A stretch of DNA of 64,000 nucleotides from Fragum whitleyi. Taxonomy: Eukaryota > Mollusca > Bivalvia > Cardiida > Cardiidae. The notes under the pieces are model-generated. The model was given only the letters and a program-made list of their open reading frames with translations, did not search any database and was not told where the DNA came from. The DNA lies in assembly GCA_948146395.1 (NCBI GenBank), contig OX411548.1, positions 61,089,020-61,153,019 on the forward strand, in the 5' to 3' direction. Positions 1 through 64,000 of this stretch are shown piece after piece (position 1 is the stretch's first letter; each line of letters begins with the position of its first letter). The position numbers and the translations under genes are program-made.

Positions 1-1427
1 CCCAATCAACCTGAATTTTGGTCAGAATGATTGTCTTGATGAAATCTCGGACGAGTTAGAAATTGGGTCAACTGGGGTCAAAAACTAGGTCACAGGGTCA
101 AATCTTAGAAAAACCTTGTATGCACTCTAGAGGCCACAATTTTTGCCCAATCAACCTGAATTTTGGTCAGAATGATTGTCTTGATGAAATCTCGGAGGAG
201 TTCGAAATTGGGTCAACTGGGGTCAAAAACTAGGTCACAGGGTCAAATCTTAGAAAAACCTTGTATGCACTCTAGAGGCCACATTTTTTGCCCAATCAAC
301 CTGAATTTTGGTCAGAATGATTGTCTTGATGAAATCTCAGGCGAGTTTGAAATTTGGTCAACTGGGGTCAAAAACTAGGTCACAGGGTCAAATCTTAGAA
401 AAACCTTGTAATTGCACTCTAGAGGCCACATTTTTTGCCAAATCAACCTGAATGTTGGTCAGAATGATTGTCTTGATGAAGTCTCAGACGAGTTTGAAAT
501 TGGGTCAACTGGGGTCAAAAACTAGGTCACAGGGTCAAATCTAAGAAAAACCTTGTATGCACTCTAGAGGCCACATTTTTTGCCCAATTAACCTGAATGT
601 TGGTCAGAACGATTGTCTTGATGAATTCTCTGACGAGTTGGAAATTGGGTCAACAGGGGTCAAAAACTAGGTCACAGGGTCAAATCTTAGAAAAACCTTG
701 TATGCACTCTAGAGGCCACGTTTTTTGCCCAATCAATCTGAATTTTGGTCAGAATGATTGTCTTGATGAAATCTCGGACGAGTTTGAAATTGGGTCAACT
801 TGGGTAAAAAACTAGGTCACTGGGTCAAATCTTAGAAAAATCTTGTATGCACTCTAGAGGCCTCATTTTTTGCCGGATGAACCTGAAATTTGGTAAGAAT
901 AAATGTCTTGATGAAATCTCAGACGAGTTACAAATTGGGTCAACTGGGGTCAAAAACTAGGTCACAGGTTCAAATCATAGAAAAACCTTGTATGAACTCT
1001 AGAGCCCACATATTTTGCTGGATCAACCTGAAATTTGATCAGAATGAATGTCTCGATGAAATCTTGGACGAGTTCAAAATTGGGTCAACTGGGGTCAAAA
1101 ACTAGGTCCCAGGGTCAAATCTTAGAAAAACCTTGTATGCACTCAAGAGGCCACATTTTTTGCTGGATCAACCTGAAACTTGATCAGAATGATTGTCTTG
1201 ATGAAATCTAGGACGAGTTCGAAATTGGGTCAACTGGGGTCAAAAACTAGGTCACAGGGTCAAATCTTAGAAAAACCTTGTATGCACTCTAGAGGCCACT
1301 TTTTTTGTTCAATCAATATGAGATTTCGTCAGAATTATTGAATTGATGCAATTTTTGATGAGTATGAAATTGGGTCAACTGGGGTCAAAAACTAGGTCAC
1401 AGAGTCAAATCTTAGAAAAACCTTGTA
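1..1427 (+). repeat. Minisatellite, about ten units of about 145 bp
   Basis: Units are recognised by the recurring phrases TGGGTCAACTGGGGTCAAAA, CTAGGTCACAGGGTCAAATC and TGCACTCTAGAGGCCACA, which return every 144-147 bases (for example near 121, 266, 413, 559, 703, 848, 993, 1138 and 1281). The array runs off the left window edge. Short open frames of about 71 residues occur in it, but a 145-bp period is not a multiple of three, so it cannot encode a repeat protein. The last unit, from about 1310, is the most diverged and leads into the tail of a dispersed element. Confidence 0.95.
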
Positions 1428-1546
1428 AGTCAACCTGAAAATTGTAAAAAGGTATTATCAGGTTGTACAGAGGCAGAAGAATATTGAAAAAATTTAGACA
1501 GTTCATTCAGGTGAGCGATTAAGGGCCACTATGGCCCTCTTGTTTA
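1428..1546 (+). mobile_element. 3' tail of the element that carries the 145-bp array
   Basis: The sequence after the array (AACCTGAAAATTGTAAAAA, then TTCATTCAGGTGAGCGAT, then GGGCCACTATGGCCCTCTTG) is nearly the same as 6313-6477, where a second copy of the family ends at the same point. The array is therefore an internal part of a mobile element and not an independent satellite. The palindrome GGGCCACTATGGCCC sits just before the end. Confidence 0.8.
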
Positions 1547-2145
1547 ACTCTTACTTACAAATAATGGATGTTTAAGACCCTGTGAACCAAATTTTCCAGA
1601 TTCCCAATAGTAGCAGACAAAATGGCTGCCATTCAAAAAATCATTTTGACATGCAATTAGTTCTCGACTTCTTTAATTGGAATTTATTCAACTTTAGTGT
1701 TTCTCCCATCAATGTCTCAAGGAGAGAAAATGAGTTGTATGGATACGTATACAAATATTCAATATTTTGCCTTTAAATGTACAAAAAGCAATATATGGAT
1801 AAAAGTCTAAATGTATCCATTATCATGACAATCAGTATACATATATTCATTATTTTGCCCATAAGTATACATATATCTATTATTGTAAAAGTGTACAATA
1901 ATCCAATACTCTGTCTTTAAAGTGTACATATCTCTATAGTTCTAAAACTGTAAATATATTCATTGTACTGTAAGTGTACATATATCCATTATTCTGGTGT
2001 TTGTAGTTCGAAGACAAAGCGTGGAATTAGTGGCCTCTGTTGTCTAGTCTACTCTTCCTATAACACGGTCTGTTTAATCTACCTATAGTCGTAAAACTTG
2101 TACAAAGCAACCTATATAAGTAGAACACTAAACACCAGTCATGAA
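1547..2145. other. No gene seen; degenerate AT-rich repeats
   Basis: From about 1745 to 1995 a loose tandem pattern built on GTACATATATCCATTATT-like words recurs every 35-60 bases. I see no splice-bounded open frame with recognisable protein content. Confidence 0.5.
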
Positions 2146-2427
2146 TTTTTAGCTTGGCTTTTTTGGAGAATTTAACCTGAGTTATAGCTATACTGTAGTT
2201 TTTTGTGCTATAGTTGTTGTGTTTAGACTTCGATAATAAGTGATAGTTTAGGTATTATTGAAGACATTCACTTGAAACTTGCAACAAATGTTCTCTATCA
2301 AAAGAGCATTCTGTAATCTTAAGGGAGATAACTCTAAATGCACTGCTTTTGAATAATTACCCTTTCCTTTAATCCGCTATGCAGTACTAAATAGCATATG
2401 TTGGGCACCCGTAGGTGCTCTTGTTTG
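2146..2427 (+). mobile_element. Dispersed repeat ending in TAGGTGCTCTTGTTT
   Basis: It shares the ordered phrases TTCACTTGAAACTTG, TCAAAAGAG, GATAACTCTA and ATGCACT with 9750-9997 and with 10075-10560, and ends with GCACCCGTAGGTGCTCTTGT, as the copy at 9997 does (CACCTGTAGGCTCTTGTTT). No coding capacity is seen. The left boundary is uncertain. Confidence 0.65.
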
Positions 2428-2992
2428 ATCAAATGAATCAATTCAATGTGACAAGGCACTTTTGGAATGCATAGATGTTTCGTTTTATAACAGCTTCTTT
2501 GACCTTTTGTGACTGGTCAAATGCTCTGATTCTATTCAATTCTAAGAATTCAGGATTCTACCAGCAATATTATTCTTGTCTGATTTGAAGCTATTTTATA
2601 ATGCAGGGAACAGAAAAAATATACATTCATCTTATGAAATAGAATTTTTTGAATTGAATTTAAACAAACATTTTGTCAATTTTGTCTCTTTCATGCTACA
2701 ATGCATGTTACCAAAAATACAAAAATAATTGATGAAACAAAAAAAATACACAAAAAAAACGGAAAGAATTATGTAGGTTGCTTTGCCAAGTTTTAGGGCT
2801 GTAACTCTCTGTTGAATGTTGTTGATTGCATGATTATAATCAAGTTGCTAGGTAGGATAAGGTTATCTTCTTTGATCTTGTTATTTTGAATTGATTTTAT
2901 CTTGTTAGTATTTTTGTAAAAGTAAAAGCATTAGGTTTAGAGATGGGTTGTTTAAATGTGGGTCTGGATCCAAAACATGTAGATGAGATGGC

Positions 2993-3149
2993 TTAAGAAA
3001 GTGAACCTGTAAAAATTCCGCAGCGTTTTGAAAATCTTAAACTTAACAATGTAAACCGAGGTTTCCTTATGATGAAACCTCAGTTAACATTGTGAAGGAC
3101 AATGAGATCTGAAATATTGTGGATCTATTATGGGTCCACTACCTTTATA
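2993..3149. mobile_element. MITE, AAGGTAGTGGACC inverted-repeat family, copy 1
   Basis: About 155 bp of imperfect palindrome. The centre is CCGAGGTTTCCTTATGATGAAACCTCAG and the right end is GGTCCACTACCTTTAT. Four more copies are at 21868-22033, 36377-36536, 45020-45187 and 46760-46922. This copy has a degraded left terminus. Confidence 0.75.
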
Positions 3150-3469
3150 TTACAGGTATTGGCATTTTCCTAAAAAAGAAAATCTAGGGGCCAAGCCTAA
3201 AATCTAGGGTCCATGGGCAACTGGGCCCCTGCAAGTCTTTTTCCCTGTGTTATGAATTTCTTTCCTTTTACTGTTTGTTTTTTGCACAAACTGACCAAAT
3301 TGTGGCAAAATGTATTATATTTTATTTTCTGAACAAACTGTTTCAATTTGTTATTTCTACAACATTTGAATAACAGGGTAGGATAATAAGAATTTTTCAT
3401 GCATTGAATATAAAAAATGCACGGCTTTTGTAGGATTTGGACTAGTCTAGATAGGCATGCTTGAATTGT

Positions 3470-3763
3470 AAGTTTTGCACCGTAATGAGCCCTTCAAAAA
3501 CATAAAATTTGCACCATATTGGGACCTTCAAAAACAATAATTTGCACCCTATTTGGAACTTCAAAAAACAATAAATTTGCCCCCTATTTGGACCTTCAAA
3601 AGTAATAAAATTTGCACCATGTTAGGACTTAAAAACAATAAGATTTGCACCATTTTAAAACCCTAAAAACAATAAGTTTTACCCAAAGTAGCACCCATAA
3701 AACAATAACTTTGCACCATATTGGGAGCATTGAAAAGAACTATTTATGCACTGCAGTAGGACT
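3470..3763. repeat. Minisatellite of about 35-bp units, left part
   Basis: Degenerate units read approximately TTTGCACCATATTGGGACC then TTCAAAAACAATAA. The same unit resumes at 4077-4215 and at 5295-5365, so one array has been split by two insertions. Confidence 0.85.
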
Positions 3764-3778
3764 TTCAAGATCTAGTAG
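3764..3778 (+). repeat. Target-site duplication, left copy
   Basis: TTCAAGATCTAGTAG is identical to 4062-4076 and flanks the SINE. The final G may belong to either the duplication or the element. Confidence 0.9.
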
Positions 3779-4061
3779 CCGCGGCAATAGCGCAGATGGT
3801 AGCGCGCCGGACTTCTAATCCAGGGGTCTATATTCGCACGGGTTCGATCCCCGGCCGCGGCACTTATCCTTTCCGACATTTGTCTTCCACCAATGGGTAG
3901 ATAATCGTAAACCTATGTGGAATAGCAACTGGAGGCTAGGAAAGGGATGTGGTGGTAGTACTGGTGTGAGAAATACCAGGAATCCATCGTTAGGTGCTCC
4001 AGTCGTCGTGATATAACTGAGAGATTGTTGAAAGCGACGTAAAACCCCAATTCAAATCAAA
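3778..4061 (+). mobile_element. Full-length tRNA-derived SINE
   Basis: The 5' head (3778-3862) folds as a tRNA: acceptor arm GCCGCGG pairs with CCGCGGC, the D stem is GCGC/GCGC, the anticodon loop is CTTCTAA, and the T arm contains GGTTCGATCCCC, an RNA polymerase III B-box-like sequence. The body follows, with ACCAATGGGTAGATAATCGT, TACTGGTGTGAGAAATACCA and GGAATCCATCGTTAGGTGCTCC, and a tail CGACGTAAAACCCC plus CAAAT-rich repeats. A perfect 15-bp target duplication shows recent retrotransposition. Body relatives occur on the minus strand at 34860-35030, 42785-43036, 45664-45810, 54490-54665, 58565-58785 and 63565-63700. Confidence 0.9.
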
Positions 4062-4076
4062 TTCAAGATCTAGTAG
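4062..4076 (+). repeat. Target-site duplication, right copy
   Basis: Identical to 3764-3778. It continues directly into the resumed 35-bp minisatellite. Confidence 0.9.
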
Positions 4077-4215
4077 GATCTTCAAGAACAATAAGTTTTG
4101 CATACTAATGGGACCTTCAAGAACAAAAGGTTTTTAGACAGTAGTAGATTCTTCAAGAACAACAAGTTTTGCTCTGTAATGGGACCTTAAAGATTGATAA
4201 GTTTCTTCAAGAACA
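4077..4215. repeat. Minisatellite of about 35-bp units, middle part
   Basis: Units with GGACCTTCAAGAACAA and AAGTTTTGC continue the array left of the SINE. Confidence 0.8.
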
Positions 4216-4224
4216 ATGATTTTT

Positions 4225-5283
4225 AGCTCCACTGGCTGAAAGCCACTGGGGCTATTGTCATGGCGTTGTGTCCGTCGTGCGTCCGTCCGTCCGTGCGTGC
4301 GTGCGTGCGTCCGTCCGGTCGTAAACTTTTCTTTAAAAATCTTCTCCTCAGAAACTACTGGATGGATTTCAACCAAACTTCACAGGAATGATCCTTGGGT
4401 GACCCTCTTTCAAAGTTGTTCAAGAAATTTTGATCCAATGAAAAACATGGATTTAATGGGCGTGGCTAATTTCCAAATATGGTAAAAAGTGAGTTTTCTC
4501 AGATTCTAATCAATGGATACCAATTAAATTTTACATGAATGATCCTTGTATGACCCTTCATCAGTCTACAAAAAATCATTGTGATTGGATGGAAAATATG
4601 CATTTTATGGGCGGAGGTCAATTCTCTATATGTTATATAGTGGAAACTTTGAAAGTCATTTTCTCATAATGTAATTGATGGATATCAACCAAATTTCACT
4701 GGAATGATCCTTGAGTGACCTTTTATCAGTCTACAAAAAATCATTGTGATCGGATGAAAAATATGCATTTTTTGGGCGGAGGTCATTTCTCTATATGTTA
4801 TATAGTGGAAACTTTGAAAATCATTTTCTCAGAATGTAATCTATGGATATCAACCAAATTTCACTGGAATGATCCTTGAGTGACCCTTTATTAGTCTACA
4901 AAAAATTATTGTGATCGGATGAAAAATATGCATTTTATGGGCAGAGGTCATTTCTCTATATGTTATATTGTGGAATATTTGAAAATCCTTTCTCAGAATC
5001 TAATTTTTAGATATCAACCAAATTTTACTGGAATGATCCTTGAGTGACCCTTTATCAGTGTACCAAAAATTATTTTGATTGGATGATAAATATGCATTTT
5101 ATGGGTGGAGGTCATTCCTCAATATGTTAAATAGTGGAAACTATGAAAATCATTTTCTCAGAATGTAACTGATGGAATCATTTTCAACATCAGTTCTAAA
5201 AATCTAGTCAAAACATTTATTTGCTTTTACAGGAATTTCATGCCTGTGGAGCGACTCAAGCCATTCATGGCTTTCTAGTTACA
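4225..5283 (+). mobile_element. Dispersed element with internal tandem units, copy 1
   Basis: It begins TTTTAGCTCCACTGGCTGAA and ends GCGACTCAAGCCATTCATGG, CTTTCTAG. A second copy at 11635-12496 has the same ends. Between them are a CGTC/CGTG microsatellite (4270-4318) and five degenerate tandem units of about 165 bp marked by AATGATCCTTGAGTGACCC and TTTCTCTATATGTTATAT. No transposase is seen. Confidence 0.8.
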
Positions 5284-5294
5284 TGATAGTAGGA

Positions 5295-5365
5295 AAATTA
5301 AGTTTTGCATCGTAGAAGGACCTTCAAGACCAATATACATGTATTTTGCACTGTTAGACCTTCAA
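5295..5365. repeat. Minisatellite of about 35-bp units, right remnant
   Basis: GGACCTTCAAGACCAATA and TTAGACCTTCAAGAACTATA continue the split array to the right of the second insertion. Confidence 0.6.
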
Positions 5366-5412
5366 GAACTATACCCACAATGGGCCTGATCGGTTCAAGC
5401 CAAGTTATGAAA

Positions 5413-5547
5413 AAGCCCTGCTTCAGAATAACAAAATGGTGCAAACTTTTTGCAAATTATATCCTGCTTTGCATGCAGGTGCACGTACAAAGCAGGGTAT
5501 AATATGAAAATAGTTTGCACCGTTTTGTCAGCCTGAATGCAGGGCTG
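5413..5547. repeat. Palindrome, TTTGCACCGTTTTG family, copy 1
   Basis: The two arms pair over about 60 bases each. The outer words AGCCCTGC and GCAGGGCT match, as do AAAATGGTGCAAACT with AGTTTGCACCGTTTT, and ATCCTGCTTTG with CAAAGCAGGGTAT. Related structures are at 17653-17780 and 38161-38270, with partial copies near 9230 and 10005. Confidence 0.8.
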
Positions 5548-5765
5548 GGCACACCTGTTTGTATTGTATACTGACTTATATTAAGCCTAAGATCTTCAAA
5601 ACTTAGCATCTTTATAGAAATCTGTGAAAAACAAAGGATAATTGTGTCTACTTTTGACTTCCAGTAAAACATTCACAATTTTATCACCCCCAACTCCAAG
5701 CATTTAGAGAATGTGATTTTAAATTCAAAGTGTAAAATGTCAATATTAATCTTCCAAACTATATG

Positions 5766-5807
5766 TTGTAGGTACTCATTGGATTTCAATGAGTACCCAC
5801 AACAAAG
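5766..5807. repeat. Short palindrome, TGTTGTAGGTACTCATTG family
   Basis: TGTTGTAGGTACTCATTG pairs with CAATGAGTACCCACAACA. Copies are at 11251-11310, 39990-40055 and 46036-46097. Confidence 0.8.
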
Positions 5808-5984
5808 GGCTTTGAAAATTTTCTTCTTATGTAATTCCAAAGAACTATGTAATAACTTTTTACCCCTTTGTATGTAACTACCTTATAACAAGACCAAACT
5901 GGGGAGGATCATTTTGTATTGTCTCTGTTTTGGTGTGTTCCGTCACAATTGATTATAAATACATGCAATAAGCACAAGTATATT

Positions 5985-6477
5985 TTTAGCTCACCTGAGC
6001 ATGAAGTCAACATTTGCCTTGTTTGCACTCTACAGGCCACATTTTTGGCCTGATCAACCTGAAATTTTGTCAGAATGATTGTCTTGATGAAATCTTGGAC
6101 GAGTTCGAAACTGGGTCAACTGGGGTCAAAAACAAGTTCATGGGGTCAAATCTTAGAAAAACCTTGTATGCACTCTAGAGGCTTCATTTTTTGCCAGATC
6201 AACCTGAAATTTTGTCAGAATGATTGAATTGATCCAATTTTGGAAATTTTGAAATCGGGTCATTTGGGGTCAAAAAATAGGTCACAGAGTCAAATCATAG
6301 AAAAATCTCGTAAGTTAACCTGAAAATTGTAAAAAAAGGATTCTCAAGTTTTATAGAAGCAACAGCATTATTTAGCTAAGTGATATTTATTCATCATTCT
6401 CTTTCTAAACCTGCATTTGAAAATTTTAGACAGTTCATTCAGGTGAGCGATTTAGGGCCACTATGGCCCTCTTGTTT
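5985..6477 (+). mobile_element. Short complete copy of the element carrying 145-bp units
   Basis: It starts TTTTAGCTCACCTGAGC and ends CAGGTGAGCGATTTAGGG, then CCACTATGGCCCTCTTG. The ends are inverted relatives (AGCTCACCTG and CAGGTGAGC). It holds only about two 145-bp units, against about ten in the copy at the left window edge. A related short copy at 10798-11020 has the ends AGCTCATCTGAG and CTCAGATGAGCAATCTAGGG. Confidence 0.8.
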
Positions 6478-6537
6478 ATTTTTTGTTTTTAGAAAAACAT
6501 AATTGTTATTGTGATTTCCATTGTTTTTGTGTGCTTT

Positions 6538-6849
6538 TTATGCCCCCGTATCGAGAGATCGGGGTCATATTGTTTTACTCATGTCCGTCTGTCTGTCTCT
6601 CTGTCCGTTTGTCTGTCTGTCCGTCCGTCTGTCCAAAAAACTTAACCCAAAAACTTAACCTTGCCAATATCTTCAAGCCTATGCAAGATACAAAGCTAAT
6701 ATTTGGCATGATGATAGATCTCAATGATCCGCATCTGCTGGTACCAAAGTCAAGGTCATGTGACAAGGTCAAGGTCATCTGTCAAGGTCAAACTTTGAAA
6801 AAAAAAGCCATTACGGGGGCATTCGTGTTTCACAAACACATCTTGTTAT
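6538..6849 (+). mobile_element. Dispersed element with ATGCCCCCGTATCGAGAG end, copy 1
   Basis: It starts TATGCCCCCGTATCGAGAGA with a small internal palindrome, continues into a GTCCGTCT microsatellite (6580-6635), and has a body containing AGGTCAAGGTCATCTGTCA. It ends CATTACGGGGGCATTCGTGT, then ACAAACACATCTTGTT. Minus-strand copies are at 37141-37454, 46111-46268 and 53313-53586. No open frame belongs to it. Confidence 0.85.
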
Positions 6850-7230
6850 GCCTGCATTTGGTAAGATCTAGGGCATATTAATTTACTGCTATCTGTCTGT
6901 GACTCTTTCTGTCTATCCATAAACCTGTCTAAAACTCTTCATTGCCAAATATTTAAGCCTGTGTATAAAACATTGTTCTGATGATTGTAAGATGTAATTG
7001 ATACCTGTTGATGTTGAGAACAATTTAATAAAAGGTTAAGGTCATAGTGACCTTGAATTATACAACATATAGAGGCAAAAGTCTGTCTTTAAACTGAAAC
7101 TGAATTGATCTAGATAAGCCATATATTAAGGGAGATCAAGGTCTACTTAGGCGAGAATAAATAGTCCCTAGTCATTTTAGCTCAAATTTTTAAATATCTA
7201 GGTCACTGACCTTGAACAGCAATATGAATA
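6850..7230. other. No gene seen
   Basis: AT-rich sequence with a second degraded GTCTGTCTATCC-type patch near 6890-6930. No recognisable exon was found. Confidence 0.4.
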
Positions 7231-7496
7231 TGTGACCCATCATGCAAATGAGGGGCCATCTTGGAACTCTGTAAAAAAGATATTTAGAAAGAGATTGGGT
7301 CCAGTATAGGTCAACAAGAGATCGCAATTCAAAAATTCTTTCACAGAAAGGTAGATTGATCATTCAAGATTCAGAAAATAAGCGAAAAAGTGTGAAAAGT
7401 TTCGACTCAAGTCAGTCTGCGCAATCTGTACAGTCTGACTTTGGTTGACTCTTTACCCACTACCCAGATGGTCCCTTTTTCTTGTGACAGGTCACA
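7231..7496. mobile_element. MITE, TGTGACCCGTCACGCGAAAA family, copy 1
   Basis: The ends TGTGACCCATCATGCAAATG and CCAGATGGTCCC...CTTGTGACAGGTCACA are inverted relatives. Better copies are at 19937-20090 and 20308-20452, and diverged ones at 8508-8692 and 13803-14043. It lies about 85 bp before a probable splice acceptor. Confidence 0.7.
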
Positions 7497-7579
7497 TTTG
7501 TAAAAACTTGTATAGACAGTATCTAACCAGAATTAAGCCTTGGTTTGCCAGATTCGTAATATTTTCTACCTAATTTCAG

Positions 7580-7768
7580 GGGTCAACAAGTACTTTCAGC
7601 GATGACGAACTGGCATGGGCTTTCTCCTCCTCAACAACGTCTGCTAATAAATCCAAATTGACACCACATTCCAAATCGTCAACTCTGTCAAGGGAAGAGC
7701 AGGAAGAGGCAGACTATCAGTTTGCGTTAAAACTTAGTCGGGGAGAAATTCCCGACAGTAATTGCTAA
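7580..7768 (+). CDS. Terminal exon of an unidentified gene; UIM-like C-terminus
   Basis: A splice acceptor TAATTTCAG precedes an open frame of 62 codons ending in TAA at 7766-7768. The frame begins at the first base after the acceptor (G-S-T-S-T-F-S-D-D-E-L-A-W-A-F). The tail is acidic and then helical, with REEQEEADYQFALKLSRGE, which resembles a ubiquitin-interacting motif (acidic run, then A-x-x-x-S), though the central alanine-serine spacing is only approximate. The composition of short serine/threonine stretches plus this helix looks like real coding sequence. Upstream exons were not found in the window, so gene identity is unknown. An AATAAA signal at 7909-7914 would give a short 3' UTR. 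Confidence 0.5.
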   Translation, partial: GSTSTFSDDELAWAFSSSTTSANKSKLTPHSKSSTLSREEQEEADYQFALKLSRGEIPDSNC

Positions 7769-8040
7769 ATGTTGTGCGTGCCATTCCAGTATATCACCAT
7801 CTGTGTGTCTAAACACTGCATTTTGTACCATTAGTATTCATATTCAACCTTTTTCTAATTTTCAAAATTTAAAACCGGACCAAATTGAAAAAAGTTGTTG
7901 ATGATTTAAATAAAGTGGGTGTCATTTGAAATGAAATTATCTTAAGCGGTTGAAAATATTGTTGGAAAAGAAGAATTTGCTCATTTCAAGCAATTTCTTC
8001 TTTTTACACAATTCTTTTTTACAAATATGAAAAATAAAAT
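7769..8040 (+). other. Probable 3' UTR with poly(A) signals
   Basis: Sequence after the stop at 7768 is AT-rich, without open frames. AATAAA occurs at 7909-7914 and again near 8033. Confidence 0.4.
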
Positions 8041-8507
8041 TCTTACTGGACAGTAAAGGATGAACATATATGTATTAGAAGGTTAATTTGCATTTTGACT
8101 TAGTGAAGTAAAATAGCAACAATATAGAAATTATTAGAATTAAGCATTTGCCTTTTTACTCATTTTTGGTGCTTAAATTTAAATTTGAATTCCCATTTGA
8201 ATTGTCTAATGCAACCCTTATTTAATCGGGAGCAATGTCTACAATTTTACCTCAAAATGGGTACCGTTAAATCCCTTTCACAACCAAGAGGAAAAAAAAA
8301 TATATGTGTCTGTGCGTGATATTTCATCAATTCAGCATGAGCGGATATAGCAGATGTAATGCAATCTTGACTGCCAATCTTTGAGTCAGCTATGTACAGA
8401 GCCCTGGATGAAGGCAATGATCAGACTGTTAAGATGCAAAGGCTGATCTTAGTCTTCGACCCATGTATAATGTGCAAAAGGAAATCTCACACACAGGCTC
8501 ATAATTA

Positions 8508-8692
8508 TGTGACCCACCACACACAAAAGGAACCCATGGGAATAGGGATTGAAGAGATCAGATATGGTAAAGGTCAACCAGAAATAGTATTTAGAACAGA
8601 CATATATCATCTTATACATGCAATAAGGTAGAATGACCTTTTCAGATTCTGTAGGTATTTTTAACAGCCCCCTTTTGGTTAGACAGGTGACA
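8508..8692. mobile_element. MITE, TGTGACCCGTCACGCGAAAA family, diverged copy
   Basis: TGTGACCCACCACACACAAA with AGGAACCCATGGGAA at the left, and CCCTTTTGGTTAGACAGGTG at the right, match the family ends in inverted orientation. Confidence 0.55.
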
Positions 8693-8700
8693 TTTGGATT

Positions 8701-8770
8701 GCTCAGTATGAAGCAGTTGTAACTGCCTATATGTTTATAGGCAGTTACAACTGTTTCACACTGAGCCATC
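8701..8770. repeat. Foldback hairpin, GGCTCAG...AACTGCCTATA family, copy 1
   Basis: The left arm GCTCAGTATGAAGCAGTTG, then TAACTGCCTATA, pairs with TATAGGCAGTTACAACTG, then TTTCACACTGAGC, around a loop of about three bases. Arms are about 32 bases. This is the first of fourteen copies in the window. Confidence 0.9.
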
Positions 8771-9229
8771 AAAATGTTGACCTCTCCTTCTAGCAGTGTA
8801 TTTTGGCTAAGCTGTTTGAAGTACAATGTACTTTTAAATGCAAAGGCTCTTTCAAAAGTTTTGTACTACCCTGTTTAATTAGTCTTGCAGAATTTTAATT
8901 GTGTGGTTGAGTGATACATGTAATTCTGTTTGTGCAATAATAGTGATATAGTAGACCCCTTGAAAGGGATTTGTGCAAAACTACTAACAGTGCCAGCCAT
9001 GATGGCTTTTGCAATTGTTCTATATAGAACAAACATGAGAATAATTATTGATAAAAAAAGAAATAAGTTAATCTTCAATTATCAGTTATATTGACAATCT
9101 GTTGACAATATCATTGTCCAATTAAGCTATATTTAATATTTGTCAATATATTAATTCAAAATTATTGTCAATAATACTGATTCTCGATGGACCACTTTAT
9201 GCCAAACTCAGTCCTCCATGCAGGAAAAT

Positions 9230-9660
9230 GAAATGGTGCCATTTGTTGGTAAATTATACTCTGGTTTGCACATAAGTGCATGTGCAAAAGGGTATAATTA
9301 TGCCTTCCTTCGCAGAATAGGGGTACAGTCAAACCTGTCTTAGCAAGCACCTAAGGGACAAAGAAAAAATCCTTGCGTAAGATAGGTGCTTGCTGCTCTT
9401 TTTGGGAACTTAGTGGTCGCTTGCTTTATACACGTTGCTTGCTGAATACAGGTGGCCGCTAAGACAGGTTTGACTGTATATTGCTTTGCACTTGTCGTTT
9501 GGTCAGTCTGTTGGTAGTCCTTTTTTTGTCAAGAGCATATCGCAAAAAGCATGCAAGCTTGACTCATGAAACTTCACAGGTTGTTATATCTCATTAAGGA
9601 GAAATGTAGTGCACAAGAACCATTACTATACTCAATTTTTTTTCAGTAATTGCCCTTTGT
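9230..9660. mobile_element. Dispersed repeat interrupted by a MITE
   Basis: Read on the minus strand, 9660 to 9285 parallels 26450-26650: TTAACAAAGGGCAAT, then TGAAGTTTCATGAG, then GCATGCTTTTTGCGATATG, then ACAAGTGCAAAGCAAT and ATAATT. The match is interrupted exactly at 9324-9478 by a small element. Confidence 0.7.
9326..9476. mobile_element. MITE with CAGTCAAACCTGTCTTAGC termini and TA duplication
   Basis: CAGTCAAACCTGTCTTAGC at the left pairs with GCTAAGACAGGTTTGACTG at the right. TA dinucleotides at 9324-9325 and 9477-9478 are the expected target duplication of Tc1/mariner-type elements. Internally GCAAGCACCTAAGG and GATAGGTGCTTGC form a further hairpin. It is 151 bp and non-coding. Confidence 0.9.
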
Positions 9661-9749
9661 TAATTAACAAAGAATATGCCATTGACCTGCTCTCATGGGA
9701 GGCATAAAGGCTTTGCAAACATCTCTTGTTGGCATGGCTGTTTTCAGAG

Positions 9750-9997
9750 AAAACCTGAGGTATTGCTATAGCCTTGATGTTGTTGTTGTTGTTATTGTGC
9801 GAAAACTTCAACATTTTGTAATATCTCTGGTTCTACTGAAGGCATTTACTTGAAACTTGGCACACATGTTCATCATCAAAAGAGTAACCTTTACTATCAA
9901 GAGGGATAACTCTAGATGCATTTTGTGCAAATTATGCCCCTTTTTTGACTTGGAATTTTTTCATCAGCCGAGCATAGGCACCTGTAGGCTCTTGTTT
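9750..9997 (+). mobile_element. Dispersed repeat ending CACCTGTAGGCTCTTGTTT
   Basis: Phrases ACTTGAAACTTGGCACACAT, TCATCAAAAGAG, GGATAACTCTAGATGCATTT and TGTGCAAATTATGCCCC match 2146-2427 and 10416-10560. A (GTT)n run lies at 9778-9795. Confidence 0.75.
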
Positions 9998-10059
9998 GCA
10001 AATAGTTTGCACCATTTTAGCATTCTAAACACAGGGCTGACTTTGTCCTCTAGACTTCC

Positions 10060-10560
10060 TTGTATTATAACTCTGCAATTTACAGAGAAACCTGAAGTAT
10101 TGATATAGCTGATACATCATCCTTGTTGTCAAGCAAAAACTTTGGCATTCAGTGATGTCTCTGGTTTTACTAAACCCTTGTCATGCTGAATAAATTTTGG
10201 CTAAAAATGTCATGAAAATCAAAGGGCAAAAAGCACTGAAAGTACCAACTGTAGGTCAATTTTCATTTGAAAAACTAAATCTATTAACAATTCTGGTTTG
10301 ATAGTGAGCAACAGGTTGTGTAGACTAACATCAGACTGCACATATGTGCAGGCTGATGTTTGTCTATAGCTCCAGCCAAAGCAGGAATATTCCCATTCCA
10401 GCATGACAAGGTTTAAAGTATTCACTTGAAACTTTGCACACATACTCACTATCAAAAGAACAACATGTGCTAAATAACAATTGATGCATTTTGTGCAAAT
10501 TGTGTCCCCTAGCCACTAATCAGCACAAATAGCCAAGCATAGGCAACTGTAGGCTATGCT
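10060..10560 (+). mobile_element. Dispersed repeat, split by a MITE at 10172-10415
   Basis: The left part (AGAGAAACCTGAAGTATTG to GTCTCTGGTTTTACTAA) corresponds to 9745-9840, and the right part (AGTATTCACTTGAAACTTTG to GCATAGGCAACTGTAGGCTA) to 9840-9990. The intervening segment is an independent inverted-repeat element. Confidence 0.75.
10172..10415. mobile_element. MITE with AACCCTTGTCATGCTGAA termini, copy 1
   Basis: AACCCTTGTCATGCTGAATA at the left and CAGCATGACAAGGTTT at the right are inverted repeats. Near the centre is a hairpin pairing GACTAACATCAGACTGCACA with TGTGCAGGCTGATGTTTGTC. Other copies are at 34377-34623, 43391-43631 and 57722-57903. Confidence 0.85.
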
Positions 10561-10797
10561 CATATTGTTTATGATCTTTTAGATCAACTTTTTGAAAGAA
10601 ATAGTTTTCATGGATCCATTGCTTAACAGGATACAAGTGATAGAAAAATTGAAATAGATAACAGGAGGAGGCGCCAGTAATTCTGTGTTCGTTATTAATA
10701 TATTGTGCCAAAGTGTTTCATTTTGTATTTGAAATTTTTAGATTTGATGTATGTTTATTAGCTGGGTTGTTTTCTAGGAAACCCCGAAAATCTCTTA

Positions 10798-11020
10798 TTA
10801 GCTCATCTGAGTACTAGGTGCTTAAGGTTAGTATTTGTGATCACTTTTTGTCGGTCGTGTTGTCTGCCTTGCATAGGAAACTGTCAATAATTATTCAACA
10901 GCTTCTCAAACAGCAGCCAATTTCAACCAAATTTGGCATGTTCCTACTCGAAATTCTTTATTCTTTGTATTCATCTAAAATTACTCAGATGAGCAATCTA
11001 GGGCCATTCCCGCCCTCTTA
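10798..11020 (+). mobile_element. Relative of the AGCTCACCTG element without 145-bp units
   Basis: Starts TTAGCTCATCTGAGTACTAG and ends ACTCAGATGAGCAATCTAGG, GCCATTCCCGCCCTCTTA. The interior differs from the 145-bp unit, so this is a subfamily sharing only the ends. Confidence 0.6.
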
Positions 11021-11634
11021 TTCCTTGCTTAGAGAGGGTTTCGTTTGTATTTTTTGTTGTGAGAAATGCCAGAAATCCCTGGTATAGGTATAACTTAAAT
11101 ACTGTTGAAAGAAGTGTTAATTTGTGAAAAAAAATCTTTTCTAAAAATTATTTTTAAGTAATGCTTTTTGCTGTCCAAAGCAGTCATTAAGGATCTAGAA
11201 AAGAGAAGGTAAAGGATTTTTTTTTTAAATCATGATATTCTATTAAATGATATGTTGTGTGTACTCTTCGGAATCGTCAGAGACAATTCCAATGAGTACC
11301 CACAACATAGTTTGTGAAAGTATTTTGGAAATATTTGAGTCCAAACACTAAAATATTCCCTCTATCTGTTTCTCTGAGTATTGTTATTTCATATAAGGTA
11401 TACAATGTATATGCATTATTATGAGCCAATAATAAAATATCTATGTTTTAGAGTAACATGTCAAAATGATGTAATATCTATGTTGTAGTACTGGCTTTGT
11501 GCCTCTCATGTTATGTTTATTAAATAAATTACGAAATATAGCACATAATTATTTCCTTCGTCATTGCACCCAAAAATTTAAGTTGCGTCTGCAACCACTT
11601 TTAAGTTTGACCAGTTGTAGATTTTTTCGTTTTT
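11021..11634. other. No gene seen; one short palindrome at 11251-11310
   Basis: TATGTTGTGTGTACTC at 11253 pairs with GAGTACCCACAACATA ending at 11309, with AATTG words nearer the centre. The rest is AT-rich without supported features. Confidence 0.6.
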
Positions 11635-12496
11635 GGCTCCACTGGCCAAAGGACACTGGGGCTATTGTCATGGCGCTGTGTTCGTCATGTGTCCGTGCGT
11701 CCCTGCATCTGGTTGTAAACTTTTTCTTTAGAAATCTTCTCCTCAGAAACTACTGGATGAATTTCAACCAAACTTCACAGGAATGATCATTGGGTGACCC
11801 TCTTTCAAAGTTGTTCAAGAAATTTTGATGCAAAGAAGAAAATGGATTTAATGGGCTGGCTAATTTCCAAATATGGTAAAAAGTGAGTTTTCTCAGATTC
11901 AAATTGATGGATACCAATTTAATTTTAAATGAATGATCCTTAGGTGACCCTTTATCAGTCTACAAAAAGTTGTTATGTTCGGTTGAAAAAAATATATTTT
12001 ATGGGTGGAGGTCATTTCTCTATATAATATGTAGTGGAAACTTTGAAAATCATTTTTTCTCAGAATGTAAGAGATGGATATAAACCAAATTTACCTGGTA
12101 TGATCCTTGAGTGACCCTTTATCATCTACCAAATATAATTGTGATCAGATGAAAAATATGTATTATATGGGCAGAGGTTGTTTCTCCATATGTTTATATA
12201 GTGGAAACTTTGAAAATCATTTTCTCGGAATATAACTTATGGATATCAATCAAATTCATTGGTATGATCCTTGGGTGGCCCATTATCATGCAGCCTGAAA
12301 TTATTGTGATTGGATGAAAAATATGTCTTTCATGGGCAAAGGTCATTTCTCTATATATCATATTGTGGAAACTTTAAAAATAATTTACAACATCAGTAGA
12401 ACCCAAAATATCTAAAAATCTAGTCAAAACTTAGGTTTACTATTACAAGAATTTCAAGCCTGCGGAGCAACTCAAGCCATTCATGGCTTTCTAGTC
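11635..12496 (+). mobile_element. Dispersed element, TTGGCTCCACTGGC family, copy 2
   Basis: Same ends and internal order as 4225-5283, with fewer tandem units and a very short microsatellite (GTCCGTGCGTCC). Confidence 0.8.
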
Positions 12497-12699
12497 TTAT
12501 TTGCTAATGGACTGTCGGCTCAGATAGCCTTGTAAACAAATTGTCTCTGAATACGATCTTATCATATTTACTACGAGACAAAATGATTTCACATGAAAAT
12601 GAAGAGATGCTCCTTGCAACTTATTGAAACTTGAAATGGTATAAACATTTCTTGTGGTAAAGTGTCATTTAGGAATGACAAAAAAATATTTTATAATCT

Positions 12700-13072
12700 A
12701 TTATTTTTGCCCTGGTAGGGCGGAGCCTAAATAACCGGTTGTTGCACTTAGGGTTAAGGTAAACAAGCCTTTATTTCAAATTACTCACTTCTACAGAGAT
12801 AGGACATAAAGAACTTGAGACCTTAAATATTAGGTTGTTAACCAAACCCTCGTGACTTCAGCGTAGACAAGTTACTAGTCTTGAGTGACCAATCGACGAA
12901 ATGTTTTCAATTTTTAGAAGCACGTAAACCTTTTAGGTTTTTTAGAAACAGTTATTTGCACGTGTTAATGATAAAAGCCGACTAACTTTTGGAAAACAAA
13001 AACAACAAAATATTGAAAATTAAACTCGCCAAACTACGTCACGGCTAGGCCACGCCCTGCCAGTTGAATAAT
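12700..13072. mobile_element. Inverted-repeat element, CTGGCAGGGCG family, copy 1
   Basis: TTGCCCTGGTAGGGCGGAGC at the left is the inverse of GGCCACGCCCTGCCAG at the right. A relative lies at 29008-29330, where GACCTGGCAGGGCGTGGCTT and GGCGAGTTTACTTTCCAAT match the inverse of the right end here. It has no open frame. Confidence 0.7.
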
Positions 13073-13802
13073 AACACAGAATAATATCGCAAAAACATTA
13101 CTCGTGCCCTGATCGCGTGTTTGTCCCAGAGCAAGACACACAGAAACCCACCATATAACTGGCGTAATATGACAAGCTATTGAACAAGTGGGATGTGCAG
13201 TTATGTCCTTTTAAGATTTTTATAAACCTTCATGTGATCTAAAATGAAGAGGTTTTGCATTTATGAAACGCTATAGGCCTATAGTATCTCGCGGATCCTA
13301 AATATACATGAGTATCCGAAGAAAACCCCAAGATAATAACCTACAGTTTTTGGACTAGAAAGTTCATTTAATCCGTTCTCGAGGAAAATCTGCCGAAATG
13401 GCAATAAGATTGACAGTAGACATCCAATCCATTACTAAAAAGGGAATATTTGTTTATTTGTTATTCGTAAGACAAGAAAAATATTTTTTTTCCTAAAAGA
13501 AATACGCCTATACCTATTTGTGTTACTTTGTTCCCACAACCGAGTTTTTTAAGCACTGAAAGTAATTACGAGGGAGAACATAGAGAAATAAAAAGGTGAA
13601 AATGCTACTTTCAAGCAATTGATCCTTTTCTCAACATTTTCTCGAATAAATTGCAGTTAATTTCAAATTTTAACTCGTATTGAATTGACGTCGGTGATTC
13701 TTTTGAAATTGGATTAGTTTGTTTTGTAGTATCTGGCAAGACAACTGAAATTACAAAGTGACGTCATTTAGGCAAGTCTTCTTGGATAACGGATCAAATA
13801 TT

Positions 13803-14043
13803 TCTTAACCTGTCATGAGAAAAGGGACCATATTGGTACGAAAAGACTGTCAAGACTGACTATAATTCGAAACTATTGCACATTGCTGATTTTCTGAATC
13901 TATAATGATCGATATATTTTCCTTGATCAGTATTTTTGAAATGCAAACTCTTTTGCACCTCAACCGGGACCAATTTCCTTTTTAATAACTTATACATGTA
14001 GTACGGAGTTCCAAGGTGGCCCTTTGTGAGTGACGGGTCGCAT
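13803..14043. mobile_element. MITE, TGTGACCCGTCACGCGAAAA family, diverged copy
   Basis: AACCTGTCATGAGAAAAGGG, ACCAT at the left is inverse to GGTGGCCCTTTGTGAGTGAC, GGGTCG at the right. Confidence 0.55.
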
Positions 14044-14087
14044 ACAAGAGAAAGGCTAGAAGAGCACATAAAAGGAAGATCCCCCCC

Positions 14088-14120
14088 ACACACACACACA
14101 CGCACGCACACACGCACACA
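14088..14120. repeat. (AC)n microsatellite
   Basis: ACACACACACACGCACGCAC-type run interrupted by G. Confidence 0.9.
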
Positions 14121-14166
14121 TCGGAGGCGGGATGGAGATCTCCATCAGTGTAAATTTGATAATTTC

Positions 14167-14246
14167 GACGTTGGTGAATGATCATTTCATCGTAACAACA
14201 GCTTATTCAAGCTGTAGTTACGATGTGTAGATCATTCACCAGCGTT
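14167..14246. repeat. Palindrome, GTAACTACAGCTT family, copy 1
   Basis: ACGTTGGTGAATGATCATTT and CATCGTAACAACAGCTT pair with AAGCTGTAGTTACGATG and GATCATTCACCAGCGT around a small loop. Others are at 18389-18465, 19182-19252, 23622-23700 and 26937-26996. Confidence 0.85.
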
Positions 14247-14437
14247 GTTTCTTTAATAGCATATCATTTTATAATGTTCGTGCGTACTGTGCGGTTTTGG
14301 TAGTTATGCCATTGGTTTTCTTGGAGGCTCTGTCAGTCGTATTTCTATCATAGAAGTCGATGTATAATAAAACCCCTAGCCTCGCCTGTGGTAGAAAAGT
14401 TAATACGCTCTTCAAGATTTAGTAAATTAACTTTGAA

Positions 14438-14443
14438 TTTATT
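14438..14443 (-). terminator. Candidate poly(A) signal of the Tctex1-type gene
   Basis: AATAAA on the minus strand, about 390 bases below the stop at 14831. It is the only signal I noted there; assignment is by position alone. Confidence 0.3.
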
Positions 14444-14830
14444 CAGAATTCTATTGAAATAAGCTGGTTGAAAAGGATCTATAAATAAGGGTCATGTCTT
14501 AACCAAAATAAACCATATTTAACAACAAGCGACACCCTGTTATTTTTTTTACAGGAACATCTTTAACATTTCGAATAATCATTTATGTCAGGAACATATG
14601 ACGTAAACACGATAACACCCATGAGTCATGATTTGTACATTAAAGTAAAACAAGCAAAAATATTTTGAATGGTATCTATTTGCACACAGTAGTAAACATT
14701 TTAACCATTGGTTAAGTTTTAACCAGAAATTGTTTTCAGCCAATTAAGATTTTTTAGAGAACAAACCGGACACACACGGCTTTAAATGCTTAAACCTAAG
14801 AAATGCATCTAAGCTAAACATTAAGATTGG

Positions 14831-15490
14831 TTACTCGGAATAAACGGCAAACACTAATCCAAGAGCAACTATATCACCTTTCTTCATTTCATAACTAAAA
14901 GAGTTATCGAACCTTTGGTCCCATAGACATCGTGACGTCACGAGCATTGATTGGTCAAAAACATGACTAATCAAAACCATGCTTATAATTTTAAATCTAT
15001 GCATATGTAACTGCTTCACGCGCTCTTTGATGATTTCACTCAGGAGTTTGCATTTTGAACTGCAAGTCGAAGGATCGTACGTGGTTTCTTTCAGGTTTTC
15101 AGCGAATACTTCTTGGATGATTTTCTTGATATTAGCCTCTTGGACACGACAATCAGGTATCATTTTGTACGTGTTTTCGTAGTAAACCATCGGACCGTGC
15201 ATCTCCCCTGTGCCAACGCTTTCAGCATGGTGGGTGGAGTGTTTGTCATGGTGCGGGTGTTCATGGTGAGACGTCCGCCTTGACCCCATGGTGTCCCTCC
15301 GGGGCCGGAAGGGATGGGAGGAGGCGGAGTGATGGTGGTCGGTGTCATGATCGTGTCCATGTTTGGCGTGTCCGTGATGCGATCCTTTTCCGACGCTTGT
15401 TTTGCGATTGCTGTCTTTTACATCGGACAAGTCGCCGGGTTTGCTGTATTCGGACTTTCTTCGTTTCTTGTGCGTAACGTTTTCCTTCAT
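14831..15490 (-). CDS. Tctex1-type dynein light chain with histidine-rich N-terminus
   Basis: One open exon encodes 219 residues. Residues 1-105 are basic and low in complexity, with a histidine-rich part at about 38-87 (HHGHAKHGHDHDTDHHH and later HHEHPHHDKHSTHH). Residues about 107-219 match the Tctex1/DYNLT family: TYKMIPDCRVQEANIKKII helix, then YDPSTCSSKCKLLSEIIKER, HRFKIISMVLI, SRCLWDQRFDNSFSYE and a final V-x-A-V-Y strand. The length and the WD-x-x-x-D-x-x-x-S-Y pattern are like the Tctex1 domain-containing proteins (DYNLT2B/DYNLT5 group), which belong to dynein-2/axonemal light chains; that role is family knowledge, not shown here. An acceptor TTTTTTTTCAG ends at 15502, and the frame stays open to it, so the true start could be in an upstream exon. 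Its immediate neighbours are repeats. Confidence 0.85.
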   Translation of the reverse strand: MKENVTHKKRRKSEYSKPGDLSDVKDSNRKTSVGKGSHHGHAKHGHDHDTDHHHSASSHPFRPRRDTMGSRRTSHHEHPHHDKHSTHHAESVGTGEMHGPMVYYENTYKMIPDCRVQEANIKKIIQEVFAENLKETTYDPSTCSSKCKLLSEIIKERVKQLHMHRFKIISMVLISHVFDQSMLVTSRCLWDQRFDNSFSYEMKKGDIVALGLVFAVYSE

Positions 15491-15501
15491 GATGGGCTTG
15501 T
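15491..15501 (-). other. 5' end of the Tctex1-type exon upstream of the ATG
   Basis: Eleven bases between the acceptor AG and the ATG, open in frame (K-P-I before the Met). They are either the 5' UTR or continued coding from an exon I could not find. Confidence 0.5.
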
Positions 15502-15539
15502 CTGAAAAAAAAATGGCATTCTAGCTCTGGTGCCCTGTG

Positions 15540-15668
15540 TTTGGGATGCAAAAGTATTTGCAAACGTTTAAAAATGGTACCTGGCGTTGCACGTTAATAA
15601 ACGCGCAAAGCACTTGAAGGTACAATTCCTCAAACGTTTCGCGAAGGTTTTCACCTTGAACACAGGGT
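15540..15668. repeat. Imperfect palindrome, CCCTGTGTT...TTGCAAACGTTT family
   Basis: CCCTGTGTT and TTTGCAAACGTTT on the left pair with AAACGTTTCGCGAA and GAACACAGGG on the right. A relative lies at 37857-37985. Confidence 0.6.
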
Positions 15669-17590
15669 TAGTAAATTTTCTCCATTCGTTTATACGTAAT
15701 GTCAAGTTATTGGATTTAAGCAAAGCATATGGATGGATTTTTGTCGGAGTGATTTTCATGTGAGCAGTCGGTGTTTAAGGTTAATCAAAATACAAGATAC
15801 AAAATTTTATTTATAGGCGGGTATGTACAAAACAAATAACAGCGATGTATCTTTATTTGCCGACTTGCATTAAAGACGAGAAGCACAACACAAGGAAGAC
15901 TTAGATATATGACAATTAAGACTTGAAAATTGGCCATATCCCCACTCCCTCCCTATTATCGGGTAGCATCAAGTACCACTACCACAGGAATAAAGCCCTC
16001 AATGGAATAATACAGAAGTTTACTTCCATTAAAAGTGACCCAAACCGTGTACTTACAATACTTGTAAAACTTGAAAAATCTATTTTGATGAATACAAAAA
16101 CAAAGAAAAAATATTTAAAAGTACTCTTTCAAGAATGTTAAATTGAGCATTAACCTTCGATAAAAGATGAGATCAATAAGAAGCAGTTGCTCATTTGTTA
16201 GAAAATGTCTCAAATACACTTATAAGAATCTTAATTTCAAAATACAAATGATAAAATTATGAAGTCAAATCGCACTAAACACTATTTAAGACAAGAAAAA
16301 TTACAATAGCAAAAGAGTTATATTGCACACTAAAGCTGGGAGTTTAAATGCTTACTAATGACATGCAAAACTAAAAAAAAAAAAAAAAGAAACCCAACAC
16401 TTATAGTACTAATTTAGAATAAAATAAGTTAAGTTCTGTGTACACGTAGTAAGCTAGAGTAGGTTGTAATTTCAGTCTCTGAATCTTGGCTAAGTCTACG
16501 AAATTGAACTTTAAAATACGCGCTTTCATATGGCGAACAAATAGAATGGAATATATAATGTAGAGTTTGCGTCATTAACAAAGGGAAATCGCTTGGACGT
16601 TCTAATTCGGATGAAGCGATTCGGAGGATACAGTTAAGAACATCACGTAATTGAATAGATGAATGATTTTGGGATGATTTTGAAATGAAATTGAATGTGC
16701 GCGGAGCGAGTTTTGAGTGGAATTAAAGGTAGGTAATCCAATATCGCTAATTTTGTTCAAGATGAACATAATTAGCTATATTTGTTAGCTCCCTTTGATA
16801 AAATTTGCCCCAAAGGTTCTATGAATAGCTTTTTATATTACAATTATGTTAGTGAAATAGCGATTTTTTTCATAGCTATATTCATTTTGAATGAAGTTAT
16901 TGATCTTATCTTTTTAGTGATTTTTTGGATTTTTTTCAATGGTTTGAATTATTGTTTGAAATGAATGAATGGAGCTATGAGTGAGCGATTCGGAATGGTT
17001 TTGATTGAGACGAAAGTAAATTTTACGATGTTATTAACTGTACTTTTTGCTTCTTTAATAAACAAAACAGGCACATTCTTTAAACTGTCCTAGTTATCAA
17101 GTTTGCAACTATATGTCATTTAAAGTGAATTTTGTAGAGTAGGAAACGCTTTTTATGTGAAATTTCTTTTTTACGCAGGAATGCATTGTAGTGAGACAGC
17201 ATATGTGATATTTTTATCAATTTGACAAAGTTCTGCCTGGTTTTCATTACAACATAAGTTGCATTTACGATATTTAGATCGCTCATTTGTGAACCATAAT
17301 TTTAGTAATAATGTGTGAAGAAAATGGTAAATGAAAAAATAAGCGAATGAAAAGGAAAATAAATCTTTTAAGTATTCCAATGCTTTCCCTTCATGAATAA
17401 GTTAATCATATTCGTTGAAATTTAATGACTTGAGATAATTGAAGGAAAAGTAATACATTTCAAAAGGGGTGTTTAGCATAAATTGAATCGATTCTGATTT
17501 AAAATATACCTAAAAGCGTTAACAAAATTAGTTTTGACATTATTTTGTCGTCACTCAATCGATGAGTCGTATGCGAAGGAATTATAGGTG
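15669..17590. other. No gene seen; holds one dispersed repeat
   Basis: AT-rich sequence. The block 16630-16765 (GTTAAGAACATCACGTAATT, GATGAATGATTTTGGGATG, GGTAATCCAATAT) is repeated at 22808-22925. Short open frames here show no recognisable protein. Confidence 0.5.
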
Positions 17591-17599
17591 TGTCTTTTA

Positions 17600-17932
17600 C
17601 ATTGGTCGTTTTTTAGCTACTACTGAAGGAATTTGCTTGAAACCAGCAATGCATGCGTTCAGGACTACAAAACGGTGCAGTTTGCCAATACTACCCCGCT
17701 TCGCACCTGCACTTGCATGCAAAGCGGGGTTTAATTGACAAACTGTTTTCATCGTTTTGCCATCTTGAACGCAGGACAGACTGTGTATTCTCCCCCACAA
17801 TGACAGTTCATACTATCAAGGGGAAAAACTTAAATCCATTGTATAAGAACTAATTTCCTTTTCTATGTTAATTTTTTTCCTATTAAGGATCTGCGGTCGA
17901 TCGTGGAACCCGCCTGTGATGCTCTTGTTCAT
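17600..17932 (+). mobile_element. Dispersed GTAGGCTCTTGTTT-type repeat with a palindrome inside
   Basis: CTACTGAAGGAATTTGCTTG, AAAC resembles the middle of 9750-9997. The unit is then interrupted by a palindrome (17653-17780) and resumes with TACTATCAAGGGG, ending CGCCTGTGATGCTCTTGTT. Confidence 0.55.
17653..17780. repeat. Palindrome, TTTGCACCGTTTTG family, copy 2
   Basis: GCGTTCAGGACTACAAAACG and GCAGTTTGCCAATACTACCC, CGCTT pair with AAGCGGGGTTTAATTGACAA, ACTG and CGTTTTGCCATCTTGAACGC. Confidence 0.85.
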
Positions 17933-18388
17933 TGATATCATTTTCGTTTTTATTGTAATAAGTATTATATACATCTGCATTATTAACTTGTATAAATGAA
18001 TATATGGAAGATCAAAAATAATACTCACTCGTAACACAAAAGTCCAATAATCTTATGTCAAGAACATGTCGAAGGACGATATGGGAAAATCCCCTTTCGA
18101 TATCTACCCAAGGTAGATTAGCTTCTACAAGAGAAACTGTTGCTGGGGTCGAACGAACTTTTTACTTTGGCAAACATTTCGACTTTTTACACTGATAGGC
18201 AAAATTTCAAGATACCCTTTCATTGAGTGACTCATTTCGTTTCAGAATTGATTACACATAGGCGTAACTAGGATTTTGAAATTTATACGCACTCAGAAGG
18301 CGGCAACAAAAGAATATTTAGGATAAAGACGATATGACAACTGAGACAAAAATTAATGCCCTCCCCCACTCCCCTTTTTATGATTTAA

Positions 18389-18465
18389 GCGTTGGTGAAT
18401 TATCATAACATCGTAACTACAGCTGAAATAAGCTGTAGTTTCGATGCTATGATTATTCATCAGCG
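18389..18465. repeat. Palindrome, GTAACTACAGCTT family, copy 2
   Basis: GCGTTGGTGAATTATCATAA, CATCGTAACTACAGCT pairs with AGCTGTAGTTTCGATG, CTATGATTATTCATCAGCG. Confidence 0.85.
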
Positions 18466-18608
18466 ATATTTTTCAACAGATGATTATTTCTTTTACGCAC
18501 TTGCGTAAATTGCGCAATGGGAGCTACGCCCTTGATTACATGCAGTTCACAATTCAATACGTCGAATTGAAATGAAAAATTTCAGGAATAGATAAGGTTT
18601 AAAAAACC

Positions 18609-18642
18609 AACCAACCAAACAAACAAACAAACAAACAAACAC
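18609..18642. repeat. (CAAA)n/(CCAA)n microsatellite
   Basis: ACCAACCAACCAAACAAACA-type run. Confidence 0.9.
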
Positions 18643-19181
18643 GACATTGTATGAATACTGACAGCAGATTAATGATTATCTTTAATACACAAGTGAGATT
18701 TCTTTTTGTTTAATACAGATATAACAAAAAATAATAAAAAAAAAAAATATTACCTTTTTGATTTCGAAATTAACGACGCCAAAAAGAAAACAATGGTAGA
18801 ATATTAATAGCCCTTTAAAATTGATATCATTATTCATGAAACATGTAGATAATGTGTTTTTTTTATCATGGGAGTCTGCAACGAAAACCCGAATCGCGTA
18901 TTCATACAATGCTTAACCAATATTGTCTGCTTATTGGTAATCATGTGACAAAATGAGCGGCTTGTGAAGATTTTTGACGTAATATAGTTTCGCTTATCCA
19001 AAGGGTAAGGGGGCCTCGACCAAATTTGTTCTTTCTTTCAAACTTTATCGTAGTAAGATAGCAAGTTTTATGAACTATTGATTGTAGTTAATAAATTTCA
19101 AATAGATCGTTCAATCAATGACTTTATTACAAATGATTCGTAATCGATAGATATCATGCTCGAATTTACGAGATAGGATAT

Positions 19182-19252
19182 CGTCGTTCGGTGACCGAAA
19201 CGTTGTATCTGCAGCTTGGTTAGAGCTGTAGATACGACATTTGGTCAGCTAC
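19182..19252. repeat. Palindrome, GTAACTACAGCTT family, copy 3
   Basis: GGTGACCGAAACGTTGTATC, TGCAGCT pairs with AGCTGTAGATACGAC, ATTTGGTCAGC. Both arms carry GTATC/GATAC where other copies have GTAAC/GTTAC, so the change is matched on the two sides. Confidence 0.8.
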
Positions 19253-19520
19253 AAATTATATTGATGTGTTTAGAAGTTCATTTTTGTGCATCGTGATCCA
19301 TTGAGTAAATTTGCGAAAAGATGCGATCATAACAAGGCTGCGCCAAATTTGTGGCCTTTAGGGCGCTAACGAGATACTAGTAGTTGTTGATGACGGACGA
19401 CAGACGACGGTCATTTCGTGATCACAAAAGCTCACTTGAGCACAATGTGCTCAGTGGTGGGAATAATACGTTTTCAGTTTGACCCCCGTACCCCTCCCCA
19501 CAAAAAAATTCCAGTCCTAC

Positions 19521-19537
19521 CCCCCCCCCCCCCCCCT
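19521..19537. repeat. Poly(C) run
   Basis: Sixteen or more consecutive C; the length may be an assembly estimate. Confidence 0.9.
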
Positions 19538-19936
19538 CCCTCAAAAGAAAAAATATTTACGAGAAAAAATGCTTATTAAGGGAACGTCCCATACTATCTT
19601 CTAAAAAGCCTAAACTTCGCCGGATCAGTTCAGAAAAGTCACAAGTGCTTTTGCGATTCACCGATTGGCGGAACCAAACTAGAACACATCAATCGGTTTG
19701 ATGTTTAACAACGGAAACCCAAAGAATACGAAATTGTGAGAATGTACTCCACGGACAAACAGTTTCTAGTTACCATTCTCTTAATTTGCTTTGTGTGTTT
19801 CAAGAAAATTTTGTTAGATCATCGATTGCTTCGATATCATGTGTCATCAAAGGTTATAAACAGTAGTAAATATAATGTGCGATAAGTGATTAAATTGAAT
19901 GTCCCAAGCACTTACTCTTCGCTTGATTCCCAGCTA

Positions 19937-20090
19937 TATGTAACCCGTCAGGCGAAAAGGGGACATATAGGAACCCATGATAAAATATTTTTTTTAAAAA
20001 AATGAGGTCAGTCGCACGCAGTCTGAATAGGTCGACACTTCACGCACTACCCAGATGGTTCTTTTTTGCCTGACGGATCTTTATTCATTT
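19937..20090. mobile_element. MITE, TGTGACCCGTCACGCGAAAA family
   Basis: ATGTAACCCGTCAGGCGAAA, AGGGGACATATAGGAA pairs with ACCCAGATGGTTCTTTTTTG, CCTGACGGATC. Confidence 0.8.
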
Positions 20091-20307
20091 ATACATGCAT
20101 ATAAAATTCGATTCTTAGTGCATTCCTAGTATTTTTCTCACCCGTAATACATTACCTAGCCATCCAAGCATTGGTGGCAGATAAGTGTGGGAAAGGATGT
20201 GTGCCGCCGCTGTGGGTCAAAGCCGTTACATCACAGATTTATAGATTGAGATTCTGGTGCGCTACGGACGGCACAATGGCGGAGGCTACGAATACATGAA
20301 ATAGATA

Positions 20308-20452
20308 TGTGACCCGTCACGCGAAAAGGGACCATCTGGGAACTTCGTAGCATAAAATGCAAAACGTTTCGACCATAGTCAGTCAGCGCAATGCGCGCAG
20401 TTTGACAAGGGTCGCTGTTCCCAGATGGTCCTTTTTCGCGTGACGGGTCAAA
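20308..20452. mobile_element. MITE, TGTGACCCGTCACGCGAAAA family, best copy
   Basis: TGACCCGTCACGCGAAAAGG, GACCATCTGGGAAC at the left pairs with GTTCCCAGATGGTCCTTTTT, CGCGTGACGGGTCA at the right, with one or two mismatches over about 34 bases. The centre carries GACTATGGTC-like and GCGCAATGCGCGC words. It is about 145 bp and non-coding. Confidence 0.9.
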
Positions 20453-21867
20453 TTAATTTATTTACATATACATGTAGCACTATTGAAAATATTCAAAAAG
20501 ATGAAAATAAAGTAGTCGAAAAATACCGATGGACCGATCTGGTGTTCTTATAGAGGTAAAATAAGAACGTATAAAGAAACCAGTTAAATCTTTAATTTGA
20601 GATATGAACTGATTACGGCATTAATCTATCATACATCCGAAGACGGGTATTGATTTCACGTTTACCTAATACAAATACGGGCTTATTTGCTTTTTGATCC
20701 CGCCGCCCTTGGTGAGGGTCAAATGTCGGTTGTTGTAAGAACACGTAACGTATCGATTTGAACGCTACCTCAGACGACAGAACTTTAGACTGGTTCAAAT
20801 GCAAGTCACTTTATATACGAGCCTGTGTGTGAGATTTCAAACAATTCCATATATGTAAATAGCAAAGACTCTGACAAGCCTGTGCATCCGCACAGTCTGA
20901 CCATAGTCTTCACTATGTATTTTGTAGATAGGTAAGGCCTCAAAGTACATGTACATCATCAGGTAACATTACATTTACAGTAGGTGAGTGTCCTCGCTGC
21001 TCAATATTTGCACATTTCGCACATTTCAAATTGTTGGAAATGTCACGCACAGGCTCATACTATATTAAGAACAAGGGTTAAGGAAATTTGGAGAATTATT
21101 TTTCACATACCACTTGCTCCACCACTCACCCCCTTTTTGAAGTTATCATTATAAATTACATTTTAATGAAATCAGAATTCGATTTGGTTACTTTTTTTCA
21201 GAAATGTTCTCTTTTTTTATTTTATAATTTAATATGATATATTGAAATATACCTCACCCATTTTATCATTTTCTCACCACACTAGATTTTCTAAAGCCAT
21301 TTCCAGACAAGTCCAATTTCAACTAGGTTGCAGACAATGTTTGGTTTAAACATAGTTTATTTGCATGTATTAATCATGTACATAATAATTCAAAATGATA
21401 ACACGCAAAAAGGATTAGAACGGAAGCTAAGCTTGTATAGTTCTTCTCCTTGTCAGACAATGTTCAGTAAGTGAAAATATTTTGGATAGAAAACATTGCA
21501 GGAAAAGCAGAATTGGCTTGTTTTAGCAATTCATTCACTCCCCACATTGTTTTCCTAGATCTCTTTACTGGGTGTTAATATAAGTTATCGCGGTGCAATG
21601 GGTAAAACGGGTTTAATGCCGTGTCACCAAATGATATTCCCGAGAGTTTTTTAATGAAATATCCCGGCTTCGATATGTGGAAAAAATGAAAATTAGCCCG
21701 GCCCATAGTTTCTAATAGATCATCTAAGGTTCCAGGATTTAGATGAAATCAAGCCACTAATTATTTCTGAGTCATTTATTTTCAAAGCTTTTTATACGCA
21801 CCGAAGCTAGGCGTATATTTGCGACATCTTTTCCTTTCCCAGACTCGATTTCCTGCTATGGATAGAA
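20453..21867. other. No gene seen
   Basis: Contains a short inverted structure near 20874-20935 (AAGCCTGTGCATCCGCACAG, TCTGACC), related to the central hairpin of the AACCCTTGTCATGCTGAA elements. Nothing else is supported. Confidence 0.4.
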
Positions 21868-22033
21868 TTAAGGTAGTGGACCTGTAATAGTTTCCACAAC
21901 GTTTCTGAAGTGGTGAACTTTAGCATTGTTAACAGAGATTTCCTAATAATTTCATTAGGAAACCTCGGTCAACATTGTGAAAGATGAATGAGTTCCGAAA
22001 TGTTGCGGAAATATTACGGATCCACTTCCTTAT
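21868..22033. mobile_element. MITE, AAGGTAGTGGACC family, copy 2
   Basis: TTAAGGTAGTGGACCTGTAA at the left is inverse to ACGGATCCACTTCCTTA at the right. The centre GATTTCCTAATAATTTCATT, AGGAAACCTC is a hairpin. Confidence 0.85.
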
Positions 22034-23621
22034 ATCTAACCCACTACTAAACGAGCCCGTTTCTTAAACAGTCAAAATTCCCTCTGGTATTCTGATAACT
22101 AGCAAACTAAAATTTGATCTTAAACTAATTCAAACAATCAATTCTGGAGAAGTTTATTAAAATTTCGATGTGAAATTTGCAACCTACCATATCAATATTT
22201 GGAGGCAATGGCATTTAAGTAGAGACACATAACTAACACTTATGTTAGGTCTAAATGAAATTGGCGCAATGGTTTGGAAGATTATTTTTTTTAAAAAGAA
22301 AAAAAAAAACATTTTAAAGTAAATAAAAAACTATGTCCTACCACGACTATACTTGGGGGCACATTAAAATTTCTATGTAAATTTTACTAGAGGGACATCC
22401 AAGTAATATTCATTCCATGTAATGTTGAAATTGGCCCATGGTTTTACGGTAGAACGATTTTAAAGGCTTTAAAGAGAAAAATCATAAGCTCGTCCATAAA
22501 GTTTCTTTAAATCTGCCCGTCGGTTTAGGAGATGTTAAAAGAAAAAGTTTAAGCACACATTGACGCACGAAGGGCACAATGTCATGACAATAGCTCGTTA
22601 TACATGTACATGGAAAAATATCGGAAACGGCTATTTGCTTGTTGTAAGCAGTTCTTCTTTTCCTGGGATATCTTTTTCTGAACACACCTTATATTGTCGT
22701 CCGTAATACATTTTGATCCGAAACTGTGCTGTTGCCCCGAGTCTTTGCTTTACAATCACGGGAAATTGTTGGCTATGCACCACAAGGCTCAAATAATGGC
22801 ATTTACAGTTAAGAACATCGTGAAATTGACAAGATGAATGATTTTGGAATGATTTGGGATGAAATTGAATGAGTGTGGAGCGAGTTTGAGTGAAATTCAA
22901 GAGAGGTAATCCAATATCTTCAATTCAGATATTCGTTCATAAATTGCAGTAAAATACATTGTCTTTTGCTCATTTTGTACCTTCCGAATCTATTCCATTC
23001 ATTCACACATTCAATTATTCAGGTCTTCATTCATTTACTCACTCGCTCGTTCGTTCACCGTTATTGCTCCCGCACTCATTAGTATCTCCATTCGTCTAAT
23101 TCATCTCTTCTGTTGATATTTCACATGTCTGTCTTCAGGCATTTACCATGTTTTCTCAATGTTCGATTTGTAAATTCATGTTACTTCGATTGATTGCGCA
23201 TATGTATTTTCACTTCAGTCTTTTGGAGGATAATCGAGAATATGAAAAAATGTAGCTGCATTGAAATGCGAAAACGTACACACACTTTATCACCGTCGAC
23301 TGCAATCTCTTTGATTTTGGACCAGTTTAAAATATTGGGAAAAAAATGGGATTTGGGGTTTATGAAACACACTAAGCAGATTTTTTTGTTTGTTTTTATT
23401 AAAAGTATAGCAATATAGTGTCAAAGCGAAAGAATTTAAACAAATGAAACAAAAATAGTATTTTTTCCACATTCGGTTTGTAAAGTAAACGTGTAATTTA
23501 TAGCAACATCAAAACATAGCATGACCGATGAACCTCATGAATAGCCTGCAAAGATACAACAAGGACTTTCTTTTATATTCCTCCTTTAATCACCTAAACT
23601 CTCTGGGATTGTTCTATAATA
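22034..23621. other. No gene seen; one repeat block
   Basis: 22808-22925 repeats the block at 16630-16765. 22980-23100 is a pyrimidine-rich stretch of CATTCATTCA/CTCACTCGC-type words. Open frames here lack splice context and recognisable content. Confidence 0.45.
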
Positions 23622-23700
23622 TCGTCGATTTTCTACCAAAAGCTCGTAACTACAGCTTTAAACAAGCTGTATTTACGAGTTTTTAGCAGAACACCGACCA
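23622..23700. repeat. Palindrome, GTAACTACAGCTT family, copy 4
   Basis: GTCGATTTTCTACCAAAAGC, TCGTAACTACAGCTT pairs with AAGCTGTATTTACGAG, TTTTTAGCAGAACACCGAC. Confidence 0.85.
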
Positions 23701-23911
23701 TATCTTGATTGCTAGGATAAGTAGATTGAATTACATGTTTGTATGCTTTCATAGGATAATTCAGTGATTACTTTGTATGTTAAAACAGGTCTGTTAACCA
23801 TACAAGTTTTGTCTAAGAAGCATGCAGACTACATTGTCTATAACTAAAAGTTATTTTCACTATTACTAGTATGTTCTCACATTATGGTATAGCAGGTAAG
23901 AAACCAATTTC

Positions 23912-23984
23912 GATGACTTGGTGCAAAACAGTTTTTACTGCCTATAAACATATAGGCAGTTACAACTGTGTGTGCTGACCCATC
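23912..23984. repeat. Foldback hairpin, GGCTCAG...AACTGCCTATA family, copy 2
   Basis: GCAAAACAGTTTTTACTGCC, TATA pairs with TATAGGCAGTTACAACTGTG, TGTGC; the distal arm parts are degraded. Confidence 0.75.
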
Positions 23985-25620
23985 CACATGCATCATCATT
24001 GCACAATCAAAAGACTGTAACTTCAGCTTTAGCAAGATGCAGCTTTCATATTTTAGTCGCCTTTTGCCTATATTTTATGATGCTATTTAACATATTAGCC
24101 TTACATAACCACATTGAAATCACGCACATATACAATATTCTATGTATTGCCCAGTTATAATTAAATTCACAATTTACATTTTAGTAAACTATGATATTAA
24201 GGTTTGATGTAAATCTTTTCACAATGATTTACTTCTCTTAGATCTGATATAATTTTTAAAACCTTATCAAATATTTTTTTTTCATTTGCAAAACTACAAA
24301 ATTCAAACTGATAATTTACAGACAGACGCACATGCCTTTAGATTGAACCTGTGTATAACATTAAGAACAATTTAATCAAAGTCAAAAATGAAGACTTGGA
24401 TCAAACTGTGCAACAGCAGTCTGATCAGAGTCTTCACTGTGTGCTAAATGAACTTTTAAAGATTATGACCTTATAATCATAATCAATATGCCATTTCAAC
24501 CTTATGTTGTAGGTATACATTACAATGATCTCCCTAAAAAGATCCTGATTCCTACTAAGAATACAAGGCTGGGTACACATTCAAATTACTTTCTACATTT
24601 TAAAATCAAGATTGCTCTAGCTATATTATGTAATGAAGGGTTCAATATTTGAAACCAATCTTGGAAAAAGGAATTCTTGAAGTACACACAGTCTGGCCTG
24701 TGTTGAAACTTTCACAATTTTTTGCTAAAAGATAATTATTCAGTGAAAACTAGTTTCCAATAAATAAATAATAGCATTCACAGACATTCAACAATAAATG
24801 AATTAAAACGAGATTGCATGATAGTATCATTTGAAGAAACAAACAACTTTGACATGTCATCCTTTGTATAGGACAATATTTTTTTTTCTTAAAAAAAATC
24901 AAAAGGTTGTCATTTATAATTTTAATATTCTGAGAGACTGTACTCAGTTCATTGTGTTGTTTAATGACCAAAATATTGTAAATGCCATAAAATATATTAA
25001 AACAACTGGCGAAATTACAGATCGAAAAATGTTGTTTCAAAAAAAGGCCCTTATAGGTGTCTTAATTAAGTCTTGTTCAGTACATTGTCTGTTATCAATG
25101 CAATCAGGAAATCCCTAATGATTCTACAGAGGTGACTTAAGGAATTATCAGGGCACAGTCATGTAAGTGGCTTGTTTTGCATGTCCTTACATGATTGAAC
25201 AAGCATCAAGATCTATTCAAAGCCTTTGATAAAGGAGGAAAATCATTGAAAGCATGCGAAGGGTTAAAATAAGCTGTAGTTAAGACTTTTTGGTAATCCA
25301 CAGACAATTCAAGGGGTCCTAACCAAGCAAAAAAAATGTCCATACATAGCTGACATGTTAAGACCATTGATTTACAGAATTTGTTAAAATATGTTCATTT
25401 TCTCACACAGCTGACCTTGTCCTCTATTACGAACTTCAATCAGAGAAATCCTTGTCTTACACATGTAAAGGATAATGTTCTAAATGATGTCATCACGACA
25501 ATGTCATCTTATACGAGTTTTCGAGGTATTTCTGTCAGCTGGATGCTTAAGAATTGGATTTTAACGAACGAAAGATGTTTATGTAAGAAAAAGAATCTAT
25601 TACTCGATTTTTGTATGAGA
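23985..25620. other. No gene seen
   Basis: AT-rich. Short open frames (for example 24831-25118 and 25381-25644) show no recognisable domain and no supporting splice sites. Confidence 0.4.
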
Positions 25621-25741
25621 CAAGCTTATCTTAACCAAATCTAGAAAATTAAATTTATTAAGCTCGCTAAGGCTCGCTTAATAACATTTATATTCTAGAC
25701 TTGGTTAAGATAAGCTTATCTCAAACAGAATCTCATGAGAG
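25618..25741. repeat. Palindrome with GAGACAAGCTTATCTTAACC arms
   Basis: GAGACAAGCTTATCTTAACC, AAATCTAGAA pairs with TTCTAGACTTGGTTAAGATA, AGCTTATCTC. The centre holds a smaller hairpin TTATTAAGCTCGC...GCTCGCTTAATAA. A degraded relative is at 40620-40732. Confidence 0.85.
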
Positions 25742-26389
25742 ATCCTATTTGTCTTAAAATTAAAAATAAAAATAATTTCTACTCTTAGCACTGACGAATG
25801 CCAATAGACTTTATTCACAACCATAAAACTCAATCTGCTAGTACATTTTGTATAAATAAAACTTTCTATCTATTCTTATTTGTTCATTTGACTATAAAAT
25901 CCCATATTCAATATATCCATTTGACTATAATTACATCATTTAATCTAATTAAGCGTTAATCATACAGTTCATAATATTTGAGATATTCAAAATATTTATG
26001 TTATTTAAAATATTTTTAAGTAGTCATTATTATATATCATAATATGACATTTGACTTATAAAAATAGCCCTTATGAATAGTTTTTATATATAAGGTTTTC
26101 ATGGCCATGAAAATTAGTTCATTACACATGTGATGAATTCATTTTGCAATCATTATTTTTTTTTTAAATTTTGACCACTTAAAGCAAAAACTCACAGGGT
26201 CATATTATAAAAAGAATATCATATTTTGTATTAAGGAAATAAGAAATTCATTAAACTTGTCATATAAAAGGGATGAAAACTTGGCAGTCATCCTTGCTTT
26301 TCACTGTTTGTAGATGACTTGTTGAGTAAATTCTGTATTTTATGTCCAATCATACAATATGCTATATTTAGAACAATGTATGTAACAAG

Positions 26390-26650
26390 AGATGTTTGTA
26401 AAACATTTATGCCCCCATAAAAGCAGGACTATAGCCTATTCTTTGTCAATCAACAAAGGGCAATAACAATATGATGAGTAGAGATAAGGTTCTTTTGCAC
26501 TGCACTTCTCTTCAATGAGATCTATAATACTGTGAAGTTTCGTGATTTTAGCTTGCATACTTTTTGAGATATACTCCGGACAAAAATTGGGTCTACAGAC
26601 CGATCAACTGACAAGTGCAAAGCAATATGCAAAAGGGGGCATAATTAATG
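26390..26650. mobile_element. Dispersed repeat starting ACAAGAGATGTTTG
   Basis: ACAAGAGATGTTTGTAAAAC, then ATTTATGCCCCCATAAAAG at the left, and GCAAAAGGGGGCATAATTA at the right. It matches the MITE-split copy at 9230-9660 in inverse orientation. Confidence 0.7.
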
Positions 26651-26837
26651 ATGCTTTCAAGGACTACATCTGATGCTTTCAAGGACTACATCTATCCAAG
26701 ATCTCAGGAACATCAGTTATAAATTGCTCATTCAAGTTATACTGTGTTTTAATTGGAATTGAACAGAAACCAAACAAAATGGAAAAAGCAACAGAAAAAG
26801 TACAAGAACAAAAATTTGGCCTAAAAAAGCAACCAAA

Positions 26838-26932
26838 AATATTGAGGGGTAAGTGCAAGACTATTGTAAGTGCCTATATATTTATAGGCACTTACAATAG
26901 TGTTGCACTGACCCCTCAATATTGTAATTGGG
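26838..26932. repeat. Foldback hairpin, family of AACTGCCTATA, variant copy 3
   Basis: AATATTGAGGGGTAAGTGCA, AGACTATTGTAAGTGCC pairs with GGCACTTACAATAGTGTTGC, ACTGACCCCTCAATATT. Relative to the common copies, the inner stem is GTAAGTGCC/GGCACTTAC (not GTAACTGCC/GGCAGTTAC) and the outer stem is TGAGGGGT/ACCCCTCA. Both arms changed together. Confidence 0.9.
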
Positions 26933-26936
26933 CCTC

Positions 26937-26996
26937 AAAAGTGTTGTATCTTTAGCCTTATTCATTAGCTGTAGATACAACACTTTGGTCCCATAA
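26937..26996. repeat. Palindrome, GTAACTACAGCTT family, copy 5
   Basis: AAAAGTGTTGTATCTTTAGC pairs with AGCTGTAGATACAACACTTT. It is adjacent to the foldback at 26838-26932. Confidence 0.75.
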
Positions 26997-27634
26997 CGAA
27001 AATATCTAGCCGACTTTTAAAAAGTAACTAATTGCTGTAGAAAAAAAAAACCTAGTACGCAAGAAATATAAAATGAAGTACATTTTTCTAGCAGTGACTA
27101 AAATGGCCAAAATTATATTTCTAAACTAAAACTCGATAAAAAAGCAGTTATAAACTATGTAAATTTACCATATACATTTTTTTCATGTGCTAACTAAACT
27201 ACAAGAATTGGTACTAAGGTCATGGCTTGGGTATTATTTGACTAAAAACCTTATGAGCTTCATCAAAGAAACTGACTCAAAAATACTTCAAATAATTTGA
27301 ACTTGCTCAAAGTTTTTTTTCTTTTTTTTTTCTAAACTTTTTCCAGTGACCACAAATTGAAGATACAGAAGAGGCCTAAATATTCAAGCAAGTTTGTGCC
27401 TCTTTAAATTCAGATCTTTACATAATATGATTATCGATTATCATTAAGAACAAATAAGCAGAAAAATAAAATGTGAATGCAAACAAATAACAAAGTTGTA
27501 AGCTGAAATAAAAAACTGTTCAAAGTCCTAACATAATTATGTATTTTATCTTGACCAATTCTTTCAAATGTAGAGAAATGGAACTTTCTATCTATACTGC
27601 AAGTAAAGTTCAGCACAAAACTATTGTAAGTGCC

Positions 27635-27948
27635 CAGGGTTTTAGAATGGCATCCCCATAATTGGGTCCCACTTAAGGTTTGATAGTCCCTGTGTTTAAG
27701 CTATTCTCATATTTTAAATATTAAACATTCCCTGAATTAGGCTAAACAATGTAATTGATAGATTTGTATTTTGGGATCAGCTTCAGAAAAGAATTGAAGA
27801 CTGTTTTAATCAGTCTTCCATTCTTTCCTGAAGTCTGTCCCATAGGATCCTAGGGACTCACATCAGGTAGTTTTGAGAGTCCTAGCTACTTATTTAGGGG
27901 TCTCAGACTTGCAAAACCTGCGTCCCTCAAAACCCTGAGTGCCTATAA
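27635..27948. mobile_element. Inverted-repeat element, CAGGGTTTTAGAATG family, copy 1
   Basis: CAGGGTTTTAGAATGGCATC at the left and GTCCCTCAAAACCCTGAG at the right. The centre hairpin is AGAATTGAAGACTG / CAGTCTTCCATTCTTT. Copies or parts are at 42400-42680, 32495-32585 and 59390-59485. Confidence 0.8.
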
Positions 27949-27984
27949 ATATATATATTTTTAATTACCACTCCATTTACATGT

Positions 27985-28160
27985 ACTTATAACTGTAAAT
28001 GATTGTTTAGAGAAAATTCACCTCAAATTAAAGGGAAAAGGGCGTAAAAACAACAATTTCAATGATGTTTTTAAATCAGAAAATGCATACTAAATAAAAG
28101 CTCCAAGACCATGTTATGCATGGCTCCTGGGAGAGTTTATTAGGAGAAATACAGTATATA
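27985..28160. mobile_element. Partial copy of the ATACCATATTTCTTC element
   Basis: AGAAAATTCACCTCAAATTA, AAGGGAAAA and GGCTCCTGGGAGAGTTTATT match 35220-35395 and 62995-63165. Confidence 0.65.
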
Positions 28161-29007
28161 TTGTGGTTGTAATTACAAGGTTTTAGTATAACATTGACAA
28201 TAAAGAGAACTGCTTGACTGAAATAATTCAAGAAGAAAAAAATGAAAAGAGATACAATTGTAACATGTGGTTTAAAAATATACATCACTTAATAAATATT
28301 TGCACATGTTTTTACAGATGACCACACTTTTACCAATTTTTACAACCTTTTTGTCCTTATAGTAACCCTTTCCCTGATGGTATCTAACAAATGGGTATTG
28401 TTGAATAATATCTCATTTAGACTTGAGTTTCCCTAATTTATCAAGACCTTTGACACACTTAACTGTACTTTTAGGTTATATTAAAGGGAGTAAAAATTAT
28501 TACATTAGGAGGGGTCAATGCAAAATAACAGTTATAGAGCACATGCCATTCATATGCACTTAGCTATGGTTTTGCACAATTCCCATTGAATATTATATTC
28601 TCTCAGCCCAGACAACTAAATACACCTCATACACTATTTCTATACAATTAAATGCAATTTGTAACATAAACAACAACAACAAGCCACTTTATTGCCTTTG
28701 AGAAATTAACTGTACAGTACCGTTTATAATATAATATAAGACGCGCAAGTCTCAACTCTGGACGCAATATTTGCTCATAAGTTAAAATCTGTATGACACA
28801 CAGGAAGTCCATTACTAAAATAACATGTTGCTATGGAGATGAAATCTGTTGCCATGGCGATGTGTGAGATATACAGGCACTCATTGGTAGATATTTTTGA
28901 CTACATTGTTCAAAGCACATTGTACAAGCGATTCTGTTGCATCATTTATAGTCTGTGATAGTACCAGTCTGAAAATAGAAATTGACAAAACTGTTTCACT
29001 GTGTTGT
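28161..29007. other. No gene seen
   Basis: AT-rich unassigned sequence. Confidence 0.4.
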
Positions 29008-29330
29008 TTTTGACCTGGCAGGGCGTGGCTTAGCTGTGACCAAATTTGGCGAGTTTACTTTCCAATTTATTTCATTCTGTCAAGAGTATATAGACAGTAA
29101 TCATAATGTTGTGTATATTAATGTGTCATTTAACAATCAGGATTAAGGTGCTTAACAAAAACATATTTCATATTTGGGTTGCCCAATCCTCAATACCTTC
29201 AGCTTTTTTCATCTTAATTTACCAGTATATTTGAGTACTGTCTTTAAAATTGAGCAAAAAGCCAAAAAGCAGCTTTACCTGGACCTTAAATATTACAACC
29301 AGTTACTTCACGTCGCCCTGCCAGGCCAAA
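29008..29330. mobile_element. Inverted-repeat element, CTGGCAGGGCG family, copy 2
   Basis: GACCTGGCAGGGCGTGGCTT at the left and ACGTCGCCCTGCCAGGCC at the right. It is related to 12700-13072. Confidence 0.75.
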
Positions 29331-29777
29331 ATCATTGATGATATAAATCAAAGTTTTAAAGCTCACATGACCACACCTTAGGATTTTATACATCAATGAA
29401 GAATCACAAACGTAAATTGAAGCTACTATAGTCTTGAAGATTTTGGTGATGTACTCTAGACAAAAAAGCATAATACAAGAGAAAAGCAAACAGGTGGTAT
29501 TCAAGTACTAATTAGATTAAATAAGGTGGCAAATTGTCACAAGATACACATGTTACACTTCTGGATGTCCAAGTATGAAAAACAAAAAGGGAAACAACTG
29601 AGAAATTAGCTTTCTAGAGTTATACTCGCCCCTCATTGTATCGATCTATCCTCTGTATCGATCTATTTACAAATCTCGCGATATTTTGATCATAGCGCCA
29701 CCTGCCGAGTGTTTACATTAACAACTAGGTCACGGAAGTCTTTCGGTTTCGATTTTACCAAATACCACATCAGAGAC

Positions 29778-31806
29778 ATGTTCAGAGCTGTGGTAAGTGT
29801 TGTCTATTACATTGTTTGCTTAATCAAAACCATTTCTCACCATTTTCCCGATCTTTTTCATTGAAAAATAAAAAGAAATTGTGTTTCTGAAATCAGCCGT
29901 CTGCTATCCGAAAAAATCTGACAGATCACGTGACTTTCCTGTCAAAAAAATAAAAGTATGGTGTACCATTTGTGCCTTAATTACCTAAGTTTATGTTTGA
30001 ATTAGTTGATTATTTTTAACATGAATATTTGATTAAAAGCTGTTATGAAATATGTTAAATGTATCAAATTTCATTTATTTTCAGGATCCACCACAGAAGA
30101 GGAGACGACTCCTATATGATAGAGCTAATCTGCAGAGAGCATTTGATGCTACTCGTGGTGGAATGTCTGCATATAGAGCAGCAAAGCTTTATTCTGTGCC
30201 ACCTACAACCCTTAGAGATAGGATAAGTGGTCGGGTTTCTTCTGATGCAAGAGTTGGACATGAAACAATCTTCACCCCTGCAGAGGAAGAAAAATTGTTC
30301 AACCATGTTACTTATATGGCTGAGATAGGATTTGGGTATAGCAAAACTTCCATCCAGTACATGGCTAAAGACTTTGCTGATTCACTGCACAAAACAACAA
30401 AGGGTGAAAAACTTAGTGACAATTGGTTTTATGGCTTCATAAAGAGATGGAATAATCTAAAGGTTGTCAAACCACAAAAATTATCAATTGCAAGAGCTAA
30501 GTCAGCATCAAGAGACACAATTGATAGCTACTACAAAGAGCTGGATGTAGTTCTTTCAACTAATGGCATTAAAAACAAACCTTGGAAAATCTTTAATATT
30601 GACGAAACTGGAGTTAATAGTGAGCATTCACCACCTAAAATTGTTTGTAGAAAGGACACTACTCCACAAAACATAACATCATCAAGATCAGCTACAGTAA
30701 CTGTGATAGCTGCTGGGAGTGCTGCAGGGCAAAGTATTCCACCATATTATGTTTTTCCAGGCCAGAGGTGGAATGATGATTTCCTTAAAGGCTCCTGTCC
30801 TGGCTCAGCTGGTGAGATGTCTAAATCAGGCTGGTCAAATTCATCTATATTTTTGAATTACCTCAATGAGCATTTCCTGAAGTATGTTGCAACAAGAGAA
30901 AGTGAGCATCCAACATTGATTCTGTATGATGGTCATAGATCACACATTTCTCTAACTTTAACTCAATGGGCACGACAAAATAATATCATATTGTTTGTGC
31001 TTCCACCGCATTCAAGTCATGTGACCCAACCTCTAGATGTCGGTATCTTTGGACCGTTCAAGAAAATGTATTCTCAGGAATGTCAGAAATACATGAAACT
31101 CAATCCTGGTATCAACATAACCAAATATTACATTTGTGGGCTAACTTCAAAACCATATTTAAAGGCATTGACACCAGAAAAATTAATTTCTGCATTTAGA
31201 CATACAGGGATATACCCCTTTTCCAACTCAGCCATCAAAGAAATTCAGATTGCTCCAGCTTCTATCTACAAAGACTCTACTGATGAAACTGATGAAGGAA
31301 ACATGCATCTTGACAGCCAAGATGCAAACTTATCAATTTCTGATAACTTCTTTTCATCTAGAGCAATTTCTAAAGCAGTAAAGCCAAAGCCAAGAAAGTT
31401 TATCCAACCATTCAAAGTTTCTGGAAATCTACTTCAAGAAAAAAACACACAAATTTTATCAAATATAGACAAAAACAAATCAGAAAAACATTCTAAACAG
31501 TTGACAGTTAGCCAACCAAAGGTATTACCCAGCACGTCTGGAGTTGGGAAAAAAGGTGGTTCCATCGCACTTAGTATTCCTGAAGACACTGAGTCAGACA
31601 CAGATGAAGAAATTATAGATGAGGAAAAATGTTGTGTTTGTGATAAATGGCAACCAACAGATTTGGATAAATACCCATATGTTACCTTAGTTTCTTGGGG
31701 TAAATGTGACAATTGTGCCCATTGGACACACTTAAAATTCTGCAGCAATGTTCGTGTCCTTCGGCGAAACAGTGAGTTCCTATGCCCTCACTGTTCATCA
31801 GACTAA
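29778..31806 (+). CDS. Pogo/Tigger-type DDE transposase with C-terminal PHD-like finger
   Basis: Exon 1 is 29778-29792 (M-F-R-A-V, donor GTAAGT at 29793). Exon 2 is 30085-31806 (acceptor TTTTCAG, stop TAA at 31804-31806). The join is in frame and gives 578 residues. Starting at the first ATG of the unspliced frame (30052) would only read intron. Near the N-terminus is a psq-like helix-turn-helix (RANLQRAFDATRGGMSAYRA, AKLYSVPPTTLRDRI), followed by a CENP-B-like second DNA-binding part (ETIFTPAEEEKLFNHV, then FYGFIKRW). The DDE core shows NIDETGV, then LILYDGHRSH, then TQPLDVGIFGPF, with 35 residues between the last two aspartates, which suits pogo-group enzymes. After an acidic serine-rich linker, the last 55 residues carry CxxC, CxxC, W-T-H, C and CxxC, a PHD-like zinc finger. 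It may be an active transposase or a domesticated gene; there are no frame breaks. Confidence 0.88.
29793..30084 (+). other. Intron of the transposase gene
   Basis: GTAAGT...TTATTTTCAG, 292 bases, phase 0. A pyrimidine-rich stretch precedes the acceptor. Confidence 0.75.
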
Positions 31807-32160
31807 AAAAAAAATCCTATGACTTATTTGTAAATAGCCTTTTGGTTAAAATTTAACAGTTAGTGTTAATCTAAATGCTATAAAATTCACTCAAAAGTTG
31901 TTTTTTTCCAAATTATGACATTTTCATTGTACAGACACACCTTGTATTCAATCTAAGCTATTCTGGCACTGTTGGTCCTCCATACATAAGATTTTACAAT
32001 ATTTACCCACAATGCATCGATACAGTGAAGTGACGTAATCATTTACAAAATTTGATATGGCTGCCGATTATTAACATGTTTTAACTGCAGAACTGTTTTT
32101 GAACTATCATTTTGAGGTTTAAGTGAAGTTAAGGCATGGTTCCAATTGAAGAAATACTTT

Positions 32161-32166
32161 AATAAA
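32161..32166 (+). terminator. Candidate poly(A) signal of the transposase gene
   Basis: AATAAA about 355 bases after the stop codon, still inside the element. Confidence 0.45.
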
Positions 32167-32191
32167 GGTAAGTTTGTTTGTTGTTATTGCG

Positions 32192-32201
32192 TTTATTTAT
32201 T
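32192..32201 (-). terminator. Candidate poly(A) signals of the protein 4.1 gene
   Basis: Two overlapping AATAAA words on the minus strand, about 525 bases below the stop. I found no AATAAA or ATTAAA on that strand between 32727 and 32228, so the closest signals lie inside the transposon end. Confidence 0.4.
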
Positions 32202-32494
32202 ATTGATAAGTAGATCGATACAGTGGGGATCCAGGCTACAGTTCTTCTTCACTGCACTCAGTTACTCTGAGAGTAACCTAATTGCATAACTTCAAGTAAA
32301 TGGGACATAAGTTGATAGAGTTATTCTCTGGACAAAGAAGTTCATGGATGCCACCCGCCCACCTTACATCTGCCACCACAAGTGATAACATAATACGTCT
32401 GGTCTTTCATCAACTAAATACAGAATTTGAAGTTTCGAACATTTTAAGATGAGCGGAAGTCTGGACTCTAAGAAATATCTGATCCATAGGACCA

Positions 32495-32585
32495 TCTGAA
32501 AATCAACTTCAATAAAGAATTGAAGACTGTTTTTTTTTAACAGTCTTCAATTCTTTTTTGAAGTTGATCCCCAAAGGTACATGGT
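32495..32585. repeat. Hairpin, centre of the CAGGGTTTTAGAATG family
   Basis: AAATCAACTTCAATAAAGAA, TTGAAGACTG pairs with CAGTCTTCAATTCTTTTTTG, AAGTTGAT. It lies in the likely 3' UTR of the 4.1 gene and would form a long stem in its mRNA. Confidence 0.8.
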
Positions 32586-32726
32586 CCTTATACGATAGTC
32601 GTGTAACGGGTAATGATTCAGGACCTTGGTAGGAACATCACCGTACCCGATTACCCGGGTACCAGAGTACGCATCCCAGCTCTAGCTGTGGCAAGGGTAA
32701 AATTTCTGTACTTACATAAATAATTA

Positions 32727-32822
32727 TCAATTGACCTCCTCTATCTGTTTAACACACTCTATCTTCTCTACTTCTAGACCCTGGTTCATATTGGTTACTT
32801 CCTCTATAGCTGCCCGCAATAA
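32727..32822 (-). CDS. 4.1 gene exon: C-terminal domain end with stop
   Basis: Reads [20 protein letters not shown] then [11 protein letters not shown], with TGA at 32727-32729. It corresponds to the family's final A-L-A-x-A-I-x-E-A...V helix and strand. Confidence 0.93.
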   Translation of the reverse strand, partial: LLRAAIEEVTNMNQGLEVEKIECVKQIEEVN

Positions 32823-35800
32823 CTGAAACAAGATGGAAAAGCATTTAGGCAAACTACTTTTGTGACCTTATAATCTAACCTTGACTTTATAAGATGACCT
32901 TGACCTTACTACCAACAGCCATGCTTTGACAAGGAATACACACATGAAATATGAGAACTCTGTTCCACTTGCTTATCAAAAAGTGTGATTGATGTGCAAG
33001 TTTAATTGATGAATAAATAAGACCTTGATACATATCATTGACCTTAGCAGATGACCTTGAACTTGGTCTTGACAGATATTCTTCACAATTAAGAGTTTAT
33101 AAAATATATAGAAAAAGGCTTGGCATTAAATGGAGTATATTTCAACCTTTGTTATTATTAACTAGAAGTTGCTATTAAGTGGAGCTATTTATCCTTTAAA
33201 TCTATCATTTGTGAACAAAGTCAATTGCAATTAAGCAGTCAGTTACTATAACAAGGGTTGCAATTAAGAAGATTCCACTTTATTGAACACAATCAGTTCA
33301 CTTACTGCATCATGATCTAAACCATCATCTCCATCACTTGTCACCGTCACCTTCCTCTCAACACGAGTCTCGATAACACCATCCCTCTCTGTCTTATACT
33401 AAAATGTACAGAAAATTATATTTTTCATAGCTGTCGGGAAAATAATTCGATACTTTCATGTTAAATTTCAACACATCATATGCATCTTCAATTTGAAAAA
33501 CTGGTTTATAAAATATCATTTTTTATACAATAAGAGCTCACATATAAAAAAATGTTTTTGAAGTAGATAAATTACATTTTCATATTAAATTCCATTACCA
33601 AAAACAATGATACTCTTTTTTTAAAATACAAATTACATTCATCTGCACTTCATTTTTTTTAAGATAGTATCCTTAATTAATTTTGTCATTCAATGAATCT
33701 TGATTTTTTTTAAATTCAATCCTCATAATAATTTGGTTGGCAAAAAAACTCTTTTTTTATTATCCTTTGTGTACCATAATTAATATTATTAACATCAACA
33801 TTACATTCTAAATCTTACAATATTTCTACCAAACTATCTTGTCTGTAAAGTATTTTCAAAAATTCTCCAAGTACCTTCAATTAAGCTTGAACATTTGGAT
33901 AAACAATTAAGTCTTAATTTCAAAAATCTACTTTAAGCATTCAAATCACTATTCATAAATCATATATAATTTTATGAATTAGAACAACATTCATGCCATT
34001 CACTAGAAACAATTTCATGCTCAACTTCAAACAAAGCAGCTACAGTAGTTCAACAGTAACTATTATGAATTAATAACAAACAGAAATATGGTTAGATATT
34101 AACTAGATTTGAAAATATTAGTATATAATTATTATATTGCACTCTTAAAAAAATTAAAATGGAAAAAGGGTGTTATTGTCTTTTAAGATAGCCTCTTCAA
34201 GGGGACTGTACAAGACTATTGTAAGTAATCTAGTGATATATAGGCACTGACAATAGTCTTTTCTTACCCCTTGTTTTTATTTGAGTTACATGCCTTGACC
34301 AAAATTGGGTTGGGGGCCCACTGGTAGTTTTGTCCAGTGGTCTTTGTAGGTTTTTTTTTTATTAAAAATGTATATTAACCCTCGTCATGCTGAACCTGGA
34401 ATATACCTTTTTTGACAGGAGGTATAGACAAAGATCAGCCTGCACATAAGTGCAGTCCGATCTTAGTTCATACCACCTGAATTTTATTTTTAAACCAGAA
34501 AGGTGTAATACAATGCATTTCCGTAATCCAATACTCTATCACATTTGGTAACTTCCAGTGCTTTTAGCACTTTGATTTTACATTTATTTAGCAAAGATTT
34601 TTTATTCAGCATGACAAGGGTTAATTCACTTATCGATCAATCTTCAAATAAAAAATACTCTCTTAATGATATTGTCAATACCCGATATTGACAATAAATT
34701 TTTTAGCGCTAATGAAGACTGTTGGTTTCCAAGTTATTTATGTTAATTAAACATTATCGAACACAAAGCACAGTGAAATAATCATCACGCACAAGCACAG
34801 TGTATCACTCAATAAATAGAACAGTCTTGCAGTCATTTTGCCAAGGCAGGGGCAACTATCAATGGGTTTCTAGTTATTCTCACACCAGTACAACCATTAA
34901 TCCTTTCCTAGCCGCAACCTGCTATTCCACATAGGTCTACGATTATCAACCCATTGGTTGGAAACAAAAAATCTGAAAGGATGAGCACCTCTCTGTTCGG
35001 GATCGAACCCAGGGCCTTTTAAATGAGAAGCAAATTTAAACAACCCCTAAAAGATTATAGAAGTAAGGACATAGGCATACCATATTTCCACCAATTATAG
35101 TGCCTTTCCTAATAGTAGTACCCCTACATTGTTATCTAAGACTTCACTTCAGTTGATTGAAAACCCCTTAATTCTAAGATTTTTTTCAGATTTCTTCTTT
35201 AATTTCAGATATTTTAATCTAAACAATCATTTATAATGATTGTTGAAAGGAAATTCACCTCAATTTGAAGGGAAAATGGGCCTAAGAGACATCAAATCAT
35301 CATTTCTTTTTCATCAGGAAATGGATACTAAATAAAGCTCTGTGTCCATGTTTAGTATAACTCCTGGGAGTGTTTATTAAGAGAAATATGGTAACCATAA
35401 TTATTTAACAGAACCATTGGGTTGTTTAAAATGTATTAGTATCACTGCAATATGGTTATATATTTATTTACATAACTTAACAGTCTGCTAGACACTTAAT
35501 CCAGTTTACGATCAACTAGAGGAATACATTAAACATTCATGGAAAATTATATAATTTGTGATTTTGAATGAATTTGAGTGGTATGAGTGCTCTTATTATG
35601 GACTATGAACTGTCATAAAGCTAGTATACAATATTCACACAGGGTAAGCATAAGAATTGTTAGATTTTAATACATCATTATGGAAGAAAGAACAATAAAG
35701 ACAGATCTATAGGAAAAAGTCCAACTAGGCTTGGACATTATTTAATGGCAATGAGGCTTGAGTATTTGGCAGAGAAGATTGAAGTATCAACACATTTTAT

Positions 35801-38800
35801 CCAAATACTTAAAAGAATTCAAACTCAAAGCATTTTATGTATAGGCTACATGACAGAATTTAAGCAGTAGTGTAACCAAAGTGCAACAAAGGTCATTACA
35901 AATAAATCTGCTTGAGACAAGTTATGCATGCAGGCCTCGCAGAGATTAACTCATTAACATGGCAACAAATTTTTACACAGGTCCAAAATAAAGCATTTGC
36001 AAAAGAATGATACCCACAAAAAGGTAACTTCTAGAAAACACACATATATATTGTTTATCAGCTTCAATATCCACAATACAAATTCAATATGACAATAATT
36101 CTTCAATTTTATCTGGAGGACTGATATACTTGATCATGCATTGGTGATTTTTTTTTTCCAAAATCATTTTCAATATCATATCACCATCTATTGGCCGCTT
36201 AAAACAGAAAAATAGTGGGTGCAAACAATTTTTGGAAATTAAAATCCTGAATTTTATCATTTTCTTTGAATGCCTTACATGTAAAAGAACAGTTACCATG
36301 TCTATAAAGGACATAGTGCTCAATTTGCAAATGCTTTCAAATTAGACTTCACAAAATTTGCTCAAATGGTAGGGAGTTAAGGTAGTGGACTTATAATAGT
36401 TCCACAACATTTTGCAACACAATATCATTCACAACTATGAGCAAAGTTTCCTAATAATTTCATAACAAAACCTCAGTCAACATTGTTAATGATCATGAGT
36501 GTGGAAATGTTGCGGAACTATTACGGCCCACTACCATAAAACACTCAAAACACAGCATACCGTTGTTGTATCAATAGTCTGGGATTTCGTGGTGACAGAG
36601 TGGGCACTGATCAGGATGCTATCCTCTTGCTCATAAGGCATACCATCCTTCTCATAAGTGACTTTATGTGTTTTAGTTTCGACTATAGGGATGTTAGAAG
36701 TAGATCGGAGTGTTTCTTCCGTGTCTGGATTAAACTTGTAGGTCTCGGTTTCTACAGTGACTGGCTGAAGTGGGGAGAAAACTTAGTCTTAGCCAGGATA
36801 AAAATCATGAATGGTTATTAGACTTGGTCAGTAATAAGCTTTGTGATGGAAAGTAAAAAATACAAGCAGGTACTCTGACACTTGGCTGCAGTTGCCTGAC
36901 AGAGAAAAAATCAAAGGAAAGGAAGGGACAAAGTTCTTGCAAAAATGTTATTAACCCTCAATGAAATACATTGCTCATTTGCTAGTGCAAACACATGCCA
37001 AGTTTTAAATTGTATGTCCCATTTTGAAAGTTTTATTATGTCTTATGCCACTTTCATCAATACTTTGGTTGCAGCAATGGATACATCTTAACATTGATTC
37101 CTGGTTTATTGAAGGTTTAAAAAGACAATAGGTAAGAAAAACAAGATGTGTTTGTGAAACACGAATGCCCCCGTAACGGCATTTTTTTTCAAAGTTTGAC
37201 CTTGACAGATGACCTTGACCTTGTCACATGACCTTGACTTTGGTACCAGCGGATGCGGATCATTGAGATCTATCATCATGCCAAATATTAGCTTTGTATC
37301 TTGAATAGGCTTGAAGATATTGGCAAGGTTAAGTTTCGGGTTAAGTTTTCAGACAGATGGACAGACAGACGGACGGATGGACGGACGGACAGACAGATGG
37401 ACGGATGGACAGACAGACGGACATGAGCCCCTGATCTCTCGATACGGGGGCATAATAAAATATTTGAAAGAATGCTGGCCTTGGAAATGTGCAGCACTTC
37501 AAAACCTTATTAACTGTAGCAAGACCCTCTGTTCTGAACTATCTATTCATGGTAAACTTGCTTGGTAAAAATCTTTTTAGATTTCAGTTCTTTTAACATC
37601 TTTATTTATGGTGACCATGAACAGATTTTACATTGCATGGGGTGATCACAGAGCTTCAGATGGAGTTTTTTTTTTTAATTTTTAAATTTAAATATTTTAT
37701 TATTCCTTATTTAAGGTGGGACGTTACAGTTTTGGGGAGACAACCCGCCTGGAAAAAAAATCGTGAGGGGGCCTTGTTAAAATCAACTTTATATGAAGTT
37801 GCGAGTGCACAGTGGAAGGCTTTTTTTTCAAACAATCGTAATTTTGTCAACCTACACGCAGGATTGTCCTGAATTCAAAATAATAACGTTCGCAAAACAT
37901 TTCAGAAACATAAGACTGCTAAGAAAGATTCTCTTTCTAAACGTTTGCAAATGCTTTTGCATTCTGAACTTCAGGGTTTGGCAATTGTTACGAGGGACAA
38001 AATGAAATCCGGTCATGCGTTCAATATAACGAATCACACATGATCATCCGAAAAATGGTAGTCTGCATTACCGTGTAAAGTATATCTAATGAGTGTTTCA
38101 CACTTGTGCTTCGTTATTCCAACGAAGTACGGGCGACGTTGATAGAATTATCACAAGCCATGCATTCAGGATGACAAAACGGAGCAAACATTTTTGCTAT
38201 TTATACCCTGCATTGCTCGCATGTGCGTGAGCTAAATGTTTACTTCGCTTTGTTGTCCTGAACGCAGGGCTGTCACGTTCTCTTCATCACCGAAAGGGAA
38301 TGTTTGAGTTCGGGTCATATCGTTGTAAGTATAAAACTATCATATAATGGATGCTTACAAAAGGTAGTCATCTTTCAGTTATTTGAACATTGCTTGAAAA
38401 GGAGAAAACATATGCTTTTTTATTTACAACTTCGGTAAAAACTGATGCGGCATGAGGAATTATATCCAAAAATAATAAGATTTTGCCACTTGGCTGCGAT
38501 TTCTCTCCTTTTCAATTTACTTTTCTGCACTGTTAACCGTCTGTTCGTTTTTCACTATTCTTTTTATAATTTTTTAAAAATGATATGTTACTTTTGCCTA
38601 TAAAGATCCCATTCATTACGTATATAACACGTTGTTAAAACGAAAAAGGAGACAACGTAGACAACCTTTAAAAAATTCATTTCTTCTCTCTAAATTTCCG
38701 TCTCTATTTGATTCCGTTTATGCGTGTTTGTAAGAGTGAAAACGATAATTTGATAACAATTATCAATATTCCATCAATAACTTTGCCAACATTGAATATT

Positions 38801-41800
38801 TCAATAAGCAATAATTTTAAAAAGCTTTCGTATTATTCGAAGAGCGTATGCATTCGAGAGTTACTCCTTGACCAAGAAGTCCCGAGATCGGGTATAAATA
38901 CCGGCGATTGTACTTTTTCCTGTATTTGGCCCGAGACTGTTGAACTCTTCTGTAATCCACAAAATCAAGAGGGATCAATGTAAAATTTAGGAAATTGTTT
39001 CCAAACCATTGTAAAATAAATTAGATTAAAATTGTCAACATAACCACAGAATTCTAAAATCTTTAAAATCAATCGAAAGTCATGTTTTCTTTCTTTTTTG
39101 TTTCAAACGAGTAATAAACTATCTTATCTTCCGTGACAACTGAAATGACATATTATATTTATATGTTATTGTCTCATATAGAAAATGAGTTTATGGAGGA
39201 AAACCTCGTGTTTTGATCAGGATAATGGCTGTGCATGTGGCGGATCCAGAGAAAATGGGGTGTTCAGTCTTTCACTGGGTAATTCGGCAAAACTTTGGTA
39301 ATGATGTGAAATAACTACCCCCCCCCCCCCTTATTTGTAGTTTAAACCCCCTTACAGAAATCCTACAACTACCATAGGCGTTACCAAGTGCATCAAAATT
39401 ACAAATGGTTTTTATTGTTGATTGGGAAATCAGGGGACGTAACAATGCCTGGACAAAATCAAATTAGAGTTGTAAATTATGGGGGGTACTGTATTTCAAA
39501 CTTATGAAATTGACTAAAAGTGCCTGGATACATATACTTTTCTTTATTAATTTCAGTTGTACGATAGTTGGGCTAATTTTCTATTGACAGATTTCGAGTT
39601 TATTTAATATAAGTGTTTGCTTTTTTTGCCCTCAAAAAAATATTCACTTTTTATCTTTGAGGAGCATTTAAAGCCAAATGCCCACTTGTCACTTATTTAT
39701 GCCCTTACTAGAAAGTTTATTATATTTTTATGTTTCCATATCTATGACTATAGATATATGTTGATTTAGCACACCAGCATTGTGATTGGTCGGTGTAATA
39801 AACAGTTCTCTTTGATATTTTCGTAAACATGGCCACCTTAAGGAAAATGTAAATATTTTCAAAATATGCGTGGAAAGCTATGTTGATATTTTTACTATAT
39901 CAGTGCATATGAATGCTCTAAAACATACATCTGTTTCGCGGATATCTGGAAATCCCCCGAAACTGTAACGGCCCTCCTTAATCCCTATGTTGTTGGTACT
40001 CATTTGAAACATCTCATCGAGACAATTCAAGAGAGTACCCACAAACTGGGGTTTCATTTGTAAATAAAGATTTGAGACTGGCTTTATCCCCTCTTGTCTA
40101 GGCCCCCTGGATCACAATAGCTCTCATGAGCACCTTGTGCTCAAGTGAGCTGTAAAGGAGAACTTGCTGATGCAGAAGAGCAATTTCTTCTTTCTTTGTA
40201 AGACTACAACGGTTTCCTCAGCTACATTGTTTCAATATGTTCTGTTGAAGGGTAAAAGTGTGTAACAAATATGACATCAATTCTATGGCGCACAATTAAG
40301 ATACAATAAACACAAGAAATTGATTCAAGTGACTGGCATGAATGTATGTCTTATATCAATTATTTAAAATGTCCTATTCAAATTAATTTGTCCTTTTAAA
40401 CTAAATTTCAATTCAAAGAAAAATAGCTTAAGCTATTCAGTATAACTTATACTTGATAACTATACTGCCATCTTTATTCCATGACTGGAGCAAAAAAAAA
40501 ATTACATGTCAATGGCTCAGCAAGAAACAGTTGCAACTGCCTATATGTTTATAGGTAGTTGCAACTGTTTTGCACTGAATCATCATTGTATGCCATAAAA
40601 TATATCTGGCATCTGTCCTGAGATTGTCTTAAAGACAACCTGATCTTAAAGGAGTCTATACCTGAAAATTGATTAAGAGATCTAAGGCTTTTTTTACCTA
40701 TTCTAGACAAGGTTAAGATCAGCTTACCTACAACAAAATGGAGTAACATATTCTTTTTTTGCCAAAATTCAGAACTCCAACAATCAAAAACAGTATGTGG
40801 ATCAAGAAAGAGCAACAATTAACAAGAGTTTCGTAAAGCAGAATAATATTCCCCACCAACCCTCATCGATGGCTCAGTGCAAAACAGTTGCAAATGCCTA
40901 TAAACATACAGGCAGTTATAACTATTATGTGCTGAGCCATTGTTATGTCAGTGTTTGCATAGCCAAAAAACAATTTGGCACTTTGTTGGGTCATGGGTAT
41001 TAATGTATAAAATTTATTGATACTAGGTCACTAAGCTCTTGATGAAGAGTTCAAAAACAAAAAGAGTATACAGACAGATGAGTGGACAGACATGGTGAAA
41101 CCAAAATACCCTCCTCTACTTTGTGGGTAGGGGTTATAAATATAATGTATGCTGATATTATGTGGTGGCACTTTAAAATACACCATTAGACAACCAAACC
41201 TATAAAAGCTGTAGTTACAAAGTTTTGGTCACAAATGGACAATGTCAAATGATTTTGTCAGATGTATAAAGGGCTTCAATTAATGCCTTGCAATATTACA
41301 GAGCAAAATTTTGGAAATGCTGTGAACAAACTATTGATTTTTAAGAGTAAATCAAAGATGATTAATTCAAGGTCAATTAATCTTCAAAAATGCATTTAAA
41401 GGCAATAAATATATAATCAATTAATCTTAAATAAAGCATTTTTTACAACCAAATCTTACATGAACCAATTTAAAGTAGAAGTTATATGTAAATATGAATA
41501 AAATGGGGTTACTATTTTTCATAAAGAATATTAACTCATTCTTTTTTTGTTTTTCATCATTTTTTTATTACCCCATTTCTCGTATTTATCAAAATCTCAT
41601 ATTATTTTCTTACGCTTTTGAATATTGACATAATGAAACGACTACAAGGGTACAACAATTTTCCTCAACCCTTTCCAATCAACAGTCCAGTATCTGTAGG
41701 CTAAGCCTCTTGACCCAAAGTTCCTGAGTTTGATTCCCAGGAGTGGTGGCCATTGATCTTGGTTCTTTCATTGGCCCACACATTCGGTGTGAGTACTTGT

Positions 41801-44800
41801 AAATTTTCCAGGCAGCAGAATCGAGAGGAATTAATCAAAGTTGTAAGATTAAATTGTTTCTAAATCAATGTAAAATAAATAGGTTTTAACTAAACCTTCT
41901 GTTGTGATAGCAGTACATCACAGTGCCAAATTTCCGAAAAAGGAGAATTATTATGGAACTATAACCCTTCATATTCACTGTCAATCAAGAATTTTTGTTA
42001 TTTAACCAGAGCGCTGAAATTTTTTTTCATTAGGGGACTTGCTGGAACAATGGCATAAACACCCCTCAAAGAAGATTAAAAGATTCTTCTAATCCCAATA
42101 TTTTTTCTAGTTCTGTTGATATTAGGATCCATATGCCAATACTGGATATGAAGTCCATCTAATGTAATGTGCCATGTTTCACCTAGCTAACACATTTTAT
42201 CAAGGCTAAGCAGTTTTATAAAGTATCCACAATTTTCAAAATCCCAAAACTTGTTGACGGAACACCGTTACAAATCTATAAATACCTACAAGGTGATTGG
42301 CGAATATGTGTCCTTCTCCCAGTAGCTATATATAGATTTGTCCTGTAACATTAGCTTGTGATGTTTGGCCATCATAATGAAAATACAAATTGTGGTGCAG
42401 GGTTTTAGAATGCCATCCCCATAAGTCCCACTTACGGTTTGATAGTCCCTGTGTTTTAGCTATTCTCATTTTTTTACGTAAATATCAAATCTTTCTCTAA
42501 ACAATGTATTTGATGGATTTGTACCTTTGGGGTCAGCTTCAGAAAAGAATTGAAGACTGTTTAAATCAGTCTTCAATTTTTTCCTGAAGTTTGTCCCCAA
42601 AGGACATCAGATAGTTTTGAGAGTCTTAGCTACTTATTTGGGGGTCTCAGACTTGAAAACCCTGCGTCCCTGAAAACCCTGATGATGACTTATCATCACA
42701 AAGAATAGTGCCAATGAGCCATCGGATCCCGGACAGACTGATTAATGAAGTGGAACAAATAAATGATAGAATAAGTGAGTTTGTTTGAATGGAGTTGAAA
42801 GCCACTTTCAACAATTTTTCTGGATCGGCATCTGGAGCATATAACAATGGATTCCTGGTATTTCTCACACCAGTACCACAATAACATTTTTTCCTGCCCT
42901 CCACATGGATCTACCAATATCAACCCATTGGTGAAAGACGAATAGTCCAAAAGAATAAGTGCCACCATAAGGGGTTCAAACCCACAACTACTAGATTGAC
43001 AATCCGACACGCTACCAACTTTGCTATGACGGTGGCATGAAATTAGCAAGTCTCACCACTGAAGATGTAATTGAGGTCCTTGACCGTCTGTCCTCCGTTG
43101 ATTCAAACCCGTCTTGAAGTTTGGGTTTTTTGGCAACCGGTGGTGGCTTTCTTCGGTTTGGATCATTTTCTCCTGCAGACTCGAAGAAAGGCATGGGTTC
43201 CTCGGATTTTGATTTCTTTGTCTGAAGAAAATGCATTTAAAATATAGATTGCTCAGCATTCAACAGTTGTAACTGTTTATAAATATATAGGCAGTTTCAA
43301 CTATTAAGCACTGAGCAGTTGATATAATATTTATAATTACATTACTAGAAATTTATTGCCTTTTTGCAAAGCCAATTAAGATCATTGATTCTTGTCAAGC
43401 TGAACCCGGAATATTCCTGTTTTGACAGGAGGTATAGGCAAAGATCAGTCTGCACAATAGTTCAGTCTGATCTTAGTCTACACCATCTGTTTTTTTGCTT
43501 CACATAGGATTGTGGAGGGACTTGTAATTTTTCAAGAGTAATATTGGCATACAATTTTGTCTTTCAGTTAATTCAGCACTTTGATTTGAGTGTAACTTGG
43601 CCAAAATTTTAATCAAGCATGACAAGGGTTAAGTAATACATCTGGCTTTAAAACCTTGTTTTGAGAGTTTGATCCCTGGCTGGGCCAACTTTCTTCCAAC
43701 ATATGACATTGCCACACAGATCATTTTGTCATTATTTGAGTTTCAAGCAAACACCTTATGTACTACCAAAAATTATCAGATATCACAAAAGACAACATTG
43801 CTTACAACAACCAAAGGCTAAATCAACACTAGGGGTTGTCTCAATCAAAAGAGTCAAGCATAAAATTGTCGTCTATAGATATATAAAATAAATATAATAG
43901 ATAATAATTTTTTAAACATACCACAGATGGTTCATGTAATGGCAAGAATTCCTGTTTTCTGTCTATTGACTTGTAGTCTCCAATCTTCATGTTGTAGGCA
44001 CCTGCTCCTATACCAGCCTGCAAATGTAAAAATTTAACATTACGTACAACAAATTTCTAGAAATTAACAAGTTGGGCTAGTGAAACAGATTTGTCAAAGA
44101 AACAGCATTTTTCAGAAGTATGACCTTTCACTTACCCAGGAGGGTGGAATTCCCATGCCTGACTTGTCCGACAAAGCCTTTTCTACTTAAGGACAAGTAT
44201 ATTTTGGAAGGCAACTTGTCCATGGACAAGTAAATACAATGGCAAGTTTTGGAAAGGTATCAATTAGATCTGATAATGATAATGATAATTTTCCTAACTT
44301 CCATATCAAAGGGTAGAAAACATTGTTTTTAATGAAGAAAATGCAGAGTTTCAGTATTTTCTTCATTAAAAGCAATTTCTGTTGAAATTTATCTATTCAT
44401 TTTCTTTTTGCAGACAACATAATTTTGATACCGGACAAGTAGAAAATAATCTTTAACTTGTCCAAGAGTCTGTATTTTCACACTCCTGACCAACCTTCTA
44501 GATTCAGTTATAGTCACAATTCAAAGAAGAGACCATTTCAAATAGTGCTGTTCAAATTTATTGCAGGAAAAGGTAATTATCTATTATCCAGCAATTTTAA
44601 TTATTTCAAACAGTGCCTAATACAAAATAAAATGAAATCATTTGAACTTAAATAAAACAGAATATCCTACCAAGTTGTTCACATATTCATTGAACCATTT
44701 TGCCCGTTGTAAGTCTGTATCGACAGCATGGTATCGTGGGTCGGTATCGATAAGACACTTTGATGGATGCCATGATGAATAGGCTGTGATGTCTGGGGTG

Positions 44801-47800
44801 TCCCTTAATAATTGCACATAGCCTGCTTTTTTCTGGAAACATAACAGAAATAAGATTAACCCATTACCAGACAACAAATTATTAGACAAGTCCAATCTCA
44901 AAAGACATGTGCATCGCAATATTTACATTTGATTTGAAAAATATTTGCAAAATAGTGATGAAAACATAGTGAGAATAGGAGAAGTAACTTACTATAAGCA
45001 GTTTCTCCTTATGAAAAGTGTTGATAGTAGAACTGTAATAGTATATATCCGCAATATTTCAAACCTTATGAACTTTTACAATGTTGACCAAGGTTTCCTA
45101 ATGAAAGTCATTAGGAAACCTCGGTTGACACTGTTTAAGTTCTATACTTCTTAAACGTTGGGGAACTTTTACAGGTCCACTACCTTAATATGAATTTGAT
45201 CCTGACGTTTTACTCTGCAAATGTTTTCTTCAACTTTCTTTTGAATTTATATTTCAATGAAAGATAGAATTGGTTATTTATGTCAGAATGATTGAACTAT
45301 TTACCAAGTCTTGTAAGTGTTCTTTGAAGTACTCCTCTCTCTTTGCATCGGAGTCAACATTCGTAAACCGTGGATCATGACAGAGATCTTCTTTGACGTC
45401 ATTATATCGAGAATAACTCGTAATGTCTGGGTTATCGCGTAACATTTGTTTAAACTCTTCCTTTTTCTGAAAGAAAAGGAAACATTTCTTAAATACTTTA
45501 TACGGGACTATCAAAATTTATTGGTGGGTTATTGCTCAATAATTTCAAAGTAAAACTACAGAAATTATCAAAATATAATACTCTAGAGTTCTGTTTTCTT
45601 TAATTTCGTGCTACTGGAGGTCATTAAACTGTGACCAGTAAAGGTGATGAATTTGTTTGTTAGAATGGGGCTTTAAACAGTTTTCATCATTATTTGTCAT
45701 ATTGGTGCGGCTGGAGCACCTAACAATGGATTCCTGGTATTTCTCACACCAGTGCTACTAACACATCCTTTCCGAGCCTCCAGCTGCTATCCGTTATAGG
45801 TCTTTGATTTAGTAAAGGTGTTGAAATCAAATTGCCAAGTATTTCATGAACGAGATGACATCCTTTGAGAATTTTTTTTCTTCACATCATGACTTTTTTT
45901 TTCTTGCATAAATCTAGCTTAAAATTTAAAGCAATGTAAAATTCACAATCATACAACAATTTTTAGAGCTAGAGATACAGTAGAGGGGGTATTTTGTATT
46001 TTAGATCAAAGATTGAAATAACAATAGCACAAACTTTATGTTGTTGGTACTCAATGGAATCGTCTCATCAAGGTGTTTCAAATGAGTAACCACAACTCAA
46101 GGTTTCATTGAGAAAACAAGATGTGTTTGTGAAACACGAATGCCCCCGTAACAGCGATCTCTCGATAAGGCAAAGGTTAAGTTTTTGGTTAAGTTTTCGG
46201 ACAGACAGACAGACAGACGGACATGAGTAAAACAATATGCCCCCGATCTCTCGATACGGGGGCATAAAAATATTCTAGACTGGCTTTACCCCCTCTTATC
46301 TGTACCTCAGAAATTCTCACAACCAACTACATAGCCCATCTTCTTGCATAACTTGAAACAAATATTGGTCTCAAAAATCCATTTACCAAATTTTCTATAA
46401 ATTCATCGAACCAGGCCTCCCTTTGTGCATCACTGCCAACAGCTATATATCTTGGGTCATCTTGGATATAATCTTTGACATCGGACCATCTAGACTGGCT
46501 GTCTACAGGCGACTCTTGTAACAAGGCCATAAACTCTGACTTCAACTGTTTGAATAGAAATTTTTAAATCAAAAACTTGTGAACAATCATTCCTAAATTG
46601 ACCATAACCTGATGAATTCAAATTTTGCTTCAAACAAATTAACATCTCTTTTTTTTACAATTCAACCAGGCTTGCTCAAGGTATTCTTAAGGCATATTTT
46701 TCTCAGTTGAAAGCAGGGGTATTTTTAGACTTGTGCAAAAAGATTTAAATGGTTCTACATTAAGGTAGTTGACCCATAATAGTTCCACAATATTTTAGCA
46801 GTCATGGTCTCTTACAGTGTTTACTGAGGATTCCTAATGATTTCATTAGGAAACCTTGGTTAACATTGTGGAAGTTGAAGAGCCCCAAATGTTGCAGAAC
46901 TATTACCAGTCCACTACCTTAATTTAGGCTTCAGCCAAAATCTCTAACTTGAATGCATACAAAATATAGGAAATTTAAAAAAAAAAATTGGACTGACCCT
47001 TTGATTTATTTACTTCTGAACACCCTAAAAGATCACATGAAACTTGTAACTCACCAAATTATTGATATATTCATTAAACCATTCTTCCCGCAGACCCTCA
47101 AGTGGAACAGCTGCAAATCTAGGATCACGGTCAATTTCTTGTCTTGCTTCTGGCCATGTGCTTTGACTGTGAATCTGTGGTGTGTCCTTCAGTAACCGCA
47201 TAAAGTCTTTTTTAAGCTGAAAGGAAATACTCAAGAATTTAAGACCCATTCAAGAAAAGATTTTAGACTGGCTAAATTTCTTAGGGGATGAAGATGACTA
47301 TTCCAAAATGTTTTTGATTGATGCAAAATGTTTAAAAATGGCAGAAAATATTATGGTAAGGGGAAAAACTGCTTTTAGTTTGAAACTTTTCATTTTATAC
47401 AAATTTATTTTTACTGATTTGTTATATTTCCTTACTTTTTATAAGTCCCTAAAAACCAGGACGTATTATGTGATGACCTGTACTTTTCAGAGTCTGGGAA
47501 TCAACCCCGCAAGCATGCAGCATCCATTACTTTATCTGGAGCATAACTCTGTAACCTTATGTATGGTTGACTTGAAACTTGGCAGTTATTTTCCTCTCAT
47601 GTAACAAAATTGGACAGACTAACAGACAGACACCCCTTCACAACCACATCCATATTGAGCTGTTAAAACTAAATCTTGATCACTGCACCCAAACTTGACA
47701 AATAACTTTTGTCTTTTGGGGACAAAACATAGTGGACAATGTAACAAGTAATTTATTCAATGTACACAATGGCTTTAAAGGCAGTTTCCTTCACAGGTGT

Positions 47801-50800
47801 CAAAAAATAAGACTGTAAGGGTATAGGTCTATTGTTTAAAGAAGAATATAAAATATTATCATACCATATCATCTGTGTATTCCTTAAACCATTCTTCTCT
47901 AAGATCATCACTTGGTACAGAACAGTAGCGAGGATCATGTTTTATTTTGTGTTTCACATCGTCCAATTTTGACGTACTAGTAATGTCTGGCGTTTCCCGT
48001 AACAACTGCGTGAAATCTTCCTTGAGCTGAAAAAAAGTTTTTTTTAAATAAGTTTCGCGTCCTTATAAGAAGATATTAGCTTCAGCCACAGCTTAGTCAT
48101 TCTTCTATAAGTTATTAATTGACCAATAAACAGAAAAATTTTACAATGGACCAATTTTAAAGAAGCCACAGACGAAAAAAATGATTTTTCAGTTAACTAA
48201 ACTTTTGGGGAAGAAAATACAATGGACAATGCTGTATTAAACAATTTCATTATTAATGAATATTCTGAGGCCTTTTCTCACAATTTTTTTTTTCCACAAT
48301 TAACTATCTTTTCCAAAGAAGATTCTTGAGGGGCCTAAAATAGTGGAATTTTGTAAAAATATATATATCTTTTAATGAAAAAAATGTTTGAATACTTTTT
48401 CAGTCTTTTTGGAAAGAAAACACTAGCAAGCATTTTGTTCATTGTTCATAGTGTTTTCTTGGGCTTTTTCTTACAAGTAAATTCTTCTCAATTTAAAATG
48501 TTTACCAAAGTAGATTCTTAATGGGGCCTTATACAGAAGAATAGTGTGGAAACAAATTTAGTAATGACCAAATGCAGAAGAGTTGTATGAATGCTTTGGT
48601 TTGTTATATAACTACAAAATTTAAAGCTAACCAAGACTCTTTTTGCTTTAGACACAAAGTACCAATTCAATGCTAGTGTAGTTTTTGAAGTAATATATAC
48701 ATTGCGTACCTTAAAAGGTAAACAGGACAGTCCCTTTGTTGAGATTTAAGAAACTCTATTTGGAATTATGAAGAAAATTCAAACTTCATTAAAAGTCAGC
48801 CAAGTCTTAAGCCAAAATAATCCCAAACCCTGAAATTTGATGCAAACTAAGAGAGGCTCTGCAGAAGTGTAATAGAGCATGCAATAATCCTAATTTAAGA
48901 AAAACATGTATGTCATTTCATTTTTCACTTAGGAAAAAAATCTCAGCAAATTCATTTGACAATTTGAATGCCATGATCATTGTGAGATGTACAACTTAAC
49001 AACTAGAATACAAATGAAAATAATCACCAGTTTAAGAATTGAATTTAAAAATTTGGAGCCCAAAAATGAATGACCTTTAGATGTGATAAGGACATTTGAC
49101 TTACAACAAACAGCTAATTCAAACACCACTCCTGTTTCGAGGGCAATACCTCTGCCAAAAGAACCAACATTTATTGTTGGTTCTAACAAAAACTTAACCT
49201 CAAGTGTAACTTTAACCTATATGATACAGGTCTAATCATAGACAAAGTGATTGGTAGATTGACTGACTAGCACATCTACAAAGTACATACTATATATCAA
49301 AGTATTTTGTGCTTGATGAACTGATCAAACAAATTCTTTGGACAGGAAGTAGCCACAGAGTTTAATCAGAATTTATTTTCCCTGCTATTCATTATTCTTT
49401 CATGAACACTAATATGCATCTCCAAGAACTACCAAAAAATTGCTCATTTGCTTAGAAATAAAGCTTTATGTGACAATAGCTCAGTGCAAAAACAGGTGTT
49501 ACTGCCTATAGGCAGTAACACCACTGTTTTGTGCTGAGCCATTTTTGAGACTCGCAAATCTACAAAATCTCATACACATGCAGAACTAATTAACTAATTG
49601 ATCATCAAATTTCCAAGTTAGAACTAGAACTGTCGCAGAGCGGACTTATATCCCCCACAAGCACTTTGTCAGAATGCAAGTGCTATTATGGCAGGATGTG
49701 TTTGTATCAAATATTGAGGTCATATGCAGCATTTGCATGAAGTTTCGTGATTCTAGGTCGCTTGGTTTTTGAGTTAGAGTCCAGAAATGAAAATTGAACA
49801 AATATTGACTGTGACCTTGACCTTTGACCTATATATCCCAAAAACAATAGGGCACTTCCTTGGATCATAAGCAAAATTTGCATAAAGTTTCATGCTTGTA
49901 GGTCACTTGGTTCTCGAGTTAGAGTCCGGAAACGAAAATTGAACAAAGGCTGACTGTGACCTTGACCTTTGACCTATGTGACCCAAAAATAATAGGGCAC
50001 TTCCTTGGGTCATAAGGAACATTTGCATAGAGTTTCATGCTTTTAGGTCACTTGGTTCTTGAGTTAGAGCCAGAAACGAAAAGGTCTACGGACGGACGGA
50101 TTGACGGACGGATGGACAGAGACAGACATGGTGAAACCAATATACCCCCCTCTACTTTGTAGGTGGGGGGTATAACAACAGAAAGATGGGTTGTCAAATA
50201 GATGGGTTGGTGTTGTGGGTTAAAACAGACTTTAATGTTAGTAAGTGATGTGTGATTTGCATCCATGACTGATGATTGGTCATTCAGAACACAATGGACA
50301 AGTAACCATGCCAACAAGTAACCATGCCAACAAACAAATGTTGACCTTGTTGATCACTGGCCCTTTTTGCATCATTTCTTGTATTCCTGGCAGCTCCCAT
50401 TTTTGGACAGGCTTAGGTTTCTATAAGATAAATAGTTGACCAGTTCAATAACTGGCATATATTTTCTTTTATATTGGATTGTATATAGATGAAGAGTTTA
50501 ATAAATTCTGTATTTTATGAGCACAAATTTTCATTCTATTTATAATTTGACCCAAATTTTTGCGAAAAATCGTCATAAATCTTATAGTTCAAAGTTTTAT
50601 TTTTCCGCAAAACTTATAACGCTGTTTAAAACTGACTTCACAATATATACAATATGACGACAATTTTGCGGTTACAAAATAGCGTTGCTATTCGCTCTGA
50701 GCTCATTTGCATAGTTATTATACTAGTGTAATAACACTCGTGTAATATCAAAAATATTCAATGAGTTTATTTCACTCCCATAACGTAAGTCATATTATAA

Positions 50801-53800
50801 CAATAACTACTTACTTGTTCATTGTAAGCTAAATCATCTGTATATTCCTTAAACCATTCCTCTCTGAGAGCATCATTTGGCACGGCACTATAACGGGGAT
50901 CATGGCTGATTACAGGTTTAACATCATTCAATTTACTTGTACTAGTTATGTCTGGGGTATCACTTAATAACTGTTTGTAGTCTTCCTTAATCTGCAATGA
51001 AATTTACATTATTATCAAAACAAGAGGTTCAAGAGGGACTTTAATGCTCTAAAGGACCTTTTCATATAGTATTTTACCATTGATAATGGCTAGTTACAGG
51101 TTTTAAATATCCTTTATCCCAAAAATTACAGAGATTTCTTTGTAGATTATCAGCTGATTATTTCACTACAGAAACTTTGAAATTACATGTTTAAGAATGA
51201 TAAACTTACTATTTTGATTTATCCCTGCCTTCATTAACATTTGAAGTGGAACACTTAAATAGATCGAATCCAAGAACTTTCACAATTTGTCCATTTTAGG
51301 CCATAAACATATAGAATAATCATTTGTTTTTGTGAAATGTTGATAATTTGTTCAATTAGTAATAAATAAATACTGTATTTGCATAAGTGGCTCCATTATT
51401 TGTTATTGTTGTTCACTAAATGAAATATACATAGATCATAAACTGATGCAAGCAATCATTCCCTGTATATAAATTTAAGAAAACAGCTTCCATACCAAGG
51501 CATATATATATTCATTGAACCATTCTTCTCTTAAGGCCTCTGACGGAACAGCAACAAACCGGGGATCTTTATCAATATTTTGTCGAGCTTCTGGCCATGA
51601 AGATTGGCTGTGAATTTGTGGTGTATCTCGTAATAACCTCATAAAATCTTTTTTTAACTGCAAAAATAAGAAATAGCTGTATCATCAAACAATTACAAAT
51701 ATGCCTGTCTGTTGAGGTCAGTCCCTATAATGAAATTTATTCGCAAGTCAATGTTTTTTAAGCTTTATAAAAGTTAGGAATTATTCAAGCCTAATCTCTT
51801 TTGATCATTTTGTTACAGATTGGTTTTAGAGATATTTAGTCATAGGTTTTCATAAGTTCATCCTCGTACATAAAATTGTTTCAAGTTTTCCTATGGACAA
51901 AATTTAGAAATTGATTATTGCTATTGGAATCAAACAACATATCATCCAGATATAATAATCATTTAGAACAAAAAAGCCCTTTAGAAAGCTATTTTCTTTA
52001 GCAAAAAGTTTTTGATAACAGTTGTTAGAAGAAAATTGTTCCTTAAATAAACATTGTCCCAAAAGCCAGAATTACATAAGGAAACTTCTAATTAACTTTT
52101 CTTCTGCGGTTGTTTCCAGCATTTTCCAGCTGTGCACAAAATTTTAGTGAACAGAATAGACTAAGCTCAGCCTGCACATCTGTGCAGGCTGACCTTAGTC
52201 TACACTACCCTGCCTTCTATCCAATCATTGTGTGGAAAACCTTTACTAGGTTGTTTAAAATGTCCTGAAATAAGTGATTGTTTGAAACAAAATTTAAACT
52301 CAGCAGGGTTAATAATTTTCTACTCACCTGATCTTCCTTCATTTTGTCCATTTTATCTTCCCCTGGTGGCCTCTTTACGAGACCATCTTGACCTAGAGTA
52401 CTTGAGTCAGGATCATAGCCTGTCGTCGCATTTGGATCTCTTACTTGACCTAGGTAATCTTTCTCATCAGTTGGTTTCTTTTTATCCACTGAAATTAAAA
52501 TATTTCTCTAATTAACTCAAAGTAAAAGGTGAAAAAGATGGCAAATTGTCCAAAGATATGCCTATTGAAGTGCTGGATGCCCAGTTATTGCTCATTGGAC
52601 AGTAAAATCACATGCCAAAATTTATCAAATAATTATCAAATTATTATCATAATTTCAAGCCAATAATTATCTTCAAAACTTTCCTCAAGTATGAAATAAA
52701 ATTGTTGTATAATTCTGGTACACTGTATGAACGTATATAAACTCAATTTTTGAGTTAAGAGCAAATGTGTCAGTTTAACAAGGAGTACGCATTTTGAATG
52801 CAATTTGAGAGCCCTCAAATCACTATCAAATAGAATGTTACCAAATTTATTATTTTTGCCAGTTTCTATGATGCAGTATTCTATTGATTTTTTACCTTTG
52901 GATATGTTTCATCATCTCCAAGTCACGATTGATAGCCATTCCAACAGTATTAAATTGTTAAAAAAGCTATTTCTAAAATCAAATTTCAAACCTTTCTCTA
53001 TGTAGAGAATTTTTAATTTCAATAATTTATTTCAAGTTCTAAGAGTATCTTTGAAAAACTTTTCTTACCGAAGAATGCTTACTCTTAACAAATGTTTGAT
53101 TGAGAGATGGAGAGAGTATTTGTTGATATAATGGAGGTATGAAACTAAAAACCTGATCACAATATATGAATATGTGAAGCAATTACTCTCTGCATATCTT
53201 AAAAGTTAATATTTTGGGACAAAAATGTAAAAATATCAAACAAATTTCTTACAGTATTACATTTTGCGGAAGATTACAAAATAGCACCATACTCAAAATT
53301 GTTTTTATTGAACAAGATGTGTTTGTGAAACACGAATGCCCCCGTAACGGCATTTTTTTCAAAGTTTGACCTTGACAGATGACCTTGACCTTGTCACATG
53401 ACCTTGACTTTGGTACCAGTGGATGCAGATCACTGAGATCTATCATCATGTCAAATATTAGCTTTGTATCTTGAATGGGCTTGAAGATATTGGCAAGGTT
53501 AAGTTTTCGGGTTAAGTTTTTGGATGGACAGACAGACGGACATGAGTAAAACAATATGCCCCCGATCTCTCGATACTAGGGCATAAAAATAACACTTATT
53601 TTTCAGGCAATCAGTGTGCACGAAAGTTGCTGGAATCATACAGAATTAAATTAACAATAATTTCACTTTAAATGGCTAGCGGTGACTATTGAGTTCAAAA
53701 TTAGTATCACATAAGTATTGTGATAGTAAAGTTGCTAATGGAATAGTATTGCGATAGTCAGAAAACTATTGCAATACTATCACAATAGTTGTCTTTACAG

Positions 53801-56800
53801 AAAAAATAGATAATAATTAATGTTCAGCATCATACCTTTTATTAGGCAGTAACTATATATTGTTCTTGTAAGATGCTGTTTACCTTGTATACAATAGCGA
53901 GTAAATGATCAAATAAGTTAATTATAGATATTCCCTGAAAAAGAATTGGCTTTGACCTCATTCTCTAATGAAAACATGCAGAAAGGCAGCATTGTAACAT
54001 ATTACTACATTTAGTTCTACTTTCATTTTCATAAATACTATTGTAATCTATCGATAGTCAGAGGAACTATTGCAATATTTATTGACTTGAAAAAATGCTA
54101 TAAACCTATTGCTATTGCAAGGTAAAATATCATGATACAGTGATAGTTTGACCTATTGTTACACCACTATAAATTACAAAGACAGATTTTCTTACTTCCA
54201 TCGAGACTCTTTGATTTATTATGACCCATATTGAGAGATTTTCGTTCAGCAGTTCGCATAATGTGTGGTTCTTCTCTGTCTGCCATCTCAGCCGCTTCAC
54301 GAGCTTGAGCTGCCGTTCTTCCTGAATAGCGGAATTTTGTGTTGAATCTGGGAAACATTGTACTGGAAGGTGGGGCATCTGCATCTTTCAATCTGAAAAT
54401 AAGAAATATTTTGTCTTAACAAAAATTTGTTTAAAACAATTTTCTCAAAAATGCATTGGTAATGGTCAATAGACATCCTTCAGTTATATTGAGGAGGCTG
54501 GAGAACCTAACAATGGATTCCTGGTATTTCTTTCACCAGCACTACCATTACATCCCTTCCTAACCTTCAGTTGCAATCTTCCTGGGTTAACATTTACCAA
54601 CTCATTGGTTGTAGACAAAAGTCTGAAAAGATATATGCAACCACCAAGGATTCAAGGATTGAAGCATATTAATGTAAATGATTTTAAGATATCATTACAG
54701 TAATTTGTGAACAGTATGTCATAGAAGTCATTTGTTCTAAAAAGATGCTTTCTTGTAATACTAACCTGAAGAATGCATGATGTTCTACACACAATTTCCA
54801 TAGACGTTTGGCTAATTTATGATTTTCACATTTAAAACCTATCGTTTTTTCATTGGGGTTGAACTGAAAGAGAAACAGAAATATCATTATGATTAAATAC
54901 GAATAAATGTGAAAAATTCAACCAAATTTTTTTAAAATATAATGCACAATATACTTCTGTCAATTTTTAAACCGCTTACTTTCTCTTCTGGGAATTTCTC
55001 TAAAATTAGAATTTTCCCCTCAAAAATCAATGTTTTAAATGTTACAAGTGTCTCGCATCGGAGTATTTATGTTAACAATCAACGACTTTTGATTATCAGC
55101 TTAATGACTGCTTTTTGAATTTATTTTCTTTGTGTTCTTTTAAACATTTTCAAATGACAATTAATCCTGAAAAGTAGTCTATTAAAAGTTGGTTTAGGAT
55201 TCCAATTGCGTCTAAGAAATGACATACTCAATTTGTAAATTTATAACACATGAAAGACAGCCAAAAAATATTATTTTGTACTTTGACCACAGTTGGTACA
55301 AAATTCTACAGAATAAGCCTCTAGACCAAGATTTCCTCCTATACTTTCATTCTTGGAAGAAGGATCCTGGAAATGCTTTACTAATTTCTAACAAACCGAT
55401 TTCAAAAGCGATCATTAGTTGATTTTTCTCTTCCAGCTAACAACTGGTAATCGATTTTGATTTGAAACTGATTGCCAAACACTACTGAAAAAAAGAAACA
55501 GACTTACCTCCCCTGGGCGGATCTTGATATAAAAATGGTTTCCTTTATACGATAATTTAAGTATCTTGGGCCACATAAAACGATTGATGCGTAGTCTATC
55601 CTTATAAAGAAGCAATCCACTAGCACAGATCCCTAACTGTATGTCCTTGTTCTCAGAGTCCTGAAAAACAGAATCCAAAATCATTTGTCCATAAATTAAT
55701 TCATGAAATGACTTATTGCATTCTAAGAAATTGTCAATAAAGCTCCTTTTCCCATGTTTTCTAAAAGAATGTTCCAAATAAAGATAGTTGTTAGGTCATC
55801 CTTTTGAGGGCTGAATGAGGGCTCTGTACAAAACTACCGTTTTCATAGGTACTTATAGTAGTTTAAGGCTGAACTCTCAAAATACTCAGACCAGGCTTTA
55901 TAAAGATAAACCTTTGTTATGTGCATACTGTAAAAATTCTAATAGAGCCCTGTGCTCTAATAAAACCCCATCCCTTTTTACGTGGTTTTAATAGACCATT
56001 TTTGATGTGATTTTTCAAACTTTTGAAGCCTCTAGTAAAGGCCTATATCCACAAAATCAAGGTCACTAAAATTCAACAGAGGTTTTATGCACCATTTCCT
56101 CAATCAAATATTAAACTTTTGTGCGGATTATGTTTATTTTTGGCCATTTTTCATGATCTTAACATATATCGATGGCTCAGCGTAAATCAGTTGTTACTGC
56201 CTTTATGTTTCTAGGCAATAAAAACTGTTTCGCACTGAGCAATTGAAATATAGCTCAGTCTCTAATAAACACCCATCCCTTTCTAATAAAAATACAATGA
56301 TTCTAATAGAACCCAAGGTTCTACCAGAGCTTTTATGGTAAGTATGTTTCTGTATGCCTTACAACCATGCATATTCTTCACAAGATTTATGTTCAATTGT
56401 AATCATCTCAGTAATAAAGCTTACTTATAACAAAAACTCATTAAATATATTCATTGGTTAATTTATCTATATATATTTCAAAGAGATCAATTTTCTAACT
56501 CACCTTTGTATCATGCATATCAACACCATACAAAGCTAATTTTTTAGCATTTTCTAAGAAATGAGCTTCAGCTACAACTGGAGTCTGTCCTCTGAAAGAG
56601 TAAATATTCCATTAAATGGCAACACATCATGTCTACAAAAGAGATCTAAAATTCGCTAAACTATGTAGGTTTACCTTTGATAAAACACTGGTGGTTCCAT
56701 TGAAATAAACTTAGCTCAGGTCTTACCAAAACAATCTAAGCAGTTTCTGGTTTTAGATTCAAATGTGTAAACAGTATATTTTGACAAGTTCTATATTGGA

Positions 56801-59800
56801 GCTTTTCTGTTGTTAACATTTTGAATTTATTGGTCATGATTTTTAGAAGGAATTAAGAAATTGTTAAAGTTTTCTACGCTCTGGTGTTGAATGCTTGATA
56901 ATGGATGAAAAAAGTAAGTTAGGGGGTATATTTAAATTAAAATGCATTTAGAGTTTTAGTTTTTGCCTTGAATTACACCAGAAATATAACAAACAACAAT
57001 GTCAAGGCTTTAGCAATACCAAGGGTTTTATCTTTTCCTAGCGGAAATTTAACCAACCTGTGATGTTTGTGTAGTTCTAGAATTTTATCGAGAAGTTCTT
57101 GTGTCTGTGCGGGGGCAAAATCAAAGTCATTCAAGTATCCTGTTGGGTTCTCATAATTTGGTTCCCAGTCTCCCAATTCTGCCTGAACAGTGTAGGAACC
57201 CAGCAGAGCACAAGTGACAAATGAACATGGAAGTCTGAAACACAAAATGATCTTGGGTTAATCCATTTCCTGATGAAAAATTCCAAAGATGTTTCCAAAA
57301 GCTGTTTCTGCTTTTGGGGAGTCAAAAAGCTGTATTTTTAATATGATGAGCCACCCTACAGTTGCCATTCACAAGAGTACGCATGTCAATTCTAACAAAT
57401 TCACAATTCGATGGCTTACGCGAAACAGTTGTAACTGCCTATATGGTTATAGGTAGTTACAACTGTTTCGCGCTGAGCTATCACATTGAGCCTCACAAAA
57501 CTATCTTTTCTATAACTTAATCTAACTCACAGCAATCGCAGAGCTACAGAGAGTGAGGTTACTTTTTTTTCTAAAATTCAATTAATTCAACAATACTTAC
57601 ACTAACTCTTGAGTTTTAGGTGTTGTATGAAAATTTCTTACAGATATGATTCAAATAAATACCCATAACAAATTGATCCTTTGACATAAAAATTTGACTT
57701 CCATTATCCTCTCTATGGTACCTTTACCCTTGTCATGCTGAATAAATTTTGGCTAACAATATTCTTTGAAATCAAAAGGCAAAAAGCACTGAAATTACCC
57801 ACTTAAGGTCAATTTTTATTTGAAAAACCAAATCTATTGACAAAACTAGTTTGAAAGCTCCTGCAAACGCAGGAATAGTCCAGGTCCAGCATGACAAGGG
57901 TTAAAACCTATTTTTCTTACATTGATTGGGAAATAAGTTCTTACAACTTAGATTAATCCCTTTTGATTCTGCTTCCTGGACAATTCACCAGTATTTGAGC
58001 CAATAATTTTGTGTGCCTGTGAAAGAACTAAGAACAATAGCCACCCCTGGAAATCAAACTTGGAACCTCTTGATCCTGAAGCCGACTTTCTATCTCTCAA
58101 CCAGTCATCATTGCACTCCCATGGCTCAGTGTGAAACAGTTGTAACTGCCTATAAACATATAGGCAGTTGCAACTGTTTTGCACGGAGCCATCAAATTCT
58201 CATCAATCACGAACCTCTGCAAGTGGACTCGGAAAAAGTTGCTCACCTTCCATTGAAGATATCTACACGTAACTGTAAACATAACTGGTATCTAGTGATG
58301 TCTTCTTTCAATGACATTGGGTCTGGCGGATAAAACTTCACTTGGAATTCAAATACCCATGTTCCTCCTGTAAGTAAAATTATAATGCTTACATTTGAGT
58401 CTGTGCGTGACATTTCCAACAATTTCATTTGTGCGTGATGGACAGCCATTGAGCTGTCTGGACAAATACATGGTGCAAATCGATGGCTTAGCACGAAACA
58501 GTTGTAACTCCCTATACACATATAGGGAGTTACAACTAATTCACGCTTAACCATCGAAATATGATTGATTGACTGAATGGGGTTTACGCCGTTTTTCAAC
58601 ATTATTTCAGTCATATGACAGCGGTTGGAGCACTGAACAATGGATTCCTGGTATTTCTCGCACCAGTACCACCATCACATCCTTTCTTAGCCTCCAGCTG
58701 CTATCCCACATAGGTCTACGATTATCAACCCATTTGTGGTAGACAAATTGTTCCAAAGGATGGAGGCAGCCTTCGGGGTCTGCAAATATGAACAGAAACT
58801 ATAGGCTGGAAGCTACTTATTAAGTGCATAATGAAGACACTGATCAGTCTGTGCAAATGCACAGGCTGATCTTAGTCTTAATGCTGCACACATTGAAATT
58901 GTTGAAAATGTCACTCACAGGTTATTTGTTATTGGCAATTTTCCCCAGGTCTTTATTTGAAATTTTTAAATGAAATAAGATAACCTTTTTGTATCAATTG
59001 ATACTCATGTGCTAAATGATCATGAAAGTGACAAGATTTACTACTGGGAAATCAAAACAGAACACACCGTTTTTCTTATGTTCTGTGGCACAAATCTAAA
59101 TGCATAAAATAATTTTTGTTTCTCTGGTATTTTAATTCTAACAATTTAACAAAGAAACAAACTCTTGATTTGAATCAGTTTTAATTCTGCATTAAAACTA
59201 AAACAGTCATATTGCAGCAGCTAGAGATGTTTATCATGGATTGCTGGGATCTCACACCATTTCTACAATGGCAGATCAAGAATTTCTGTAAAGGGGGTTT
59301 GAACATATAAATTTCAACAGGGTTTTAAGGGACAAAGGGACCTGCAAGTCTGAGACACTCACAAAATATTAGCAAGGACTTGCAAAACTATTTGATGTAA
59401 GTCCGTATAGGACTCTCTGGAGAAAAACTTCAGAAAAGAATTGAGGACTGTTTTCATTTTTTTATTCTGAAGTTGATCCCTAAAAGTACATTTCTGACAC
59501 ATTGTGTAGCTAATTCAGAGAACATTTCAATATTTACACACAAAAATTGATGAAAGCTAAAACGAAATAGTCTACATTTATAGCAGGGACTCAAAAACCG
59601 TTTGAGAGTAACCTTATGAACATAAATACTCAGTCCTTCAACCCCCTTTTTTGACGTACAAAAAAATGGTGATTTGTTTCCCTACTATTACCCAATATCA
59701 ATTCAATTTCCCCTTGACAAAAAAAAATAAGTAGGCCTCGGAGGGAGTTCATTTGAACCCCATGAACGGTTCATGATGATGAACCCCCTCTGAATTTGCC

Positions 59801-62800
59801 ACTGACCCTTCAGCTGCTTATTCCATTTAAGTTTACTATCACAGTGCTCTCAATAAGCGGACGTCGACGTAATGTACGTCCAGAATTTCAGAAATAACGT
59901 CCGGAAAATCAGACCCGGACGTAAAAAAACGTCTGAGATTCAAGAAAAACGTCCTGTAATTTGACCCCGGACGTTTTACGAATTTAGCTAATAAAGTATT
60001 TAAAGTTAGTCCACACGTGCAAAAAATCGATAATCAATGCGAGCTTTATTGCTGACCGTGGCCAAACAAGTCATGTGTAACGTGCGTCGTACATAGACTG
60101 TCGCTATAACAACCAGTCTTTGATTACACAATCTTGTCGGGTTAGCGACGCGCCATTACCGCTTCTGTCATTACCTTTCTTTGTCGGATACAGATTGCGA
60201 GGGTCCTTTGATAGGCCTTTTGAATCAAACGAAATTCAAATCAGGGGAATATTCGTAAAATCAAACGTAATTTATACAGTCCTGACCGATAAAACTTGAA
60301 ATATCGCTTTCTAAAAATCTTAGATTAGATCTACGGATGAATTAGCCGAAGTGAAAAAAAACACTACCGGAAAACATTTCCCAAAGGTCAACCGACTGTC
60401 CTCGTTTATAAACGGCACGCGGGAAAATCCCAATGACGTAATTTAAGTTGTCTGCAACAATATGTCTGAACGAGAGATTTGAAATGACGAAGTTTTCTTG
60501 TCTTCTGTTATATAGATCCAATTCTGCGTAAGTTTAAATAAGTTTACATACAATTGCCAGTACATATAACTGCACACGCTAGAATGTTCGCCACCCTTGG
60601 AACGCGAGGGCGAGAAAAATAAAGCTGCATTAGATTTAATTTCCGAAATATCGTCGGATACCAAAACATTGTAACTAAAATTTGAGGAAGCCAGATTTCC
60701 TATGCCCACCGTGCAAAATACATCTCAAGACCGATTCTAAATAGAAACTCTACATTTTCTTCTATTACTTTCCACAATTTATTTAGATCTAATGAGGTTA
60801 TAAAAGATGATAGATCCAGTGCAACCAAAGTTCGTACCTACAGCTTCAAGTTAAAACTAGAAGTCTTCATACCTTGAAATCATTTTTTTTTAAAGAACTA
60901 GCCAAAATGATAGCCTTTAGTATAAAAAATTAAACTTATTTTTAACAAGAAAACGAGCATTTTCAAAGAGTGCAGGAAAAGGAAGGTGTGTATGCCGGGG
61001 AGGGGGGTAGTTAAAAAAAAAATCCTTACTTCTTAAAAAAATTCCTGAAATTTCAACATGGAATTACAAAAATTCCTGATTTTTGCCCTTATTGAGAGCA
61101 CTGCTATCATACATCCATTTGTGGAAAACAAATCGATGGTTCAGTGTGAAACAGTTGTAACTGCCTATATGTTCATAGGCAGTTACAAGTGTTTCGCGAA
61201 GAGCCATCGAAATGTTGGAAAGGATATTTCAGCAACTGGGAATAAACTCTCGAATTTTTTATCTTAAGATACTTTTTCTTCGAACAAAAATAACACATAC
61301 AATATTTAAGCTACAATTAATACCTGCCAACTGTTTAGAGACTTTCTTTGTGTGATCTAACCAAAACTGAAAGTACAAAATAAATCATGTGATCTCAGCT
61401 GTCAAAGATTTTTAGAACTTTAAAGCATGTTTGATATATAATGCAAGTCCAACAATATTTTCATCTTAAGAAAGATGAAAATATTGTTGGACTTGCATTA
61501 TATATCAAACATGCAACATGAATAATTTTCCCCAACTTTGTAAAAATCAAGAAAAATGCAAGAAGTGAAAGTGCACACTTTCTTATGGAACTTAGTATAA
61601 TATATTCTTTAACAATAGCAACGTTTTGATAAGAGACATGATTATTGATTCATACAATAATCATGTCTCTTATCAAAACGTTGCTATTGTTAAAGAATAT
61701 ATACTGAGTTCCATAAGAAAGTGTGCACTTTCAATTCTTGATTTTTACAAAGTTGGGGAAAATTATGGAGTAAATTTCAAGACCTTTTGAAATTAATAGT
61801 CAAATCAGATTTGAATAAAATATCACATGCTGCAAAAATGCAAACAGAACTTTAATTGTAGAGATTCAACCTCCTAACAACATTTTCTTTGGTAAGAGCT
61901 ATATGTTGACATTGAATTATAGAGTTTTAGAAGCCATTCCAAGCCATTCCCCAAAAAAGTTTTAATCTTTATGCAGACATGATGTGTACGTCAACGTTAG
62001 ACATTGCTACATTGTTAAGCCAGTAACTTGTTGTTGAATGGTGCTATGGCGTTCAATGATATCTCGATTTGCTTTTTAAAAGCCCTACAAAATGATGACC
62101 GTGATTTATATTGGATCATTAATGCTCTGAAACCAATTCTAATGACGTTCTAAATTGACAAGGTTCAATTTTGTTCAACGATATCACATTTATTGGCTGA
62201 CAAACCACGCTGTAGGATCATGCACAATTGTATTGAAGATGCAATTTTATGCTTAGGAAAGCCACAAAGATTCAACTGAATGCATTTTCAGACCAATCAT
62301 TTGTCTAACATGTGATGCACATGCAAAAAAATGCAAAATCAAATGTCTCATTTTAGCAGAAAATTTTTGCTCACCGCACAAAATTTGTTTTCAAAAATCA
62401 TTAGCTAATACTCATGGGGATAGTCATACCACCTTTCATGACGATAGATTGTGTAATTTCAGAGATATTCAAAATTCAAAAGTGCACACTTTCTTTTGGA
62501 ACTAAGTATAATATCTATTATGTACATAAGTGACTTTATTACGAATACTCAAGTTACCATTTCAAGGCCTCAGCAATACTATTGTAAGTAAATTACCTAT
62601 AAATACAATTTTAATATCTCCTCTACATGTATAGATCTTTAATAAGAAGTTTTCTCACCTTTTTCCCAGTTTTGTCCCTGTATGTGAGCCCAAAATAATC
62701 TGTTTCTATGACGTCTAAATGTTTTACAACCTTGTCAAATACACTCTGTCCTGTACAATTTTTCTGTAAAATAGAAAAGAAATGGAAATAAATGCATTTT

Positions 62801-64000
62801 ATTTATTAGCTATTCCCCTTGAGGAAAGAGAAATACAATGCAATTTTACAAGTACCATACCATACTTCCTCTAATAATAGCACCCTCCCTAAAAGTAGCA
62901 CCCCTACATTTTTTACTAAGAAAACCCATTTCAAATGCTTGAATTCTTGGAATTTTTTGGACCTCTTCGCTAATTTGAGATGAATTTCCTTTAAAAAATC
63001 ACTTATATGACTGTCAAGAGGAAATTCACCTCAAATTAAAGAGAAAGGGCATAAGAGACATCAATTTTGATGATTTTTAAATCAGAAAACGCATACTAAA
63101 TAAAAGCCTCCTGACTACATTATGTATAGCTCCCTGGAGGGTTTATGAGAAGAAATACCATATCTATAGCATCCAAGTCATGGTTTATAGAGACCTGTTC
63201 AAAACACAAATAAAATCAACTCTCATATAGGAAATTCCACATGACTGTCTTCTAACAGTTTATACAATATGACCTACGACCAGGGAGTGAAATGACCCAT
63301 AGTGGGATCTACAGGGTTCATTTTATATTATATGCTTGCATTATGTGCGTAATGGTAGTTACACCCTTGTATGCTTCCTGAAGTCCCTTATATTTCCTGA
63401 CCTTAACCTTAAGATGACATTGTTCAGTATTCAACTTAACAGCATCGATTTGGTTGTTTAACAGATTTTACGCCGCTTTCAGCAATCCAGCTTTTTGTCC
63501 CAGCTCCATATGCATGTATCAGATAAAATCCAATTCTGACCTAGACTTGCTTGCAAGAAAGGGTTTTATGCCACTTTCAAGTATCTTTTGATGCATAGCA
63601 GCGGCAAGAGCACCTAACAGTGGATTCCTGTTATAACTAACACCAGTACTACCATAACATTATTTCCTAGCTAAATAGGTCAACAATTATTAAACCATAG
63701 GTAGCTCCATGACCATAACCTTTGACTCGTGGCCGAAAAGGGATGGGGCACTTCCTAGGGGTAAAGGGCAAAAATTCTTAATTATAAAGATTCCTGATCA
63801 TGTTTCTTGAGATAGAGTGTTGAAACCGAAAAGGTCTACAGATGGACAGACATACAGATAGACAGACTTGGTGAAACTAGGGGGGGGGGGGGGGGGGGTG
63901 TGTAATTAATATCAAGAGTCTGACATGTTACCAAATGTACTTTGGCCATAATCTTTGCATATCACAGAGAGTCTATGTAAAGCACTTACATCTACCCCAG
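32727..64000 (-). CDS. Protein 4.1-family FERM protein with seven FF domains (5' end outside window)
   Basis: Twenty-two exons join in one frame across consistent GT-AG sites: 63990-64000, 62659-62763, 61324-61366, 58247-58367, 57058-57234, 56504-56591, 55508-55660, 54766-54863, 54196-54392, 52328-52488, 51496-51657, 50815-50991, 47865-48026, 47055-47216, 46387-46545, 45305-45466, 44671-44832, 43922-44017, 43057-43221, 36561-36764, 33306-33398, 32727-32822. They give about 983 residues. Counting from the edge, FERM is 1-265, the FERM-adjacent region 266-330, a charged linker 331-384, FF1-FF7 385-766, a proline/lysine linker 767-853, and the 4.1 C-terminal domain 854-983. Proteins 4.1 link membrane proteins to the spectrin-actin skeleton and, in invertebrates (coracle), to septate junctions; this is family knowledge. 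FF domains usually bind phosphorylated or acidic partners in TCERG1, PRPF40 and p190RhoGAP. Extra, unrecognised exons may lie in the large 36764-43057 intron. Confidence 0.9.
33306..33398 (-). CDS. 4.1 gene exon: C-terminal domain, part 2
   Basis: Thirty-one codons: [20 protein letters not shown] then [15 protein letters not shown]-x-E-x-x-V and D-x-D-H-D are the most conserved parts of the 4.1 CTD. Confidence 0.95.
34197..34272. repeat. Foldback hairpin family, copy 4
   Basis: CAAGGGGACTGTACAAGACT, ATTGTAAGT pairs with CACTGACAATAGTCTTTTCT, TACCCCTTG. It is the same variant subclass as 26838-26932 but the loop is degraded. Confidence 0.75.
34377..34623. mobile_element. MITE with AACCCTTGTCATGCTGAA termini, copy 2
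   Basis: AACCCTCGTCATGCTGAACC at the left and TTCAGCATGACAAGGGTT at the right. The centre hairpin pairs AAGATCAGCCTGCACA with TGCAGTCCGATCTT. Confidence 0.9.
34860..35030 (-). mobile_element. SINE copy, 5' head included
   Basis: On the minus strand it reads a head with GGGTTCGATCCCGAAC, then ACCAATGGGTTGATAATCGT and ACTGGTGTGAGAATAAC. Confidence 0.75.
35060..35395. mobile_element. Inverted-repeat element, ATACCATATTTC family
   Basis: CATACCATATTTCCACCAAT with AATAGTAGTACCCC at the left, and CTCCTGGGAGTGTTTATTAA, GAGAAATATGGTA at the right. A second copy is at 62855-63165. Confidence 0.75.
36377..36536. mobile_element. MITE, AAGGTAGTGGACC family, copy 3
   Basis: TTAAGGTAGTGGACTTATAA at the left and ATTACGGCCCACTACC at the right. 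It ends 25 bases below the CTD exon at 36561. Confidence 0.85.
36561..36764 (-). CDS. 4.1 gene exon: C-terminal domain, part 1
   Basis: Sixty-eight codons, phase 0/0: [20 protein letters not shown] then [20 protein letters not shown] and [20 protein letters not shown]. The V-E-T-K-T-x-x-x-TYE and later T-T-T motifs match the 4.1 CTD. Confidence 0.93.
37141..37454 (-). mobile_element. ATGCCCCCGTATCGAGAG element, copy 2
   Basis: ACAAGATGTGTTTGTGAAAC at the left, a GACAGACGGACGG microsatellite at 37355-37422, and CTCTCGATACGGGGGCATAA at the right. Confidence 0.9.
37857..37985. repeat. Imperfect palindrome, TTGCAAACGTTT family
   Basis: CGCAGGATTGTCCTGAATTC, AACGTTCGCAAAACATTT faces AAACGTTTGCAAATGC, TTCTGAACTTCAGG. 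Related to 15540-15668. Confidence 0.6.
38161..38270. repeat. Palindrome, TTTGCACCGTTTTG family, copy 3
   Basis: GCATTCAGGATGACAAAACG, GAGCAAACATTT pairs with AAATGTTTACTTCGCTTTGT, TGTCCTGAACGC. Confidence 0.75.
39319..39331. repeat. Poly(C) run
   Basis: About twelve consecutive C. Confidence 0.9.
39990..40055. repeat. Short palindrome, TGTTGTAGGTACTCATTG family
   Basis: TATGTTGTTGGTACTCATTT faces AGAGTACCCACAAAC. Confidence 0.7.
40512..40585. repeat. Foldback hairpin family, copy 5
   Basis: ATGGCTCAGCAAGAAACAGT, TGCAACTGCCTATA pairs with TATAGGTAGTTGCAACTGTT, TTGCACTGAATCAT. TTGCAAC/GTTGCAA replaces TTGTAAC/GTTACAA on both arms. Confidence 0.9.
40867..40946. repeat. Foldback hairpin family, copy 6
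   Basis: CGATGGCTCAGTGCAAAACA, GTTGCAAATGCCTATA faces ATACAGGCAGTTATAACTAT, TATGTGCTGAGCCAT. Confidence 0.85.
41030..41145. mobile_element. Tail of the ACATGGTGAAACCAATATAC element
   Basis: CAGACAGATGAGTGGACAGA, CATGGTGAAACCAAAATACC, CTCCTCTACTTTG matches 50085-50165. Confidence 0.75.
42400..42680. mobile_element. Inverted-repeat element, CAGGGTTTTAGAATG family, copy 2
   Basis: GCAGGGTTTTAGAATGCCAT at the left and CGTCCCTGAAAACCCTGATG at the right. The centre hairpin is GAATTGAAGACTGTTTAAA / CAGTCTTCAATTTTTTCC. Confidence 0.85.
42785..43036 (-). mobile_element. SINE copy with tRNA head, next to a splice donor
   Basis: On the minus strand it starts GCCACCGTCATAGCAAAGTT, GGTAGCGTGTCGGATTGTCA, then GTGGGTTTGAACCCC, then the body ACTGGTGTGAGAAATACCAG. 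The head is about 20 bases downstream of the donor of the exon 43057-43221 and in the same orientation as the gene. Confidence 0.85.
43057..43221 (-). CDS. 4.1 gene exon: proline/lysine-rich linker
   Basis: Fifty-five codons, phase 0/0, with [20 protein letters not shown] then [13 protein letters not shown] and a serine-rich end. [10 protein letters not shown] could be an SH3-type ligand (inference). A SINE starts about 20 bases after its donor. Confidence 0.88.
43251..43318. repeat. Foldback hairpin family, copy 7
   Basis: GCTCAGCATTCAACAGTTGT, AACTGTTTATA faces TATAGGCAGTTTCAACTATT, AAGCACTGAGC. It lies 30 bases upstream of the acceptor for the exon 43057-43221, so it overlaps the likely branch-point region. 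Confidence 0.85.
43391..43631. mobile_element. MITE with AACCCTTGTCATGCTGAA termini, copy 3
   Basis: TTCTTGTCAAGCTGAACCCG at the left and CAAGCATGACAAGGGTTAAG at the right, with centre AAGATCAGTCTGCACAATAG, TTCAGTCTGATCTTAG. Confidence 0.85.
43922..44017 (-). CDS. 4.1 gene exon: linker after the FF array
   Basis: Thirty-two codons, phase 0/0: [20 protein letters not shown] then [12 protein letters not shown]. No domain recognised. Confidence 0.85.
44671..44832 (-). CDS. 4.1 gene exon: FF domain 7
   Basis: Fifty-four codons, phase 0/0: [20 protein letters not shown] then [20 protein letters not shown] and [12 protein letters not shown]. Last of the array. Confidence 0.92.
45020..45187. mobile_element. 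MITE, AAGGTAGTGGACC family, copy 4
   Basis: The centre GGTTTCCTAATGAAAGTCAT, TAGGAAACC is a hairpin; the right end is ACAGGTCCACTACCTTAATA. Confidence 0.8.
45305..45466 (-). CDS. 4.1 gene exon: FF domain 6
   Basis: Fifty-four codons, phase 0/0: [20 protein letters not shown] then [20 protein letters not shown] and [12 protein letters not shown]. Tyrosine replaces the central tryptophan. Confidence 0.92.
45664..45810 (-). mobile_element. SINE body fragment
   Basis: TGGAGCACCTAACAATGGAT, TCCTGGTATTTCTCACACCA matches the SINE body; the tRNA head is missing. Confidence 0.75.
46036..46097. repeat. Short palindrome, TGTTGTAGGTACTCATTG family
   Basis: TATGTTGTTGGTACTCAATG faces CAAATGAGTAACCACAACT. 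Confidence 0.7.
46111..46268 (-). mobile_element. ATGCCCCCGTATCGAGAG element, internally deleted copy
   Basis: Both ends are kept (AAGATGTGTTTGTGAAACAC and CTCTCGATACGGGGGCATAA), but the middle with the AGGTCA repeats is missing. A GACA run is at 46200-46220. Confidence 0.85.
46387..46545 (-). CDS. 4.1 gene exon: FF domain 5
   Basis: Fifty-three codons, phase 0/0: [20 protein letters not shown] then [20 protein letters not shown] and WFDEFIENL. This is the most canonical FF domain, with the S-R-W-x-x-V and DDPRY signature as in TCERG1/PRPF40 FF domains. Confidence 0.95.
46760..46922. mobile_element. MITE, AAGGTAGTGGACC family, copy 5
   Basis: TTAAGGTAGTTGACCCATAA at the left, centre GATTCCTAATGATTTCATTA, GGAAACCTTGG, right ATTACCAGTCCACTACCTTA. 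Confidence 0.9.
47055..47216 (-). CDS. 4.1 gene exon: FF domain 4
   Basis: Fifty-four codons, phase 0/0, from [20 protein letters not shown] to [12 protein letters not shown]. Close relative of FF1. Confidence 0.92.
47865..48026 (-). CDS. 4.1 gene exon: FF domain 3
   Basis: Fifty-four codons, phase 0/0, from [20 protein letters not shown] to [12 protein letters not shown]. It has the same leucine-for-tryptophan change as FF2, marking a shared origin. The 2.8 kb intron before it holds repeats and no further FF exon that I could see. Confidence 0.92.
48027..49470. other. Intron part without recognised features
   Basis: AT-rich intron sequence between FF2 and FF3 exons. I looked for another FF exon and saw none. 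Confidence 0.5.
49476..49545. repeat. Foldback hairpin family, copy 8
   Basis: AGCTCAGTGCAAAAACAGGT, GTTACTGCCTATA pairs with TATAGGCAGTAACACCACTG, TTTTGTGCTGAGCC. GGTGTTACTG/CAGTAACACC is a matched change against the common GTTGTAACTG/CAGTTACAAC. There is almost no loop. Confidence 0.92.
49625..50176 (+). mobile_element. Dispersed element with internal 120-bp units, ACATGGTGAAACC tail
   Basis: Three degenerate units carry TGACCTTGACCTTTGACCTA, AATAGGGCACTTCCTTGG and AGGTCACTTGGTTCTTGAG. After them come a GACGGACGGAT microsatellite (50088-50118) and the tail ACATGGTGAAACCAATATAC, CCCCCTCTACTTTG. Relatives are at 41030-41145 and 63700-63905. Confidence 0.8.
50815..50991 (-). CDS. 4.1 gene exon: FF domain 2
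   Basis: Fifty-nine codons, phase 0/0. [21 protein letters not shown] and [12 protein letters not shown] are present; the usual tryptophan is replaced by leucine. Five extra residues (A-Y-N-E-Q) follow because the donor is shifted. Closest to FF3 (40 of 54 identical). Confidence 0.92.
51496..51657 (-). CDS. 4.1 gene exon: FF domain 1
   Basis: Fifty-four codons, phase 0/0. The FF pattern is F-M-R-L-L at the start, a central W-P-E-A-R, D-P-R-F, and R-E-E-W-F-N-E-Y-I at the end. It is closest to FF4 (45 of 54 residues identical by eye). Confidence 0.92.
52328..52488 (-). CDS. 4.1 gene exon: charged linker before the FF array
   Basis: Reads [20 protein letters not shown] then [20 protein letters not shown] and [14 protein letters not shown]. 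It is polar with no recognised domain and likely disordered. It ends in phase 0, joining straight to FF1. Confidence 0.85.
53313..53586 (-). mobile_element. ATGCCCCCGTATCGAGAG element, copy 4
   Basis: AACAAGATGTGTTTGTGAAA at the left and CCCCGATCTCTCGATACTAG at the right, with a short GACAGACGG run. Confidence 0.9.
53640..54170. repeat. Degenerate cluster of ACTATTGCAATAGT words
   Basis: Self-complementary words such as CTATTGCAATACTATCACAA and TATTGTGATAGT recur several times in both orientations over about 500 bases. No element ends were found. Confidence 0.5.
54196..54392 (-). CDS. 4.1 gene exon: FERM-adjacent (FA) region
   Basis: Reads [20 protein letters not shown] then [20 protein letters not shown] and SLNMG. 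The F-RYSGRT-AQ motif defines the FA region. R-T-A-E-R-K-S-L contains basophilic kinase-like sites; in 4.1 proteins FA phosphorylation regulates FERM (family knowledge). The donor is taken as GGAA|GTAAG. Confidence 0.95.
54490..54665 (-). mobile_element. SINE copy
   Basis: GGAGAACCTAACAATGGATT, CCTGGTATTTCTTTCACCAG matches the SINE body in the minus orientation; the head is degraded. Confidence 0.75.
54766..54863 (-). CDS. 4.1 gene exon: FERM F3 end
   Basis: Reads [20 protein letters not shown] then [13 protein letters not shown], the conserved last helix of FERM. Confidence 0.97.
55508..55660 (-). CDS. 4.1 gene exon: FERM F3 (C) lobe
   Basis: Fifty-one codons, phase 0 at both ends: [20 protein letters not shown] then [20 protein letters not shown] and PGE. 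It is near-canonical 4.1 F3 sequence. Confidence 0.97.
55815..55875. repeat. Foldback hairpin family, degraded copy 9
   Basis: TGTACAAAACTACCGTTTTC, ATAGGTACTTATAGTAGTTT; only partial pairing is left. Confidence 0.5.
56168..56246. repeat. Foldback hairpin family, copy 10
   Basis: ATCGATGGCTCAGCGTAAAT, CAGTTGTTACTGCC faces GGCAATAAAAACTGTTTCGC, ACTGAGC. Confidence 0.8.
56504..56591 (-). CDS. 4.1 gene exon: FERM F2 end
   Basis: Reads [20 protein letters not shown] then YGVDMHDTK. The E-x-x-FL-x-x-AKKL-x-x-YGVD motif is the conserved end of F2. Confidence 0.95.
57058..57234 (-). CDS. 4.1 gene exon: FERM F2 lobe
   Basis: Reads [20 protein letters not shown] then [20 protein letters not shown] and [17 protein letters not shown]. 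The ALLGSY-Q-ELGD core is intact. Confidence 0.95.
57408..57485. repeat. Foldback hairpin family, copy 11
   Basis: CGATGGCTTACGCGAAACAG, TTGTAACTGCCTATA pairs with TATAGGTAGTTACAACTGTT, TCGCGCTGAGCTATC. Both arms carry CGCGAAACAG/CTGTTTCGCG. Confidence 0.92.
57722..57903. mobile_element. MITE with AACCCTTGTCATGCTGAA termini, copy 4
   Basis: ACCCTTGTCATGCTGAATAA at the left and CCAGCATGACAAGGGTTAAA at the right; shorter than the other copies and without the central hairpin. Confidence 0.85.
58118..58195. repeat. Foldback hairpin family, copy 12
   Basis: CATGGCTCAGTGTGAAACAG, TTGTAACTGCCTATA pairs with TATAGGCAGTTGCAACTGTT, TTGCACGGAGCCAT. It lies about 50 bases below the exon 58247-58367 donor. 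Confidence 0.92.
58247..58367 (-). CDS. 4.1 gene exon: FERM start of F2
   Basis: Reads [20 protein letters not shown] then [26 protein letters not shown] and the EDITRY-LCLQLR block are hallmarks of 4.1-type FERM domains. Phase 1 to phase 2. Confidence 0.95.
58479..58557. repeat. Foldback hairpin family, copy 13
   Basis: ATCGATGGCTTAGCACGAAA, CAGTTGTAACTCCCTATA pairs with TATAGGGAGTTACAACTAAT, TCACGCTTAACCATCGA. CTCCCTATA/TATAGGGAG and GCTTAG/GCTTAA are matched departures from the common copies. Confidence 0.92.
58565..58785 (-). mobile_element. SINE copy
   Basis: GGGGTTTACGCCGTTTTTCA tail, then GGAGCACTGAACAATGGATT, CCTGGTATTTCTCGCACCAG, then TACGATTATCAACCCATTTG. The tRNA head is degraded. 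Confidence 0.8.
59390..59490. mobile_element. Fragment of the CAGGGTTTTAGAATG family
   Basis: CTTCAGAAAAGAATTGAGGA, CTGTTTTCATTTTTTTATTC, TGAAGTTGATCCC resembles the family centre. Confidence 0.6.
59842..61103. mobile_element. 1.26-kb non-autonomous element with CAGTGCTCTCAATAAG ends
   Basis: CAGTGCTCTCAATAAG at the left is the exact inverse of CTTATTGAGAGCACTG at the right. CTATCA lies just outside both ends, fitting a short target duplication. The CAGTG start resembles hAT-type ends. Just inside the left end, ACGTCCGG/CCGGACGT-type words recur (59860-59970). GC content and CG frequency are higher than in the flanks. No transposase is seen. Confidence 0.75.
61134..61211. repeat. Foldback hairpin family, copy 14
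   Basis: CGATGGTTCAGTGTGAAACA, GTTGTAACTGCCTATA pairs with CATAGGCAGTTACAAGTGTT, TCGCGAAGAGCCATCG. Confidence 0.92.
61324..61366 (-). CDS. 4.1 gene exon: FERM F1/F2 join
   Basis: Reads [15 protein letters not shown], matching the family's TWLD...K.VKKQ.R segment. It ends in phase 1 at a GTATTAAT donor. Forty-three bases is very short. Confidence 0.9.
61425..61514. repeat. Perfect palindrome, 43-bp arms
   Basis: GCATGTTTGATATATAATGC at the left is mirrored as GCATTATATATCAAACATGC at the right, and AATATTTTCATCTT as AAGATGAAAATATT, around a loop of about four bases. I saw no mismatch. Confidence 0.95.
61522..61765. repeat. Long near-perfect palindrome, arms about 110 bp
   Basis: ATAATTTTCCCCAACTTTGT at the left is mirrored by ACAAAGTTGGGGAAAATTAT at the right. 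TGAAAGTGCACACTTTCTTA and AACGTTTTGATAAGAGACAT in the left arm are mirrored with only a few changes. The loop is about seven bases (near 61648-61654). The left arm has about 11 extra bases (near 61553-61564). Confidence 0.93.
62481..62514. repeat. Third copy of the palindrome-arm end
   Basis: AAAGTGCACACTTTCTTTTG, GAACTAAGTATAATAT repeats 61570-61605 in the same orientation, about 0.9 kb to the right. Confidence 0.8.
62659..62763 (-). CDS. 4.1 gene exon: FERM F1 lobe
   Basis: Thirty-five codons, phase 0 at both ends, reading [19 protein letters not shown] then [16 protein letters not shown]. The DYFGL motif is typical of FERM F1. Acceptor TTTTACAG, donor GTGAG. Confidence 0.92.
62855..63165. 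mobile_element. Inverted-repeat element, ATACCATATTTC family, copy 2
   Basis: CATACCATACTTCCTCTAAT, AATAGCACCCTCCC at the left and CCCTGGAGGGTTTATGAGAA, GAAATACCATAT at the right. Internally GGAAATTCACCTCAAATTAA occurs as the inverse of TTAATTTGAGATGAATTTCC-like sequence. Confidence 0.8.
63565..63700 (-). mobile_element. SINE body fragment
   Basis: GCAAGAGCACCTAACAGTGG, ATTCCTGTTATAACTAACAC matches the SINE body. Confidence 0.65.
63700..63905 (+). mobile_element. Fragment of the ACATGGTGAAACC element with poly(G) end
   Basis: CCTTTGACTCGTGGCC, GGGGCACTTCCTAGGG and ACCGAAAAGGTCTACAGATG, then GACTTGGTGAAAC, ending in about nineteen consecutive G at 63880-63898. The G run may be miscounted. 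Confidence 0.65.
63990..64000 (-). CDS. 4.1 gene exon, 3' part only (FERM F1)
   Basis: Eleven bases ending G-V-D before donor GTAAGT. Family members have a similar VDKKAKGQ join at this point, which agrees with the next exon starting K-N-C-T-G-Q. Confidence 0.7.

Follow-up and report, generated by a model that had tools for sequence, protein, structure and literature searches.

The window analysed here, a stretch of 64,000 nucleotides from the bivalve Fragum whitleyi (contig OX411548.1), carries on its minus strand a gene for the membrane-skeleton linker protein 4.1 in which seven in-frame exons encoding FF domains stand between the FERM and FERM-adjacent (FA) regions and the 4.1 C-terminal domain (CTD). 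The gene was rebuilt exon by exon from 62763 to 32727, and the 21 exons join into a product of 980 aa, whose domains follow the order FERM, FA, linker, seven FF, linker and CTD. The exon phases are consistent throughout, acceptor AG and donor GT are present at all the junctions, and the single stop ends the model at 32727. A preliminary description, made from the letters of the window, had placed the FERM, FA, FF and CTD exons in order on one strand, with the frame kept at every junction and one terminal stop, and all of this was borne out. The two junctions to which it had drawn attention, 52328/51657 and 44671/44017, are exact and of phase 0.

The protein 4.1 gene and its FF exons

The splicing proposed for the gene is drawn from the frame, the splice sites and the orthologues, and the exons would be the following (coordinates, strand, content, basis of the assignment).

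62659..62763 (-): e1, FERM N-lobe, with the FERM start outside the window; splice model, Pfam
61324..61366 (-): e2, FERM N-lobe; splice model
58247..58367 (-): e3, FERM N/M; splice model
57058..57234 (-): e4, FERM M; splice model, PDB match
56504..56591 (-): e5, FERM M/C; splice model, PDB match
55508..55660 (-): e6, FERM C; splice model, PDB match
54766..54863 (-): e7, FERM C; splice model, PDB match
54196..54392 (-): e8, FA region; splice model, Pfam
52328..52488 (-): e9, linker, alignable to FF-less unionid 4.1; splice model, alignment
51496..51657 (-): e10, FF1, type A, phase 0-0; splice model, Pfam, tree
50815..50991 (-): e11, FF2, type B, phase 0-0; splice model, Pfam, tree
50346..50420 (-): probable cassette exon, 25 aa, WELPG motif, phase 0-0; tblastn with orthologues
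47865..48026 (-): e12, FF3, type B, first of the conserved core B-A-C-D-E; splice model, Pfam, tree
47055..47216 (-): e13, FF4, type A; splice model, Pfam, tree
46387..46545 (-): e14, FF5, type C; splice model, Pfam, tree
45305..45466 (-): e15, FF6, type D; splice model, Pfam, tree
44671..44832 (-): e16, FF7, type E; splice model, Pfam, tree
43922..44017 (-): e17, linker, SIDRK motif, kept in unionid 4.1; splice model, alignment
43057..43221 (-): e18, proline-rich linker, kept in unionid 4.1; splice model, alignment
36561..36764 (-): e19, CTD; splice model, Pfam
33306..33398 (-): e20, CTD; splice model, Pfam
32727..32822 (-): e21, end of the CTD and stop; splice model, Pfam

Neither the open frames that precede e1 nor tblastn with full-length orthologues revealed the first FERM exon, and the 5' end of the gene, with this exon and the N-terminus, is presumably located past base 64000. 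With the first exon outside the window, the FERM_N match begins at profile position 15.

The joined 980 aa were searched by Pfam hmmscan with the curated cut-offs. FF (PF01846) was matched in seven stretches (E 4.2e-85), and FERM_C (E 2.6e-28), FERM_M (E 1e-22), FERM_N (E 1.9e-15) and FA (E 3.3e-10) are all above their cut-offs as well, together with 4_1_CTD (PF05902; E 1.5e-9, 38.4 bits against a cut-off of 25). The claimed number of seven FF domains holds for every exon taken alone, since the single FF exons score 38.7 to 58.3 bits against the FF cut-off of 22 bits and all seven pass. At what we take to be the two aromatic positions of the FF unit, the first residue is F or Y and the second is F in all seven units. 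When e4 to e8 were compared with the PDB, EPB41L3 (E 1.4e-81) and 4.1R (E 9.1e-71) were matched. No FF unit beyond the seven was found among the open frames of at least 20 aa in the six frames of the window (next best E 0.95). The Pfam list of the product, taken to E 1, contains no spectrin-actin-binding (SAB) region (PF04382), and in the 980 aa there is no Pfam match to a WW domain, the N-terminus being outside the window, or to a GTPase-like or RhoGAP domain.

In addition, a probable further exon of the gene, at 50420-50346 between FF2 and FF3, was indicated when the stretch 32000-64000 was searched by tblastn with orthologues (Mercenaria P0003, E 1.6e-4). The exon list of the preliminary description therefore stands for its 21 exons, while this probable exon of 25 aa had been overlooked. 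It is flanked by AG and GT in phase 0-0, with a weak donor, GTCAAC. Of the Mercenaria isoforms, P0002 has the 25-aa piece and P0001 lacks it, which points to a cassette exon; Mya P0004 and the FF-less unionid P0039 have counterparts.

Then, could the FF exons belong to a separate nested gene, or could the join be an assembly artefact, so that no fused protein is made? The Ruditapes gene is annotated as two models, which would suit such an explanation. However, frame and splice sites are intact across the 21 exons, the annotation of Mercenaria, Mya, Dreissena and Mactra contains fused proteins, and FERM is linked to one FF even in the first of the two Ruditapes models. Two genes are consequently considered highly improbable, and the single fused gene is retained in what follows. 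A separate nested FF gene was also looked for directly and rejected, as all the FF units of the window belong to the 4.1 model and none lies outside it, and inspection by eye of the open frames from 32 to 64 kb revealed no exon of another gene.

Some other features of the window are listed below.

30049..31803 (+): 585-aa open frame with DDE_1, HTH_Tnp_Tc5 and HTH_psq matches, a transposase that we take to be pogo/Tigger-like, about 0.9 kb past the stop of the 4.1 gene and on the strand opposite to it
14834..15520 (-): 229-aa frame that contains a Tctex-1 domain (E 5.5e-23) and a stretch rich in histidine
3781..3863 (+): tRNA-Arg with anticodon TCT (ARAGORN)
8690-8777, 40496-40584, 40868-40956, 57419-57482, 58121-58198 and 58477-58557: at least six copies of a palindromic hairpin, each about 64-89 bases long, which gives nearly the same peptide from both strands and has the look of a MITE, a small transposon with inverted repeats

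Orthologues and the order of the array

The FF-bearing protein 4.1 is not confined to Fragum whitleyi, and six bivalve species hold it. When a protein set was searched with the FF region, 38 proteins were obtained at E <=0.001 among 7,556 candidates, and nine of them combine FERM with FF, from Mercenaria mercenaria, Mya arenaria, Dreissena polymorpha, Mactra antiquata and Ruditapes philippinarum. The preliminary description had proposed a fused gene and a proteome search for FERM together with FF as a way of checking it; the fusion is supported by this occurrence of both within one annotated protein in five other bivalve species. The remaining matches are two Dreissena proteins without FERM and 27 proteins with FF and WW, which are TCERG1- or PRP40C-like where named. 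In Ruditapes, the first model ends after one FF and the second, P0151, carries three FF and the CTD, and both are listed on a contig of identical size.

The combination of 4.1 and FF had also been described as unfamiliar. It is in fact already present in the public annotation of the five bivalves, under the names ‘band 4.1-like’, ‘trichohyalin-like’ and ‘uncharacterized’ and with FF assigned automatically, but among the papers listed in searches of the open PMC literature, outside which subscription papers and preprints lie, no title points to an FF-bearing protein 4.1 or mucolipin. The proteins and their automatic FF assignments were already public; new here is that the combination is recognised, together with the order of the FF units and the connection to channel genes. 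As for the name ‘trichohyalin-like’, Mactra P0008 has at residues 510-552, preceding the FF array, a lysine/glutamate-rich stretch predicted as a single long helix, with similar stretches in other orthologues, and this is perhaps the reason for that one name. Such a stretch was not found by tblastn in 32000-64000 of the window.

Among the 120 listed of 7,997 FERM/FA matches, nine have FF and are the same bivalve proteins as above, eight are FF-less unionid proteins (one from Potamilus and seven from Sinanodonta), and 103 are other FF-less rows, many of the vertebrate ones with SAB; the 120 include no oyster, scallop or marine mussel. The local FF profile gave no match to E 10 in the unionid proteins P0039, P0040 and P0046. 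Outside the array, the Fragum whitleyi protein is alignable to the FF-less P0039, over FA and the linker before the array (E 8e-29) and again after the array (E 2e-56). WALPG and SIDRK, the motifs on either side of the FF core, are found in P0039 as well. The SAB region (PF04382) is likewise absent from P0039, and therefore SAB is not defining for 4.1 members outside vertebrates. In the FERM tree, Fragum whitleyi is sister to (Mya, Dreissena) plus (Mactra, (Mercenaria, Ruditapes)), with supports of 96/93 and 100/99, and the two unionids branch outside the FF-bearing bivalves. We infer that the window comes from an imparidentian (heterodont) bivalve and that the FF array arose once the unionids had split off, unless these lost it.

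The number of FF domains is seven in Fragum whitleyi, nine in Mercenaria, eight in Mya, seven in Dreissena and five in Mactra, while Ruditapes has one and three in its two models. Five types of FF unit, A to E, were defined on a tree of 55 units, with supports of 97/99 for A, 94/93 for B, 90/74 for C, 98/95 for D and 98/99 for E; types B and C are not recovered as groups in a tree of 78 units. The arrays are written below with a stroke at the position of the WALPG cassette in Fragum whitleyi and Mya, and of a long linker at that place in Dreissena.

Fragum whitleyi: A B / B A C D E
Mercenaria: B A C D B A C D E
Mya: A A A / B A C D E
Dreissena: A A / B A C D E
Mactra: B A C D E

All five complete arrays end in B-A-C-D-E. 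Based on this shared ending, and on the flanking motifs WALPG and SIDRK, which also occur in unionid 4.1, the ancestral array was most likely B-A-C-D-E, inserted between the WALPG and SIDRK exons, and the upstream group a later addition. As to the duplicate units, dN is 0.16 and dS 1.92 between FF2 and FF3, and dN is 0.14 between FF1 and FF4, for which dS is saturated and not computable. The FF duplicates are old and under constraint, with purifying selection between duplicate units. A recent duplication of FF exons along with their introns was considered and rejected, as the similarity, 75% for FF1/FF4 and 76% for FF2/FF3, stops within a few bases of the exons. Self-complementary intron stretches occur near the FF exons at 44322-44376, 45067-45189, 46759-46923, 49475-49543 and 52157-52202; the second and third of these, which flank FF5 and FF6, are alike at 76-80%.

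All seven FF exons are in phase 0-0, and so are the exons following them; consequently, each could be gained, lost or skipped in frame. Given this, and with the FF number varying from 5 to 9 across the complete arrays, the FF domains might bind nothing in particular, the array being a length-adjustable spacer in which the number of copies drifts as exons are duplicated; the low dN between duplicates would be compatible with it too, as the fold alone would impose constraint. However, the order of the five types is fixed across lineages, and we regard a mere spacer as rather unlikely. An array that docks partners, as described in the last section, is preferred.

Origin of the FF units and the Dreissena channel-like proteins

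The best PDB matches of the FF array are TCERG1 (E 5.7e-22 and 7e-22), with PRPF40A next at 0.014, in agreement with the ‘splicing/transcription-type’ module recognised from the letters. When the Fragum whitleyi FF profile was applied to a gastropod TCERG1 (Plakobranchus), FF3 scored 74.5 bits and FF5 35.2 bits, and the other four scored below 20. The trees place the bivalve FF units adjacent to TCERG1 FF3 and FF5, and all the bivalve FF units form one clade in the 55-unit tree (95/88), which is not recovered in the 78-unit tree. In AU tests, whose clades were named only after the trees had been inspected, neither FF3 as sister (p 0.268) nor FF5 as sister (p 0.264) was rejected, nor was one clade of all bivalve FF units (p 0.149).

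FF domains of the same kind are also found outside protein 4.1. Three Dreissena proteins, P0010, P0152 and P0153, carry FF domains ahead of a mucolipin-like channel part (PF08016), and P0009 and P0150 align with them; among the named matches, such mucolipin-like FF proteins come from Dreissena only. Like 4.1-FF they bear tandem FF units on a membrane protein, whereas the PF08016 channel part stands where 4.1-FF has FERM and CTD. P0009 and P0010 together contribute 11 FF units to the 78-unit tree, where these group with FF2 of Dreissena 4.1 (99/96), next to FF3 of Mya (99/98), and their grouping with TCERG1 FF3 instead was rejected (p-AU 0.010, for a group named after tree inspection). A second transfer of FF, into channel-like genes, is likely. 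The mucolipin-like FF genes are listed on a contig of size 106,873,626 and the 4.1 cluster P0007 on one of 152,547,682, which suggests that the FF channel genes and 4.1 are on different chromosomes in Dreissena, although this is weakened by P0006, a partial Dreissena 4.1 record on a contig of yet another size. With the same listed contig size, P0010, P0152, P0153, P0009 and P0150 are perhaps a local gene family.

A possible course of events can be put together as follows. A single exon similar to TCERG1 FF3, with both ends in phase 0, would have been inserted into a 4.1 intron, and the inserted exon would have been duplicated in tandem prior to the split of the sampled species. Later, copies would have moved upstream inside 4.1 and, in Dreissena, into the mucolipin-like channel genes. 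Hence a phase 0-0 FF exon from a TCERG1-like gene may have been a portable cassette in heterodonts, which made a rod in 4.1 with five fixed types and then gave TRPML-type channels of Dreissena the same docking rod; for this proposal, we find the arguments evenly balanced.

The FF array as a putative docking rod

The predicted models examined are of two relatives, the Mactra orthologue (AlphaFold2) and a Dreissena channel, and not of the Fragum whitleyi protein. The Mactra model is weak overall (mean pLDDT 52.6, pTM 0.26), and 19 of the 29 ten-residue blocks that make up its FF part (residues 581-870) are at pLDDT >=75. Single helices, 627-652, 751-776 and 805-830, run through three of the four FF/FF joints, where the blocks are at 73-89; at the second joint there is a 16-residue spacer and not one helix, with the lowest block at pLDDT 48. 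Outside its FF part, the Dreissena channel model, based on 5 sequences, is poor (mean 40.3); the single helices 122-144 and 173-198 pass across both joints of its three FF units, which were read by eye while Pfam gives two stretches. For the two models together, one helix passes through five of the six FF/FF joints. In a fold search of the PDB with the Mactra model, the best 50 of 113 matches at E <=0.001 are only FERM entries. As all the matches listed are FERM, the assignment of the FF fold is based on sequence.

Based on these models, it is likely that the FF domains form one stiff helical rod, which docks several short peptide motifs under the membrane. FERM, with FA, would keep the protein at the membrane and the CTD would act, both as in other 4.1 proteins. 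In vertebrate 4.1, the SAB region lies in the middle, where the FF array stands here, and the array would occupy its place. With most adjacent FF units sharing one long helix, the array would be at once a spacer and a multivalent docking rod. That the rod has several docking faces is suggested by the models, and a docking role would be expected by analogy with other FF domains.

Several known systems can be compared with this arrangement. The protein 4.1 family (EPB41, EPB41L1-3, coracle) shares the order FERM, FA and 4_1_CTD with Fragum whitleyi 4.1-FF, whose FERM/FA part has 63% identity to two vertebrate 4.1 proteins; however, many vertebrate rows have SAB (PF04382), whereas 4.1-FF has seven FF mid-protein and no SAB detected. 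TCERG1 (CA150) and other WW/FF proteins have the nearest FF sequences and tandem FF arrays as well, but 4.1-FF has no WW match, its FF units of 53-59 aa abut almost without linkers, its charge is opposite to that of TCERG1 FF3 and FF5, and its array is fused to a membrane-skeleton protein. A RhoGAP domain is part of the architecture of p190RhoGAP (ARHGAP35/ARHGAP5). According to the review PMC6523970, p190RhoGAP also has a GTPase-like domain, is cytoplasmic and carries four FF domains, and the p190RhoGAPs are called the only cytoplasmic FF proteins there; in contrast, 4.1-FF has no GTPase or GAP match, and its score for the RHG35-type FF (PF23083) is 21.9 against a cut-off of 27 bits. FF domains are otherwise known from proteins of splicing, transcription and Rho regulation, and in PMC2613882 FF proteins are split into the p190-related and the WW/FF families.

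The FF units of Fragum whitleyi have charges of 0 to -7, with FF7 neutral, and the whole array has -25. In five TCERG1 proteins, FF3 has +1 to +2 and FF5 +3 to +5, and the other units are mixed, with FF2, FF4 and FF6 near neutral. The acidic FF1 of Prp40 favours basic peptides, as stated in PMC2613882; from this preference and the negative charge of the array, basic or neutral partners in the cytoplasm would be expected, rather than the phosphorylated polymerase tail, charge being only a property of the sequence.

Alternatively, the array may be a nuclear-type module that binds phosphorylated or acidic-aromatic peptides like TCERG1, with 4.1-FF acting in nuclear splicing or transcription. Some vertebrate 4.1 isoforms are reported to work in the nucleus. 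The closest FF relatives are those of TCERG1, with which PMC8625317 deals, and according to PMC2613882 the FF domains of CA150 (TCERG1), FBP11 and Prp40 recognise the phosphorylated polymerase tail. On the other hand, the charge of the array is opposite to that of TCERG1 FF3 and FF5, and FF domains of the same type are borne by channel-like membrane proteins in Dreissena. A nuclear role is therefore considered distinctly unlikely; the charge and the reuse on channel-like proteins would give no reason to expect one, and the docking rod under the membrane is the preferred reading.

The 4.1-FF proteins make up a third FF family, placed in a core membrane-skeleton protein and retained in six bivalve species. 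They also offer a case of exon shuffling in which the likely donor relatives, the FF-less recipient and the likely second transfer to channel-like genes can be set side by side, and they make it testable, in accessible edible and invasive clams, what occupies the middle of a 4.1 protein lacking SAB. If the FF exon was indeed a portable cassette, two protein families, a third and a fourth, would be added to those with FF arrays, and in both the array would face the cytoplasm at a membrane.
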